DNA of 46,409 bases from a virus. This document shows, piece after piece, positions 1-46,409 of the stretch (position 1 is the first letter of the stretch; every line of letters starts with the position of its first letter). Location of the stretch: IMG/VR virus record IMGVR_UViG_3300046512_000061, positions 1-46,409 of that record, one strand, 5' to 3'. Made by a program: the position numbers and the translations under genes. The notes below the pieces were generated by a model. The model searched no databases. It worked only from the letters and a program-made list of their open reading frames with translations, and had not been told where the DNA came from.

Positions 1-127
1 ATGAAAGAAACGACTCAGATAATGGAAAAGGTGATGAGCAAATGCATATCGATTGGAGCAAGGCGCCGGAAGGGAGTACACATTTCCACCCTGCCAACTA
101 TGGGTACGTAGAGCACTGGGTAAAGAT
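1..127. repeat. Terminal direct repeat, left copy (127 bp)
   Basis: These bases are identical to the last 127 bases of the window. The repeat contains the start of the first gene. An exact overlap of this size is what is left when a circular assembly graph with k-mer size 127 is linearised. It could also reflect true terminal redundancy; the sequence alone cannot separate the two. Confidence 0.97.
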
Positions 128-353
128 CGACGGCGAAGAGTCGTGGTTCTGTGTAACGGACTTCGAAAGCGGGGGATGGGTGAAAGACTTAGTTCCCTCG
201 AAAAAGCATGCGCTTATCGCCGCACCGGAAGAGGTTGAAGAGAGGCGGCGCGCTAAGATCCTTAACGACCTCGTAAGCCTTATCGACGGCGCAGCGGCTG
301 ACGACAAGACAATCGCGCAGGCTATCTACGACGCTGGATACCGCAAACCATGA
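42..353 (+). CDS. Hypothetical early phage protein (103 aa)
   Basis: Not recognised. The start at 42 follows an AAGGTG ribosome site. The stop overlaps the next start (ATGA). The protein is soluble and mixed-charge, with an aromatic-rich N-terminal half (WVKIDG, SWFCV) and an acidic helical C-terminus. Its first 86 bases recur at the right end of the window, because the circle closes inside this gene. The upstream gene (46142) would overlap its first 70 bases across the junction. Confidence 0.7.
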   Translation: MHIDWSKAPEGSTHFHPANYGYVEHWVKIDGEESWFCVTDFESGGWVKDLVPSKKHALIAAPEEVEERRRAKILNDLVSLIDGAAADDKTIAQAIYDAGYRKP

Positions 354-526
354 GCCTCTTAGCCGAGACCATGGAAACGTTGAAGTACACCGAAGCGCAG
401 AACAAGTTGATCTTGGCCGGCAACCTGAAGAACGAGGTACTGGCCGAACGCTTCGGTAAGAGCATTCGGCAAATTCAGCGCCAACGTGCATTTTTGAAGG
501 GAGTGAAACGCGATGAGCAAATGTGA
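350..526 (+). CDS. Small helix-turn-helix-like protein (58 aa)
   Basis: A 58-residue ORF starting on the ATGA that ends the previous gene. Residues about 28-48 (EVLAERFGKSIRQIQRQRA) have the spacing of a helix-turn-helix, with a basic recognition helix, so a small DNA-binding protein is likely. The stop overlaps the next gene's start region. The target is unknown. Confidence 0.6.
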   Translation: MSLLAETMETLKYTEAQNKLILAGNLKNEVLAERFGKSIRQIQRQRAFLKGVKRDEQM

Positions 527-680
527 AAAATACTGGGTCTTCGGGATGATCCTTATGCTTTGTGTAAAGCATCAAGACGTACCGACGCTTTGGGGATCTC
601 TTTCAAACATTATCTTCTACGTCGTTAGCCTCGGTTTCTCCATCGCTATGGTCTGGTGCGCGATCCGAGGTGAAAAATGA
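513..680 (+). CDS. Small membrane protein (55 aa)
   Basis: The ATG lies inside the preceding gene's 3' end, as is usual in this operon. The protein has a hydrophobic segment at residues about 8-17 and a longer one at about 32-52 (SNIIFYVVSLGFSIAMVW), so one or two membrane passes are expected. The stop TGA overlaps the ATG of the CsrA-like gene. Function unknown. Confidence 0.6.
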   Translation: MSKCEKYWVFGMILMLCVKHQDVPTLWGSLSNIIFYVVSLGFSIAMVWCAIRGEK

Positions 681-967
681 GCAATCTCGTACTAACGCGT
701 AAGGCCGGTGAGTCGGTGCGGTTGATGATTGGCCAGCGGACTGAGTACCTGGAGATTCTTGAAGTGACCGGCGGCTTCTGCAAGGTTCGTTTGCTATCTA
801 ACCTGCACGTTGAACGCGTTCGCTTCCGTGGCGAAATGCAGATCGCAGAAGGCGTCACGGTTACCGTTCTGGACCTCGCAAAAGGCCATGCAAAGCTTGG
901 CTTCGATGTACCGCGCGATGTCCACATCCTGCGTACTGAACTGATAAAGGAGAAGGAAAATGATTGA
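677..967 (+). CDS. csrA: CsrA/RsmA-family RNA-binding regulator with internally duplicated core
   Basis: CsrA proteins bind GGA motifs in mRNA leaders and alter translation. Here residues 4-13 (LVLTRKAGES) match CsrA strand 1 with its conserved L-T-R. Residues 59-89 (ending DVPRDVHILRTEL) match strands 2-5 plus the helix start, including the arginine equivalent to R44 (R86). Canonical CsrA is about 61 aa; this protein is 96. The extra residues 23-54 align with 59-89 (LEILEV/VTVLDL, K36/K73, V45/V82, R51/R86), so the core appears duplicated after a single strand 1. The start is preceded by GAGGTGAA and overlaps the upstream stop. A phage CsrA probably retunes host or phage mRNA translation. 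Confidence 0.85.
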   Translation: MSNLVLTRKAGESVRLMIGQRTEYLEILEVTGGFCKVRLLSNLHVERVRFRGEMQIAEGVTVTVLDLAKGHAKLGFDVPRDVHILRTELIKEKEND

Positions 968-1289
968 AGAATACAAGGCCCTCGCAGCAGAGCTTCACAA
1001 TGTCCACTACGACGCGCCGAACGGCGAGCTGCTGAAACGTGCTCAACGGGCTATCGACGTGCTCAATGCGCCAGGCGTCAACGACTTCAGCAACTACCTA
1101 CATCGGCAGATAGAAACGAAGTTAGCCCGTGCAGAATCTGAAGCCGCTTCAGTTCGTGTTGAGTTGCGCCTTATGCGAGAGCGCTGCGCAGAACTAATGT
1201 CGCAGCACGAACCGCTGAACGGCCTTGCCGTGGATCGTGAACTCGTTCGCCAGGTTCTCCACTACGTGCAATGTGGGAGGCTGAAATGA
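960..1289 (+). CDS. Hypothetical helical protein (109 aa)
   Basis: The start follows AAGGAGAAGG and overlaps the end of the CsrA-like gene. Residues about 45-80 are rich in A, E, R and L (ETKLARAESEAASVRVELRL) and probably form a coiled coil. No enzymatic motif is seen. The stop overlaps the next start as ATGA. Confidence 0.7.
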   Translation: MIEEYKALAAELHNVHYDAPNGELLKRAQRAIDVLNAPGVNDFSNYLHRQIETKLARAESEAASVRVELRLMRERCAELMSQHEPLNGLAVDRELVRQVLHYVQCGRLK

Positions 1290-1519
1290 TCCTTGATAAA
1301 ACGATTGACGAGGCGCTGATCGAGATCATGCGCACCAAGAAAGCCTTGGAAGCGTTGCGCAAGGCGCGTAAAGGCGTAACAGGAACAATGGGCGAAATGC
1401 AGGTCCATGGCGCTTGGGTATACACCGATCAGATCAAGGAGCACGCAGCCGCCAAGCGCGCCAAGCGCGCCACGCTCGACCTGACGCGCAAACTTGCTCA
1501 ACTGAGGGCGGGGCGATGA
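1286..1519 (+). CDS. Hypothetical basic helical protein (77 aa)
   Basis: The ATG at 1286 is chosen over one at 1271 because GGGAGG lies at 1275-1280 with normal spacing and the start overlaps the previous stop. The protein is helical, with lysine/arginine-rich stretches around residues 18-30 and 52-75. No family recognised. Confidence 0.65.
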   Translation: MILDKTIDEALIEIMRTKKALEALRKARKGVTGTMGEMQVHGAWVYTDQIKEHAAAKRAKRATLDLTRKLAQLRAGR

Positions 1520-1722
1520 GCATTGAGTTTGCCCAAGATAGAAACCCTCCACAAAAGGGCCTTTACGTTGCGTATGTCGACGGGGACTACCCGATAGCAG
1601 CCAACCGCATGCTGCTTCTGTGGAGTGGCCAGCAATGGGAATATCAGCTTTCCGATCAGCGGTACCGCGGTACCGTATACGCGTGGGCTGGGCCGCTCCC
1701 TCACCTGCCGTTGACTACGTGA
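1516..1722 (+). CDS. Hypothetical protein (68 aa)
   Basis: The ATG overlaps the previous stop (GCGATGAG), with GGGCGGGGCG upstream. The protein has many aromatic residues (W37, W41, Y43, W57) and a PP-KGLYVAYV start like small beta-strand phage proteins. Not assigned to a family. Confidence 0.65.
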   Translation: MSIEFAQDRNPPQKGLYVAYVDGDYPIAANRMLLLWSGQQWEYQLSDQRYRGTVYAWAGPLPHLPLTT

Positions 1723-2030
1723 ACCGCTACCCGTGCCGCTGTCGCCGTTGCGGGGCCAGGCGAACCCTGGCCGAGCTACCCGAGAACATGCGCAACGGCT
1801 GCAAGTGCAAAGCGTGCCGGGAAGCACGAGCAAAAGGTATAGAGCCGATCGTGCATTGCGACTGCGGCGGCACGTACCGGGTAGACGTGTACCGGCTCAA
1901 GACTGAGCACAAAAAGTACGGCTGTCAGTGTTCGGGCTTCCCGTTCGACAACGGCACCCACCGCAAAGGCAGTTCCAGCCCCTCGAATGGTTGGTACTGC
2001 ATTCATAACGTGAAAGGAGAAGGACGATGA
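1719..2030 (+). CDS. Zinc-ribbon protein (103 aa)
   Basis: A GTG start at 1719 is inferred from the GTGA overlap with the previous stop; an upstream in-frame ATG at 1620 would lie inside the preceding gene. Cysteines come in clusters: CRCRRC near residues 6-11, CKCKAC near 33-38, CDC near 53 and CQC near 75. This suggests one or two zinc sites and nucleic-acid binding. It is one of several Cys-rich small proteins in this arm. Confidence 0.65.
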   Translation: MNRYPCRCRRCGARRTLAELPENMRNGCKCKACREARAKGIEPIVHCDCGGTYRVDVYRLKTEHKKYGCQCSGFPFDNGTHRKGSSSPSNGWYCIHNVKGEGR

Positions 2031-2386
2031 AAGGTGAAAAGATCCTATACGACGAAGAAGAGTTTCCGACGTACCGCATTGCGCACGACGCCACCCAGTA
2101 CAAAGTCGAGTTCAATGTCTTCGAGGTAAACGGCGCTTACGAGGGCGAAGAAACCAAATGGGTTATCGCTGACGAGCAGCCGATCCTCAATGGTGAAGTG
2201 AAATGGGACGGCTGCAGCAACTGGGATTATCTGACCAGCGAATGCATGGCTCACTACTGCGGCGTATCCGGCGTAAAGCGTTTCGGTGATATGCAAGTCC
2301 ACCTCTACGCCTTGGCCGCTCAGCTGATGGTTGAGTTAGGAACCGTTTACCCGGCACAGAATCCGGAAGAATTCTTCCCCTCGTAA
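2027..2386 (+). CDS. Hypothetical acidic protein (119 aa)
   Basis: A strong AAAGGAGAAGG precedes the ATG, which overlaps the previous stop. The protein is acidic, with a central DGCSNWDYLTSECMAH segment. It ends the first operon block: a promoter lies in the gap that follows. Function not recognised. Confidence 0.7.
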   Translation: MKGEKILYDEEEFPTYRIAHDATQYKVEFNVFEVNGAYEGEETKWVIADEQPILNGEVKWDGCSNWDYLTSECMAHYCGVSGVKRFGDMQVHLYALAAQLMVELGTVYPAQNPEEFFPS

Positions 2387-2415
2387 ATAGCTACAAGTAT
2401 TAGCAACTAAACCAC

Positions 2416-2444
2416 TTGACATACCTTGTGCCGCTGTCTACCAT
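2416..2444 (+). promoter_or_regulatory. Sigma70-type promoter ahead of the DUF2800/SSB operon
   Basis: TTGACA at 2416-2421, a 17-base spacer, then TACCAT at 2439-2444, in the non-coding gap 2387-2480 upstream of the gene at 2481. The -35 is a perfect consensus. An ACAAG half-site sits at 2393-2397, but the full 16-bp palindrome seen at other phage promoters is absent. Confidence 0.65.
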
Positions 2445-2480
2445 CTGCGGCACACCTTAACCGAAAAAGGAACTTGCAAC

Positions 2481-2897
2481 ATGTCGATCGAAGCCCTGAT
2501 CCAAGCCCATACCGAAGCGCTGCTCGCCAACACCGAAGCTGTCAAGCTGCTGACCCTCTCCCTGGCCGGCCGTACGCCTACGTCGAAAGAAGCCAAAGCA
2601 GAAAAAGTTGTTGAGCCGGCAGTCGTAAAGCAGGAAGTCAAAAAGGAACCTGAGACGGTTGAAGTGCCGGTTGAAAAGGTACCTGAAGTTGAACAAGCCA
2701 ATGTCCCGTACGAAACCGTCCGCGCATTGGTGCTGAAACTGGCCCCGACGCAGCGTGACGCGATCAAGGCGCTCAACGTCAAGCACGGTATCGCTAACCT
2801 GAAAGTGCTTCTGGACAAAGAAGACGACTTCAGCACCGTGAACGACCAGGTGAAGCTGGAAGCCGTTTACGCCGATCTGCAGGCACTGGAGGCGTAA
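2481..2897 (+). CDS. Hypothetical protein with charged linker (138 aa)
   Basis: The start follows AAAGGAAC. A helical N-terminus (residues 1-30) is joined by a K/E/V/P-rich low-complexity linker (about 34-75) to a compact helical C-terminal domain (about 78-138). Such a layout suggests an adaptor, but no family is recognised. First gene after the 2416 promoter and upstream of the DUF2800 nuclease. Confidence 0.7.
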   Translation: MSIEALIQAHTEALLANTEAVKLLTLSLAGRTPTSKEAKAEKVVEPAVVKQEVKKEPETVEVPVEKVPEVEQANVPYETVRALVLKLAPTQRDAIKALNVKHGIANLKVLLDKEDDFSTVNDQVKLEAVYADLQALEA

Positions 2898-2900
2898 GCC

Positions 2901-3095
2901 ATGGTAAAAGCAATCGATATGCTTCGCGCTTGGGTAGAACTCGGGGCGTCGCAGGAAGACATGCATACTGGCGATTACGCTGACCGCGTAATTAACTCCT
3001 ACAACAACTGCGAACTGCTTGAAGCGATGGATGATGCTGCCACTTGGGAGCAAAGCCTATCCGACGACGAGCTTCGGGAAAGAGGTCTCCTCTAA
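2901..3095 (+). CDS. Small acidic protein (64 aa)
   Basis: Starts four bases after the previous stop, with GGAGG at 2889-2893. It has many D and E residues, with a C-terminal SLSDDELRERGLL. The stop overlaps the DUF2800 start as TAATG, implying translational coupling. Function unknown. Confidence 0.65.
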   Translation: MVKAIDMLRAWVELGASQEDMHTGDYADRVINSYNNCELLEAMDDAATWEQSLSDDELRERGLL

Positions 3096-4609
3096 TGGGC
3101 GCACATGCACTCTTAAGCCCTAGCGGTATGCCGGCAGCCATTCGCTGCTTGGCTAAGCCGCATCGGGAACGTGGGTTGCCCGACCAGTCGAGCAGCTTTG
3201 CGGACGAAGGCACCGCAGCGCATTTCCTGATGGAACAATGCCTGCTGGAAAACAAGCACGCCAAAGACTTTCAAGGTCTACGCATCCAGGTTAAGGACGG
3301 CGTAACAGAGTTCCACACCTCGGGACAATATCCTGTCGGGCTCGACATGATCGCCCCAATGCAAAAGGCTTTGGATTACGTTCGGGCCGTCGCCGATGGT
3401 GCGACAATCTACACCGAACAGAAGCTGAGCATCGCGCACATTACTGGCGAGCATTGGCACAAAGTTACAGGCGCGGTCTGCTTCCTGACTGACGTAGGAA
3501 ACTTTGTAGATTTCGACACTGGCGAGATTTACACCCAAGACGAAGTAGAACCAGCCACTGGCACTACTGACGTTTGGATCATCAAGGGTAGTGTTGCCCA
3601 CTCGATCGATCTGAAGTGGGGAATGGGCGTCCAGGTCTTCGCCAAGGGAAACGAGCAGCAGGAGATGTACACGGACGCCGGTTTGCAGGAGTTCGACTTC
3701 CTGGGCGAAGTAGAAGAGATACATCTGCACATCCTTCAGCCGCGTTTGCACCACTTTGACGAACACGTCATGTCTCGTTCTGAACTGGATGCGCGTATCG
3801 AACTGATCCGCCAAGCGGCAGAGCGAATCGCGTTCGCCAAAGGCGATGAACTGCCGGCTACGCCGGGCGAGAAGCAGTGCAAGTTCTGTAAGCGCGCAGC
3901 TACTTGCGAAGAACGTACCGATCACACCATGGAGCTAATCGTGGGCGAATTTGTTGACCTGGAAAAAGGGTTCATCAAAGTCGAAATGCCGCAGGCAGAG
4001 AAGCTGTTGGCGCAAGCCTTCGACGTGACGCCAAAAGCGATCACCTTTCAGCACGAGATCGACGACGGTGCGCAGAACCACCAAGCGGCATGCTTCACCG
4101 TCAAAAAGCCGAACATCCGTCCGAGTCTTGAAGCGGCGGAAGCCAAGTTGCCGGACGCATCGGACGAGCGTTTGGCAACGCTGATGGACGCGGCCGACAT
4201 GATCGAAGGCTTTGCCAAAGCGGTACGCGCTGAAGTTGAGCGCCGCCTACTGGCCGGTAAGTTCACCGATGCTCGCTACAAACTGGTCGAAGGTCGCCAG
4301 GGTGCGCGTAGCTGGACCAGCGAGGAGGAAGCCGAAGCCGCGCTGAAGGCGATGCGGTTGAAGGTCGACCAAATGTACGACTTCAAGCTGATCAGCCCTA
4401 CAACGGCTGAGAAGGTCTTGAAGGAGGCCAACCCACGCAAGTGGAACAAGCTGCAGCCATTGATTGGCCGTAGCGATGGTAAGCCATCCGTAGCACCGGC
4501 CAGCGATAATCGCCCCGCTTTGAGCATGGCGATTGCCGAACAGTTCGAAGAGCTGCCGGCGGAAGAACCCCTGGTCGTTGTCGAAGATAATTTCGACGAT
4601 CTTGTGTGA
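3095..4609 (+). CDS. DUF2800 family PD-(D/E)XK nuclease (504 aa)
   Basis: The ATG at 3095 overlaps the previous stop and follows AGAGG; an earlier in-frame ATG at 3044 lies within the preceding gene. N-terminal GTAAHFLMEQCL, a central VAHSIDLKWGMG with the D-x-K nuclease signature, and a Cys cluster (CKFCKRAATC) that may bind metal or an Fe-S centre are typical of DUF2800, which is related to RecB/Cas4-type nucleases. It sits immediately upstream of the DUF2815 ssDNA-binding protein, the usual pairing in phages. Expected to act in recombination or end processing during replication. Confidence 0.85.
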   Translation: MGAHALLSPSGMPAAIRCLAKPHRERGLPDQSSSFADEGTAAHFLMEQCLLENKHAKDFQGLRIQVKDGVTEFHTSGQYPVGLDMIAPMQKALDYVRAVADGATIYTEQKLSIAHITGEHWHKVTGAVCFLTDVGNFVDFDTGEIYTQDEVEPATGTTDVWIIKGSVAHSIDLKWGMGVQVFAKGNEQQEMYTDAGLQEFDFLGEVEEIHLHILQPRLHHFDEHVMSRSELDARIELIRQAAERIAFAKGDELPATPGEKQCKFCKRAATCEERTDHTMELIVGEFVDLEKGFIKVEMPQAEKLLAQAFDVTPKAITFQHEIDDGAQNHQAACFTVKKPNIRPSLEAAEAKLPDASDERLATLMDAADMIEGFAKAVRAEVERRLLAGKFTDARYKLVEGRQGARSWTSEEEAEAALKAMRLKVDQMYDFKLISPTTAEKVLKEANPRKWNKLQPLIGRSDGKPSVAPASDNRPALSMAIAEQFEELPAEEPLVVVEDNFDDLV

Positions 4610-4619
4610 GGCCCAACGC

Positions 4620-4757
4620 ATGAACAGCTACCGGATGAGCCATTCGACATGGCAGCAGGCTACAGAGCACGCCGAAAGGCTGAGAAGGCAAAACGCAAAG
4701 AAAGTCGCGGTCGTTGAGACTTCGCACGGATGGGACGTCACTTGGCGCCAGCCGTAA
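4620..4757 (+). CDS. Small basic protein (45 aa)
   Basis: A short ORF between the nuclease and SSB genes, starting ten bases after the DUF2800 stop with only a weak GTGAGG upstream. The ending VAVVETSHGWDVTWRQP resembles short beta-hairpin phage ORFs. No family recognised. Confidence 0.5.
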   Translation: MNSYRMSHSTWQQATEHAERLRRQNAKKVAVVETSHGWDVTWRQP

Positions 4758-4759
4758 AC

Positions 4760-4790
4760 TTAAACCACTGAAATACCAACGACATATACT
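4760..4790 (+). promoter_or_regulatory. Possible weak promoter before the SSB gene
   Basis: A good -10 hexamer TATACT at 4785-4790 lies just ahead of the ribosome site of the gene at 4802. The best -35 (TTAAAC at 4760) is 19 bases away and poor. It could give extra expression of an abundant ssDNA-binding protein. Confidence 0.3.
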
Positions 4791-4801
4791 GAGGATTTAC
4801 C

Positions 4802-5350
4802 ATGAAACATACTTTCCAAAACGCCCGCATTTCCTTCCCGAACATCTTCGAACCGAAGGCTTCTGAAAGCGGTTCGCTGCAGTTCAGCGCGGCTTTCCTG
4901 TTCGACCCTGCGCACCCTGGTATCGCCGGCCTCGATGCGGTGATCGACCAAGTAGGTAAAGCCAAGTGGGGCGATAAGTGGGGCGCGGTCAAGAAGGAAC
5001 TCAAAGCGGGCGACAAGCTGCTGACCCACAACGGCGACAGCAAAGCTTCCCTGGCGGGCTACGAAGGCAACCTTTACTTCAACGCCTACAACACTGTGCG
5101 GCCTACCGTGGTAGACCGCGACCGTAGCCCACTGGTAGCCGCTGACGGCAAACCGTACTCCGGCTCCTACGTTAACGTGATCATCGACGTGTGGGCGCAG
5201 GAGAACAAGTACGGTAAGCGCGTCAACGCCCAGCTTCAAGGCATCCAGTTCGTTAAGGACGGCGAAGCGTTCTCCGGTGGCGGTACCTCGGCAGACGCCA
5301 GCGACTTCGAAGAGATTGCAGACGGCGCTGATGCGGACGACTTGGCGTGA
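4802..5350 (+). CDS. DUF2815 (Enc34-type) single-stranded DNA-binding protein (182 aa)
   Basis: The pattern matches DUF2815: N-terminal NARISFPNIFEPK, then FSAAFLFDP, GNLYFNAYN, YVNVIIDVWAQENKYGKRVNAQL, and an acidic tail (residues about 165-182, ending DGADADDLA). This family has an OB fold like T7 gp2.5, and its acidic C-terminus recruits replication partners. It follows the DUF2800 nuclease and precedes the polymerase, as in other phages with this replication module. GAGG lies nine bases before the ATG. Confidence 0.88.
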   Translation: MKHTFQNARISFPNIFEPKASESGSLQFSAAFLFDPAHPGIAGLDAVIDQVGKAKWGDKWGAVKKELKAGDKLLTHNGDSKASLAGYEGNLYFNAYNTVRPTVVDRDRSPLVAADGKPYSGSYVNVIIDVWAQENKYGKRVNAQLQGIQFVKDGEAFSGGGTSADASDFEEIADGADADDLA

Positions 5351-5517
5351 GCCGGCCGTACCCTTCTACGGTAGAGGACTTTCGAGTCTTCTACCGCAAC
5401 TACCCGAAAGAAGAACTGCTTGAAGCTTTGGCACAGCTTCACGTAACCAATTTGGAGCAGTTCAAGGAGCTCACAAAGCTGCGAAAGCTTTTAGCCGAAG
5501 CTGAACAGCGACCGTAA
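5347..5517 (+). CDS. Small helical protein (56 aa)
   Basis: A GTG start overlaps the SSB stop (GTGA). The C-terminal half (LEQFKELTKLRKLLAEAEQ) is an amphipathic helix, probably coiled coil. The gene ends 17 bases before an intrinsic terminator and closes this operon. No family recognised. Confidence 0.55.
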   Translation: MSRPYPSTVEDFRVFYRNYPKEELLEALAQLHVTNLEQFKELTKLRKLLAEAEQRP

Positions 5518-5534
5518 ACACAGCAACACCAGAC

Positions 5535-5558
5535 AGCCCGGCTTGCGTCGGGCTTTTT
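5535..5558 (+). terminator. Rho-independent terminator
   Basis: AGCCCG at 5535-5540 pairs with CGGGCT at 5549-5554 around an eight-base loop, followed by a run of T at 5554-5558. It ends the operon that began at the 2416 promoter. A new promoter follows directly. Confidence 0.85.
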
Positions 5559-5581
5559 GTTGACCGCTCGTCGGTATACGC

Positions 5582-5610
5582 AAGACAATACAAGTAATGC
5601 GTTGTACATT
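5582..5610 (+). promoter_or_regulatory. Promoter with spacer palindrome
   Basis: AAGACA at 5582, a 17-base spacer, then TACATT at 5605-5610. The spacer contains ACAAG-TAATGC-GTTGT at 5590-5605, nine of ten palindrome positions shared with the elements at 11969 and 43353. It lies between the terminator and the gene at 5647 and probably drives the polymerase operon. Confidence 0.6.
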
Positions 5611-5646
5611 TGCTTTAACGAAAACAAACGCAGGGAGTAACGGGAA

Positions 5647-5856
5647 ATGCAAAAGTATTTAGTCTTCGCCGGTGAAACGTATTACGCACTAGGCGGCATG
5701 CACGATTTCAAAAAGGGTTTTGATGATCTTGGTGAAGCTATCGCCTACGGATCTTCCATCATGGGCTACAGAAACGATTGGTACCACGTCGTAGACTATG
5801 CGGACGGGACAATTATCGCCTCTAGCGAGACGCAAGCCTTCGGTGTCGAAGACTGA
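5647..5856 (+). CDS. Hypothetical protein (69 aa)
   Basis: GGGAG precedes the ATG. A compact, aromatic-rich protein (YLVFAGETYYALGG, WYHVVDYADG). This layout recurs in small phage proteins of unknown role. First gene of the polymerase operon. Confidence 0.65.
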   Translation: MQKYLVFAGETYYALGGMHDFKKGFDDLGEAIAYGSSIMGYRNDWYHVVDYADGTIIASSETQAFGVED

Positions 5857-5867
5857 GAGCAAGCCAA

Positions 5868-5984
5868 ATGAACATCGCATTCAGCATCCAGTGCTACAAG
5901 AAGCTCCGCGCCAAGGGATACAAACCCGCCGCCGCGCTCTACGCAGCAAAGTTCTACAAATCGCGTTATCCGTTCATCAAGTAG
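5868..5984 (+). CDS. Small basic protein (38 aa)
   Basis: A short ORF with AGAGCAAG upstream and a highly basic, tyrosine-rich sequence (CYKKLRAKGYKPAAALYAAK). Its size and charge suggest nucleic-acid or membrane contact. It fits exactly between its neighbours, which supports it as a gene. Confidence 0.5.
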   Translation: MNIAFSIQCYKKLRAKGYKPAAALYAAKFYKSRYPFIK

Positions 5985-5996
5985 CGGGGAAGCGAA

Positions 5997-6197
5997 ATGA
6001 GTGTTTTAACTCAAGGAACTATCTTGTATTCAGCTACTCGCGCCGAACTGGCCCGCTTAGCCGACGATCCTTATGGGTACTGCATGGCCCATTTCTCGTT
6101 GCGTACCTTGGACCGCGAGCTGAGGACAGTGGCGTTCAAATTCGACGATGAGTCTGAACTCACTTTTAATATCCGATATGAGGTATCCGAGTCGTGA
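5997..6197 (+). CDS. Hypothetical protein (66 aa)
   Basis: Preceded by GGGGAAG. A mixed alpha/beta sequence with a beta-rich C-terminus (RTVAFKFDDESELTFNIRYEV). The stop overlaps the GTG of the next gene. No family recognised. Confidence 0.6.
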   Translation: MSVLTQGTILYSATRAELARLADDPYGYCMAHFSLRTLDRELRTVAFKFDDESELTFNIRYEVSES

Positions 6198-6574
6198 ACC
6201 GCATGTCGCAAGCCCTCGTCGAGGAACGTTGGGGCATTCCGTTCTGGCAGTTACTGGCCGACTTCGCTGATCAAGGCTTACCTCGTAGCACTGCCTGCAA
6301 GGCACTGGGCTACAGCCGTTGCTGGTTCTACCAGGTGTTGCGCAATAATCCGGATAAAGACCCGTTCCCGGATGTGAACATCGTCGCGGCCTATTCACGT
6401 GACACAGGGGAGACCTTGAAGGCCGCAGTTACGCGTATGGTCCAGGCCGGCTACACCGGGCGCCGTATTGCACGAGAAGTTGGGTACACCGACTGGTCCA
6501 GCCTGCGACGTACCCTGGAAGGCAGGGGAATCGATTTTCCCCTGCCGAAGAAACGGATAAGGAGACTCGCTTGA
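6194..6574 (+). CDS. Helix-turn-helix DNA-binding protein (126 aa)
   Basis: GTG at 6194 overlaps the previous stop; ATG at 6203 is the alternative. Two helix-turn-helix-like units are visible: residues about 30-50 (PRSTACKALGYSRCWFYQVL) and about 88-112 (RRIAREVGYTDWSSLRRTL). A basic PKKRIRRLA tail ends the protein. It directly precedes the DNA polymerase with overlapping codons, so a role in replication or its control is likely. Confidence 0.65.
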   Translation: MNRMSQALVEERWGIPFWQLLADFADQGLPRSTACKALGYSRCWFYQVLRNNPDKDPFPDVNIVAAYSRDTGETLKAAVTRMVQAGYTGRRIAREVGYTDWSSLRRTLEGRGIDFPLPKKRIRRLA

Positions 6575-8637
6575 ACCTCGAAAAATGCATTTTCCTCGAC
6601 ACAGAAACCTTCTGCGAAACGCCCATCAACAACGGGACGCACCGTTACGCAGAAGGCGCCGAGATCATCATGTGGCAGTGGGCGGTCGGCGATGGGCCGG
6701 TAGAGATTCGCGATGGGGATGAAGACGTGTCGGATCTCTTAGCGCTACTGGCTGACCCTTCTTACGCGAAAGTGATCCAGAACAGCGCTTTCGATCGCAC
6801 CGTTATGACCCACGTGATCGGCTTTACGATACCAGTGGAAGAGACGTTCGATACGATGGTCTGCGCTATGGCGCATTCATTGCCGGGCGCTTTGGAGAAG
6901 CTCGGCGACATCCTCGGGATCGCGAAGGACAAGGCGAAGGACAAGGCCGGCAAGGCGCTGATCCAACTGTTCTGCAAGCCACGACCAAAGAACCAGATCC
7001 TCCGACGTGCTACTCGTGAAACCCATCCTGTCGAGTGGGAAGCGTTTCGCGAGTATGGGCGTCTCGACATCGAGGCCATGCGTGAGATTTACAAGAAGCT
7101 GCCGCGGTGGAATTACCGGGGCGCTGAAAAAGAGTTGTGGCACCTCGATCAGCGCATTAACGAACGCGGCGTGCTGATGGACTTAGACCTTGCACACGCC
7201 GCTATCCGGGCCTCAGATCGCGCGCAGAAGGAACTGTCGCGTCAGGCTAACGAAATGACGGACGGTGCTGTCAGCAGTGCTAACCAGCGCGACAGAATGC
7301 TCGAGCATATTCTCGAAGCTTATGGCATTGCGTTGAAGGACCTGAAGGGCAGTACCTTAGAAAAAGCCTTGGAAAACGAGGACATGCCGGAAGAGCTCAA
7401 GGATTTGCTACGCGTCCGTCAGCAATCCAGCAAGTCTTCCAACAGCAAGTACAGCCGGGTTATCAACGGCGTGAGTTCTGACGGCCGCCTACGCGGTCTG
7501 CTGGCGTTCTGTGGCGCGTTACGCACGGGACGTTGGGCAGGACGCCTAATTCAGCCGCAGAACCTGCCCAGGGGTACTCTCAGCCCCGAAGGCGTGGACA
7601 ACGCAATCGAAGAACTGCTCCACAACGCCGAGGATCTTATCGGCGGCCCGACGGTTATGGACAAATGCTCCAGCGCTATCCGCGGGGTTTTCATAGCACC
7701 CCCCGGGAAGAAATTCGTCGTGGCCGACTTAGCGGGTATCGAGAACCGGGTATTAGCCTGGCTGGCCGGCGAAGCCTGGAAGCTTGAAGCGTTCCTGGAC
7801 TTCGATCTGCGCGACGGCCACGACATGTACAAACTCGCCTACGCCAAAGCTTTCGGCATCCGTCCGGAGGACGTAGGCAAGCACGAACGTTCGATCGGGA
7901 AAGTTTTGGAACTCATGCTGGGCTATGCGGGAGGTGTAGGGGCATACATCACGGGGGCCTTGACTTACCGCATCGACCTGGAAGACATGGCGGAAAAAGC
8001 TTGGGACGTTATCCCCGTCGCGACTCGCGATGATGCCGCCAGTTTCCTCGAATGGCAACTCGGCCAGGGGAAAAGCCAATACGGTTTGAGTGATCGCGCA
8101 TTCATCGTCTGCGACAGCTTCAAGCGCCTGTGGCGCGAAACTAACCCCGCTATCGCCGCATGGTGGAAAGATCTGGAGGACGTTGTTAGACGTGCGATCA
8201 ACAACCCAGGCCAAACGCTTACCTGCCGTATGCATAAGGTTCGCCGCGACGGCGCGTGGCTTCGAGTGATGCTGCCGTCCGGGCGATACCTGTGCTATCC
8301 GAATCCCCGCGTCGAAGACGATGGCGGTATCACGTTCATGGGCGTCAACCAGTTCACCCGCAAGTGGGAGCGATTGCGCACATACGGGGGCCGGCTGGTG
8401 GAAAATATTTGCCAAGCAGTGGCGCGGGACGTACTCGCGTACTCCCTCCCCTCAATCGAAAAAGCCGGTTACGAGATTGTCCTGACCGTTCACGATGAGA
8501 TTATCAGCGAAGCGCCGGACACCGACGACTACACGCACGAACACCTGGCCGAACTGATGTCCGCTGGTTGCGACTGGACAGAAGGCCTACCGCTCGCCGC
8601 CGCCGGCTTCGAAGCGTATCGCTACCGGAAAGGTTGA
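6571..8637 (+). CDS. Family A DNA polymerase with 3'-5' exonuclease (688 aa)
   Basis: TTG start with AAGGAGA eight bases upstream, overlapping the previous stop. The exonuclease domain has D10-T-E12 (Exo I), NSAFDRT (Exo II) and YGRLD (Exo III), so proofreading appears intact. The polymerase domain has ALRTGRWAG, motif A DLAGIENR (D386), a motif B helix (R-S-I-G-K followed by YAGG) and motif C VHDE near residue 641. No 5'-3' exonuclease domain is present, as in phage polymerases of this type. The stop codon lies inside the -35 of the next promoter. Confidence 0.95.
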   Translation: MNLEKCIFLDTETFCETPINNGTHRYAEGAEIIMWQWAVGDGPVEIRDGDEDVSDLLALLADPSYAKVIQNSAFDRTVMTHVIGFTIPVEETFDTMVCAMAHSLPGALEKLGDILGIAKDKAKDKAGKALIQLFCKPRPKNQILRRATRETHPVEWEAFREYGRLDIEAMREIYKKLPRWNYRGAEKELWHLDQRINERGVLMDLDLAHAAIRASDRAQKELSRQANEMTDGAVSSANQRDRMLEHILEAYGIALKDLKGSTLEKALENEDMPEELKDLLRVRQQSSKSSNSKYSRVINGVSSDGRLRGLLAFCGALRTGRWAGRLIQPQNLPRGTLSPEGVDNAIEELLHNAEDLIGGPTVMDKCSSAIRGVFIAPPGKKFVVADLAGIENRVLAWLAGEAWKLEAFLDFDLRDGHDMYKLAYAKAFGIRPEDVGKHERSIGKVLELMLGYAGGVGAYITGALTYRIDLEDMAEKAWDVIPVATRDDAASFLEWQLGQGKSQYGLSDRAFIVCDSFKRLWRETNPAIAAWWKDLEDVVRRAINNPGQTLTCRMHKVRRDGAWLRVMLPSGRYLCYPNPRVEDDGGITFMGVNQFTRKWERLRTYGGRLVENICQAVARDVLAYSLPSIEKAGYEIVLTVHDEIISEAPDTDDYTHEHLAELMSAGCDWTEGLPLAAAGFEAYRYRKG

Positions 8638-8662
8638 CTACAAGTCGAATCTTGCATAAGCT
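8634..8662 (+). promoter_or_regulatory. Promoter with spacer palindrome overlapping the polymerase stop
   Basis: TTGACT at 8634-8639 contains the polymerase TGA. After a 17-base spacer comes TAAGCT at 8657-8662, a weak -10. ACAAG-TCGAAT-CTTGC at 8640-8655 matches the shared palindrome at nine of ten positions. It serves the gene set starting at 8688. Confidence 0.55.
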
Positions 8663-8687
8663 TGCGTACAAATAGAGGAGAACCGAA

Positions 8688-8864
8688 ATGCGCACCATCC
8701 GACTTGACCTTGAATACCCGCGTGAAGGCAGCAGCGAAACCCTTACTTTTGAAGTGGAAGACGACGCGACCGATGAACAGATCGCCGCAGACGCTGAAAC
8801 CGAATTCTATAATCGCTGCAATTTCGGATGGAGTGAAATCGATCCGGAGGATTCAACATGCTGA
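8688..8864 (+). CDS. Small acidic protein (58 aa)
   Basis: AGAGGAG precedes the ATG. The protein is strongly acidic (FEVEDDATDEQIAADAETEF) with a C-terminal NFGWSEID. Similar small acidic phage proteins exist, but I cannot name the family firmly. The next start lies inside its last codons. Confidence 0.6.
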   Translation: MRTIRLDLEYPREGSSETLTFEVEDDATDEQIAADAETEFYNRCNFGWSEIDPEDSTC

Positions 8865-9016
8865 AGCCCCGCATAAAACGTTCCCAGTGGCGGGCTAGCA
8901 ATCTGCGTTGGATTTGTTTTAGCGGCACGCGGGAAAAACAAAAGGGGTATGGCTCCACGCCATACGAGGCTTACGCACGATGGGCGTCCAAATCCCGGAG
9001 AAGACCAAAATGCTAG
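8858..9016 (+). CDS. Small basic protein (52 aa)
   Basis: GGAGG at 8846-8850 precedes the ATG, and the ORF overlaps both neighbours by a few bases. The sequence is highly basic (IKRSQWRASNLRWICF, SKSRRRPK). YGSTPYEAYARWAS resembles the short 'processed region' motif of small phage proteins. Function unknown. Confidence 0.5.
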   Translation: MLKPRIKRSQWRASNLRWICFSGTREKQKGYGSTPYEAYARWASKSRRRPKC

Positions 9017-9327
9017 AGCGCGATATCGAAGCGTACCTCGTCAAGCGCTGCAAAGAGATTGGCGCGCTTTGCGACAAGTTCACGTCGCCTCAGCGTCGTT
9101 CGGTCCCTGATCGGCTGATCACCTTCGGCGGTCGCGTGTTGTTCGTTGAGCTGAAAGCGACCGACAAAAAGCCTACCGAAGCTCAGGTGCGCGACCATGA
9201 GCGTCGCCGTGCTGCGGGTGCCGAAGTGGTTTGGCTGGATAGCAAAGAGGATGCTGACGAGGTTATAGGCGCTCTGCGGAAGCGCAGAGCAATCGAATTT
9301 GACCATGAATTCAAGGTGGTTTGCTGA
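9010..9327 (+). CDS. VRR-NUC domain nuclease (105 aa)
   Basis: The ATG at 9010 is chosen because GGAG at 8997-9000 is well placed. It is a minimal PD-(D/E)XK fold: SVPDRLI (D34), VLFVELKA (E47, K49) and a conserved Gln (Q59), followed by a helix with RRAAGAEVVWL. Stand-alone VRR-NUC proteins are common in phages and are structure-selective or nicking nucleases used with replication helicases. A helicase gene follows two genes later. Confidence 0.88.
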   Translation: MLERDIEAYLVKRCKEIGALCDKFTSPQRRSVPDRLITFGGRVLFVELKATDKKPTEAQVRDHERRRAAGAEVVWLDSKEDADEVIGALRKRRAIEFDHEFKVVC

Positions 9328-9620
9328 TGGCGACTAGGCACGAAGGGCCGATCCCTGAAGGTAAACAGCGCTGCCGTCGCTGTGAAGGTTGGGGCGTAAC
9401 GCACTACAGCGTAGAAGAAATCGGCAAGCCCGTCGGTTGCTCAGATTGCGGGGGTCTTGGGATAACCGACGCCCCCTCAAAGCCAGTATACCCAACTGCG
9501 GATGAGCAGTTTGACGGGTGGTTATCAGACCGTACACACGGCCTCTACACCGACGAAGAGGAAGCCTTAGCGCGTGCTGCATGGAAAGCTGCCCAGGAGC
9601 GTTACGGCGATGGCTATTGA
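9327..9620 (+). CDS. DnaJ-type zinc-finger protein (97 aa)
   Basis: The ATG at 9327 (TGATG overlap) follows AAGGTGG. Residues 17-24 (CRRCEGWG) and about 40-47 (CSDCGGLG) are two CXXCXGXG motifs, which form one zinc site in DnaJ-like proteins. The C-terminal half is helical and acidic. Between the nuclease and helicase genes, so possibly an accessory factor. Confidence 0.65.
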   Translation: MATRHEGPIPEGKQRCRRCEGWGVTHYSVEEIGKPVGCSDCGGLGITDAPSKPVYPTADEQFDGWLSDRTHGLYTDEEEALARAAWKAAQERYGDGY

Positions 9621-11004
9621 TTACAAGCCCCACAAGTACCAAGACCTGATCATGTCGGCGATCCACGCGACCAAGCGTTTGGCTGTGTGGGCCGGAATGG
9701 GTCTTGGAAAGTCTGTCAGTACGGCCACGGCGCTGGAAGACCTCTCGCTTACCGAGGATGTCTACCCGGTTCTTATCGTCGCCCCGTTGCGCGTAGCGCG
9801 CACCACCTGGCCGCAGGAGTACCAGAAGTGGACCCACCTTAAGCATCGCCGAGTCGTTACGATCTGCGGCGCGCTCAAGGAACGCCAAGCCGCACTGCGC
9901 ATGAAGGCTGATGTCTACACGGTAAACTTTGAGCAACTGGAATGGTTGGTGGAGCACTTCGGCGACAAGTGGTCGTTTCGCACAGTGGTAGTCGACGAAG
10001 CGACCAAGCTCAAAGGCTTCCGGCTGCGTCAGGGTACGCGACGTGCCAAAGCACTGGCCCGCGTTGCGCATACCAAGATCAAGCGAATCATTCTGCTGAC
10101 CGGTACGCCGAGTCCTAACGGTCTCCAAGACCTTTGGGGACAGATGTGGTTCGTGGATAAGGGCGATCGCCTTGGCCGCACCTACGATGCCTTCAAACAA
10201 CGCTGGTTCAGGGCTTCGCATACCGGGTTCGGCGTCGAGGCAACCGACCAAGCGCAAGAGCAAATCCAGAAAGCACTAGGCGACGTGTGCATCACGATCG
10301 ACGCGGCGGACTGGTTCGACCTTAAAGAGCCGATCGTGAACGTGATCCGCGTAGAGCTGCCGCCGGCCGCGCGCGTCCTCTACAAGAATATGGAAAAACA
10401 GATGTTCATGGACTTGGAAGGCTCACAGGTCGAAGCGCTGAACGCGGCTGCGAAGACGCAGAAGTGTTTGCAGATTGCCTCGGGCGCGGCTTATGTAGAA
10501 GGCGGGCCGCAGTGGAAAAAGATTCACGACGAGAAGCTGAACGCACTGGAGGAAATTCTAGAGGAAGCCGCCGGTATGCCAGTGTTAGTGGCGTATCACT
10601 TCAAGAGCGATCTGGAACGTCTACTGGCGCGTTTCCCTCAAGGGCGTCACTTGGACAAGAAGCCCGAAACGATCGACGCATGGAACCGCGGTGAAATCCC
10701 GATCATGTTCGCCCACCCGGCCAGTGCGGGTCACGGTCTGAACCTGCAGGACGGAGGCAATATCCTCGTGTTCTTTAGCGTCAACTGGAATTTGGAGGAG
10801 CATCAACAGATTATCGAACGTAACGGCCCAGTGCGCCAGTTACAGGCCGGCCACAACCGCCCCGTGTTCCACCACTTCATCTTGGCTGCCGATACCGTGG
10901 ACGAGCTTGTACTGGAGCGCCTGCAGACCAAACGAGAGATCCAAGACATTCTGTTACGCGCAATGCGTGATAACGGATTCAACCCGGTAGAGGATGCAGC
11001 ATGA
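9610..11004 (+). CDS. SNF2/DEAD-type helicase (464 aa)
   Basis: The ATG at 9610 has AGGAG upstream and overlaps the previous gene. Walker A GMGLGKS is at residues 29-35, followed by LIVAPLRVARTTWPQE (motif Ia), VVDEATKLKG (motif II, DEAT), LLTGTPSPNG (motif III) and a C-terminal RecA-like domain with HPASAGHGLNLQ and EHQQIIERNGPVRQ (motifs V-VI). It lacks extra domains. With VRR-NUC and the polymerase it forms the replication/recombination set. Confidence 0.92.
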   Translation: MAIDYKPHKYQDLIMSAIHATKRLAVWAGMGLGKSVSTATALEDLSLTEDVYPVLIVAPLRVARTTWPQEYQKWTHLKHRRVVTICGALKERQAALRMKADVYTVNFEQLEWLVEHFGDKWSFRTVVVDEATKLKGFRLRQGTRRAKALARVAHTKIKRIILLTGTPSPNGLQDLWGQMWFVDKGDRLGRTYDAFKQRWFRASHTGFGVEATDQAQEQIQKALGDVCITIDAADWFDLKEPIVNVIRVELPPAARVLYKNMEKQMFMDLEGSQVEALNAAAKTQKCLQIASGAAYVEGGPQWKKIHDEKLNALEEILEEAAGMPVLVAYHFKSDLERLLARFPQGRHLDKKPETIDAWNRGEIPIMFAHPASAGHGLNLQDGGNILVFFSVNWNLEEHQQIIERNGPVRQLQAGHNRPVFHHFILAADTVDELVLERLQTKREIQDILLRAMRDNGFNPVEDAA

Positions 11005-11240
11005 CTATCCCACAGCAGTATTTCGTTAACCACAAGACCCGTATGCGCAGCATCTTGGGCGGACGCGGCCCTGATCACGAAGCAAACGTCAAGCAGGCTT
11101 TGAAAGGCGGCTACATCGAAGTCACTGCCGACGAGCAAGACGCCTTCGGACGCGATACGCAGAAGCTCTTAGACGCAGGCTGGGGCGGTTCGCCGCGCAA
11201 CTTAGCTAAGTACCTGCACGTTCTGGAGAAGGCATCATGA
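11001..11240 (+). CDS. Hypothetical protein (79 aa)
   Basis: Starts on the ATGA ending the helicase gene. A small alpha/beta protein (GGRGPDHEANVKQALKGGYIEV). The stop overlaps the next start. No family recognised. Confidence 0.65.
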   Translation: MTIPQQYFVNHKTRMRSILGGRGPDHEANVKQALKGGYIEVTADEQDAFGRDTQKLLDAGWGGSPRNLAKYLHVLEKAS

Positions 11241-11518
11241 CCCAACAGAAAACCGGCGGCAGCGTCGACTATTACAAATGCCACGTCGCTGACCCCATTT
11301 CCGAAGGCGAACCATACACCGCAGAGAGCATCGACATTATCGAAGCGCTCGACATGACCTTCGCCGAAGGCGAAGCGTTTAAAGCGATCTGGCGTACTTG
11401 CACTGGCCGCATGGGAGGCGCGGTAAAGGCCGACAACAAAGCGTTATACAACGCTGAGAAAGTTGAATTCTTCGGCGCTCGCATGGTGCGGGCTGCGAAA
11501 AGGAGTGAAGCGGAATGA
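11237..11518 (+). CDS. DUF3310-like protein (93 aa)
   Basis: The central ESIDIIEALDMTFAEGEAFKAIWR followed by a C-terminal helix matches the pattern of DUF3310 (SaV-like) phage proteins, in which a CIDIIE motif is followed by a helix ending in WR. The Cys of the family motif is a Ser here. The family has been linked to nucleotide metabolism and to triggering host defences; its role here is unproven. Confidence 0.55.
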   Translation: MTQQKTGGSVDYYKCHVADPISEGEPYTAESIDIIEALDMTFAEGEAFKAIWRTCTGRMGGAVKADNKALYNAEKVEFFGARMVRAAKRSEAE

Positions 11519-11769
11519 AGTACGTAGTCACGAAAGACGAGGATGGGGTTCAAGAGATATTCATCTTCCCGAAACGCTACAACCATGACGACTTCGCCGA
11601 CGACATCAACGGTCTCAGAGTCCGCGACCCGAACAATTATCGCGAGTGGGAACGAAAGTACAAAGAGCCAATCGCCGCCGGCTTCACCGACGGTAAGACG
11701 TGCTTTGGCCGCAGTGAAACTCTCGACCTCGATAGTCGCGGTCGCCTTGACGAGATGTTGATCGAATGA
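11515..11769 (+). CDS. Hypothetical protein (84 aa)
   Basis: Overlaps both neighbours as ATGA, with AAAGGAG upstream. The protein is acidic and begins with a beta-strand segment (MKYVVTKDEDGVQEIFIF). Unrecognised. Confidence 0.65.
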   Translation: MKYVVTKDEDGVQEIFIFPKRYNHDDFADDINGLRVRDPNNYREWERKYKEPIAAGFTDGKTCFGRSETLDLDSRGRLDEMLIE

Positions 11770-11966
11770 AAATCGGCGTACCAGTGAAATGTCAGAACGG
11801 GCACCGCGCCGTGTGGTTCTACAGCTTTCGCGGGCTTGACGTGATCAGCGAAGGCGTTCGGCAAAATGAGAAATGCGCGTGCCCTAAACACGAAATTGGC
11901 CAGGGTTATTTTGCCGACGGTGAACCGTTTGTCGTGGTCGGCAATCCGCCGCAGTGGGGAGGTTGA
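11766..11966 (+). CDS. Small Cys/His-rich protein (66 aa)
   Basis: CQNGH near residue 9 and CACPKH near residue 37 could form a zinc site. The C-terminus ends PPQWGG, and the stop codon is embedded in the -35 of the following promoter. Function unknown. Confidence 0.6.
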   Translation: MKIGVPVKCQNGHRAVWFYSFRGLDVISEGVRQNEKCACPKHEIGQGYFADGEPFVVVGNPPQWGG

Positions 11967-11991
11967 CTACAAGGAAACGCTTGTGTAGGAT
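11963..11991 (+). promoter_or_regulatory. Promoter with perfect spacer palindrome
   Basis: TTGACT at 11963-11968, a 17-base spacer, then TAGGAT at 11986-11991. The spacer holds the perfect inverted repeat ACAAG-GAAACG-CTTGT at 11969-11984. As at the polymerase gene, the TGA stop of the preceding gene is part of the -35. Drives the genes from 12020. Confidence 0.68.
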
Positions 11992-12019
11992 TGCGTTCAA
12001 CTAAACGGAGGGATTTGAA

Positions 12020-12334
12020 ATGAACGAAGCAATCGTAACTATAAATGGGGTGCAGCTAACCGTGGGCCAGTCAATGGCGCTTCGAGTTGCTGTCGGCAGC
12101 TTTGCACAAAGCATGCAGGATAACGGTTTGGGCGATGACGCTCACGGAAAAGCCATGGCCGAAGCCTACATCGCCCGGATTGCAGAAATTGAAAGCCTGA
12201 TCGTTAATCCCCTCCGCGGCCCTTCCAAACAGTGCGCCGCTTCGGGGCAGGCTGACTGCTACCGCAGCACTGTTCCGGGTTCGGAATATTGCGCCGAACA
12301 TAGCAACCGTAAAATCAACCGGACAACGTCATGA
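12020..12334 (+). CDS. Hypothetical protein (104 aa)
   Basis: GGAGGGA precedes the ATG. The N-terminal part is helical; the C-terminal third (CAASGQADCYRSTVPGSEYC, then HSN) has three Cys and a His spaced like a small zinc-binding or disulphide module. First gene after the 11963 promoter. Confidence 0.65.
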   Translation: MNEAIVTINGVQLTVGQSMALRVAVGSFAQSMQDNGLGDDAHGKAMAEAYIARIAEIESLIVNPLRGPSKQCAASGQADCYRSTVPGSEYCAEHSNRKINRTTS

Positions 12335-12477
12335 AAATCCTAGCGATGCTCTACATGCTAACCGCGAATGGCCCGGTGCCAGTGGCTGCGTACTTCACGC
12401 AGGACGCCCAGGTTATCTGCCGGGCGACAGCCGCTGCGCAAAATGCAACTGAGGAAGAGGAGTATTACTGTGAGTGA
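12331..12477 (+). CDS. Small protein with hydrophobic N-terminus (48 aa)
   Basis: Starts on the ATGA of the previous stop. The N-terminus (MKILAMLYMLTANGPVPVAA) is hydrophobic and could be a short membrane segment. The C-terminus is acidic (EEEEYYCE). The next gene starts inside its end. Confidence 0.45.
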   Translation: MKILAMLYMLTANGPVPVAAYFTQDAQVICRATAAAQNATEEEEYYCE

Positions 12478-12805
12478 CTACCTCGAGTACGCCGGCACCT
12501 GCAAAGAAGCTTGCGAAGCACTAAAGGTCGAGAACCCTGAGCTTCGTTTAGTACGGGGGTACTATGAATGCCCCATGTGGGGAGATCGCCAGCATTGGTG
12601 GCTAGAGAAGCCCGATGGCACGATCATAGATCCAACCGTAAAGCAATTCCCCACTGCAGGCATCGGGGCGTCCTACCGCGAGTATTTAGGCGAAGACCTA
12701 AGCTGCGAGGAATGTGGAAAAGGCGTGCCGGAAGAAGACGCAGTGACAATGGGTAACTTTGTCGTTTGCTCTACCCGCTGTGCAATGCGCCTAGTCGGAC
12801 TCTGA
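12470..12805 (+). CDS. Protein with C-terminal zinc ribbon (111 aa)
   Basis: A GTG start is inferred from GAGGAAGAGGAG just upstream and overlap with the previous gene. The central HWWLEKPDGTIIDPTVKQFP is a motif I associate with small phage proteins of unknown role. Residues about 80-83 (CEEC) and about 99-103 (CSTRC) give four cysteines for zinc. Not assigned a function. Confidence 0.6.
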   Translation: MSDYLEYAGTCKEACEALKVENPELRLVRGYYECPMWGDRQHWWLEKPDGTIIDPTVKQFPTAGIGASYREYLGEDLSCEECGKGVPEEDAVTMGNFVVCSTRCAMRLVGL

Positions 12806-12815
12806 GGAGAGGGAT

Positions 12816-13247
12816 ATGACCATTCAATTCCGCTGCAAAGGCTGCCGATACGAGTGTACCGAACCTGAGTCGGATCACGCCCGTAATGGATTCTGTGCGA
12901 CCTGCAACGCGAGGGGCGTAGGGCTGCCGCAGATAAAGAAGGTGGAGAAGTGGGAAGCGCGCGACGGGTCTTTCCATGACAGCTTAGAAGCCGCGCAAAC
13001 CCATCAGCTTATGGCAGAGGTCACTACGGCGTTGCGTACCTGTGACGGGCGTCCCGATTCGCAAGCGCGCCATTTGCTATCACACTTCGATATCGTTCGT
13101 AAAGGAGATATGCCGAAAGGTATGTTTATTGCGCCGGCCACGATTGAATACCGGAAATCACCGAAGGATGTTTGTAGGATCTGCCTTCTCGTTTGGGGTA
13201 TAGCTATCGGCCTAGGGCTAGGATTCGCCCTGATGCACCTTCGCTGA
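12816..13247 (+). CDS. Zinc-finger protein with C-terminal membrane anchor (143 aa)
   Basis: GAGGAGAGGG precedes the ATG. An N-terminal four-Cys site (CKGC, then CATC) is followed by a soluble middle and a hydrophobic C-terminal segment (CRICLLVWGIAIGLGLGFAL). It would therefore be a tail-anchored membrane protein. Last gene of the plus arm; its end overlaps the convergent spanin gene by 30 bases. Confidence 0.65.
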   Translation: MTIQFRCKGCRYECTEPESDHARNGFCATCNARGVGLPQIKKVEKWEARDGSFHDSLEAAQTHQLMAEVTTALRTCDGRPDSQARHLLSHFDIVRKGDMPKGMFIAPATIEYRKSPKDVCRICLLVWGIAIGLGLGFALMHLR

Positions 13248-13742
13248 ACGCTTCCTCAATTCCGACCGGCAGAACTGCAACTCGGCGTACTGCCGGTCGA
13301 GTCCTCTTCGCAGATCCCAATAAGCGCGTCCAGCTTCGGCTGTAAGTTCTGCGGTTCCGCTGACAGCTCCGCCGGGAACGGTTCCATCGGCGCGCACTGC
13401 TGGGCAACTGGCTTTGACACGCAGCCGCTTAGTGCCATCAGCAACAGCCCGCTCAAGAGCACTCGTCTCATTTTCTTTACCTGCCTTGTAATCGATGAAG
13501 ACCTGACGAATTTGTTCGGTCTGTGCCCGCGACGCGATTAGTTGTTGGTTCACTGCGTCCAGGTTCGCGCTTATCGATATCGCCGTAGCGATATCCCTCT
13601 GCTGCACGTCACTATCCCAGCGCAACCCTTGGACGTACCACGCGCCGCCAGCGCCTACGAGAAGCGCCAGCGCGTAGGCGTAAGCCGAGTTCACGATATA
13701 GCCCATCGCGGAAAAATATTTAAGTGATGCGGGATCGGCCAT
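13218..13742 (-). CDS. Rz: Inner-membrane spanin Rz-like (174 aa)
   Basis: A transmembrane segment at residues about 15-35 (IVNSAYAYALALLVGAGG) is followed by a long periplasmic helical domain rich in Q, E and A, the architecture of i-spanins that fuse inner and outer membranes at lysis. Its coding region contains the complete Rz1-type lipoprotein gene in another frame, a strong diagnostic. Downstream of the endolysin in the lysis cassette. Confidence 0.82.
   Translation of the reverse strand: MADPASLKYFSAMGYIVNSAYAYALALLVGAGGAWYVQGLRWDSDVQQRDIATAISISANLDAVNQQLIASRAQTEQIRQVFIDYKAGKENETSALERAVADGTKRLRVKASCPAVRADGTVPGGAVSGTAELTAEAGRAYWDLRRGLDRQYAELQFCRSELRKRSAKVHQGES
13256..13471 (-). CDS. Rz1: Outer-membrane spanin lipoprotein Rz1-like (71 aa), nested in Rz
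   Basis: A signal peptide with lipobox LSGC (Cys17) is followed by a short proline-containing periplasmic part (MEPFPAELSAEPQNLQP). The gene lies wholly inside the i-spanin gene in a different frame, as in lambda Rz/Rz1. Together the two would bridge the periplasm after endolysin action. Confidence 0.82.
   Translation of the reverse strand: MRRVLLSGLLLMALSGCVSKPVAQQCAPMEPFPAELSAEPQNLQPKLDALIGICEEDSTGSTPSCSSAGRN
13263..13299. repeat. Perfect 10-bp inverted repeat at the convergent junction
   Basis: CGACCGGCAG at 13263-13272 pairs perfectly with CTGCCGGTCG at 13290-13299 across a 17-base loop. It lies inside the spanin genes where the plus and minus transcripts meet. There is no T-run, so it is not a classical terminator, but it could hinder transcription from either side. 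Confidence 0.5.
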
Positions 13743-13791
13743 TGATCAGGCCTAAAAGCCACTGATACCGCGAACGCCAGTGTATGAATTT

Positions 13792-14322
13792 TCATACCAA
13801 TACGCTCAGAGCGAGACGGTAACGGGCTTTGCGATCCTCAAGACCGTTCGTGCCGCCGTTGATCGCCCGGGTGATGTCGGTGAACCGATCCTGATCCGCC
13901 AGTGCATTCAGGTTGCGAGTCGACCAGTACCAGGCCGCAGACTTCGCAGCCCATTCCGGCTGCTCAAGCAATTCAGGGTTTTTCAACAGCCGATCGTCGC
14001 CGAACAGCGCTTGGCTGCACTTAACGTAATTCGCCCGGCCGGTGACTTGAATCAATCCACGGCCGGCAAAACGCGCTCCGTCACCGGGTTGCGTATTCCC
14101 GAGATCTTTTCGCCCATCGTACTTGGCGAAGTAGCTCGGGCCACCCAGTTCTTTGCTGTAAAGCAGGGAACCGCTCTCATGGCCGATCTGCGCGAGGAAA
14201 GCCGCTTGGCAAAGACGGGTGTTGATCTTACCGTCGGCCATAGCTAGGGTGAGCGCGGGCGCCCACTTCTGAGCGCGGGCGAGGGGAATGTTCATTGCTG
14301 CAGCGAGAGTAGTGGCTTCCAT
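13792..14322 (-). CDS. Endolysin, glycoside hydrolase family 19 (176 aa)
   Basis: The pattern FLAQIGHESGSLLYSKEL (catalytic Glu49), RFAGRGLIQVTGRANY and AAWYWSTRNLNALAD is characteristic of GH19 chitinase-fold phage endolysins, which cut the glycan strands of peptidoglycan. There is no signal peptide, so release depends on the upstream holin. The start overlaps the end of the holin gene. A 49-bp gap separates it from the spanins. Confidence 0.92.
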   Translation of the reverse strand: MEATTLAAAMNIPLARAQKWAPALTLAMADGKINTRLCQAAFLAQIGHESGSLLYSKELGGPSYFAKYDGRKDLGNTQPGDGARFAGRGLIQVTGRANYVKCSQALFGDDRLLKNPELLEQPEWAAKSAAWYWSTRNLNALADQDRFTDITRAINGGTNGLEDRKARYRLALSVLV

Positions 14323-14624
14323 CAGCGGGCACCGTGTGAGCGATTAGGGATCATTTTCGCCACATTACCACGGCACATTAGGATCAGCCAAAATAGGGCG
14401 CCGAAGGCGCCGATGTGAAGCCATTGGCCCCCCATTGATCTAGGTTCTATAGCGCCCGTGATCAACGCAGCGCCAAGGCCCAGGTTACTGGCCGCCATGA
14501 TAGTAGCAAGAAGGGATACAAATACGCGGTGCCGCGATCCGTGCGGTTGATACGAGAGCAGTAAAAACGCGATCCCCAAGTGGAAGAATTCGCGAATAAG
14601 TGTCAGAACGCTATCAAGATCCAT
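14322..14624 (-). CDS. Putative holin (100 aa, three membrane segments)
   Basis: Three hydrophobic stretches are visible: residues about 12-26, about 36-57 and about 70-85. A charged C-terminus (KMIPNRSHGAR) follows. Size, topology and position immediately before the endolysin support a holin. It overlaps both neighbours. Confidence 0.72.
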   Translation of the reverse strand: MDLDSVLTLIREFFHLGIAFLLLSYQPHGSRHRVFVSLLATIMAASNLGLGAALITGAIEPRSMGGQWLHIGAFGALFWLILMCRGNVAKMIPNRSHGAR

Positions 14625-15003
14625 CGTTGTCGCTCCGGCGTTTAAACATCGGGATGCGGTCGAGGATATCCTTCAACCAGTCTGGCAAAGGGCCACTCTT
14701 GTCAATCACGAAGTAGAAAGCAGTAAAGGCGACCGCGGCCAGGGCCGATACAGTAGCTGACACCAACATGGCCTTTTCGTTCCAAGGTTCGCCAGTCACC
14801 TTGCCGTACCAGAAGACGCCGGCTGCGTAACCGAGGCCGAATGAGAACAGGCTAAGCTTCATGCGCTGCCAACCGGAGGTGACCATAGGCGCGGCCAGAA
14901 AAAAGCAGCAACCGAATGCCGCTCCGGTTGCCGCCCAGGGGTGGATTGCGAGTAGGACTACGCACCACCATACGATGGCTTCGCGGGTACACTGCTCAAA
15001 CAT
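14614..15003 (-). CDS. Putative holin/antiholin membrane protein (129 aa)
   Basis: Hydrophobic segments are at about 9-24, 26-42, 50-66 and 80-98, ending with a charged cytoplasmic tail (LPDWLKDILDRIPMFKRR). First gene of the lysis cassette, after a short gap behind the tail tip gene. Two adjacent membrane proteins suggest a holin plus antiholin, or a two-component holin. Confidence 0.65.
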   Translation of the reverse strand: MFEQCTREAIVWWCVVLLAIHPWAATGAAFGCCFFLAAPMVTSGWQRMKLSLFSFGLGYAAGVFWYGKVTGEPWNEKAMLVSATVSALAAVAFTAFYFVIDKSGPLPDWLKDILDRIPMFKRRSDNDGS

Positions 15004-15048
15004 CGCGGCGCCTCTTCGTATTAAATTAATATGGCTCCGATTGTAGCA

Positions 15049-17763
15049 CTAAGCCCCCGCCGGCGGAAAGTTGTCGTCATCCGCGTACATCCGCACGTCG
15101 TAATTCACTGCGGAGAGGCTGCAGCTTTTAGTGCCTTTTGGCTTAACCTCCGTGATCAGCGCCGGGTAGATCCAGCGGCTCTCGTGACCAAACTGAATGA
15201 TAGGATTCATCATCCCATCCTCATTGAACTGCGGGTCAAAGTCCAAGGAGGGTATGGTGAAGCGCTTATTGTCGATACGCGTGGCGGTGTATGGTCCAGA
15301 GGCTGTACCGTCTCTACGGCGCACTACGACTTTGTAAACGCCCGGTACTGACCAGTCTAGGTTCACCGACACGCCAAGGTTGACGATGCCCTCTACAGCT
15401 TGCGAATAGCTTACTACTTCGGCGTGCTGCCCTCGCTTTGGCGTTGAGTCACCTAAGCCGGCGTACGACATGTAACTACTGTTCAGACCTGCAAGTTCAG
15501 TCTCGAACTCGTACGAACCTTGGCGGTAGAGATAGCCACGCCGCACACGCATGCCCCAGCGCCAAGCTCTTGTGCGGTCGCCTACCCCCTCAAGCTTTTC
15601 CTTTTTGACCTTTGTGCCGAGGTCGCCAGGCAAGCGGCATTGCACGGTCTCGTTCTGCTTGGTGACGTGATCGAAGTATTCAACGTCGACGCCGTTAAAC
15701 TGATCAGGCAGGCCACCGCCCACAAAGTTTCGCTTCATTGGCTTGAGTATTACCCGAGGATTGTAAACGTGGTCGAAGCTTTCACCTCGTGGCTCATCCC
15801 GGACCGGCACGAGAACCCCGCGATCAATGGTCAATTCGCTGAATCCGGGCGTCAACGCTTGCAACAGATAGCCTTTAACTGTGTCCTGTTCCGTTATGAT
15901 TTTGTCGTAATACTCCCCGCGTGGCGTCCAGCGTGTTGACTCCAAGCGCTCAAGCTCAGCGATGTCCAAATCCTCAGTATCCGAATATCCAACGTCTCGG
16001 CATATCTGCCCGATAGTTGCTGAAATTTCTCGGGTCGGTTCAGCCGTCTGCCACGCTCCGTTTCGCAGTACGGGGAGGATACGAGTGCATTCTAGCGACA
16101 CAAGGTTTTCAGCTGTGGTACTTAACCTATCGCCGCCGCGGATGTCGCAGGTGATCATTGTCATGCCTTCATAGCTTGTAGGGGACTCGCCATGGATCAG
16201 GCCAAACAAGCTATACCATTGACTGTTGTCTTTAGTTTCTTCGGGTCTTTCGCCAATGGGGGGCAAACGTTTTATACGACACTCAGGGCGCATCGGATAC
16301 GGCAGCGTGGCGCGGAATGTATAACCGACACTATCCATACTTTGAGCGCTTGCACTACCGCCGATTGCCGTCCACGCGCCGCCCAAAGCCATGTCACGAT
16401 ATTCAAACTGATGAAAGCTTGTCACTGGGTATTCCTGCCCCTCACGACCAATGCCTATAAGCGTGGTGAAGAGCAAACTGTATTCGACTGCGTCTACCAA
16501 TTCACCAACCGGACAAGCCGGGAAAGGCCCCCTGTACCCGCCACTAAAGTTTGAATCGTCTAGCCGGACTTGCCCTTGGTTGCTCGTACGATCAGGCCAG
16601 CCGGCCCATGTGGTGTCAGTCGATCCGTTTTCTAACAGACGGTTAACCGTAAGCCCCGACCCGAAATTACTCACGATACGGTAGCGCAAACCTGGATAGC
16701 CAATAACCATAGTCACGTCGCCTATAACTAGGCCAGTTCCAGGTGCGCCGCCAAGATAATTAACCTGCATACTGGTAGACGTTTGAGAGCTAACGGTATA
16801 CGTCCCTGAATTGGTACCAGCTATCTCGATGATAGCGCCCGTAGGAATGCCTAAGGATGCTATGTCGCCCCGTATAACATCGCGCCCGCCTACTCCGTCG
16901 CCGTCGGTTACAGTATACGGGTAAGGGGAAGCAATCCGTACGAGTATCCCAGCCGGCCAGTCGCTAGGCATTGCGCCTGCTCCTGAAGGTATTGCCACGT
17001 TGAACCCGGAGAAGGTGTACACGGACGCCACAGCATTAGGTGTCAACGCACTAGACACGGTCAGTTCTAGGCCGGGTGAACCGCTAGAACTAGGCCCTAC
17101 TTCCGGGGCCGGGTACCAGTTCAGATGGGCGGCATCTGCGGACATATCTTGTCCGGGTTGGTAAATCGTAAACCGCGCGTCCGTGCCCAGCGTGTTCAAA
17201 GCGGTTTCACCGACTTTAACGCGACTGGAAGGGATCTGATATCGGCCCTCACCAACGAACATACACATCTCAATACGTTGCTCGCGAGGGCCGGCAAAGT
17301 ACCTACGACTGGGCGTAGCGAAGTCAGGATACCGTGCCGGGTTCATCCCAAAGCACTGTGTACGAATAGAATTCAGCTTGACCTTGTTCCCTTTCGAGTT
17401 CGCTTCGTCCAGTCCTTTACCTGTGCGATTGTTCTGGTTGGCGTTCTGCGTTGGGAGCTTCGGCATCAAAGCTTTTAACGCCGCCTGCGCGCCGAAGATC
17501 AACGCGAAGGTGATAGAGAAAGGGTCAGTGCCCTTTGGCACACGGAAAATGTCTACTACATCCGAAGGCGTAACGGTAGTCTGAGACCACTGTGAAGGCG
17601 ACAAAGGCTGATCGTTTATGAATACCGCCATAGGCAGCGTATCGAGGTCAACGTCTCGGCTGATGCCGTTGGCGTGCAGCCAATCAAGTAGAACCCAGTT
17701 ATGGGAAATCGAATAGCTCTCTTTCGAGCCGCCTTCCATTACGCTGCCGAATATTTCAATCAT
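15049..17763 (-). CDS. Central tail tip / host-specificity protein, J-like (904 aa)
   Basis: A long minor tail protein at the end of the tail module, following the NlpC-type gene. The N-terminus (WVLLDWLHANGISRDVDL, then DIFRVPKG) and the segment SITFALIFGAQAALKAL resemble phage tail-tip J proteins with a short hydrophobic stretch near residue 85. Beta-rich repeats fill the middle. It is shorter than lambda J and ends without an obvious receptor-binding extension; the separate tailspike may provide that function. Confidence 0.75.
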   Translation of the reverse strand: MIEIFGSVMEGGSKESYSISHNWVLLDWLHANGISRDVDLDTLPMAVFINDQPLSPSQWSQTTVTPSDVVDIFRVPKGTDPFSITFALIFGAQAALKALMPKLPTQNANQNNRTGKGLDEANSKGNKVKLNSIRTQCFGMNPARYPDFATPSRRYFAGPREQRIEMCMFVGEGRYQIPSSRVKVGETALNTLGTDARFTIYQPGQDMSADAAHLNWYPAPEVGPSSSGSPGLELTVSSALTPNAVASVYTFSGFNVAIPSGAGAMPSDWPAGILVRIASPYPYTVTDGDGVGGRDVIRGDIASLGIPTGAIIEIAGTNSGTYTVSSQTSTSMQVNYLGGAPGTGLVIGDVTMVIGYPGLRYRIVSNFGSGLTVNRLLENGSTDTTWAGWPDRTSNQGQVRLDDSNFSGGYRGPFPACPVGELVDAVEYSLLFTTLIGIGREGQEYPVTSFHQFEYRDMALGGAWTAIGGSASAQSMDSVGYTFRATLPYPMRPECRIKRLPPIGERPEETKDNSQWYSLFGLIHGESPTSYEGMTMITCDIRGGDRLSTTAENLVSLECTRILPVLRNGAWQTAEPTREISATIGQICRDVGYSDTEDLDIAELERLESTRWTPRGEYYDKIITEQDTVKGYLLQALTPGFSELTIDRGVLVPVRDEPRGESFDHVYNPRVILKPMKRNFVGGGLPDQFNGVDVEYFDHVTKQNETVQCRLPGDLGTKVKKEKLEGVGDRTRAWRWGMRVRRGYLYRQGSYEFETELAGLNSSYMSYAGLGDSTPKRGQHAEVVSYSQAVEGIVNLGVSVNLDWSVPGVYKVVVRRRDGTASGPYTATRIDNKRFTIPSLDFDPQFNEDGMMNPIIQFGHESRWIYPALITEVKPKGTKSCSLSAVNYDVRMYADDDNFPPAGA

Positions 17764-18148
17764 TGTGAAAAGTCACTCGAACATGGTCGCGAAGCCAAGC
17801 AGTAAGCCTGACCCTTCGCGCACTCTTTTCAGGGTTGATTTCCAGTATGAACAATTCACCGTCAATGTCCAAGACCAGGGCAACATGCACGCAAATTTCC
17901 CCGACCATGACAGCCGCAATTGCCCCATGTTCCGCTTTGCATTCGCGCAGCTTTCCAGCCTCCGCCCGATAAGCTTTGGTGAAGCTACGGGGGTCGGTGT
18001 TGCGCAACTCGCCGTACAAAGGTAGTTGTGAGAGCCCTAAGTGTTGGTCACGAGCTTCTCGGACTAAGCCCCAGCAATCGTACTGGGTTGGCCCGCGCCC
18101 TCCGTCCACGTACACCGCGTTTTGCAGGTAGTGATTTATCCAGTTCAT
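17756..18148 (-). CDS. NlpC/P60-type tail peptidase, lambda K-like (130 aa)
   Basis: The motif QYDCWGLVREA supplies the catalytic Cys25, and CVHVALVLDIDG supplies the His near residue 88. A short NlpC/P60 hydrolase fold is expected. In siphophages such proteins lie between the minor tail and J genes and help cross the peptidoglycan. The start overlaps the upstream stop; the end overlaps the J-like start. Confidence 0.85.
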   Translation of the reverse strand: MNWINHYLQNAVYVDGGRGPTQYDCWGLVREARDQHLGLSQLPLYGELRNTDPRSFTKAYRAEAGKLRECKAEHGAIAAVMVGEICVHVALVLDIDGELFILEINPEKSARRVRLTAWLRDHVRVTFHND

Positions 18149-18639
18149 CCGATGTACCTAAGGCCTGGAGCGAAGTCGGCGGTCAAATACCGACGCGGAT
18201 AAGCTGTCATCAGGATGTTAAAGAAACCGCACTGCAGATTGGCTATCACGCCCTCAAGCTCCCCTCCTAGCACGGTCATACGATACGGGCGCTCAGAAGG
18301 TGCTGTCTTGTTGCTCGACAGCCAGGTTCGGTAAATGGCAGTGACGGTGGCGTTCGCTTCGGTAGAAAGGTCCACGAGATCGGTCACCTCCCCTGTAGTG
18401 TTATCCGTGGCAAACGTCAATGTCTGGTTGCCCTTTCCATCCTTGGAGGGAAGATTGATACCAAGATTGATGGCCCTGAATAATAATAAGCGCCCATCCT
18501 CAGTTCCAAGGTATTGATCCTTAAAACCGTTAATTACGTACATAGGCGAATCCCACGCATCGCATATCAGTTCAAGCCCACGGATGTAAGCGACGTTGCC
18601 GCCGCTCGCGTTAATTTCTTCCAGGGTCGGGCTAGCCAT
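18145..18639 (-). CDS. DUF1833-like minor tail protein (164 aa)
   Basis: The ATG at 18639 overlaps the stop of the tailspike gene; longer in-frame starts lie inside that gene. The start SPTLEEINASGG and the central beta-rich region (RPYRMTVLGGELEGVIANL) fit DUF1833, a tail-tip family found before NlpC genes. It is expected to connect the tail tube end to the tip complex. Confidence 0.65.
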   Translation of the reverse strand: MASPTLEEINASGGNVAYIRGLELICDAWDSPMYVINGFKDQYLGTEDGRLLLFRAINLGINLPSKDGKGNQTLTFATDNTTGEVTDLVDLSTEANATVTAIYRTWLSSNKTAPSERPYRMTVLGGELEGVIANLQCGFFNILMTAYPRRYLTADFAPGLRYIG

Positions 18640-20642
18640 TAGGCAGCTGCCGTGCTTGTGACTTTCCAGGTGCCGCCAGCGCCCCCCACGGCAGGGGCAG
18701 TTGTGCACGCCCAACTGGCCGCGTTGCTTGGCGAAGTCAGCCGATTCTCCCCGGTGTCGCCCACCTCCCAGATATCCAGGGAGTTCGGCGCCGCTTTGCA
18801 CAGCACATGCTTCGTATACCCTCTGCGCGTTACCAGGTAAGGGATCGCGTCAATGCCAGTACCGACAACACCACCGGTCATTCGCGCCCCCTCCCAATGG
18901 TACAAGTCAATAATCGTGGTGTTGCTGACCTGCGCGTCAACCGTATTACCCCGGTTTGTTACGCGCCACTTGGAGAAGTTACACCCGTTCATAATGCTGC
19001 CGACGCTGCAACTGGATACCGTAAGGTCGAACGAGTCCGTGCAACCGATAGCCTCTACGCCGCCTTCCCAGCCGCTTACGTTGCCACGGAATCGGTTACG
19101 CAGGCTCGAACTACACTTGATCCCTCGGCTGCCAGTAGCCGGAGTATTTTGCAGGTTAACCGTGAAGTCGTTGTCGGTGACGCCCGAGCCCTCGCAGAAC
19201 ACACCGATACCTCCGAGACCAGTCGTCGTCACGTCGACGTAGTTGTTGTTAGAAGTGCCGGTGACACGGCAAATAGTCGGCGTAAATCCTGACGTATTAT
19301 CGGTATTGTTATAGCGCATACCGATAATTTTAGCGTTAGTGCAGTTGTCCATGCGGATACCTTCGATCCGAGTAGAAATGCCGTTTCCGCCGAGCCAAGT
19401 AAAGGTGGAGTTGTCGCCAGTAAGGCGTGCGTCGACTTGCTCGTTTTTGTAGAAAGTCGGCGTAGACCAATTAGTTTCAGTGCACGCCGTGTCGCAATAC
19501 ACGCCCCAGTAATTGTACTCAAAAGCACAGTTGTGGTGGTTGATGAAAGAACCGTGTACGCGCAGGCCCAATTGCAGGCCCCGCATCCAACAGTTCTCAA
19601 GGTACAGCCCGTTGGTATTATTAGTGTGAATACCCGTGATGTTCTGGTATGCACCACCAGCTGAAGTCTTGGAGAAACCAATCCCCACCATTGTTTTCGC
19701 CGGACCATTGCATGACGTAAAGTCGAACATTTTAGTGCTGGCGATATTGCAATAAAACTCTGTGCCTGTTCCAGAAATGCCGCTCAGGTCAAAAGCTGTG
19801 TTCGGAAAGGTGATACTGGAGTCGATACGTATATGCCCGTAGGGGAAGACTACACCACCATGGAAAGTGCACCCCTCAAGAACCGCAGCCTTTACCTGTG
19901 GGGCATAGTCAACAGTGAGGGGTGCAACAGTAAAGTTCAGCCCAGTCGGTACGCCATACCACGCAGCAAATACGGGACCGGTAAACTCGCGCATCCAAAT
20001 GCGCCCCAATGAGTCGGCCACGTAAACACCGCCATCGGCTGTTTTAGTGGTGGCGCCCAGTCGCGTAAAAAACCCCGCGCCACCATCGAACTTCGCAAGG
20101 GCACCGCTGACGTAAAACTGAGTTGCGGTACCGCTGTATGCTTGAATGCCCGCAATGGTATCAAGGTGGGCGGTTAACGAAGGGATCAGCGTAAACCCTG
20201 TAGGCGACAAGAGGTCTTGTCGCAGAGTTGAATCAGACACAAGTTTGAAGTTTACAGATTCAGTAGCCCACACCCCGGTTGTCACATAGGGATCTTCAAG
20301 TGACGCTGGCACGGTGGCTTTCAGCGCGTAAGGCTGCCCCAAGTACTCAACGTATTGGGAATGGGAAATAATCTGAATGCCAGCAGCGTATACGCCAAGT
20401 GACGAAAACCCAGACGCGTCAAGAAAATCTTTGAATGCTTGCGCACGCGCAGCTTGCGCCTCTGCAAAGTCCTGTTCCATGCCCCAAAAAGTTTTACGCT
20501 GCCGATTGAAAGGGGGTCTGTCAACCCACGAACGATTTAAAACATCGTTTACGGCGATATCTTCATTGCCCGCGTTGTTATAAAGAACGTACGGGTGCGT
20601 GCTACCCAACGGGTACTGGCTCGTATCAAAATCGTTAGGCAT
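18639..20642 (-). CDS. Tailspike with predicted right-handed beta-helix (667 aa)
   Basis: The N-terminal part (residues about 1-130) has the NRSWVDRPPFNRQRKTFWGM and QARAQAFKDFLDASGF segments that I associate with tailspike N-termini binding the virion. Residues about 200-560 are N- and T-rich with short repeated strands (TNNTNGLYLENCWMRG, NCAFEYNYWGVYCD), as in beta-helix depolymerases. A C-terminal beta domain ends the protein. It is inserted between two conserved minor tail genes, so it probably determines receptor or polysaccharide specificity. Confidence 0.75.
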   Translation of the reverse strand: MPNDFDTSQYPLGSTHPYVLYNNAGNEDIAVNDVLNRSWVDRPPFNRQRKTFWGMEQDFAEAQAARAQAFKDFLDASGFSSLGVYAAGIQIISHSQYVEYLGQPYALKATVPASLEDPYVTTGVWATESVNFKLVSDSTLRQDLLSPTGFTLIPSLTAHLDTIAGIQAYSGTATQFYVSGALAKFDGGAGFFTRLGATTKTADGGVYVADSLGRIWMREFTGPVFAAWYGVPTGLNFTVAPLTVDYAPQVKAAVLEGCTFHGGVVFPYGHIRIDSSITFPNTAFDLSGISGTGTEFYCNIASTKMFDFTSCNGPAKTMVGIGFSKTSAGGAYQNITGIHTNNTNGLYLENCWMRGLQLGLRVHGSFINHHNCAFEYNYWGVYCDTACTETNWSTPTFYKNEQVDARLTGDNSTFTWLGGNGISTRIEGIRMDNCTNAKIIGMRYNNTDNTSGFTPTICRVTGTSNNNYVDVTTTGLGGIGVFCEGSGVTDNDFTVNLQNTPATGSRGIKCSSSLRNRFRGNVSGWEGGVEAIGCTDSFDLTVSSCSVGSIMNGCNFSKWRVTNRGNTVDAQVSNTTIIDLYHWEGARMTGGVVGTGIDAIPYLVTRRGYTKHVLCKAAPNSLDIWEVGDTGENRLTSPSNAASWACTTAPAVGGAGGTWKVTSTAAA

Positions 20643-21090
20643 CTAAAGGTTTCTCCCGGTTCATCGTGTAATCAAAAATATCCGCCAACAGGACATATTC
20701 TGGCAAGATCTCTGCCCAACCTTCTTCAAGCATAGGTTCAAACTCTATTTCTAAGGTAGCTTCGTATTTCCACGAGAACTTACCGATGAGTTGAGCGCGT
20801 TTAGGAGACTCGTTGAACCTGGCAGTAACCGGTTCATAACCCATTGTGGTAAGCAGCGTTATGCTGAACCAGCCCGCTTTAGCAACCTGACTAACCCAAG
20901 CATCGAACAGGCGCGCCTGTTCCATAGAGAAGATCCAAGACACCGCTGGGAATATCGGGGCGTCTTCAAACTCCCAGCGCTGCACCGCCCTGCCTGCATC
21001 CATCTCGGTAGAACGGATTTTGTTAATGTGCCCTATGCCGTACCCTTCCTTAAGAGGGCAGGGCAGTCCGACGGGGAAAGCAGGAATCAT
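20635..21090 (-). CDS. Minor tail protein (151 aa)
   Basis: Directly after the tape measure gene, overlapping it by four bases. The sequence (GHINKIRSTEMDAGRAVQRWEF, MEQARLFDAWV) fits small distal-tail type proteins at this place in siphophage gene order. The family was not named with certainty. Confidence 0.6.
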   Translation of the reverse strand: MIPAFPVGLPCPLKEGYGIGHINKIRSTEMDAGRAVQRWEFEDAPIFPAVSWIFSMEQARLFDAWVSQVAKAGWFSITLLTTMGYEPVTARFNESPKRAQLIGKFSWKYEATLEIEFEPMLEEGWAEILPEYVLLADIFDYTMNREKPLDA

Positions 21091-23996
21091 TCGCCTACTC
21101 CTCGAAGAGCATAACGACGCTGCATAGCCTGGCCGAGATCCCCGTCTCCGAAGATCTGCGATACGAATACGTCGGTTACCTGCTGAATACCTTCGTCATC
21201 CAGTCGTGTGCGCGTTTGCCCGGCTTTCGAGGCGTCTTCGATCAAGTTTACGACAGTGCCCGGCTGATTGGTATTAGTTCCTTTCCCCTGGATCGTCTCG
21301 AGGGTCTTATCCAGCTTGGCGCTAGTCTGCGCCGTAGTAACGCGCTCGCCTTTCTGGAGCAGCCATGTGCCCGTCTCGGGGATAGAGTCAATACCATCGT
21401 GCGCCATACCGGCTAGGGACGCCGTAGCTACGCCAGCCACAAGCGGGGCGGCAAAGGCGGCGGCCGAGGCAGCAGCAGCAGGAGCTAGGAACGGACCGAC
21501 GATAGGAATAGCCGCAGTCGATGCAAACGCCGCCAGGGACGCTTGGAAGGCTGTTGCCTGCGCGTTAGCGATCAAGCTAGTGGCAGCCCCAGCCTGGGCC
21601 GTCTTGCCGGCGATAAGCTGCACGGCGGCGTACACGAGCCACTGCGCGGCCATCTTGGCCAGGGCGCCAATCACCGCGTTAGCCATATCCAAAGCAACGT
21701 TGCGGAAGAAGTCCCCGATGCTCTGCTGACCCTTGATCAAGCTTTCGATGTTTGATGCTACCGAACTGGTCACATCGTTGAGGATGCTTGACGTAGCGTC
21801 GGCCGCCTGTTGCTGATAGTTCGTCGCTTCTTCGGCGTAGTTCGCCCACGCTTCGGTGATCCCCAAGAAGAAATTGGAGTTCATTTCGTCGACTTGGTTG
21901 TAGTAGTCCTCCTGCATAACCAAGCGTTCGGCCAGAGATTCTTCTAGAAGGCTCGTCTCATTAGCGAACAGTTCTTCGCTGATCTGTCCGCCTTGAAATT
22001 GCTTAACTAGGGCATCACGCTGTTTTTGATAATCAGCTTCGATCGCTAGATCTTCTTTAAGACGCTCACGCCCTTTGCTGCCCAGGCCTACGCCGGCTAG
22101 TTGGGAGTCTAACCCCTCTTGCGCGCTGTTCAGTTTTGACTTTTGGTTCTCTTGGAATACTGCAAGCTTGGAGGCTTCATCAGTAGCCTGCTTGCGTGCA
22201 GCGACTTCCTGTTCCAGAGCGACATTGCGCTTTAGCTGTGCGCGCAACAGATCCTCGTTAGCGAGAATCGATTTTTGGTCGGCAGTCTGAATATCTTTTG
22301 TCTTGATGTCGGCGATCTGCTGCTCGAAAGCTGCTCGAGCTTTAGCCTGTGTACCGAGCTTGTCATTCGTCTCCGATTGAACCTGCAATGCGGCAGCCTG
22401 CTGACGCAGGTTGTCTAGCATCTTTTGGCCGGCATCCTCTCGGAACGCTTTCGTCTTGGGCGCCGCTGTTGCTTTGTATTGTTCTTCTGCGGCTTTGCGC
22501 AACTGGGCGATCTGCGCGTCGCTGTACTGCACGCCACGGGCGGCTGCCGCAGCAACTTGTTTATCGATCTCCGCGAAACGTTTGGCGAGCTTATCCGTTT
22601 TAGGGGCTGATTCGTCCAGGGCTTTATTTAGACCCTCTACGGCTGCGATACCTCGCTTATCTTGCGCGACGACGTTCGCCTGTACAGCAGCGCGCTTGCG
22701 GCTCTCTTCCTGCTGCACGAGAAGCTGCGTAATTTCCTTTTCAGTCTGCTCCCGCCGCAGGTCATCACTCGGCGCTAGCGCGCCGCCACTGCCAGGTGTC
22801 GCGTTAATAGCATCAGCGTTCGCGATACTCTGTAGGCGATCGTTAAGAACTTTTAGTTTCTGTTCAATGCTGGATTCACGCCCGACATCGAGCATGGCGT
22901 CCCAAGCGCTTTTTGCCGCGTTCTTTACTACAAGCCAAGCGGACTCCACATAGCCGAGATCGCCCCGGATCTTATCAGCGCGGGAACTCAAAGCGGTTGC
23001 ATAAGCCGATTCTGCCAGGTTGGCCGCGCCTTGCGCGTCGCCTTGACGCTGCAACGCTTCTATCTGGGCGTAGGTCGAAGTAGTCAGGTAGTTCAAGGAG
23101 TCGTTAAGTTCACGGGAAGCCTTGACAGGATCTTTCGCCAGCTTCTCAAAGTCTTTAACTGTCTCCTCTGCTGCTTCGCCGGTAGCTTCCTGCATCTTCA
23201 AAGCGGCGATGGCGATGGCGTCAAAAGACGATGCAGGAATGCGCCCAGAGGACGCCAGTTGTGTTAATACCGCGGACGCTGCGCCTACAGTGCCAACCGA
23301 TCGACTGACACTTTGCGCCTGCGCTGCTAGCTGGTCTGCGTTTGTGCCGGCGGCGTTACCACTGAGTACGAGAGCTTTGGAGAACGCCGTAGCTTCGTCA
23401 CTCCCCTGCTTATATGCCAGTGCGAGTACAGCAGCAGCGGCAGCAGCGAGCGTGAAAGGGTTGATAAGCCCGGCGATGTAGCCCCCCAAAGCGCGAGCTG
23501 CAGGACCGATGCCTCCGAACATGTCCTTTAGCTGCCCGCCTTGTTGGAGGAAGACGGTTAGAGGATTTTGGCCGGCTTGAAGCGATACCGCGATGTCGGT
23601 GAACTGGGCCGGGACGTTACGCAGATTCGCGGCCATGGCCTTAGCCGAAATACCCTGCGAGTTGAAGCCTCGGACATTGGCCTCGATAGCTTTATTCGTA
23701 GATGTAACAGCTTCGCGGGCCGCGTTAAGCTGTTTGATGTACTGGTTGTAATCTTCAGTAGGAAGGCGGCCGGCTTTGCGGTGCGCTTCTAGCTGCTGCT
23801 CCATCTTATCGAGGCGAGAGTAAGCAGCAACCGTCGGATCGATTTGACCGATCAAACGGTCCAGGGCTTCCCCTTGCTTTTTGGTTTCCCGCGTAGCCGA
23901 TGCTAAAGCACGTTCGGCCTGATTCATACCGCGTTCGAAACCCGCAGTATTAGCGACCAAGTCCACCGTGAGTTGCCCGAGTGATCCGACCGCCAT
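21087..23996 (-). CDS. Tape measure protein (969 aa)
   Basis: The longest gene of the window, placed after the tail chaperones as expected. The N-terminus (MAVGSLGQLTVDLVANTAGF) and long coiled-coil stretches with Q, K, A and E fit a tail length tape measure. A hydrophobic region near residues 150-195 (LGGYIAGLINPFTLAAAAAA) and another near 760-870 could insert in the membrane during DNA ejection. Its length sets tail length. Confidence 0.93.
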   Translation of the reverse strand: MAVGSLGQLTVDLVANTAGFERGMNQAERALASATRETKKQGEALDRLIGQIDPTVAAYSRLDKMEQQLEAHRKAGRLPTEDYNQYIKQLNAAREAVTSTNKAIEANVRGFNSQGISAKAMAANLRNVPAQFTDIAVSLQAGQNPLTVFLQQGGQLKDMFGGIGPAARALGGYIAGLINPFTLAAAAAAVLALAYKQGSDEATAFSKALVLSGNAAGTNADQLAAQAQSVSRSVGTVGAASAVLTQLASSGRIPASSFDAIAIAALKMQEATGEAAEETVKDFEKLAKDPVKASRELNDSLNYLTTSTYAQIEALQRQGDAQGAANLAESAYATALSSRADKIRGDLGYVESAWLVVKNAAKSAWDAMLDVGRESSIEQKLKVLNDRLQSIANADAINATPGSGGALAPSDDLRREQTEKEITQLLVQQEESRKRAAVQANVVAQDKRGIAAVEGLNKALDESAPKTDKLAKRFAEIDKQVAAAAARGVQYSDAQIAQLRKAAEEQYKATAAPKTKAFREDAGQKMLDNLRQQAAALQVQSETNDKLGTQAKARAAFEQQIADIKTKDIQTADQKSILANEDLLRAQLKRNVALEQEVAARKQATDEASKLAVFQENQKSKLNSAQEGLDSQLAGVGLGSKGRERLKEDLAIEADYQKQRDALVKQFQGGQISEELFANETSLLEESLAERLVMQEDYYNQVDEMNSNFFLGITEAWANYAEEATNYQQQAADATSSILNDVTSSVASNIESLIKGQQSIGDFFRNVALDMANAVIGALAKMAAQWLVYAAVQLIAGKTAQAGAATSLIANAQATAFQASLAAFASTAAIPIVGPFLAPAAAASAAAFAAPLVAGVATASLAGMAHDGIDSIPETGTWLLQKGERVTTAQTSAKLDKTLETIQGKGTNTNQPGTVVNLIEDASKAGQTRTRLDDEGIQQVTDVFVSQIFGDGDLGQAMQRRYALRGVGE

Positions 23997-23998
23997 TT

Positions 23999-24283
23999 TT
24001 AGGGTTTCCTAGATGCTTGCAGTACCTTCAAGAAGTCTTGAGGCGTCGCCAGTTTGAGTTCGTCGTCCGACTCCCGGTTAGGAATAAAGTCGTTGACGTT
24101 TACCTTCTTGTTGCCCATCAACTGACAAGCCGTGGCGCAGATCAATGCGGCGGCCTGCTCTACACGTTCAGCCGTATTCAGCCCCCCGTGACGCCGCATG
24201 TACTGAGCCCAGTGCCGCGCCTCGACCATCGACATGTTCTGTTGGGCTTCGGCGATCGTGCGACCGCCTATCCCATTCATCAC
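23999..24283 (-). CDS. Tail assembly chaperone, T part (made by -1 frameshift from G)
   Basis: This frame is open upstream of its GTG/ATG to the poly-C stretch and reads PEDFWFEVVMNGIGG, which looks like authentic protein. It has no convincing ribosome site of its own. It therefore probably forms the C-terminal part of a G-T fusion produced by frameshifting at 24306-24311. The fusion is needed to load the tape measure during tail assembly. Confidence 0.75.
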   Translation of the reverse strand: MMNGIGGRTIAEAQQNMSMVEARHWAQYMRRHGGLNTAERVEQAAALICATACQLMGNKKVNVNDFIPNRESDDELKLATPQDFLKVLQASRKP

Positions 24284-24663
24284 TACTTCGAACCAGAAGT
24301 CTTCTGGGGGGTCGTCTTTTCGGCTTGGACTTCGTTAACTGCGGTGATCAGCGCCAGGAACAGCGTGTCGCAGATCGGACCGCGCGCCGGGTCAGCAGTG
24401 CCGAGAACATCCTGCGTCGACAGAACCGGGTTGCCGTCCTCGTCGCAGATCATGGTGGCGATCCGTGCGGCCAGGTGTTCCTGATTACCTTCAGCGGCTT
24501 TCCAGGTGTTGGTGATGGTGTGGTAAGACGCACGACGTACCCACACGTCGCAGACGACTTCATTGCCATCAGTGCCGTGGTAGCGGATCTCACGCTTAAC
24601 GTGCGGCTCCGTGGCGCTAACAAAAGCGCCTTGGGCCGCGAGGTCTTTAAGGTTCAGGCTCAT
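24283..24663 (-). CDS. Tail assembly chaperone G (126 aa)
   Basis: Located between the tail tube gene and the tape measure, as lambda G and its analogues. AALITAVNEVQ-type C-terminal helices are followed by a run of six C on the coding strand (24306-24311), 20 bases before its stop. The protein ends PQKTSGSK in the zero frame. Confidence 0.8.
   Translation of the reverse strand: MSLNLKDLAAQGAFVSATEPHVKREIRYHGTDGNEVVCDVWVRRASYHTITNTWKAAEGNQEHLAARIATMICDEDGNPVLSTQDVLGTADPARGPICDTLFLALITAVNEVQAEKTTPQKTSGSK
24306..24311 (-). promoter_or_regulatory. Putative -1 ribosomal frameshift site (poly-C)
   Basis: Zero-frame codons ACC CCC CAG can re-pair one base back as CCC then CCA, keeping tRNA-Pro fully paired in the P site. 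The -1 frame then continues as the T part without a stop. The position matches the G/GT frameshift known in many tailed phages. Confidence 0.65.
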
Positions 24664-24666
24664 GGA

Positions 24667-25149
24667 TTAGCTCGACGACTTAGGAAGGAGAACCGGCTCG
24701 CCGGAGACTTGGATACCGACGGTCGAGGTGACCATGGTGTTCAGGCCGAAGGTGAATGGGAAGCTGTTCATGTAACCGTCGAAAACCAGCCAGCTACGAG
24801 TTGGAGGCAGAACGAATTCGTACTCGCCCGAACTGTCGGTACCCGTGGTCGGAGCTACGACGCCGTCAGAGAAGCCGATAGCCCACTTCAGCTGGGTGCC
24901 GGCGGTCTTCAACTGGTGCAAACGCACGTGGTTCACGTCGGCAGGATCGAACTGCAGGCCGAAGGTAGCGGCGCCAGGGGTGGCGAGGCCGGCTTCGTAA
25001 GTGCGGGAAAGACTGTTCAGACAGGTCGTTTCGATCTGGTCGATCGCCGTATCGATACCGTCGAGGGAAGTAATGCAACCTACGTCCAGCAAAGTACCCG
25101 TTGCGGGGTCAATGGTGTACAGGTCTGTCCCCTGGCTCTTGATGGTCAT
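24667..25149 (-). CDS. Major tail (tube) protein (160 aa)
   Basis: The start SQGTDLYTIDPATGTLLDVG is of the tail tube class, and the sequence is beta-rich throughout. The gene lies between the tail terminator and the chaperones, the standard place for the tube protein. GAGG precedes the ATG by about nine bases. Confidence 0.85.
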   Translation of the reverse strand: MTIKSQGTDLYTIDPATGTLLDVGCITSLDGIDTAIDQIETTCLNSLSRTYEAGLATPGAATFGLQFDPADVNHVRLHQLKTAGTQLKWAIGFSDGVVAPTTGTDSSGEYEFVLPPTRSWLVFDGYMNSFPFTFGLNTMVTSTVGIQVSGEPVLLPKSSS

Positions 25150-25194
25150 TTGTGTAGCCTCGTTAGAGTGGGTAGTGTCCTGTGCAAGAATATC

Positions 25195-25563
25195 CTAGTT
25201 CCGTTTAACAATCCAATCCACGTCAAAACTCGTTCGGTAGAGCTTGGTCGCCTCTTCGCGATCCGTGCCTCGGTAGCCGGTCAGATAGGAATCCAGCTCA
25301 ATCGCGTAACGGATTGCCTTCGCAACTTCTACGCTACTGGCGGCTGTGGCCGCGTACACGTCTACCTGCAGACTGGCCTGATCCGCGTCAGGGCGGCAAT
25401 TGAGCATGTTGTAAGGAGAACCGCCGATCCACTGGTAGACCACGTACGGCTTGGCGCCCGCTTGAGGGCTTTCGCCAAATGGATAGATCCGCGGCAGCGC
25501 ACCGCCGAGCAAGGCTTGCACAGTGGCGTCGGCTTTGCACACTTGGAAGAAAGGAGTATCCAT
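25195..25563 (-). CDS. Tail terminator / DUF3168-like protein (122 aa)
   Basis: The pattern VQALLGG..PRIYPFGESPQ..KPYVVYQWIGG followed by beta strands (SLQVDVYAAT) and a helix fits DUF3168 tail-completion proteins that cap the tube before head joining. It overlaps the gp10-like gene by one base. Confidence 0.78.
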   Translation of the reverse strand: MDTPFFQVCKADATVQALLGGALPRIYPFGESPQAGAKPYVVYQWIGGSPYNMLNCRPDADQASLQVDVYAATAASSVEVAKAIRYAIELDSYLTGYRGTDREEATKLYRTSFDVDWIVKRN

Positions 25564-26006
25564 CAGTCGAGGTCCAATTTGATGAGTTGGTATTTAGCGC
25601 TAGAAAGGAATTCAGCGAAAACCGCTTGCTGGTTTTGTCCGAGCGCGTTACGCATGAAAGGCTGCGCGCGGAAACGGCTGGTGCCTAGCTCTTGATACCA
25701 CCAGTACCAGCTATTTCCTCCGCGCTGACCGCGCTTGCTTTTGCGCACCCCTACGGAGATTTTGGTGCTGCCCGTTTCGTTGAAGAACTTTGTGTCTTCG
25801 ACTAAAGCGATGTTCAGAGGGATGTAATTCGGCGTACGTGGATCGTCTATCCGGTCAGCGTTATCCTTAGCAGCTTTAAGCACTATATCCATAGCGTCTT
25901 TCGCAGCGGGTACGACTACCTTACGCTGCAACTCCTGCGGCAGCGTGCGGAACACACGGCTCAGCTCGTCCGCGCCGGTAAGCTTGTATGTGATCCAATC
26001 GGCCAT
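25563..26006 (-). CDS. HK97 gp10-like head-tail connector (147 aa)
   Basis: The N-terminus (LTGADELSRVFRTLPQELQRKVVVPA) and C-terminus (WYQELGTSRFRAQPFMRNAL) match the HK97 gp10 family that joins head and tail. In most phages it directly follows the head closure gene; here about 4 kb of accessory DNA lies between them. The upstream HNH gene overlaps its first 46 bases. Confidence 0.85.
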   Translation of the reverse strand: MADWITYKLTGADELSRVFRTLPQELQRKVVVPAAKDAMDIVLKAAKDNADRIDDPRTPNYIPLNIALVEDTKFFNETGSTKISVGVRKSKRGQRGGNSWYWWYQELGTSRFRAQPFMRNALGQNQQAVFAEFLSSAKYQLIKLDLD

Positions 26007-26842
26007 GGGCGACCCTCCAGTTCATGCGGCATCTTAGCACCTTTGCTGTGGTTGTCGGAGGCCCACAACGGCTGCATGTTGGTGAAGTGGCAAAGCTTCT
26101 CCATTTCGTCTCGGTTCACCGCCGACGAAAGCGGAATTATATGATCGATGTGCCAACCGAACTTTCCACGATTTTCCCACGTCATGCCTGGAAGAAATTT
26201 AGCCTCAAGGAATGCTTTGAATTCTTCGAACGAACACCCTAAAAGAGCTTCTGTCTTCGTGCTTTTCTTGTAGCCACCCTTCTGCATAGCGCACAAAATA
26301 CGACGACGGCAAGTCATCTGTAACGCGTATAGCGGATCCGTTTTATAGCGGTTTAGACGGTACTGCAGTTGGTAGGCGTTGAAGGCTTCGCGGTTATCTT
26401 TCTGCCGTTGGATCTGACGAGCATTAAGAACGGCGCGATTAGCCTTACGGTAAGCTGCAGCTCTAGCTTTCATCGCCTCTGGATTGCGCTCCCGGTACTC
26501 TTTCGATTTAGCTAATATCTCTTCCTTACGAGTGGCGTATCTAGCCTGCGATCTGTGCATAGTTGGCAATGGGTCATCCGAATAGCGTGCCTTAGCTTTG
26601 GCACGGTAGTATTCCGGCTTTTTGGCATACGCAGCTTTCTTCGCAGCCGCTACCTTCTCCGGATTAGCAGCGAGATACTCAGCCATTTTCGCCAATCGCT
26701 TCTCACGGTTGCGTTGGTAGTCCTCGGACTTTTTAGCCGTGAAACATGGACGGCACCAAAAGTGCAAGCCATCGCGCGTGCTTTTACGGGGAGGGTATTC
26801 GCTAAGGGATTTTTCTATCTTGCAAAGTGTACAGGTTTTCAT
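25961..26842 (-). CDS. HNH endonuclease, homing type (293 aa)
   Basis: An N-terminal zinc site (C4, C7, C30, C33) is followed by a long basic helical repeat region (residues 35-190, many A-K-R-Y units). A C-terminal HNH domain has GWHIDHIIPLSS and NMQPLWASDNHSKGAK. The overlap with the gp10-like gene and the position at one border of the accessory island suggest a free-standing homing endonuclease that helped insert this block. Confidence 0.88.
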   Translation of the reverse strand: MKTCTLCKIEKSLSEYPPRKSTRDGLHFWCRPCFTAKKSEDYQRNREKRLAKMAEYLAANPEKVAAAKKAAYAKKPEYYRAKAKARYSDDPLPTMHRSQARYATRKEEILAKSKEYRERNPEAMKARAAAYRKANRAVLNARQIQRQKDNREAFNAYQLQYRLNRYKTDPLYALQMTCRRRILCAMQKGGYKKSTKTEALLGCSFEEFKAFLEAKFLPGMTWENRGKFGWHIDHIIPLSSAVNRDEMEKLCHFTNMQPLWASDNHSKGAKMPHELEGRPWPIGSHTSLPARTS

Positions 26843-26935
26843 GCGAAGCTCTCGGTCAGGAGGCAGTCGAAAGGTAATGCGGAAGACAGTGACTAGCTGC
26901 CTTGTCGGGTGCCCCCTATCCGCAACATAACTTTA

Positions 26936-27574
26936 CTAGCTCACGCGTTTAAAAGCAAATGATGTAATGCCTTCGCGGCCGAGTTCCGTTTCGGCGTGGT
27001 TCACTTCGCGCAATTCGAAACCTTGCCTTTCGCACCATCCGATGAAACCTGGCAACGTGTGGTACCACAAATGCTCGCCCGGCTTGAAGTGCTTGGAGCC
27101 GAGGATATCGCCCACGTCTTGATAGATCGGCATGGAGACGAAAAGCCAATCGGTCACGTTAGCCAAGAGTGCTTCGGGATCCGGGATATGCTCGAGGCTA
27201 TCCCAGCAGGTAATAGCGGGAACCTTTCTATCTTCCGGCGAATGCCATTCGTCCCCCGGCTTTCGCCACCGATTGATAGACTTTAGCCAAGCATTAGCCT
27301 CTTTACTGATGTCATACCCCCAGCCGCCGGATTCTTGGACGAACCGCCCGCCGCCGATACCGATATCACAAACTGTCGACGGATCTGTGTACTTCGATAC
27401 CAGCTCTACACGTGCCTTAGTCAACGCAGCGCCCATGGGCGTCGCATCTAGGCGCTGATAGTTCTCGAAATACTCGCCGCTGTATTCCATAGGCGGCGCG
27501 CTATGCCATCCGATACCCAGTTCAGGACACCACAGGAATCGCCCTTTCAGCCCAGGTGGTAAGCTTTGAGTCAT
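26936..27574 (-). CDS. Class I SAM-dependent methyltransferase-like protein (212 aa)
   Basis: The ATG at 27574 is preferred over GTG at 27595 because AAAAGGA lies just before it. Motif I is VCDIGIGGGRFV (residues 68-79), and the TCWDSLEHIPDPEALL segment matches the acidic loop typical of small-molecule or sugar methyltransferases. It overlaps the glycosyltransferase-like gene upstream, suggesting a common pathway such as decoration of a virion or cell-surface glycan. The substrate is unknown. Confidence 0.75.
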   Translation of the reverse strand: MTQSLPPGLKGRFLWCPELGIGWHSAPPMEYSGEYFENYQRLDATPMGAALTKARVELVSKYTDPSTVCDIGIGGGRFVQESGGWGYDISKEANAWLKSINRWRKPGDEWHSPEDRKVPAITCWDSLEHIPDPEALLANVTDWLFVSMPIYQDVGDILGSKHFKPGEHLWYHTLPGFIGWCERQGFELREVNHAETELGREGITSFAFKRVS

Positions 27575-28355
27575 AATCTGAAATCCTTTTGTCACACGAG
27601 TGAATTTTAAGTCGGCACCGGCAGAAGTTGTCGGGAACCGCGAATGTGATGTTGCTTTGACCTTTTGGCGTGATCAGCTCCGGAGCATTATAGCCGCCTT
27701 GGCCGCCGCAGATAATCCATGCGGGAACCTTAGCGCTTAACGCGGCCGGCACCAACCATCCGATGCCGCCGATCACTGCAGAGGCGTTAGCGACCAGTGC
27801 CAGCAGTTGTTCGACCGCCAGTTCGCCTTTGTGATACTGCACGTCGGCGTAAGGAGCATCACCGACAATCCATTCTTGTCCTTCTTGTAAATCCGCAACA
27901 CTGATTATTTTATACCCGCGTTCGGACGCCTGCATGATCGCTTCTGCGATGTACATCGGCAGAGGGTTCCGGGTATCCGCTCGCCACTCGCTACGCACCG
28001 TAGCAGGACGCACGACTACGTATTTACCCGTTTCAGGCGATGGCGGCAGAGGCGGCAGGTCGAACTCGCCAGGCATTACGCCGAAGCTCGCGATCATGCC
28101 GGGGATAATGCCTTCCGTGCCGTAGCGAATGTGTCTCGCTGGTTGCTTAGCCGGAGGCATTAGCCACGAGGAATGCCGAGCGATGTTCTTCGCTTGGGTA
28201 CGCAGATTGGTTTGCGGTCTAACGCAGTGGACGTGTGGCAAATCGGATACGAGTTCCGGCCAGGGGGTATCGAGGTAGATAGGGCCTGGCATGTTTTTCA
28301 GGAATGCCCGGCTAAACAGGCAATCTCCGAGCCCGCGCATACCGTGGATGATCAT
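27522..28355 (-). CDS. Glycosyltransferase-like protein, GT9/heptosyltransferase fold (277 aa)
   Basis: The N-terminus (RGLGDCLFSRAFLKNMPG) resembles the GDxL loop of heptosyltransferases. A Rossmann-like C-terminal half has LLALVANASAVIGGIGWLVPAAL and VPAWIICGG, where a nucleotide sugar would bind. This is a GT-B type protein. It is coupled (ATGA overlap) to a small gene upstream and overlaps the methyltransferase downstream. Confidence 0.65.
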   Translation of the reverse strand: MIIHGMRGLGDCLFSRAFLKNMPGPIYLDTPWPELVSDLPHVHCVRPQTNLRTQAKNIARHSSWLMPPAKQPARHIRYGTEGIIPGMIASFGVMPGEFDLPPLPPSPETGKYVVVRPATVRSEWRADTRNPLPMYIAEAIMQASERGYKIISVADLQEGQEWIVGDAPYADVQYHKGELAVEQLLALVANASAVIGGIGWLVPAALSAKVPAWIICGGQGGYNAPELITPKGQSNITFAVPDNFCRCRLKIHSCDKRISDYDSKLTTWAERAIPVVS

Positions 28356-28528
28356 AGACCTTTCTCTAAACGTGCGGCGAGTTGCTTGAACACCGACGCA
28401 GCAGCTTTATGCATTACATCACGCAGGATTAAGCGCCCCTGGCCTTTGCTGTTCAATCGTTCGGTAGGATACGCGAAGCGGGATCGGTCTTCGTCGATCA
28501 GACCCCAAGTTTTCTCTTTCAAGTCCAT
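28352..28528 (-). CDS. Small hypothetical protein (58 aa)
   Basis: GGAGATAGGAA precedes the ATG, and the stop overlaps the glycosyltransferase-like start, so it belongs to the same operon. The sequence is basic and helical (LILRDVMHKAAASVFKQL). Its ribosome site directly follows the terminator of the tRNA unit. Confidence 0.6.
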   Translation of the reverse strand: MDLKEKTWGLIDEDRSRFAYPTERLNSKGQGRLILRDVMHKAAASVFKQLAARLEKGL

Positions 28529-28540
28529 TTCCTATCTCCA

Positions 28541-28563
28541 AAAAGAACCCCGCCGGAGCAGGG
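28541..28563 (-). terminator. Rho-independent terminator after the tRNA genes
   Basis: On the minus strand CCCTG pairs with CGGGG around a six-base loop, followed by TTCTTTTT. It lies 24 bases downstream of the tRNA-Trp 3' end and just before the ribosome site of the next gene. It may release the tRNA transcript and partly reduce read-through. Confidence 0.65.
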
Positions 28564-28586
28564 TGAAGGGCGCAGCACGGGAAATA

Positions 28587-28662
28587 TGGCGTCGAGGCTA
28601 GGATTCGAACCTAGAACGCACGGCTTTGGAGGCCGGCATGTTGCCAATTACAATACCTGGAC
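28587..28662 (-). tRNA. tRNA-Trp (anticodon CCA)
   Basis: A cloverleaf is readable on the minus strand. The acceptor is GTCCAGG/CCTCGAC with one C-C mismatch, and the D arm is short. The anticodon loop CTCCAAA carries CCA. The T arm is CTAGG-TTCGAAT-CCTAG and the encoded 3' end is CCA. The acceptor mismatch and a weak outermost anticodon-stem pair may lower stability. Confidence 0.82.
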
Positions 28663-28666
28663 AAAA

Positions 28667-28743
28667 TGGAACAGGATTAAGGATTCGAACCTTAGAATGT
28701 TGGGATCAAAACCCAATGCGTTAGACCGCTTCGCCAATCCTGT
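28667..28743 (-). tRNA. tRNA-Gln (anticodon TTG)
   Basis: The acceptor ACAGGAT/ATCCTGT is fully paired. The anticodon arm is TTGGG-TTTTGAT-CCCAA with TTG, the T arm TAAGG-TTCGAAT-CCTTA, and the 3' CCA is encoded. It matches the bacterial tRNA-Gln pattern. Four bases separate it from tRNA-Trp, so they are processed from one precursor. Confidence 0.92.
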
Positions 28744-28941
28744 GAAATTAGTAGAGGCGCGGTTCGCTCAAAGCATCACCAAATCGCTTGCCGCACGTCG
28801 CGCTACTCGCAGCCCCGGTATCTCTTGACTCTACATTGCCAGTCAAATTGCCTGGGATGATGAGTCCCAAACTCTTTGACCTACGCCGCTTTACCTCACC
28901 GGAAGTCCGTCCTGCGAGGCTAGACGCTGCCTCTGAAACGA
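28744..28941 (-). ncRNA. Structured non-coding leader of the tRNA unit; possible degenerate tRNA
   Basis: About 200 bases between the promoter and tRNA-Gln hold no credible gene. On the minus strand there is an anticodon-arm-like hairpin TGGGA-CTCATCA-TCCCA. A second hairpin is TTGACT-N10-AGTCAA, and CCGGT near the start can pair with ACCGG near the end. The T arm lacks TTCGA and there is no encoded CCA, so I do not call a functional tRNA. It could be a decayed tRNA or a processed leader RNA. Confidence 0.35.
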
Positions 28942-28970
28942 ACTTTAGTCACTCGCATCACAAGTGTCAA
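28942..28970 (-). promoter_or_regulatory. Sigma70-type promoter of the tRNA unit
   Basis: On the minus strand TTGACA (28965-28970), a 17-base spacer, then TAAAGT (28942-28947). The -35 is a perfect consensus. It lies in the last codons of the DUF115-like gene, with the stop codon in the -10. It would transcribe the tRNA genes and end at the terminator near 28550. Confidence 0.65.
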
Positions 28971-29496
28971 CAACCTTTTGCAACTCTTTTTCGAGATACC
29001 CCAACTTGTAGGCAGACAAGGATGTCTCCCTACTACAGTTCACCACCTGATTGCGCTGCGCCAATCTAGCGTGCTGCGCGTTCCACTTCCTGCACAACGC
29101 TTCGTCGGGGTTCTTCGTGTCGCTGTGGTCACCATGCCAGTGCGTACCGCCTTGCACCGTGCAGTCGTACCCAAGAAGCAGGACACGTTCTGCGCCTAGC
29201 TGAAAGGCCAGTTCGATCGCTCTCAAGCCAGAGTTGTATTCACCGTAAGCCGTGTGCAGGTTCAGAGCGTGCTTTGCGGATGCCTGGCGGGTACATGTCC
29301 ATCGTTTCGGTCCTTCCGGCACTTGGCTAACGTTGGCATCCCACCACGCTAGATCACCTGCGTAAAGGTGATCGCACCACGGGGCTAGCTGCCAGGAGTT
29401 GTTCACAGCGATTGTAGGGAGGCCGGACGCGAGGACCAGTTCGCAGTCGTGCGCGTTGAGGCTCGGGCCGGAGGCGATGCAGACGAAGGTTTTCAT
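28945..29496 (-). CDS. DUF115/MptE-like protein, possible glycosyl transfer (183 aa)
   Basis: The N-terminus FVCIASGPSLNAHDCE and TIAVNNSWQLAPWCDHLYAGD fit the DUF115/MptE-like fold used by motility accessory (Maf) and related sugar-transfer proteins. GLRAIELAFQLGAERVLLLGYDC gives the second Rossmann-like half. It is much shorter than bacterial Maf proteins. With the GT9-like and methyltransferase genes nearby, glycan modification is plausible but not shown. Confidence 0.55.
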   Translation of the reverse strand: MKTFVCIASGPSLNAHDCELVLASGLPTIAVNNSWQLAPWCDHLYAGDLAWWDANVSQVPEGPKRWTCTRQASAKHALNLHTAYGEYNSGLRAIELAFQLGAERVLLLGYDCTVQGGTHWHGDHSDTKNPDEALCRKWNAQHARLAQRNQVVNCSRETSLSAYKLGYLEKELQKVVDTCDASD

Positions 29497-29516
29497 GCAG
29501 GACTCCGGCCGGCTGT

Positions 29517-29942
29517 TTACTTAGCGAGGGAAGCAGCGTATTCGATCAGATATATTTTTGGAGCGATCCAGATTTGCAGCCAGGTTAGATTGGTCATACC
29601 ACCGATACCAAAACCCGCGCCGAAGCAGCCGCCTACAATAACAGCCATTAGGCCGGGGTGGATGTCGCCGCTACTGTCGTAGCACAGTGTCTCTTTGTAC
29701 TTCTTCCAGCTGCCGTTGTTTTCGGACTCTACTTTTCGAGTTTGCTTGTACACAAAAACGACTGTGCCCGTTAGTAGAATCACGCCGCTGATGAAGATCA
29801 CCAGCGAGTAAACCATTTTCCACAGCAGCAACTGGTGGATAACATCCGGGATTTCCGCGCTCAAGAAATTCACGCCTGCGTCAACGCCTGACATGGTTTT
29901 GTTAAGGATCGCGGTAAGGGCTTGCTGCAGTTGTTCGTTCAT
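29517..29942 (-). CDS. Membrane protein with three predicted segments (141 aa)
   Basis: Hydrophobic segments are at about 42-65 (MVYSLVIFISGVILLTGTVV), 98-115 (LMAVIVGGCFGAGFGIGG) and possibly 118-135. A long amphipathic N-terminal helix precedes them. First gene of the accessory island after the head closure gene and served by its own promoter. It could be a holin-like or host-envelope protein; the function is unknown. Confidence 0.65.
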   Translation of the reverse strand: MNEQLQQALTAILNKTMSGVDAGVNFLSAEIPDVIHQLLLWKMVYSLVIFISGVILLTGTVVFVYKQTRKVESENNGSWKKYKETLCYDSSGDIHPGLMAVIVGGCFGAGFGIGGMTNLTWLQIWIAPKIYLIEYAASLAK

Positions 29943-29973
29943 TTCGATTGCCTCAGTTGGTTTAAGTGAGGCG

Positions 29974-30002
29974 AGTATTTCACAAGCAAATGCAATTGTC
30001 TA
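29974..30002 (-). promoter_or_regulatory. Promoter for the accessory island
   Basis: On the minus strand TAGACA (29997-30002), a 17-base spacer, then AATACT (29974-29979), in the gap between the head closure and membrane protein genes. The -35 matches that of the divergent plus promoter at 43345. It gives the island expression independent of the late structural transcript. Confidence 0.5.
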
Positions 30003-30011
30003 CAACCTTTA

Positions 30012-30350
30012 TCAACCTTCATCGACGCCAGTGCTCACTGGTGCGCTCACGTAATCGCGCCCGCTTTCCTGATCCGGCAGCCACGCGTGCACGTTGTAAA
30101 TATCGCCGTTGTGCAAAATGCGTTGCTTGGCATTCAGACCGGGGCGCTGGCGGATCACAATGCGCGCGATTATCTCGGACTGAATCGCTGCAGCGGCCAA
30201 GAATTCCCGACCGCTGGCCGGAGCAATGCGCGCCGGGACGTTCGCGAAGACCGTTACCCAAGCTTCCGTGAAGCCGCCCGTGTCGGGATCGCGGACCTCG
30301 GTCCAGTCTTGGATATCCACCCGATGGCGGTACTGGCCGGCGCGGCTCAT
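30012..30350 (-). CDS. Head closure / head-tail adaptor protein (112 aa)
   Basis: The ATG at 30350 overlaps the previous stop (TGATG). The sequence SRAGQYRHRVDIQDWTEV..TGGFTEAW and ERKARIVIRQ-type strands are typical of SPP1 gp16/HK97-type head-tail adaptors. It follows the connector gene. The related gp10-like gene that should be next is displaced by the accessory island. Confidence 0.85.
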   Translation of the reverse strand: MSRAGQYRHRVDIQDWTEVRDPDTGGFTEAWVTVFANVPARIAPASGREFLAAAAIQSEIIARIVIRQRPGLNAKQRILHNGDIYNVHAWLPDQESGRDYVSAPVSTGVDEG

Positions 30351-30724
30351 CAGACGCACGCCGGATCGCGTAAAGCATAAAGCAACGCCGTTACGGGTTT
30401 TGGTAGGTAGCCCATCTGATACGCCTCGTTCGCGTTCTCATCCCGGTCTTTGTACAGGAAGCCAAGTTGTAAGAGCGTCGCGGCCTGCACCGAGTATTTC
30501 ACGACTTTATCGCCTGAGCTGTCGACTGCGTAGATAGGATCGCCTGAGCTGTCGAGGATCGGATCGTCGTTGCTGTCACGCTCGACCTCATAAGGCGAAG
30601 CGCTCTTGAGATAGTTCTTCACCGCCTCGGAAGCCGCGCCAATGTACGCCGTGATCAACACGTCGTCGTGGTCGTGGTCCATGTTCAGATGCTGCTTCCC
30701 CCGTTCCAGGGTCACGTACATCAT
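30350..30724 (-). CDS. Head-tail connector, gp6-like (124 aa)
   Basis: The pattern LERGKQHLNMDHDHDDVLITAYIGAASEAVKNYL and a C-terminal TALLYALRDPACV fits HK97 gp6-type connectors that dock on the portal. A 10-codon stretch is repeated in frame inside the middle loop (SSGDPIYAVDSSGD; coding copies at 30511 and 30541), an insertion seen directly in the sequence. GGGG precedes the start inside the upstream gene. Confidence 0.85.
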   Translation of the reverse strand: MMYVTLERGKQHLNMDHDHDDVLITAYIGAASEAVKNYLKSASPYEVERDSNDDPILDSSGDPIYAVDSSGDKVVKYSVQAATLLQLGFLYKDRDENANEAYQMGYLPKPVTALLYALRDPACV

Positions 30725-31551
30725 AGCTTGACCCCCCTGGACGCGTCGAAGGTGCTCGCATTCTCTCGGAGATCCTTGCCGTCACGGCCTTTCTTCACTG
30801 CACAGCGCCAATCGGTCTCCCCGCTACCCGGTACGCCTTTCGGTTGATCGCACTTCGCAATCCAAAAGCTACCGCCGTACGACACTCCGTCACCTTTCTC
30901 GTAGGTGCCGTCGTGCTTAAAGGTTTCGCGATCGATCACCGCAGCGATCTTGACCGATTTCTCGATTACCGTTTCGCCGGCTTGCATCTTGACGGTGAAC
31001 GTGCGGCCGTCGTCGGCCAGGTTTAGATCAAAGTCTTCCAGGTTCAACGCATCGCGACCGTCTTTCGGTTTTGGCATGCGGTCCGCTGCTTTCTCGAAAG
31101 TGTCACGCGCTTGGCGTTCCCATGCAAGAGTCAAGTCTGAGAAGCGGCGTTCAAAGGTGCCCGCGATCTCTTCGACCGAGGGAACAGGGAGTGGAGCGAC
31201 AGGCTGGAGGCCTTTGACCAATTCGCCTAGGTGGGATTGCAGGGCTTCCATATCCGCGTCTTTCCCCTTCTCCGCAACTGGCAGTGCGGCGACAGCTTTA
31301 GAAACCAGTTCGTCGACCAGTGGTCGTACGTCTTCAGAGGTAACCGAAGTTCCGTTCTCCGCTTTCGGCACTAGCGCAGCAGCCGATTTCGACAACGCGT
31401 CCAGGTCGATCAAAGCAGCCGCATCGGCCGCCGTCGGGAGGCGGATCCCTTTCAGCTGAGTTTCCAACTGTTCGATTCGTAGCAACAGAGGGACCGTCGC
31501 TTCTTTCACGATGGCGCCCATCGCTCTGCCGAACTCTACTGGATCAATCAT
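30721..31551 (-). CDS. Portal-associated protein with carbohydrate-binding-like C-terminus (276 aa)
   Basis: N-terminal two thirds are helical and rich in A, E and L (coiled coil). Near residue 160 is KPKDGRDAL, then a beta domain. Residues about 218-265 (YEKGDGVSYGGSFWIAKCDQ, then TDWRCAVKKGRDGKD) have the G-D-x-V..W-A..W layout of carbohydrate-binding domains found in virion proteins. It overlaps the portal gene by four bases, so it is probably a virion component. Confidence 0.65.
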   Translation of the reverse strand: MIDPVEFGRAMGAIVKEATVPLLLRIEQLETQLKGIRLPTAADAAALIDLDALSKSAAALVPKAENGTSVTSEDVRPLVDELVSKAVAALPVAEKGKDADMEALQSHLGELVKGLQPVAPLPVPSVEEIAGTFERRFSDLTLAWERQARDTFEKAADRMPKPKDGRDALNLEDFDLNLADDGRTFTVKMQAGETVIEKSVKIAAVIDRETFKHDGTYEKGDGVSYGGSFWIAKCDQPKGVPGSGETDWRCAVKKGRDGKDLRENASTFDASRGVKL

Positions 31552-32936
31552 TGCGTAACCTCAGTTCGTGCGGCCTGAACTGCTTTAAGCAGGAACAGTT
31601 CGGCTAGATCCTTTTGGGTTTGGGGGTCCAATACTGGCGTAGGGTCAACAGGGGCTGACACTGCGGGTTGCGCGGTTGTGGTATTACTCGGCAGTTTGTT
31701 ATTGCGAACTTCGTTAAGGGGGAAATCCTGCTGTTGCATATAGACAGTATCGCCGCCGGGGAGGGGCTTCAGATTGAATTCGATACGAGCATCGTTAATC
31801 GTTTCAATACTGCCGTCAACCAAGTCGCGGTGGTAAGCAGCTTTCTTGCCGGAGTCCATACGCATAAGGACGCTCTCGTCCAGGTCGATTTTGTAAGGCG
31901 CGGCGTTCAGCCCTTCGGTAAGAAGAGTTTCCATGGCCTGCATAGGGGCCTGCAAGGCGTCATCGAAGTAGAGCTGGTTGATCGCGTCCACGCCTAATCC
32001 CGAAGGGATCGTTCCCAAGCCGATTTTAAAAGGTGGAATCCCGAACGGCTGACAGATCTGCTCATCGGAGTAACGCAATTGCTCGACCATCTGCGAGTCA
32101 ACTGATTTCGATGCCAAGGAAACGAATTGCAGGCCGTCGCCTACTACCGCAACTTTCCCGGCTTTGTCGCCTGTAAAATTAGTGTTCCAGTGCTCCGACA
32201 AGCGTTTAGCCGAGTCATCACTGATCGCACCTGGTGCCGAGAGGATGCCTGAAGGTTGTGCGTTATTGCCGAAGAACTCGGACGAGGATCGCAAAATACG
32301 CATGTTCTTCAGCGCAGGCAAATACGCGGCGGCAATCGGGGGTAATCCGATAAGCGGGTGGTACGGGCAGATGCAGCGATCATGGATGATCTCCGAAGCG
32401 GGAACGACCATGTCGTCATACTCATTCGGGACCAAGTTCAAATAATCATTGTTGAGCTGGTAGAAGACTTCCCCACTCTCTGAGATCAAAGGCATGACTC
32501 GGTAGGGATCGAGAATATACAACGCTACCACTACGCCGCGATTGTCGCGCTCTTTTAAAACGTAGGTATTACCTTGCGTAATTCGCGAAAGCGCCCACCT
32601 TTCCCGGAACTGCTGTGCGGTCTGGTAATGGTTCGGCTTACGCAATACCGGAGAGAAAGAAGGACTATCGGTTTCTGACCACACGCCATTCGAGTCTCGT
32701 TGCATCAGGACAAAAGGGATTTTGCCGATGTCCGTAGCAATGCGAGAGATACAAGCATAGAGGGCAGGATAATTCAGCAAACTCTCGAGCTTCTCTTCCT
32801 TGTTGCGCTGCCAAGCTCCCGTAAACGACTCCCGGATGATCGGCCACCAGCCTTGCCCGACAGGCACGTTCGATAGCGTCTTCTCTACCGTAGACGCTTG
32901 ACGGTTGCGGGTTACCTCAAATCCGAGAAGGCGCAT
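31548..32936 (-). CDS. Portal protein, HK97 family (462 aa)
   Basis: LLNYPALYACISRIATDIGKIPF, QFRERWALSRITQGNTYV, NAQPSGILSAPG, SDEQICQPFGIPPFKIGL and ETINDARIEFNLKPLPGGD are hallmark segments of HK97-type portal proteins. The portal forms the dodecameric DNA entry channel. Length is normal. It lies downstream of the capsid gene instead of between terminase and protease, a rearranged order. Confidence 0.95.
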   Translation of the reverse strand: MRLLGFEVTRNRQASTVEKTLSNVPVGQGWWPIIRESFTGAWQRNKEEKLESLLNYPALYACISRIATDIGKIPFVLMQRDSNGVWSETDSPSFSPVLRKPNHYQTAQQFRERWALSRITQGNTYVLKERDNRGVVVALYILDPYRVMPLISESGEVFYQLNNDYLNLVPNEYDDMVVPASEIIHDRCICPYHPLIGLPPIAAAYLPALKNMRILRSSSEFFGNNAQPSGILSAPGAISDDSAKRLSEHWNTNFTGDKAGKVAVVGDGLQFVSLASKSVDSQMVEQLRYSDEQICQPFGIPPFKIGLGTIPSGLGVDAINQLYFDDALQAPMQAMETLLTEGLNAAPYKIDLDESVLMRMDSGKKAAYHRDLVDGSIETINDARIEFNLKPLPGGDTVYMQQQDFPLNEVRNNKLPSNTTTAQPAVSAPVDPTPVLDPQTQKDLAELFLLKAVQAARTEVTQ

Positions 32937-33232
32937 TACACTAGATCTCGAGAGGAGATAACGGCTTCTACGTCCGATTTCTTGATCCGGCCGTCTTTGC
33001 CTGTGCCGGTCACCGTAGCCAAATCGACTTTATTCTCTTCGGCGAAAGCAGCGATCTCTTTCGAGGCCAAGGGGCCTTCGACGCTGGATTTGCTTTCTCG
33101 GGACTGGAAGTCGGCCTCATCAGTCGAAACCGCGTACGTACCGTGGCCCAATTTGCGCAGAGTCTCGGCGTAACGACGAGCCATCAAAACCTTTTTGCCG
33201 CCCCGGCCGTACACGAATTCAACTTTAGACAT
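32936..33232 (-). CDS. Small protein with E3-binding-like domain (98 aa)
   Basis: The ATG at 33232 overlaps no other gene and is preferred to ATG at 33247. Residues 1-38 form a short beta-alpha unit (KVEFVYGRGGKKVLMARRYAETL). Residues about 57-93 (KEIAAFAEENKVDLATVTG followed by TGKDGRIKKSDVEAVI) closely match the peripheral subunit-binding fold of dihydrolipoamide acyltransferases. In a phage head operon it probably serves protein-protein binding, not metabolism. It overlaps the portal gene by one base. Confidence 0.65.
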   Translation of the reverse strand: MSKVEFVYGRGGKKVLMARRYAETLRKLGHGTYAVSTDEADFQSRESKSSVEGPLASKEIAAFAEENKVDLATVTGTGKDGRIKKSDVEAVISSRDLV

Positions 33233-33276
33233 GCTAAAAACCCTCAAATTTGTCCGCAGTGTAACAGACTAGCTCG

Positions 33277-34533
33277 TTACTGTAGAACTTCCTGCTGCGT
33301 GGTATTGATCGTCGCCGAAGCGGTTCCGGTTACCCCACCAACACGAAGTCGAACGAATTTACCCCCCGGGATGTATCGGCAGATCGTCCAGTTGTTGCCC
33401 TGGACTTGGTTAAGGACGATCGCCAGGGTGATAGTGTTGCTGTATGTCTGTTGTGCTTTGGTAGTCCAGTCGCCCGGGGTGGTGCTGTTCGTGTCGGCCG
33501 TTTCGAGGAATACGCTAGCCGAGGAAGGGCCGCCGATTGTCGAAGTCGTGCTGAAAGACCCTTCGTAGCAAGCCTGCACGACACGCGTAGAAGAGATCTG
33601 GTAACCCGTAGCGGCGGTAGAGCTTACCAAAGTGCGCCCGGGCGAGTCGTTCAATGCGAGAGCCGTACCAGAAGTTACGCGCCCTTGAGCATCGGTTGTG
33701 ACGCTAGCGTAAGTTCCTGCCGTGCCAGTGTTGGGCAGACTGATAGTACCGGTCGTGGTGATCGTTCCCCCGGATAAGCCAGTGCCAGCGGTTACGCTGA
33801 CAACGCTACCAGTGCCCGGCACCCCCGTTGCGCCGGTAGCTCCGGTTAAACCGATCGGGCCCTGTAGTCCTGTATCACCCTTCACCCCTTGAATACCTTG
33901 CGTCCCGGTGGCGCCGGTAAGACCAGTTGGGCCTTGTGAGCCTGTATCCCCTTTTACTCCCTGCGCGCCGCTAGCACCCGTCGCACCTTGCAATCCTGTA
34001 TCACCCTTCGCACCTTGAGAGCCGGTAGCACCCGTAGGCCCAGTTAGCCCCTGTAAACCAGTATCACCTTTAACTCCTGGCGAACCCTGAGGGCCAGTAT
34101 CGCCCGTGTCACCTTTTACACCTTGGATACCCTGAGTGCCCTCAGAACCAGGTGGGCCTGTTGCTCCTTGGGTTCCGGTATCTCCTTTAGGGCCCTGCGT
34201 GCCAACCGAACCTGTCGCGCCTTGGACCCCCTGAATACCCTGCATCCCGGTATCTCCTTTAGGGCCTACCGCGCCTTGTGGCCCCGGCGGACCTTCTGGA
34301 ACCGTAGAGGAGATAGTCGAGCCGGTGAGTGTCAGCCCTTGCCCCACTGTTACCCAGTTGGGCAGCAGCGTGGACGTGTTGTAGATCAGCAAGCCATTGC
34401 TAGGCGGGCTGACCATAAGGCGGGTGATCCAACCGTTATTAGTCAGGTTGCGTTGCTCTACCGCTACGTCAGAAGCCGCACCATGTGCCAAACCGCTGAT
34501 AAATATCAGTGCTGCCAGAATTAACTTTTTCAT
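33277..34533 (-). CDS. Secreted collagen-like protein (418 aa)
   Basis: The ATG at 34533 follows AAGGAC; the upstream ATG at 34551 has no site. Residues 1-18 (MKKLILAALIFISGLAHG) are a textbook signal peptide with cleavage near A19. Residues about 75-225 are Gly-X-Y repeats with many GDTG, GPTG and GIQGVKGDTG units. A C-terminal beta domain follows (TGLSGGTITTTGTISLP, then residues to 418). It may be a trimeric fibre, but a Sec signal is unusual for a virion protein, so export to the envelope or cell surface is possible. Confidence 0.8.
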   Translation of the reverse strand: MKKLILAALIFISGLAHGAASDVAVEQRNLTNNGWITRLMVSPPSNGLLIYNTSTLLPNWVTVGQGLTLTGSTISSTVPEGPPGPQGAVGPKGDTGMQGIQGVQGATGSVGTQGPKGDTGTQGATGPPGSEGTQGIQGVKGDTGDTGPQGSPGVKGDTGLQGLTGPTGATGSQGAKGDTGLQGATGASGAQGVKGDTGSQGPTGLTGATGTQGIQGVKGDTGLQGPIGLTGATGATGVPGTGSVVSVTAGTGLSGGTITTTGTISLPNTGTAGTYASVTTDAQGRVTSGTALALNDSPGRTLVSSTAATGYQISSTRVVQACYEGSFSTTSTIGGPSSASVFLETADTNSTTPGDWTTKAQQTYSNTITLAIVLNQVQGNNWTICRYIPGGKFVRLRVGGVTGTASATINTTQQEVLQ

Positions 34534-34955
34534 GCTGTAGTCCTTACCCATTCGTCCGTACCGATGTTTTGCAAAGCGTGAGAGTCAGATGCGAAAAGTT
34601 CAGTCGGAGGGTTGTTGACGATGCTCGGCGGCATGAAAGTCACGGCGCCCACGTCGATCATCGAAACAAGGCGAGTGATTTGCCCCAACCGCTGGAATTC
34701 GCCGGTAGGCAACTGGATGACCAAGGAATCGATCGGCGCGCTATCCTCGATTACTACGATACCGTTTTGCCGGTTCTGAAGAACCGTAAGCGTAGAACCG
34801 CTGGCCGGGGAAACTCTTTGGACAAAGGACGCAGCATTTTCGCCAGCTTGGGCAGTCAGGGCAATACGCTGAAGCACGTCATTCGTAAGAGCACGACTAG
34901 GAACGCCCGTTGGGGGAACAGCGGCGTTTATTTCTGCAGGCGTAGGATTCGCCAT
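34530..34955 (-). CDS. Putative virion decoration protein (141 aa)
   Basis: Located immediately upstream of the collagen-like gene, with overlapping codons. Beta-rich sequence (SGSTLTVLQNRQNGIVVIED, SLVIQLPTGEFQRLGQ) with an N-terminal helical tail, similar in style to capsid-decoration or fibre-base proteins. The family was not identified. Confidence 0.55.
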   Translation of the reverse strand: MANPTPAEINAAVPPTGVPSRALTNDVLQRIALTAQAGENAASFVQRVSPASGSTLTVLQNRQNGIVVIEDSAPIDSLVIQLPTGEFQRLGQITRLVSMIDVGAVTFMPPSIVNNPPTELFASDSHALQNIGTDEWVRTTA

Positions 34956-34959
34956 AATC

Positions 34960-35076
34960 TTAACTCCATTCCGTCGGACCGTCCCATGGGGTGGACATAT
35001 CCCATAAAATCATAGAATCGCCGCAATCCGCGCCAATCCAACAAATCAAATCTAAGTTTTTAACAAAGCCGATCAT
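34960..35076 (-). CDS. Small tryptophan-rich protein (38 aa)
   Basis: An ORF starting on an ATG that overlaps the stop of a shorter upstream ORF and ending five bases before the decoration gene. Three Cys/Trp-rich segments (LICWIGADCGDSMILWDM). It fits the gap exactly and has no long overlap, so coding is plausible but unproved. Confidence 0.35.
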   Translation of the reverse strand: MIGFVKNLDLICWIGADCGDSMILWDMSTPWDGPTEWS

Positions 35077-35129
35077 AGCGATACGCTCAGAAATCCGACT
35101 TTCCCGATTGGGGCGATAGCGTCAATCAT
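35073..35129 (-). CDS. Possible 18-aa leader peptide
   Basis: MIDAIAPIGKVGFLSVSL follows a strong GGGAGG ribosome site and is translationally coupled to the small gene at 34960. It lies between the post-capsid terminator and the decoration gene. It may serve as a ribosome-loading leader. Very short, so treated with caution. Confidence 0.3.
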   Translation of the reverse strand: MIDAIAPIGKVGFLSVSL

Positions 35130-35145
35130 GTCCTAGCCTCCCATA

Positions 35146-35170
35146 AAAGAAAAGGGCCTCGCGGCCCTTT
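35146..35170 (-). terminator. Rho-independent terminator after the capsid gene
   Basis: AAAGGGCC at 35151-35158 and GGCCCTTT at 35163-35170 form a perfect 8-bp stem with a four-base loop. On the minus strand the stem is followed by TTTTCTTTT. It lies 15 bases after the capsid stop and would reduce transcription into the portal genes, so capsid protein is favoured. Confidence 0.85.
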
Positions 35171-35185
35171 CCAGTTTCTTAGCTC

Positions 35186-37171
35186 TTACGAGCCCCAGCT
35201 CACACCGGTGAGGTACGCGACTGCAGAAGCACGACGGCGGGCCCAGTTGATGGTGCGCTCGGCACGGAAACCAACCAGGTTACGCTGCCACAGGCTGACC
35301 ATTACGGTAGCTGCGGTGCTTGGGTTATCCGGCGCGTTGTCCATCTGCAAAGAAGCTTCGGTGGACATCGACAGGTCGATACCGCCTTCGTCCGCCTCGT
35401 AGATGTCGCTCGCGTTAACCAGTGCGACAATACCGCCCGAGGAATCGGTAGGCAGATATTCCGACACAATCACCGGCAAGCCGAAGAAAGTACCGCCCAT
35501 CATGCCGATGCCGGGGAATTCGGTTTGGCCGAGAGGGTTCTGCATCAGGCTCAGCGCCAGCGCGGTCACCGAGGACATGATCCAAACGCCGGAGGTCGGA
35601 GCGTTGTTAGCCTGGATGAAGGCGGTGAACAGAGCTTTGATGTCGGCGCGAACTGCGTCGGCGTCGTTGCCGCTGGAAGGAATGCCCGCTACGCCGTTCA
35701 GGATCGAAGCGGGGGAAACGCCAGCTACCGCGGCTTTGGCCGGGTTGATGAAGTCGATGTCGAGACGTTCACGCAGTGCAGCGGCCAGGGTGTCGCGGAT
35801 CAAGCCGTCAGCAGACGGATTGGAATCGCGGATCAGTTCCATGGTGGCTACGGCGATGTTGGCGACTTTCAGCGGTTCGATGGTGGTGCGGGTGAAATCC
35901 ATTTTGGTCAAAGGCTTGGCCTGACCTTCACCTACCCAGTAGCCATCGCCGCCGGAAGTTTGTCCGATCAGCGCGGTACGGAACGGCACTCGGCGCAGCG
36001 ACGGCACGCCAGCTTGACCGAAACGGCCCAGGATGGTTTGAGGACGCAGGAAAGCGACGAAGTCAGCGAAAACACTGGTTTCTTCACCGACCAGGGGGGC
36101 CGCCCAAGTGGTTTGGGTAGTGGTGCCTGGCGCGACAGCAGCTTTGGTCACGAGACGTTGGGTAGCCTCGATAACGCCTTCCTGGCCGTCATACAGCGAC
36201 TTGGCGATGCCGATAGCGTCGCGATGTTCCAAGTGACCCAGGGCGAGGCATTTAGCGGCACGGGCGAAGGCGATGCCCGGTTCCAGCTTCTGTGTGTTCT
36301 TTACACGTACCGACAGGCCGGTATTGTCGACGGTGCGGATGCGGTTTTCTTGCTCGGTAACCGGCTTGGCCGATTTAGCCTGAGCGGTCTGCATGCCTTT
36401 CAAACGAGCGATGTGTTTGTTCACCGCGCCGACTTCAGCTTCGAGGGTGTCGAAAGCTTCAGATTGCTCGGCGTCTAGAGTGGTGCCATCTTCGGATGCT
36501 TTATCCATGATGGTCGACATTTCGGCCGACTTGGAAACGAGGGTAGCCTCGAATTCCGCGATTTGTTCAGCGATGGTTTTCATGTTGATGCCCTCCTCGG
36601 GCTTCGGAACTTTAGGAGTTTGCTTTAGAACGGGTGCCGAAGCGCCGGCGGGTGTGCGGATCTGGACTACTGGAACAACCGATTTGCCAAGCGCGGCCAG
36701 CTGTTTTCGAGATACAGATTTCACAGAAGTAATTCGGCCTTGAGTATTACACGGGATAGTTACTGCGGAAAGCTCAAACCAGTCCCATTTCAAAAACTTA
36801 GAGCCCCAAGTCCCCTCGATCCTAGCACTTTCAATCGGCAGGAAACCAATAGAGAGTCCTCGAACCAAGCCGGCTTTAATGGTCTGCCAGGCCTCGTCCA
36901 AGCGCGATTTAAGATCGCCCTCTTCGTCCACTTTGGCGACCTGCACTTTCACTTCGATGCCTTTCGAAGTTACAACAGCTTCGATAACGTGGCCGATAGG
37001 CTCGTCCATTTCGTGTTGCCACAAGAAAGGCATCGGCAAAGTGAATTGGGCGCCTTCGGGAACCATGATGTCTTCAGAGCGATCAGGAGAAGGCGTAGTA
37101 GCCACGCCCGTGATAATCCGCTCATCTTCGTTGACGGCCTTAACCGTCATCATGCTATAGGCTCTGTTCAT
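35186..37171 (-). CDS. Fused prohead protease-major capsid protein, HK97 type (661 aa)
   Basis: N-terminal residues 1-165 are an S78/U35-type prohead protease: FLWQHEMDEPIGHV with His53 and AGLVRGLSIGF with Ser107. Residues 197-270 (beginning MKTIAEQIAEFE) are a coiled-coil delta/scaffold region. The capsid fold follows, with VGEETSVFADFVAFLRPQTI, FTRTTIEPLKVANIAVAT, GLIRDTLAAALRERLDIDF and a C-terminal YLTGVSWGS. A strong internal ribosome site precedes residue 197, so free capsid protein may also be made. Confidence 0.93.
   Translation of the reverse strand: MNRAYSMMTVKAVNEDERIITGVATTPSPDRSEDIMVPEGAQFTLPMPFLWQHEMDEPIGHVIEAVVTSKGIEVKVQVAKVDEEGDLKSRLDEAWQTIKAGLVRGLSIGFLPIESARIEGTWGSKFLKWDWFELSAVTIPCNTQGRITSVKSVSRKQLAALGKSVVPVVQIRTPAGASAPVLKQTPKVPKPEEGINMKTIAEQIAEFEATLVSKSAEMSTIMDKASEDGTTLDAEQSEAFDTLEAEVGAVNKHIARLKGMQTAQAKSAKPVTEQENRIRTVDNTGLSVRVKNTQKLEPGIAFARAAKCLALGHLEHRDAIGIAKSLYDGQEGVIEATQRLVTKAAVAPGTTTQTTWAAPLVGEETSVFADFVAFLRPQTILGRFGQAGVPSLRRVPFRTALIGQTSGGDGYWVGEGQAKPLTKMDFTRTTIEPLKVANIAVATMELIRDSNPSADGLIRDTLAAALRERLDIDFINPAKAAVAGVSPASILNGVAGIPSSGNDADAVRADIKALFTAFIQANNAPTSGVWIMSSVTALALSLMQNPLGQTEFPGIGMMGGTFFGLPVIVSEYLPTDSSGGIVALVNASDIYEADEGGIDLSMSTEASLQMDNAPDNPSTAATVMVSLWQRNLVGFRAERTINWARRRASAVAYLTGVSWGS
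36583..36598 (-). promoter_or_regulatory. Internal ribosome site for stand-alone capsid protein
   Basis: On the minus strand GAGGAGGG (36591-36598) lies seven bases before an in-frame ATG at 36581-36583. This is residue 197 of the fusion, at the start of the delta region. It is stronger than the site at the annotated start (GGAG). It would give a 465-aa capsid protein from 36583 to 35186. Confidence 0.65.
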
Positions 37172-37210
37172 ATACAGCTCCGGTAAATTACGCGCACTTT
37201 ACCCTACCCA

Positions 37211-38878
37211 CTAGCCCAAGACAAACATTTGATGTTTCTTGTGCGCTGCCGCGGGATTAAGTGCCATCAATGACACGGCATTGAATAGCGCCATCACCGG
37301 GTCAATCTTGGCGGACCCTGAAGCCTGTTTAGTGATCAGGATGGAGTTTGCACGGGGCTCCACGCGGCAGTTAGAGACGCACCACGACATAAGCGGTTGC
37401 TCAGCGTGCTTTAGTTTCCCTTCGGCCAGGCGTCGTTCAGTGGTCTTAATAGCGCCGCCAAGTTTCCAACCCTGGCTGATGCCAACGATCTTGTCTTCTG
37501 GAATACCTCGGGCCACTAGTTCGTCAAAGATAGCGCCAATGCCTACCGGGTCAACGCCGATCTTATCGAGTAATCCAGTTTCGAAGATCTCCTCGACGAT
37601 GTCGCATAGTTCGGTCACGTCGTCGCCGATACGTTTGACGATCCGAAGGTCACCCTCCCTAGCAAAATCTTCAAACCTGGCCGCTTCCTGAAGGTTTCGT
37701 TTTAGAGCTGAAGGGTGCGCCCACGCGCGCGACCATGTAAGCCAGTCCCCGTTGTCCTTGTCGCGCCCAACCAATGAGAGCCCTAGCAAGTCGTCCAGGC
37801 CGCCGCCGTCGATTCCTACGACAATCACCTCAGCACGCTGTGTTAGGGTCTCTAACGTCACTAGCGTGGCTTGCTCCTGCCAGTAGTCGGCACCGGCCCA
37901 ACGGTCTGTGCGCAGCGCCAGCCCGATTTCCACGTTCAAATACTTCGCCAGGACGTTCAGGGTCTCCGGCTCGCCGGTCTCCTGTGCCTGCTTCAGCTTG
38001 CGTGCGATGTAATCGACGCTGGTCGATCGGCCAAGGTTCGGGTTAGTGATGTAGAAGTTTTCGGGTTTAAGGTAATCCTTATTCTCGATCATCGCCGCCG
38101 GGTACTCGTAGAGCACGGGAAGGAACTGCGGATCGACGATCTCGCCGTCGCGGACCTTGCGCGCATACATCAGCTTCGAACGGAAAACGCCGGCCGGCGG
38201 CTCATCTGACTGAGTGGTCAAGTAGAGAATGAAACCCTCCGGGCGGGACGCCAGGCCGCCGGTCGCTTCAAGCAACATCTTTTCGGCGTTGGGGTTCTTA
38301 CCGAATAAGTGAATCTCGTCGATCAGCACGACAGCGGCCTTCTTACCGCCCACGGTGTTGGTGTCTGCCGCGACAACTTTCAATGTGGCACCCGTGGCTA
38401 AGTGGGTGATCGTGCGCAAGTGGTCTTGCACCTGCATCATGCCCTCCAGTTCTGGATCAGCCTTTACCATGTCCCGCGCCGGGGCGTAGGCATTATCGGC
38501 CACTTCCTTGGTCGGCGCCAAGATGATGAACTCAGCCGACTGCCGCCAATTCTGAATCAGCACAGTCAGCATGATGGCCGCGGCGAAAGTGGATTTGGAG
38601 TTCTTCTTGGCGATGAGCAGAAAAAATTCCTTGATCATCTGCATCCCGTCGTCCGGGTTATACGCACCGAAGATCGCACCGGCCAGGTCATCCGTCCAGG
38701 GTTCGCAAGCTTCGCCAATAGTCGGGCTGCCCGGGGCGTCTACGATCCGCAGCAGATGCAAGACCTGCAGGGCGGCTGCAGCCGAGTCGGGAAACAACGG
38801 AGTGAAGGGAATCAGGCTATCGCCTTTTATGATCCGGTCTTCCCAGTCGGGGCATCGTGTCGTCCAGGTTGGGATCAT
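37211..38878 (-). CDS. terL: Terminase large subunit (555 aa)
   Basis: The ATPase domain has the deviant Walker A IAKKNSKSTF (residues 91-97) and Walker B VVLIDEIHLFG near residue 190. The C-terminal nuclease domain starts VVGIDGGGLDDLLGLSLVGRD near residue 355 and contains further acidic residues (GVDPVG). It packages DNA into the procapsid. It overlaps terS by four bases. Confidence 0.95.
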   Translation of the reverse strand: MIPTWTTRCPDWEDRIIKGDSLIPFTPLFPDSAAAALQVLHLLRIVDAPGSPTIGEACEPWTDDLAGAIFGAYNPDDGMQMIKEFFLLIAKKNSKSTFAAAIMLTVLIQNWRQSAEFIILAPTKEVADNAYAPARDMVKADPELEGMMQVQDHLRTITHLATGATLKVVAADTNTVGGKKAAVVLIDEIHLFGKNPNAEKMLLEATGGLASRPEGFILYLTTQSDEPPAGVFRSKLMYARKVRDGEIVDPQFLPVLYEYPAAMIENKDYLKPENFYITNPNLGRSTSVDYIARKLKQAQETGEPETLNVLAKYLNVEIGLALRTDRWAGADYWQEQATLVTLETLTQRAEVIVVGIDGGGLDDLLGLSLVGRDKDNGDWLTWSRAWAHPSALKRNLQEAARFEDFAREGDLRIVKRIGDDVTELCDIVEEIFETGLLDKIGVDPVGIGAIFDELVARGIPEDKIVGISQGWKLGGAIKTTERRLAEGKLKHAEQPLMSWCVSNCRVEPRANSILITKQASGSAKIDPVMALFNAVSLMALNPAAAHKKHQMFVLG

Positions 38879-39348
38879 TTAGGCACCGCGCGCAATGGCG
38901 CAGCCCGGGCGCCGAACTTGTTCCCTTCTGCCGCTGCCGATGCCGCACCTTCCGCCTTGGTCGCCTTCTTACCTTTCTCCCCGATCTTCGAGTGCTCGAA
39001 AGGCAGCAACGCTTTCGCCGCTTCCAACCTGGCTTTTACACCGGCCTTGGGGCAGTTCATAATCGCGGTTAGGAAAACCTTCGGGTCTTCCGTTTCAGGG
39101 ATTTCTATGGTTGCCAGTTCGGCCGCCGCATCATCTTCTGAAGCCTGCTCGGTTGAACCAGGTTTAGTTGGCTTTACGCCGGAGGTCGAAATACCGACGG
39201 CTGCCAGTGCGGCCACGATTGCGGGGTGTTTGCGCATACGAAAGCCCGCAGCCTTTGGCGATTTCAAACCCGCTGAAATAGCGGCCTGCTCGGGTTTCTC
39301 CCCTCGTAGCGTGGCTTTGAAGAACAGTTCTTGGGTTTCGTTGAGCAT
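38875..39348 (-). CDS. terS: Terminase small subunit (157 aa)
   Basis: An N-terminal HTH-like segment (ETQELFFKATLRGEKPEQAAISAGLKSPKAAG-type, residues 4-36) and the C-terminal PKVFLTAIMNCPKAGVKARLEAAKALLPFEHSKIG segment match small terminase subunits. Followed directly by terL. The repeat-rich gap upstream is a natural recognition site. Confidence 0.82.
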   Translation of the reverse strand: MLNETQELFFKATLRGEKPEQAAISAGLKSPKAAGFRMRKHPAIVAALAAVGISTSGVKPTKPGSTEQASEDDAAAELATIEIPETEDPKVFLTAIMNCPKAGVKARLEAAKALLPFEHSKIGEKGKKATKAEGAASAAAEGNKFGARAAPLRAVPK

Positions 39349-39643
39349 GTGTTGTTACCTGCGTGTTACTCGTGTTTGGAGGGTAACACGGGTGGCAAAG
39401 CCTATAGCACAATTAAATCTCTAAAAGGGGTCGGCGCGATCAGGGCAGGAAAGTGTGGCACGCCACTGCCCCACCCCCCGGATGCACCAAAATGGGTCAA
39501 AAATCGTGCGAATCGTTCTCATTTGCGTGAAAATCGTGCATTTTGCATGCTCGGGGCACATTGAACGCGAACCGTTTGCATTTGAGTCATGCAATTTGCA
39601 TGATTGGTACTGAAGGCTGCGTCGAACGCGCAACCGGTGCGGA
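39349..39643. other. Repeat-rich non-coding region; candidate packaging (cos/pac) site
   Basis: No credible gene in 295 bases. GTGTTAC at 39363-39369 is inverted as GTAACAC at 39383-39389. AAAATCGTGC is repeated exactly at 39500-39509 and 39530-39539 (30 bases apart). ATTTGC-type units sit at 39521, 39541, 39574 and 39594, spaced 20, 33 and 20. The region lies between terS and an HNH gene, where packaging sites of HK97-like phages are found. Confidence 0.55.
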
Positions 39644-40006
39644 TCACCCTCTACGCGCAGCGCCTACGCCATCTGCTGCCGTCTTGATCCCGTGGCAAGG
39701 CTTGCACAGGGGCTGCCAATTGCCCTCGCTGTCCCAGAACAGCTTCATGTCGCCTCGATGGTCAACGATGTGGTCGACCACGTTGGCCGCGGTCACCTTG
39801 CCCTGCGCCTCGCACATCCTGCAGAGCGGATGCTTCGCCAGGTAGGCGAGGCGGGCACGCTGCCACTTCCCACCGTACCCACGCTGCGCTGTGGTCAGCC
39901 CTTCGCGCCATGCGTCAGGGTTCAACATCTGCACCGACTGGGTACTGACCTCACGCGCTCGTGTGGGCTGCATGGTGACGCGTGACTTAGCCACCTGATT
40001 GGTCAT
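39644..40006 (-). CDS. HNH endonuclease next to terminase (120 aa)
   Basis: CRMCEAQGKVTAANVVDHIVDH and NWQPLCKPCHGIKTAAD form a compact HNH motif with two CxxC zinc pairs. In HK97-type phages a small HNH protein beside the terminase is known to take part in cos cleavage and packaging, and the position here fits. Start at 40006 (ATG), overlapping the upstream stop by 20 bases; the downstream ATG at 39973 is an alternative. Confidence 0.85.
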   Translation of the reverse strand: MTNQVAKSRVTMQPTRAREVSTQSVQMLNPDAWREGLTTAQRGYGGKWQRARLAYLAKHPLCRMCEAQGKVTAANVVDHIVDHRGDMKLFWDSEGNWQPLCKPCHGIKTAADGVGAARRG

Positions 40007-40364
40007 CCTTGAGCGATCTTACCCAACGTCCAAGGGAGTCGTGCGCACGATCGTGGTCTATCTGTTCGACTGCACGACTGTTCAACCCTGTCGGCCTAGC
40101 GTTAAGCGCCTGTGGTGCGATCTGAGCATCGCTAACCTCAGGTGGCTGTCCCTGTGCTACCAAAGCCTCTAGCGCCACGCATACGCGCTCTAGCAAAGCT
40201 TGGCTGCCTGTTTGCAGCTCTACTTCGAACCCGCTGCCCAGAACCATAGGTTCAGCGCCCAGTGCTTCCGCTGTCGGCGTGATCAGGTCCGTCAGGCTTT
40301 CGATCTGCGCTTTGCTCAGGTGTTGCGGGGTTTTTAGAACTAACAAGCATTTGGAATCGTTCAT
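39987..40364 (-). CDS. Hypothetical protein (125 aa)
   Basis: AAGGATT precedes the ATG. The N-terminal half (LLVLKTPQHLSKAQIESLTDL) is alpha/beta; the C-terminus is polar and basic (ARPTGLNSRAVEQIDHDR). It lies between the TGGAG-box block and the HNH gene. No family recognised. Confidence 0.65.
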   Translation of the reverse strand: MNDSKCLLVLKTPQHLSKAQIESLTDLITPTAEALGAEPMVLGSGFEVELQTGSQALLERVCVALEALVAQGQPPEVSDAQIAPQALNARPTGLNSRAVEQIDHDRAHDSLGRWVRSLKDDQSGG

Positions 40365-40367
40365 TGG

Positions 40368-40439
40368 CTAAATCCTTAATTCGTTTGAGTTTGGCTCGTC
40401 GCCGAGCGCATCCGGTACATGCCATGTGTTGGGCTCCAT
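40368..40439 (-). CDS. Possible 23-aa peptide
   Basis: MEPNTWHVPDALGDEPNSN then ELRI, ending just before the ribosome site of the next gene. Codon use and acidity look protein-like, but no clear ribosome site precedes it. Listed as a weak candidate. Confidence 0.25.
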   Translation of the reverse strand: MEPNTWHVPDALGDEPNSNELRI

Positions 40440-40489
40440 CTGATGAGTGATCAGGTTAGCCCATTACGCCACCCGAGAACATCGACCAG

Positions 40490-40615
40490 CTATCGGCGAA
40501 ACGTCCAGGGGGTCGTGATCTGCATTACGCGCAATTCCTGCGGGTTTATGTAATCTGCATTTATTGCGTGTTCGTTTTGCTCCATTTGTTTCTCTTTCTG
40601 AATCTGCTGTTCCAT
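40490..40615 (-). CDS. Small hypothetical protein (41 aa)
   Basis: The ATG at 40615 follows GGAG with about 13 bases. The sequence begins MEQQIQKEKQMEQNEHAINA and ends QITTPWTFRR, polar and helical. It lies within the repeat-rich block upstream of the HNH operon. Coding is plausible from its composition. Confidence 0.4.
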   Translation of the reverse strand: MEQQIQKEKQMEQNEHAINADYINPQELRVMQITTPWTFRR

Positions 40616-40730
40616 GCGGATCTCTTTGCTCCATTACTCCACCCCTAAAGGGTGGTGGAGTGGAGTGGAGCAGAAAAGAGACTGATCAACTACTCCATTT
40701 ACTCCATTGGAGCAGTTTGGAGCATGGAGC
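40579..40730. repeat. Array of TGGAG/CTCCA boxes; candidate replication origin or operator array
   Basis: About eleven copies of TGGAG or its complement lie within 152 bases. CTCCA-type copies are at 40580, 40629, 40637, 40693 and 40702. TGGAG-type copies are at 40656, 40661, 40666, 40708, 40718 and 40725, the last three as TGGAGC. CCACCC/GGGTGG near 40640-40656 also forms a hairpin. The block directly follows the primase-helicase gene, so iterons of an origin or repressor sites are reasonable ideas. Confidence 0.55.
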
Positions 40731-40747
40731 ATATAGATCTGCAATTC

Positions 40748-42718
40748 TTACGCATTGTCGTTTTCCGGCAATTTCACCATGCCATCCTCGACGAACAGGT
40801 AGTTTTTTGCGGATAAGCTATCAATACACCTGGACACATCGCGCTTGCGATTGTCCCTTTTCCCGCCAATCGGCGGTGCCAATTGCGCTGCGGCGGCCTC
40901 AATAAGCTCGGGTAAAGCCATCTTTTGGTCAGTTCCGAGGCCGAAAACCTCGTTCAAAACCATCAGAATTTGACGCTCTTTAGGGCCGACTGTGGTGCCC
41001 TTCTCCTTGGTCGCCCGGCCGGTGTTGGTGTACTCAACGATGCAGCTAGTAATGTCGTCGCCGTCCTCATCCTCTCCAAGAATTACTGTATGCAGCTTAA
41101 AGCCGATGTTGGCGCCGTCCTGCCCATCCTTTAGCTTGGTCACAGAGATAGACCGCAGTTCGTCCGAGCGCAGCACCTCAAGCTCTACATCAGCGGCAGC
41201 ACGAAGGCCGGACCAGCCTCGGGCGCCCTTGGAAGCGTCTTTGCCGCTGTGGTGGACGAGAAGCACCATGGCGCCAGTGTGACGATGAATGCGTTTGCAC
41301 TCGGCTAGGGCCTTACCCACGTCCTCGCCGCTGTTCTCGTTCGCGCCAGGCATCACCTGGGCGAAGGTGTCCATCACGATCAGGTCGTAGGGCTCTTGCT
41401 TCTTTATGTCCTTTATAAGGTCGGTGATTTGCGCCGGCTCTAGAAGGTTCGGCGTTAGGTCGCTGATCACGTCCATGTCGACGTCGGAAGGCTTTATGCC
41501 CTGCTGATGGCAGTAGGCCTTGATGCGGTTCACGAAGCCGGCTACGCCTTCGGCTACGACGTAAAGGACGCGACCCTTGGTAACGCGCTTGCCGTTCCAT
41601 TCGATGCCACGGCAGACAGCGGCGCACAGGTCGTAGGAGGCGAAGGTCTTACCAGAGCCCGATTCACCGAAAAGCACACCGAGGGTTGCTTTGGGCAAGA
41701 AGTCCTTGACGATCCATGAGACTGATCGAACCTGGCTGGCAAAGTCACTGTGCGAGCGGATGTTGAAGCGGCCTCCGACAGGCATCGGCAAAGCTTCAAA
41801 CTCGTCCGGGGACGCGACTTCCAAACCGGTTTCGCCGCCCGAATCGCGGATCATCAGCAGCACGGAGCCCATGGTCGTGTATTCAGCACTGGCGTTGCGG
41901 CCGAAGGAAACCCACCGCTCCATGCCGTAAGCGCTGGAGGTGTACTTGGGAGACCTGGACGACCATTCGTCCCATATGTCGAAGCCGTCGCCTTCCGTTT
42001 CATGGTGCACGGCCATGCCGACGTTGCGCCACTCGTCATACGTCAAATCATCAGGCAGCTTGTTCAGCAGTTCCGTGATCTGTTCTGGCGACATGCCGAA
42101 AGTAGGTTTGCCAGCACCAACGCATTCCGCACGGACGCGCTCCAGACGTTTGAACCGGGTAGCGCAGAAAGCCTTAACGGCATCCGATAGCGGCGCAACG
42201 GTGTTCTCGTCGCCTGTAAGCTCGGTCGTATCGGTCACGTCACCCGTGAAGGTCACGAAACCCTTACCGTGGAACGTTTCAAAGCCGAACGAGTTATCGG
42301 CCGGCGTACTGTCCTTGCTGTCGGGCGACTCGCCACGCATGAAGGCGCGCACACCAGTTCCTGACGGGCTTAGCTCGGCGTAGGTGCCGATCGTCAGTTG
42401 TTCGACCCGCGGATCAATAACGCCATTAGCGACGCAGTTGTCGAAGTCCAGCGCAGTAATGCCGAACTCGGGCATAAGAGCCAGGCCGACACCGGCGAAG
42501 TCATGCAGATCAGCGACGCGCTTGGCCTCTTCAAAGGTTACAAGAAGGGCGCGATCTTCGGGAGTGCCATGGGCGTGTTTGCGTACTGGTCCGGAAACGT
42601 AGTAGGGCATCTTCAGGGCTTTAGGCCGATCCGGGCGTCGCACCCATCGCCATACCAGCCACCCTTTCAGCTCCCGCAGTGCGGCAGGCGCCTGCAGGTG
42701 CTCGAATTTCTTAGCCAT
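40748..42718 (-). CDS. Bifunctional primase-helicase (656 aa)
   Basis: The ATG at 42718 is chosen for its GGGAG site; an upstream GTG is weaker. An N-terminal prim-pol type domain has GITALDFDNCV with D91 and D93 as candidate catalytic residues. A PriCT-2-like region follows (EWRNVGMAVHHET, then FDIWDEWSSRS). A C-terminal RecA-like ATPase has VLFGESGSGKT (Walker A, residues 351-358) and DLIVMDTFAQVM (Walker B). It would prime and unwind at the phage origin. Confidence 0.85.
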   Translation of the reverse strand: MAKKFEHLQAPAALRELKGWLVWRWVRRPDRPKALKMPYYVSGPVRKHAHGTPEDRALLVTFEEAKRVADLHDFAGVGLALMPEFGITALDFDNCVANGVIDPRVEQLTIGTYAELSPSGTGVRAFMRGESPDSKDSTPADNSFGFETFHGKGFVTFTGDVTDTTELTGDENTVAPLSDAVKAFCATRFKRLERVRAECVGAGKPTFGMSPEQITELLNKLPDDLTYDEWRNVGMAVHHETEGDGFDIWDEWSSRSPKYTSSAYGMERWVSFGRNASAEYTTMGSVLLMIRDSGGETGLEVASPDEFEALPMPVGGRFNIRSHSDFASQVRSVSWIVKDFLPKATLGVLFGESGSGKTFASYDLCAAVCRGIEWNGKRVTKGRVLYVVAEGVAGFVNRIKAYCHQQGIKPSDVDMDVISDLTPNLLEPAQITDLIKDIKKQEPYDLIVMDTFAQVMPGANENSGEDVGKALAECKRIHRHTGAMVLLVHHSGKDASKGARGWSGLRAAADVELEVLRSDELRSISVTKLKDGQDGANIGFKLHTVILGEDEDGDDITSCIVEYTNTGRATKEKGTTVGPKERQILMVLNEVFGLGTDQKMALPELIEAAAAQLAPPIGGKRDNRKRDVSRCIDSLSAKNYLFVEDGMVKLPENDNA

Positions 42719-42736
42719 CTTCGCGGCTCCCACAGC

Positions 42737-43258
42737 TTATACATCCGACGAAAAGTTAGGCTCTGCCAAAACGGATGCGTATTTCGGATTCATCAGTTCA
42801 GCCCGGGGAATGCCATACAGCGATTCGAACTCGGGGATGCGGTTCAGGGGTACATAACCCTGGTCGGCCCATTGCTGGACGGCCTGGGTAGAGACGCCAA
42901 CGCGTTTGGCGATGTCGGAGAAGCTGCCCTCGATCAGCAAAGCGCGGAGCAGGCCATTGTAGGAGCGCGCTGCGTACAAGGTGTTTAGGAGTTTGCCGGA
43001 AGCGTTCTTGGCCAGGGCTTCTTCGATCAGGGTAGTGAGGCGCGAGTCGTCGATCTCGCCCGCGGACAGGTTAGCGCCGAAAACCTTTTCGGCTTGCTCT
43101 AGGTTCTCAATACCGATCTTAGCCGCCTCGGTACGGATCGCCTGCTCAGCCTCTTTAGGATCGACCCCCTTGAAAGCCAGGCGCACGGCTGTATGCGCGA
43201 TAGCGCGAAGGATGCTGCTGTCACGGAATTTGGATTCTACTTTTCTGCGAGTTGCCAT
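42737..43258 (-). CDS. Cro/YdaS-like transcriptional regulator (173 aa)
   Basis: The C-terminal part has a helix-turn-helix SFSDIAKRVGVSTQAVQQWADQGYVPLNRIPEFE-type region (residues about 112-150), matching Cro/YdaS-type DNA-binding proteins. The N-terminal part is helical and may mediate oligomerisation. First gene of the minus arm, transcribed divergently from the plus early genes; the best candidate to bind the ACAAG-N6-CTTGT palindromes. Confidence 0.75.
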   Translation of the reverse strand: MATRRKVESKFRDSSILRAIAHTAVRLAFKGVDPKEAEQAIRTEAAKIGIENLEQAEKVFGANLSAGEIDDSRLTTLIEEALAKNASGKLLNTLYAARSYNGLLRALLIEGSFSDIAKRVGVSTQAVQQWADQGYVPLNRIPEFESLYGIPRAELMNPKYASVLAEPNFSSDV

Positions 43259-43291
43259 TTCATAACCTCAGTGGTGCGTAGGATGTTCCGC

Positions 43292-43320
43292 ATGATAAGG
43301 TTGATTAAGGTTTAAGACAA
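43292..43320 (-). promoter_or_regulatory. Divergent promoter of the minus arm
   Basis: On the minus strand TTGTCT (43315-43320), a 17-base spacer, then TATCAT (43292-43297), 34 bases before the regulator start codon. The spacer contains the direct repeat AACCTTAATCAACCTTA. A closely related sequence is found on the opposite strand at 29996-30024. Confidence 0.65.
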
Positions 43321-43344
43321 GCATTACCGTTCGTCAAATAGCAC

Positions 43345-43373
43345 TAGACAATACAAGTGACTGCTTGTAATCT
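43345..43373 (+). promoter_or_regulatory. Divergent promoter of the plus arm with perfect palindrome
   Basis: TAGACA at 43345-43350, a 17-base spacer, then TAATCT at 43368-43373. ACAAG-TGACTG-CTTGT at 43353-43368 is a perfect inverted repeat occupying the spacer. It is 41 bases upstream of the first plus gene. A regulator bound here would cover both promoter elements. Confidence 0.65.
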
Positions 43374-43413
43374 ACCTACATCGAAACGCAAAACACAACG
43401 GAGTGACACGACC

Positions 43414-43626
43414 ATGTACGAAGTCAACGGCACCAAGTTCACCGGCTACATGGCCGCAATCGAAGCGGCTAAAGCGATCGGCGCAGAGGTTTACGAAGTA
43501 CGCGAAGATGGCAGCAAAACCCGCCGTTGGGCTCCTGCCGCTGCGGTGTCCTCTAAAAAGATCCGCGTTTACAACGAACGCCAAGCGGCTTACGCAGCGC
43601 AAGAAGCTCAGAAGAAATCTCGCTAA
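43414..43626 (+). CDS. Small basic early protein (70 aa)
   Basis: The ATG at 43414 with CGGAG upstream is chosen over 43357. Helical and basic (GSKTRRWAPAAAVSSKKIR, then ERQAAYAAQEAQKKSR). First gene behind the divergent promoter, so likely immediate early. Function unknown. Confidence 0.7.
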   Translation: MYEVNGTKFTGYMAAIEAAKAIGAEVYEVREDGSKTRRWAPAAAVSSKKIRVYNERQAAYAAQEAQKKSR

Positions 43627-43633
43627 TAATTCC

Positions 43634-43651
43634 GCCCGGCGAAAGCCGGGC
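43634..43651 (+). other. Strong GNRA-loop hairpin between early genes
   Basis: GCCCGGC-GAAA-GCCGGGC, a perfect 7-bp stem with a GAAA loop. No T-run follows, so it is probably an mRNA-stability or processing element, not an intrinsic terminator. Confidence 0.55.
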
Positions 43652-43668
43652 AACTTGGAGCCCCACCC

Positions 43669-44046
43669 ATGAAACGCCTTTTAATCGCACTTACCCTTTC
43701 CGCAACCCTTTCCGGGTGCTCGACCATAATGAACGACCGTATGACCGACGTGCAGGTCACGTCCGAGCCAAGCGGTCAGCACTTCAGCATTACCGACGAA
43801 GATGGTCAGCCAGTCGCTACAGGCGTAACGCCGGCTCACGTCACCCTGGACGCTGCAGCGGGGTTCTTCGACGGGCAGACCTACCAGGTGGCATACGATC
43901 AAGGCCCGACCGTGGAACTCGACTCGCGCACCACTGGCTGGTACTGGGTCGGCTTCTGCATCACCGTAGTGTCGGGCCTGATCGTCGACCCGCTGACCGG
44001 CGATATGTTTTCGCTTCCTGATAACGTGAATGGGGTTTACCAATGA
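43669..44046 (+). CDS. Predicted lipoprotein with PEGA-like domain (125 aa)
   Basis: A signal peptide with lipobox LSGC (Cys17) followed by a PEGA-type beta unit (VQVTSEPSGQHFSITDEDG, then ATGVTPAHVTL). A hydrophobic segment near residues 88-106 (WYWVGFCITVVSGLIVDPL) follows. TTGGAG precedes the ATG. Early expression of an envelope lipoprotein would fit a superinfection-exclusion role, which is only an inference. Confidence 0.72.
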   Translation: MKRLLIALTLSATLSGCSTIMNDRMTDVQVTSEPSGQHFSITDEDGQPVATGVTPAHVTLDAAAGFFDGQTYQVAYDQGPTVELDSRTTGWYWVGFCITVVSGLIVDPLTGDMFSLPDNVNGVYQ

Positions 44047-44246
44047 AAATCCGTATCGAAGGCCGCACTGCGGAGGTACTGGCCGAATACTCGCCGTACC
44101 TGTCACTCGGGAAGGGGTACGAGGTTGAAGAGCACGATGGTCAGTTTGTGACGTTCAAAGGAGACCATGGCCGAGAGGTAGCAGAGTGGTTGCCTAGTGC
44201 TAATCACCTACCCGAAGGCGCGAAAAGGGTAGAGGTGACGGAATGA
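44043..44246 (+). CDS. Hypothetical protein (67 aa)
   Basis: Starts on the ATGA of the lipoprotein stop. Sequence of beta-strand type (IRIEGRTAEVLAEYSPYLSL) with an acidic surface. The stop overlaps the next start. Not recognised. Confidence 0.65.
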   Translation: MKIRIEGRTAEVLAEYSPYLSLGKGYEVEEHDGQFVTFKGDHGREVAEWLPSANHLPEGAKRVEVTE

Positions 44247-44494
44247 AGGAATTTCCATACAAAGCTTGGCGTATTACGCCGTCATTTTTCATCGAGGAAG
44301 TGACCCTCGTTTCTTCAACCCGCTACGGCTCACACGTTTCAGATAAGGGGAAATGGTACGCACCACTAAGCGACCTGTTTGACACCAAAGACGCCGCGAA
44401 GCATACCGCGTTGCTCCGTCTCGAAGAGCGCCGAGAAAGAGCACAGAAGACACTGGACGCCGTGCCTAGACTTTTAGCGAACCTAGAGAAATGA
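44243..44494 (+). CDS. Hypothetical protein (83 aa)
   Basis: Overlaps both neighbours as ATGA. The C-terminal half is helical and charged (LRLEERRERAQKTLDAVPRL). Not recognised. Confidence 0.65.
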   Translation: MKEFPYKAWRITPSFFIEEVTLVSSTRYGSHVSDKGKWYAPLSDLFDTKDAAKHTALLRLEERRERAQKTLDAVPRLLANLEK

Positions 44495-44649
44495 CCCTCC
44501 TATGCCCCAAGTGCGGTAACCCGGACGTGATACGCATGAGCAGCCTGCGCATTATTCATTGCCCGGATTGCCATACCGAATCACCCTGGCCGTTGAAGGA
44601 CGGCCAGAAGCCTTTGATCAATACGAACCGAGGAGATCGGAAGAAATGA
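44491..44649 (+). CDS. Zinc-ribbon protein (52 aa)
   Basis: CPKCGN near residue 5 and CPDCH near residue 24 form a classical four-Cys zinc ribbon, followed by a basic tail. The start overlaps the previous stop. Probably nucleic-acid binding or a zinc-dependent partner. Confidence 0.65.
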   Translation: MTLLCPKCGNPDVIRMSSLRIIHCPDCHTESPWPLKDGQKPLINTNRGDRKK

Positions 44650-44858
44650 TAAAAATCAACGAAAGAACCTACCTGGCCGCGCACGCCATCAAGTCAATCC
44701 GTCATGTAACGCCGACCGAAGATGACCTTCTCGATTACATTCTCGTCAGCACCTTTGACGGAGAGAACTATCAAGCTGAGCTGGAAACCTGGCAGAGCTT
44801 CGATCAAAAGCTATACGAATTGGTCGAAGCAGTTCGCGCGGATTCGGGCGTCTTGTGA
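44646..44858 (+). CDS. Hypothetical protein (70 aa)
   Basis: The ATG at 44646 overlaps the previous stop, with CGAGGAG upstream. Alpha/beta sequence (IKINERTYLAAHAIKSIRHV). Last gene before a promoter gap. Unrecognised. Confidence 0.6.
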   Translation: MIKINERTYLAAHAIKSIRHVTPTEDDLLDYILVSTFDGENYQAELETWQSFDQKLYELVEAVRADSGVL

Positions 44859-44880
44859 AACCCTAACCGTTCGTCGGACC

Positions 44881-44912
44881 TACAAGCAATCGCAAGTTTC
44901 GTGTTGTATAGT
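44881..44912 (+). promoter_or_regulatory. Promoter-like element with diverged palindrome
   Basis: A good -10 TATAGT at 44907-44912 follows GCAAG-TTTCGT-GTTGT (44892-44907), matching the shared palindrome at eight of ten positions. Another ACAAG lies at 44882. The -35 is poor, so an activator may be needed. Confidence 0.45.
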
Positions 44913-44945
44913 GGCGTCACACAGTAAACGAATAGGAGAAGGGTG

Positions 44946-45269
44946 ATGGAAATTAAGCGAGTGCAAACGGAGCGAGGCTTTAGCCTTATCCAATTCGAAG
45001 ATCGCTACGGCGCGATTTGCGATATCCAAGAAAGTAGCCTGGCTGAGGAAGCAGCTATCTGGTTCGGTCCACATGACGCCGATCCTCAAGTTATGCACGC
45101 CGACGCGGCAGCCTGCGGCGTATCGACTTCGCAGAATTACGGTTGGGTAAAGTACCCGATCCCGAAACAGGTTCTGTTAAACACCCGGATGCACTTAACG
45201 CAATCTCAGGTTGCCGAGCTTCTGCCACTGCTCCAGCACTTCGCTGAAACAGGAGAACTGCCGTTGTGA
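44946..45269 (+). CDS. Hypothetical protein (107 aa)
   Basis: AGGAGAAGGG precedes the ATG. Residues 1-35 form a beta unit (GFSLIQFEDRYGAICDIQESS), with a helical C-terminus (TQSQVAELLPLLQHFAETGEL). The stop overlaps the next GTG. I associate such proteins with phages but cannot name a function. Confidence 0.65.
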   Translation: MEIKRVQTERGFSLIQFEDRYGAICDIQESSLAEEAAIWFGPHDADPQVMHADAAACGVSTSQNYGWVKYPIPKQVLLNTRMHLTQSQVAELLPLLQHFAETGELPL

Positions 45270-45400
45270 ACCGCTTCAAACCCAATCAGACCGTCCGCAT
45301 TAACGACACGCAGAGCGCGTACCACAAGTGCCTGGCGCGTGTGGTGAAGGTCGGCCAGAAGAGCTACGACGTGGCCAGAAGAGCTACGACGTGGCCGTAG
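45266..45400 (+). pseudogene. Small gene truncated by a 20-bp tandem duplication
   Basis: The GTG overlaps the previous stop. The current frame stops at 45400 after 44 residues (ending VARRATTWP). A 20-base unit at 45353-45372 is repeated at 45373-45392. If one copy is removed the frame continues as DVAVGPTTTRVVPEQLLGVR and ends KP at a TGA overlapping the next GTG at 45453. The gene order therefore expects about 56 residues. Confidence 0.7.
45353..45392 (+). repeat. 20-bp tandem duplication
   Basis: Two exact copies of GGCCAGAAGAGCTACGACGT, followed by GGCC, which begins a third. Twenty is not a multiple of three, so the copy number sets the reading frame of the gene that contains it. Confidence 0.97.
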
Positions 45401-45452
45401 GGCCTACCACTACGCGCGTCGTCCCCGAACAACTGCTAGGAGTACGCAAGCC

Positions 45453-45812
45453 GTGAACGAACATGAAGCTGAAGTGTGCGACGACCTCGACGCCAGTATC
45501 TTCACCGGTGATTCATTCTATGATGAAGAAGCGTTGCGCGAACTGGAGCACTACCTAGCGCGCTGGACTCGTGAAGCCGCTCGTATCCGTAAAATGCTAT
45601 CCGATAGAAATGGGGCAGCCCCCTGGCTAAGTATTGATGAGGTTGTCCCACTGGATGGGGAGAAGGTTTTGTTTATAGACGGAGCCCGAGTGGTAGTCGG
45701 GACTTACATGACCTTACCTCATTCCTCTCATTTCCTCGACCACGAGGGTAATGATATCAAGGGTGTGACCGACCGGATGTCGCAACCTAAAGTCCCACGG
45801 ACTCAGCCATGA
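45453..45812 (+). CDS. DUF551-like protein (119 aa)
   Basis: GTG start overlapping the intended end of the previous gene, with AGGAG upstream. Residues about 58-85 (WLSIDEVVPLDGEKVLFIDG, then ARVVVGTY) match the DUF551 pattern found in small phage proteins. An acidic helical N-terminal extension is present. Function of the family unknown. Confidence 0.65.
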   Translation: MNEHEAEVCDDLDASIFTGDSFYDEEALRELEHYLARWTREAARIRKMLSDRNGAAPWLSIDEVVPLDGEKVLFIDGARVVVGTYMTLPHSSHFLDHEGNDIKGVTDRMSQPKVPRTQP

Positions 45813-46042
45813 TCACCCGCGCACAGGCTGAAGCGTTATTGACCCTGGCCGAGTCGCTGGAAGCGTGCGAGCGCTTAGGCGTAGAGATTCAGGTATCGGG
45901 TCGAGATTCAGGTATCGGGTCGAGATTACGTCTCCCTGATATTCGGGCAGTTTGGCGACTGTTTGGACCTTACCGATTTCTATCAGTTGACCGGCAAATG
46001 CGTTCGTCTATACGTCGATTCTCGTCTACCCACAAGGACTAA
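45809..46042 (+). pseudogene. Small gene frameshifted by a 19-bp tandem duplication
   Basis: The ATG overlaps the previous stop. In the present sequence the frame after residue about 30 turns into a serine/arginine-rich run (RQMRSSIRRFSSTHKD). Removing one copy of the 19-base unit gives VSGRDYVSLIFGQFGDCLDL followed by TDFYQLTGKCVRLYVDSRLP, which looks like a real protein. So the ancestral gene was longer and is disrupted here, or switches. Confidence 0.65.
45884..45921 (+). repeat. 19-bp tandem duplication
   Basis: Exact copies of GAGATTCAGGTATCGGGTC at 45884-45902 and 45903-45921, followed by a partial third copy (GAGATT). It shifts the reading frame of the containing gene. Confidence 0.97.
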
Positions 46043-46047
46043 CAGCC

Positions 46048-46131
46048 ATGAGCCACCCCGATCCTGATGAAATTCCGTTGATGATAATCACCGCGATTCT
46101 GTTGGTGGCTCTCATCTGTACACACCTGTGA
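46048..46131 (+). CDS. Small membrane peptide (27 aa)
   Basis: An acidic N-terminus (SHPDPDEI) is followed by a hydrophobic helix (PLMIITAILLVALICTHL). Such very small single-pass proteins are common in phage early regions. The ribosome site is weak. Confidence 0.4.
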   Translation: MSHPDPDEIPLMIITAILLVALICTHL

Positions 46132-46141
46132 GGGTATTGAC

Positions 46142-46393
46142 ATGCTCCTACCACCCACTACAGCACTCGCACCATGGCAGCCCGGGCTTTGGATCACGCA
46201 GACGGGTTACGCGCTAACACCGGCCGACGTAGCCGCCGGTACCAAACAAGGCTCTAAGCGTCGCGCCGACATGTACGACGCGATGAAAGAAACGACTCAG
46301 ATAATGGAAAAGGTGATGAGCAAATGCATATCGATTGGAGCAAGGCGCCGGAAGGGAGTACACATTTCCACCCTGCCAACTATGGGTACGTAG
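46142..46393 (+). CDS. Hypothetical protein crossing the circle junction (83 aa)
   Basis: GAGGG precedes the ATG. The protein continues through the 127-base repeat; on the circle it ends at position 111. The N-terminus is hydrophobic/proline-rich (LLPPTTALAPWQPGLWITQ); the middle is basic (KQGSKRRADMYDAM). Its last 70 bases overlap the gene at 42, so one of the two ends may be mis-called. Confidence 0.55.
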   Translation: MLLPPTTALAPWQPGLWITQTGYALTPADVAAGTKQGSKRRADMYDAMKETTQIMEKVMSKCISIGARRRKGVHISTLPTMGT

Positions 46394-46409
46394 AGCACTG
46401 GGTAAAGAT
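46283..46409. repeat. Terminal direct repeat, right copy (127 bp)
   Basis: Exact copy of bases 1-127. It carries the first 86 bases of the gene that starts at 42, truncated by the window end. See the left copy for interpretation. Confidence 0.97.

Follow-up and report, generated by a model that had tools for sequence, protein, structure and literature searches.

CsrA is understood as a homodimer with two RNA sites, which cooperate on mRNAs and are titrated by small RNAs that carry several GGA motifs. What should be made of a phage gene whose product is related to CsrA and has 96 residues and two predicted cores, instead of the single core and about 60 residues of a canonical CsrA or RsmA chain? 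The original prediction, made from the letters of the DNA, was that of two cores in a single chain, forming a pseudo-dimer or a complex with the CsrA of the host. We think it probable that this protein, referred to as P0001, is a single-chain CsrA pseudo-dimer with one predicted GGA-binding site, produced from an early phage operon.

The gene, its neighbours and its relatives

The window, that is, the whole stretch of DNA that was analysed (46,409 nucleotides), is probably a complete phage genome, as judged from a direct terminal repeat of 127 bases (1-127 and 46283-46409). With this repeat, the genes at the right end of the window would lie upstream of the CsrA-like gene. The latter belongs to a tightly packed series of small genes that leads to the replication region:

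513..680, + strand: 5' neighbour gene, 55 residues, judged by eye to have a possible membrane segment; ends in a stop that overlaps the CsrA-like ATG
677..967, + strand: open reading frame of the predicted two-core CsrA-like protein P0001, 96 residues, ATG at 677, stop ending at 967 (ORF call, Pfam match, more than 20 full-length relatives)
960..1289, + strand: 3' neighbour gene, 109 residues, no Pfam match; its own ATG overlaps the end of the CsrA-like gene
3044-4609: exonuclease, reached by the same run of genes
4802-5350: Gp2.5-like single-strand binding protein, replication region
6571-8637: DNA polymerase, replication region
9574-11004: helicase, replication region

The terminase of the window shares 64% identity with that of Pseudomonas phage vB_PaS_IME307, and the polymerase 57% with those of Bordetella phage BPP-1 and its relatives. 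No near DNA relative of the left half of the window (1-25000) was found among cultured phages.

Elsewhere in the window, adjacent genes for tRNA-Trp (cca) and tRNA-Gln (ttg) are present on the minus strand of the structural region (28587-28743), and the minus-strand open reading frames beside them (27522-28355 and 28945-29496) have, by eye, the look of sugar- or glycan-modifying genes. A small gene whose product ends with DLTRKLA(D/Q)LR is located 3' of the CsrA-like gene in the window (1271-1519) and in several relatives, and directly 5' of it in the contigs L031-L035.

P0001 matches the Pfam CsrA profile (PF02599) with 49.4 bits (cut-off 27, E 4e-13), in two stretches. The strong one aligns residues 54-93 to profile positions 12-51, and the weaker one covers residues 4-36 (15.2 bits, E 0.02, when the N-terminal half is scanned alone). 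All of the 20 virus records searched with the family are matched by this profile, ten of them, including the window, in two stretches. Both the L.LTR motif of beta1 (L4-K9) and the beta5 arginine equivalent to R44 of CsrA (R86) are present. P0001 is a relative of CsrA.

Full-length relatives of P0001 (62-83% identity) number more than 20 in IMG/VR, and the whole chain, including the insert that precedes the C-terminal unit, is kept in more than 20 phage contigs. The codon differences between P0001 and four relatives are mostly synonymous (31-35, against 16-26 nonsynonymous). The number of full-length relatives and this excess of synonymous differences indicate that the gene is real, conserved and under selection. 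In one contig (L021:3001-3260) the CsrA-like frame is apparently shifted and the open frame ends after about 39 residues, from either a sequencing error or a pseudogene.

The proteins with the predicted two-core layout form five groups:

P0001 and close relatives: 96 residues in P0001
L031-L035: 84 residues
L024/L036: 98 residues
Vibrio phages D93, vB_VpP_1 and relatives: 95 residues
Pseudomonas phage Psp6 with L047/L048: 81 residues

A search of cultured phages with P0001 gave no match at E 0.01; the matches, at E 1-2 only, have the same two-core layout. About 16 predicted phage proteins in BFVD have the fold of P0001 (TM 0.6-0.9); one is named Carbon storage regulator and most are unnamed. 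Only ordinary or RsmN-like CsrA were found in GTDB genome contigs. No P0001-type protein was found in 298 genomes of one bacterial family, a search which had no positive control and shows little. A Pseudomonas MAG contig (L026/L060) encodes an RsmN-like CsrA into which about 16 residues are inserted, and an ordinary CsrA is also present in that genome.

Two predicted cores in one chain

The AlphaFold2 model of P0001, built from an alignment of 18 sequences that are fairly similar to each other (pLDDT 83, pTM 0.73), has nine strands: 2-9, 13-18, 21-31, 34-39, 45-49, 53-57, 60-68, 71-78 and 82-85. The model of L032 (84 residues, 35-40% identical to P0001) also has nine strands, in the same order (pLDDT 83, pTM 0.72), the two models being not fully independent, as the alignment used for L032 included members of the first group. 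Residues 20-58, which the original prediction considered decisive, since a disordered or unrelated segment would speak against a duplication, are predicted as confident beta strands. The elements of the predicted chain are the following:

680..703, + strand: beta1 of unit A (residues 2-9, containing LVLTRK), which would form the first half of the RNA site (AlphaFold2, conservation)
713..793, + strand: beta2-beta4 of unit A (residues 13-39), the predicted inserted first core (model, pooled profile)
809..823, + strand: middle strand (residues 45-49, VERVR), in place of beta1 of unit B (model, superposition, strand scores)
833..910, + strand: beta2-beta4 of unit B (residues 53-78) (Pfam, model, superposition, profile)
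911..943, + strand: beta5 of unit B plus the residues after it (79-89, PRDVHILRTEL), which would form the second half of the RNA site (model, conservation)

In the predicted model, the C-terminal unit has the CsrA fold: residues 43-89 superpose on a whole chain of the CsrA family, RsmE 1-47 (47 residues, 1.8 Å), with a modest Z of 3.8. Beta1 and the second core, taken together (1..89), superpose on RsmF (53 residues, 2.3 Å, 36% identity), and RsmN/RsmF is the best match of the model in the PDB according to Foldseek. The model of L032 behaves similarly (37/38..84 on CsrA/RsmA chains, 2.2-2.3 Å; 1..84 on RsmF, 2.4 Å). It is important to note that the Z values to CsrA and RsmF (3.2-5.1) are in the range of common beta arrangements and that unrelated proteins score above them. 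We judged these higher matches (CcsBA, an S-layer domain, viral envelope proteins) to be such common arrangements, and we do not claim the link to CsrA from Z alone.

The alignment to RsmF over residues 1..89 also suits a different reading, in which P0001 is a CsrA- or RsmN-like protein with a beta insertion of 37 residues and no duplicated core; the chains would homodimerise by way of the C-terminal unit, each dimer having two RNA sites, and the insert would be an added interaction surface. That insertions are tolerated in relatives of CsrA is known from RsmN/RsmF (PMC3791407). The RsmN/RsmF of Pseudomonas aeruginosa resembles P0001 in having a long insertion, an altered chain path and no C-terminal helix; RsmN/RsmF itself carries a helix of 16 residues between beta2 and beta3, and is a two-site dimer. 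On the contrary, there is no helix in either of our models, and the insertion of P0001 is all beta and would supply a second core. The absence of a helix from the insert, the recurrence of the strand pattern in two divergent models and the superposition of 43-89 on a whole CsrA-family chain argue against a simple insertion.

The sequence comparisons bear on the same question. When P0001 is taken alone and without its beta1, core A is weak: the alignment to CsrA is marginal (31 of 1000 shuffles are as good, z 2.2). The two halves of the protein have no significant similarity to each other, and a match between them given by hhalign was an artefact of overlapping segments. These two observations speak for an insertion. 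On the contrary, the pooled profile of the five groups aligns residues 19-44 to CsrA 15-37 (beta3-beta4) with a score of 19.0, which is reached by none of 300 column shuffles (7.9 ± 2.0), in the register that continues on from beta1; the C-terminal unit scores 54.9 in this comparison. At this level the duplicated core exceeds chance only with the family-wide evidence, and since the comparison of the halves is not significant, the duplication rests on the likeness of each half to CsrA. With the insert in register with beta3-beta4 of CsrA, we consider the insertion reading rather unlikely.

The nine-strand models and the pooled profile thus speak for two cores, core A being marginal from P0001 alone, and the pseudo-dimer that had been proposed gains support from the two AlphaFold2 models, the structural alignments and the pooled profile. 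The original prediction saw beta2-beta5 of CsrA twice; this is correct for the C-terminal half, whose match is strong (54-93), while the first half corresponds to beta1-beta4.

The two sheets of CsrA/RsmA are beta5A-beta2B-beta3B-beta4B-beta1A and beta5B-beta2A-beta3A-beta4A-beta1B (PMC3791407). Superpositions of the RsmE type and of the RsmF type are as expected for a chain that runs beta1A-beta2A-beta3A-beta4A-beta1B-beta2B-beta3B-beta4B-beta5B, which is the order that the models suggest for P0001, the pairing being deduced from the alignments. The chain would provide beta1-beta4 of unit A, a hairpin and then, directly, beta1-beta5 of unit B. Since beta4A lies next to beta1B in the sheet of CsrA, a fusion through a simple hairpin is feasible. 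The missing element appears to be beta5A, apparently lost, and the C-terminal helix of unit A would be gone too. If the strands are ordered as in the CsrA dimer, the sheet of core B would be completed by the N-terminal beta1, and that of core A by the middle strand together with the C-terminal beta5. Two relatives (L020:3001-3312 and L029:3001-3312) have 8-9 added residues, which fit an elongated tip of the hairpin because they are located exactly between beta4A and the middle strand.

It has also been proposed, in the original prediction, that the protein may pair with host CsrA/RsmA, and such mixed dimers could poison or redirect host regulation. There is a precedent in the plasmid-encoded CsrA homologue RsmQ, which heterodimerises with host Rsm proteins in two-hybrid experiments (PMC9928087). 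In the model of P0001, on the contrary, the partner strands, except one beta5, are already in the same chain, and the fold would need to open. Because the chain itself would supply the swapped partner strands, a heteromer with host CsrA is not expected, and we regard mixed dimers as improbable.

A single conserved, predicted RNA site

In CsrA, each RNA site combines beta1 from one unit (L4, T5, R6) with beta5 from its partner (R44, E46) (PMC4005645, PMC3791407). The counterparts in P0001 are L6, T7 and R8 in the N-terminal beta1 and, in the C-terminal beta5, R86 (bases 932-934, equivalent to R44) and E88 (equivalent to E46). The strands were scored with a profile of 49 ordinary bacterial CsrA sequences (46 genome loci and 3 reference sequences). 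In all five groups, the N-terminal beta1 scores 14-18 bits, which confirms the match to strand 1 of CsrA that had been noticed at the outset, and the C-terminal beta5 scores 7-11 bits.

The middle strand (45-49) lacks the signature of a beta1, for which it scores near shuffle level (p 0.36), and its likeness to beta5 is weak at best (p 0.05). In the structural superposition it sits as beta1 of the second unit, with E46, R47 and V48 positioned where CsrA has L4, T5 and R6; it might be a remnant of beta5A. In every group, each chain has a single intact beta1, at the N-terminus, and a single intact beta5, at the C-terminus. Because the middle strand lacks the key residues and the terminal beta1 and beta5 are conserved, one predicted RNA site is intact and the second is degenerate. 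Two arginines, R51 and R86, had been put forward as equivalents of R44, hence two RNA sites. R86 stands; R51 is ruled out, the middle strand having no clear beta5 signature and superposing as beta1 of unit B, and with one intact site in all five groups the idea of two sites is not supported.

The conservation over the five groups peaks in two places, beta1 at the N-terminus and beta4-beta5 of unit B: L4, L6, R8, L74, F76, P79, I84 and R86 are invariant, and K9, V5, T7, E88 and L89 are 80-90% conserved. It could be argued that P0001 is a degenerate CsrA which has lost RNA binding and is only a protein-binding module, since it has lost its second site and the middle strand is free to vary from group to group. 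This is very improbable in our opinion: no part of the family is better conserved than the residues of the site that is left, and these do not vary over the five divergent groups.

The L-x-F motif (74-76 in P0001), located before the turn from beta4 to beta5, does not vary in any of the two-core proteins of the five groups, and ordinary CsrA mostly have V or I in place of the F. It may be that this motif packs against the gap left by the missing beta5.

Known CsrA proteins and possible function

P0001 shares with CsrA/RsmA/RsmE (PF02599), which are domain-swapped homodimers, the LTR of beta1, the V.I.R of beta5 with the equivalent of R44, and the strand order of the unit. It differs from them by two predicted cores and nine strands per chain, by the lack of one beta5 and of the C-terminal helices, and by a single intact predicted site. 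That phages carry CsrA is already known (PMC7366521, PMC8450108). The phage-borne CsrA/RsmA of F116, phi297, Bcep22-like phages, VvAW1 and others (PMC7366521, PMC8450108) belong to the same family, but those that we examined have about 60-67 residues and one core, unlike P0001. The csrA product of Pseudomonas phage Psp6 (81 residues) and the "carbon storage regulator" of Vibrio phage vB_VpP_1 (95 residues), on the contrary, have the two-core layout of P0001 and its single conserved site. The proteins of Psp6 and of Vibrio phage D93 are only 26-31% identical to P0001, and are annotated as carbon storage regulator or hypothetical. The two-core, one-site layout appears to be new, since no tandem, single-chain, pseudo-dimeric or two-core single-site CsrA was found in the literature, a search of open-licence papers in which absence is weak evidence.

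We propose that P0001 would bind GGA in a monovalent manner. It would be produced early in infection, from an operon with translational coupling, and would bind GGA motifs at ribosome-binding sites or in the Csr/Rsm small RNAs of the host, acting without pairing to host CsrA. An action on host translation is plausible; it is something that we infer, like the strand pairing, the RNA binding, the monovalency and the timing. A broader proposal may hold as well, about which we are more hesitant: the two-core proteins would be a widespread and unrecognised phage class of naturally monovalent, monomeric CsrA, in which gene fusion did away with one beta5 and with the need for a partner; host CsrA could then not join, and two GGA sites could not be bridged.

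Regarding autoregulation, a GGA hairpin in the leader of the gene was rejected: it folds less stably than shuffles (z about +2) and overlaps the end of the upstream coding sequence. In 16 of the 18 aligned relatives (the exceptions being L016 and L020), CGTC or TGTC, then a loop of six bases in which GGA is usually present, and then GACG stand just before the ATG. This inverted repeat lies in the last 20 bases before the ATG in most of the L001-L021 set, over the Shine-Dalgarno site, and one substitution is kept as a wobble pair; it is absent from the window itself.

If the preferred reading is true, a natural single-chain CsrA with one site would show directly what one site can do, and would be a natural case for testing why two are normally required in CsrA. 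Unlike RsmQ of the plasmid, such a protein would escape mixing with host CsrA; it would also point to a way in which phages act on the Csr/Rsm network. This network controls CRISPR-Cas and motility in Serratia, and an action of phage CsrA on host CRISPR-Cas by way of the Rsm pathway has been proposed (PMC8450108). The two-core layout is found again in phages whose hosts are Pseudomonas and Vibrio isolates, which makes it amenable to laboratory tests.

Follow-up and report, generated by a model that had tools for sequence, protein, structure and literature searches.

Five plus-strand promoters of one phage genome carry the same 16-bp palindrome, ACAAG-N6-CTTGT, in their spacers, which raises the question of what the palindrome does there, which protein answers to it and what kind of genes these promoters serve. 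The DNA analysed, hereafter called the window, is the whole stretch of 46,409 nucleotides of the IMG/VR record IMGVR_UViG_3300046512_000061. Its end repeats its start perfectly over 127 bp, an overlap typical of circular assemblies, and the window was therefore taken to be a complete, circular genome with a length of 46,282 bp. Its genes for tail, head, terminase and lysis proteins, DNA polymerase, helicase and primase-helicase are those of a tailed phage. When half of the window was compared by DNA with annotated phages, no match and no near-identical phage was found. The terminase shares 64 % identity with its counterpart in Pseudomonas phage IME307, from which Pseudomonas is guessed as the host.

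The related set consisted of about 40 viral loci with a DNA polymerase of at least 63 % identity or with a Cro-like gene, for which 18 whole or nearly whole related genomes were fetched; genome-set counts are given over 19 genomes and, because the related loci share descent, are not independent. Prophage copies were looked for with a P3 promoter pattern, which was absent from the GTDB genomes (84,980-species collection), and neither an integrase nor a CI repressor was noticed among the window proteins searched (part of the ORFs). The bacteriophage group carrying these promoter blocks is newly seen.

Palindromes in the spacers of five promoters

A pattern search of the whole window returned the five sites of the sequence-only reading with the same coordinates and mismatch numbers (Table 1). 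The palindrome is perfect at P1 and P5, has one mismatch at P3 (right arm GTTGT instead of CTTGT) and at P4, and two at P2, where the left arm is GCAAG. The sole further window site with at most one mismatch, at 33922-33937, lies within a late gene. Expected numbers were taken from 300 first-order shuffles of the window: exact matches numbered 2 versus 0.02 expected, and sites with at most one mismatch 5 versus 1.1 expected, a number which none of the 300 shuffles reached. With up to two mismatches there were 20 sites versus about 16-16.5 expected, and at this level the motif alone was not significant. Many equally good matches inside coding regions, which had been named beforehand as evidence against an operator role, thus occur at two mismatches but not at one or fewer. 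Since the two-mismatch level is that of chance, site 44892 would be unacceptable from the window alone and stands only by its conservation, being nearly invariant among the relatives.

Promoter hexamers, previously claimed for four of the sites, were found on both sides of the palindrome at all five. A palindrome with at most one mismatch together with a sigma-70-type promoter occurred 4 times in the window (0.013 expected), and the combination of palindrome and promoter 56 times across the 19 genomes (0.4 expected).

Table 1 Features of the window, with promoters written as -35 box, spacer length and -10 box
Feature	Position	Strand	Description
P1	43345..43373	+	TAGACA-17-TAATCT; perfect palindrome ACAAGTGACTGCTTGT, 43353-43368; divergent to the Cro-like gene
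P2	44884..44912	+	AAGCAA-17-TATAGT; palindrome GCAAGTTTCGTGTTGT, 44892-44907, 8 of 10 arm positions
P3	5582..5610	+	AAGACA-17-TACATT; palindrome ACAAGTAATGCGTTGT, 5590-5605
P4	8634..8662	+	TTGACT-17-TAAGCT; palindrome ACAAGTCGAATCTTGC, 8640-8655; -35 box on the DNA polymerase stop codon
P5	11963..11991	+	TTGACT-17-TAGGAT; perfect palindrome ACAAGGAAACGCTTGT, 11969-11984
Upstream 10-mer of P1	43326..43335	+	ACCGTTCGTC, about -54 to -45
Upstream 10-mer of P2	44866..44875	+	ACCGTTCGTC
Upstream 10-mer of P3	5563..5572	+	ACCGCTCGTC
First gene of P1	43414..43626	+	relatives in 0 of 18 genomes
First gene of P2	44943..45269	+	relatives in 0 of 18 genomes
First gene of P3	5647..5856	+	weak relatives in 3 of 18 genomes
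First gene of P4	8688..8864	+	relatives in 0 of 18 genomes
First gene of P5	12020..12334	+	relatives in 0 of 18 genomes
Cro-fold DNA-binding protein (predicted), probable regulator	42737..43258	-	173 amino acids; C-terminal part of about 105 amino acids conserved
Predicted promoter of the Cro-like gene	43292..43320	-	TTGTCT-17-TATCAT, from a consensus scan only
Primase-helicase	40748..42733	-	directly downstream of the Cro-like gene

The five promoters fall into two classes, with a spacer of 17 bases in both. In class A (P4 and P5) the palindrome abuts the -35 box TTGACT and is separated by one base from the -10 box, and in class B (P1, P2 and P3) a poorer -35 box (TAGACA, AAGCAA and AAGACA, respectively) is followed by two bases and then by the palindrome, on whose last T the -10 box starts. 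The palindrome is consequently placed 2 bp later in class B. As it shifts in this way relative to the hexamers and yet keeps its arms, neither the hexamers nor contacts of RNA polymerase explain its conservation, and a reading of the right arm as an extended -10 element was rejected because of the same difference in register. Over 46 distinct sites the CAA and TTG columns of the arms were invariant (2.0 bits each); the information was lower for the outer and inner arm bases (0.9-1.9 bits) and lowest in the core (0.1-0.8 bits over its six bases). With the arms fixed, core variation is free at P1 and partial at P3 and P5, and a distant relative, G021 (DNA polymerase 68 %), has kept the arms around a different core. 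With conserved arms, a variable core and two registers, the palindrome appears to behave as an operator would. The LexA operator is CTGT-N8-ACAG; no operator of this type was found at the 46 distinct sites, all of which have the arms CAA/TTG.

The class B promoters have, in addition, the 10-mer ACCGTTCGTC, which begins 26-27 bases 5' of the palindrome; some P1 copies among the relatives have it in the opposite orientation and at a less strict distance. Its presence together with the poor -35 boxes of this class suggests a putative activator site.

A sixth conserved promoter, TTGACATACCTTGTGCCGCTGTCTACCAT, is present at window positions 2416-2444 (+) and in nearly all relatives, followed by an inverted repeat GTGCCGC...GCGGCAC around the -10 box. 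On the minus strand, a promoter TTGACA-CTTGTGATGCGAGTGAC-TAAAGT at 28970 (-), conserved in most relatives, precedes two tRNA genes and late genes, and its spacer starts with the half-site CTTGT.

Gene turnover behind fixed promoter blocks

Each promoter has a fixed place: P1 is divergent to the Cro-like gene, P2 belongs to the subsequent early cluster, P3 comes after the single-strand-binding-protein gene and a terminator (5535-5554) just 5' of the promoter, P4 overlaps the DNA polymerase stop codon and P5 follows the helicase block. The sites had been described as lying in non-coding gaps, which holds generally but not for the -35 box at 8634, with its overlap of the polymerase stop codon. 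P2 was near-invariant in 16 genomes, with a pairwise identity of 0.94 over 30 bp, P3 was present in 19 of 19 genomes, the 30-bp block of P4 had a pairwise identity of 0.986, and P5 was found in 4 of the 19 genomes, with differing cores.

The pairwise identity of the 30-bp blocks, 0.73-0.99, falls to about 0.25-0.34 in the DNA past the start codon. The first genes behind the promoters comprise 65 proteins of 54 families in the 19 genomes and 125 distinct proteins of 93 families across all loci; the polymerase, helicase, exonuclease, SSB, primase-helicase and Cro-like genes are core genes, found in 18 of 18 relatives. As judged from these comparisons, nearly every genome differs behind each fixed promoter, a turnover that was unexpected. 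The swapping of genes behind near-invariant blocks is the main feature, and it was invisible to the sequence-only reading, made from the window alone.

Few of the first genes have a known function. Those recognisable encode DNA methyltransferases, a sliding-clamp-like protein, a RusA-like resolvase and a nucleoside deoxyribosyltransferase-like protein. A PADLOC scan of the first genes gave almost only DNA methyltransferase matches, all due to one protein, and no anti-CRISPR was identified. One family (MTFxCxDHVRIA...) was found behind P3, P4 and P5 in different phages, and G009 and L017 have a further copy of the P4 block elsewhere, which in G009 is joined to a P5-type leader.

Behind the polymerase stop codon of L016, L018, L019, L048, L050 and L052, P4 is replaced by a block with CTATCTAG repeats, which precedes a small Cys-containing protein, MREQVYFGRLCPKHPE. 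The DNA polymerase gene is whole in the window; in L016, L013, L014 and L046 it is split after codon 356 by a stop codon and an inserted gene, different each time, and likewise in L025, which has an intein-like insert as well. By eye, the inserted genes were DNA methyltransferases, an HNH-like endonuclease and one unknown. An Rfam search in four relatives with polymerase inserts found no intron.

The Cro-like protein and its proposed control of the promoters

Relatives of the protein encoded at 42737 were found in 18 of 18 genomes, mostly in a form of about 104 amino acids that corresponds to the C-terminal part of the 173 amino acids predicted in the window. The AlphaFold model was confident over this part, and its top Foldseek matches were 3bd1 and 5w8y (Xfaso 1 Cro, XPH1; TM by target 0.71-0.81, probability 1.00, E-values 0.1-0.4). 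Sequence profiles gave E-values of 1.6e-6 and 5e-6 for Cro likeness. The curated Pfam cut-offs were not reached for YdaS (27.5 bits, cut-off 30) or P22_Cro (21.6 bits, cut-off 30.2), and the protein, which according to the model has a Cro fold, is therefore called Cro-like and not a member of those families.

The Cro-like gene and P1 are divergent, with the operator-like palindrome between them, as in a Cro-type arrangement. A total of 24 related loci have the palindrome 5' of the Cro-like gene, the distant L245 and L246 (55 % over the DNA-binding region) among them, and a perfect copy is at the same place in L249 (41 % identity). Loci in which P1 lacks the palindrome are four with the QAVQHW helix, the three with HQCAQQW whose upstream sequence was long enough, L212, and L242, whose recognition helix is the usual one. 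Three genomes, G006 and G011 (HQCAQQW) and G019 (QAVQHW), lack a full palindrome at P1 and have kept it at P2, P3 and any P4 or P5, so that another protein might act at P2-P5. The idea that recognition helix and operator match cleanly was rejected, the agreement being only partial since P2-P5 do not track the pattern at P1. The HQCAQQW loci L226, L229 and L230 have three direct repeats GCAACA(A/G)AG(C/T)G at P1 and no palindrome, and these repeats are perhaps a different operator. In Caulobacter phage GB2A a two-mismatch site, ACAAGCAATAGGTTGC, is located just ahead of a related repressor gene, which is suggestive only.

The half-site of the 434 repressor is also ACAA. By analogy, the invariant Gln125 may read the second base pair of the arm and the variable residue 124 the first, variable arm position, which provides a lead.

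The 42737 protein is the likely shared regulator of the five promoters, at P2-P5 a presumed one. The motif itself is real and the sequence-only reading as a whole was partly supported: operator-like palindromes are indeed shared by plus-strand spacers ahead of early genes and are conserved in relatives, and the protein which it took for the most likely regulator has a predicted Cro fold, has a counterpart in each of the 18 fetched genomes and is encoded divergently to 43353, but is only a candidate for binding at all five sites.

According to the mechanism that we propose, and consider probable, P1-P5 are early promoters of the host sigma-70 type with a spacer operator repressed by a Cro-like dimer, and they form fixed sockets for exchangeable accessory genes. 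On phage entry the host RNA polymerase would transcribe all five promoters. The dimeric Cro-like protein, most likely that of 42737-43258, encoded with the primase-helicase, would then accumulate and cover the spacers, each of which contains within its 17 bp the operator core ACAA-N8-TTGT, usually as ACAAG-N6-CTTGT, and the five promoters would be shut off jointly. Spacer-bound activation of the MerR type requires a longer spacer. With the palindrome centred near -20 in a normal 17-base spacer, a bound dimer would block the polymerase, and from this we infer early expression followed by shut-off. Promoter, operator, leader and ribosome-binding site would be kept together as a block while the downstream gene is exchanged, so that every block would offer accessory early genes a socket ready for use and under common control.

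It is possible, and suggested here only tentatively, that one Cro-like repressor with a standard block at five places allows unrelated counter-defence genes to be swapped without rewiring, and that the block can be used as bait. If the proposed mechanism is true, the block is a search tag and the small genes behind it are candidate early accessory genes, for which the 93 families, most of them without assigned function, are already available. Such a system would also illustrate how early genes of a phage can be exchanged without restriction while a single repressor governs their timing.

Another factor, host- or phage-encoded, might bind P2-P5, with the Cro-like protein controlling only the divergent P1 region, as would fit the unchanged palindromes of P2-P5 in genomes with another P1 site and another recognition helix. 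This is unlikely, though worth serious attention, as the same motif is found at P1 in most genomes and a non-systematic look identified no known host operator for P2-P5. The alternative HTH protein at 6194-6574 has relatives in only 6 of 18 genomes and was rejected as a common regulator. The blocks could also be conserved mainly as short homologies by which genes are recombined into fixed places, with the palindrome incidental or a recombinase site. The almost identical blocks ahead of differing distal genes, the second copy of the P4 block with its joint to a P5-type leader, and the family shared by P3, P4 and P5 would all agree with this, but fixed arms around a core that varies at P1, at P3 and P5 in part and in G021 point to selection on the arms and not to block copying, which makes recombination improbable as the main reason for the conservation. 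A recombination role can coexist with the operator role. Chance likeness of ordinary promoters without a shared regulator would agree with the two-mismatch count of the motif alone, but is scarcely credible given the 56 combined sites and the invariant arms around a variable core, and at the sequence level the comparative data exclude it.

Comparison with known systems

Anti-CRISPR promoters are repressed by Aca1 and Aca2, which act on inverted repeats lying over the -10 and -35 boxes (PMC8434428). The present case resembles the Aca systems (PMC8434428) in having an HTH protein, here a putative repressor, and inverted repeats that overlap the promoters of early accessory genes, the palindrome being in the spacer and touching the -35 or the -10 box. 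Aca genes share the acr operon, whereas here the Cro-fold gene, 42737, is divergent, on the opposite strand and beside the primase-helicase, and the site recurs at five scattered promoters.

Archaeal viruses have an early promoter in common, probably under repression by Aca8, in front of small genes that are dissimilar and of which several have an anti-defence function (PMC11065993). A near-identical regulatory sequence before dissimilar small early genes and a proposed HTH repressor are common to both cases (PMC11065993), but the archaeal system has TATA/BRE elements, and the promoters described here have bacterial sigma-70 hexamers, a spacer palindrome and fixed places between core replication genes.

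The start-associated repeats SAS and ESAS of cluster K mycobacteriophages are located ahead of varied non-structural genes, SAS being asymmetric, 13 bp long and placed at the ribosome-binding site and ESAS having 17-bp imperfect inverted repeats (PMC3203893). They are similar in that conserved sequences are repeated just before differing genes, but neither matches the promoter and operator found here, and the 13-bp SAS, GGGATAGGAGCCC, was absent from the ribosome-binding sites when promoters and leaders were read directly. In the literature searched, nothing relevant was found on a 'promoter early stem-loop'.

Phage Cro proteins (Xfaso 1 Cro, 3bd1; P22 Cro) are similar in predicted fold, HTH and a gene divergent to the early promoter, and differ from the window's protein with its proposed five-promoter regulon and extra N-terminal part, beside which no CI or integrase was noticed among the searched proteins.

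By the tests made, the case is a member of none of the Aca, archaeal early-promoter and SAS/ESAS systems, but it would work like them, and if the proposed mechanism is true, the regulatory-sequence approach of the archaeal viruses (PMC11065993) would be extended to bacteriophages.
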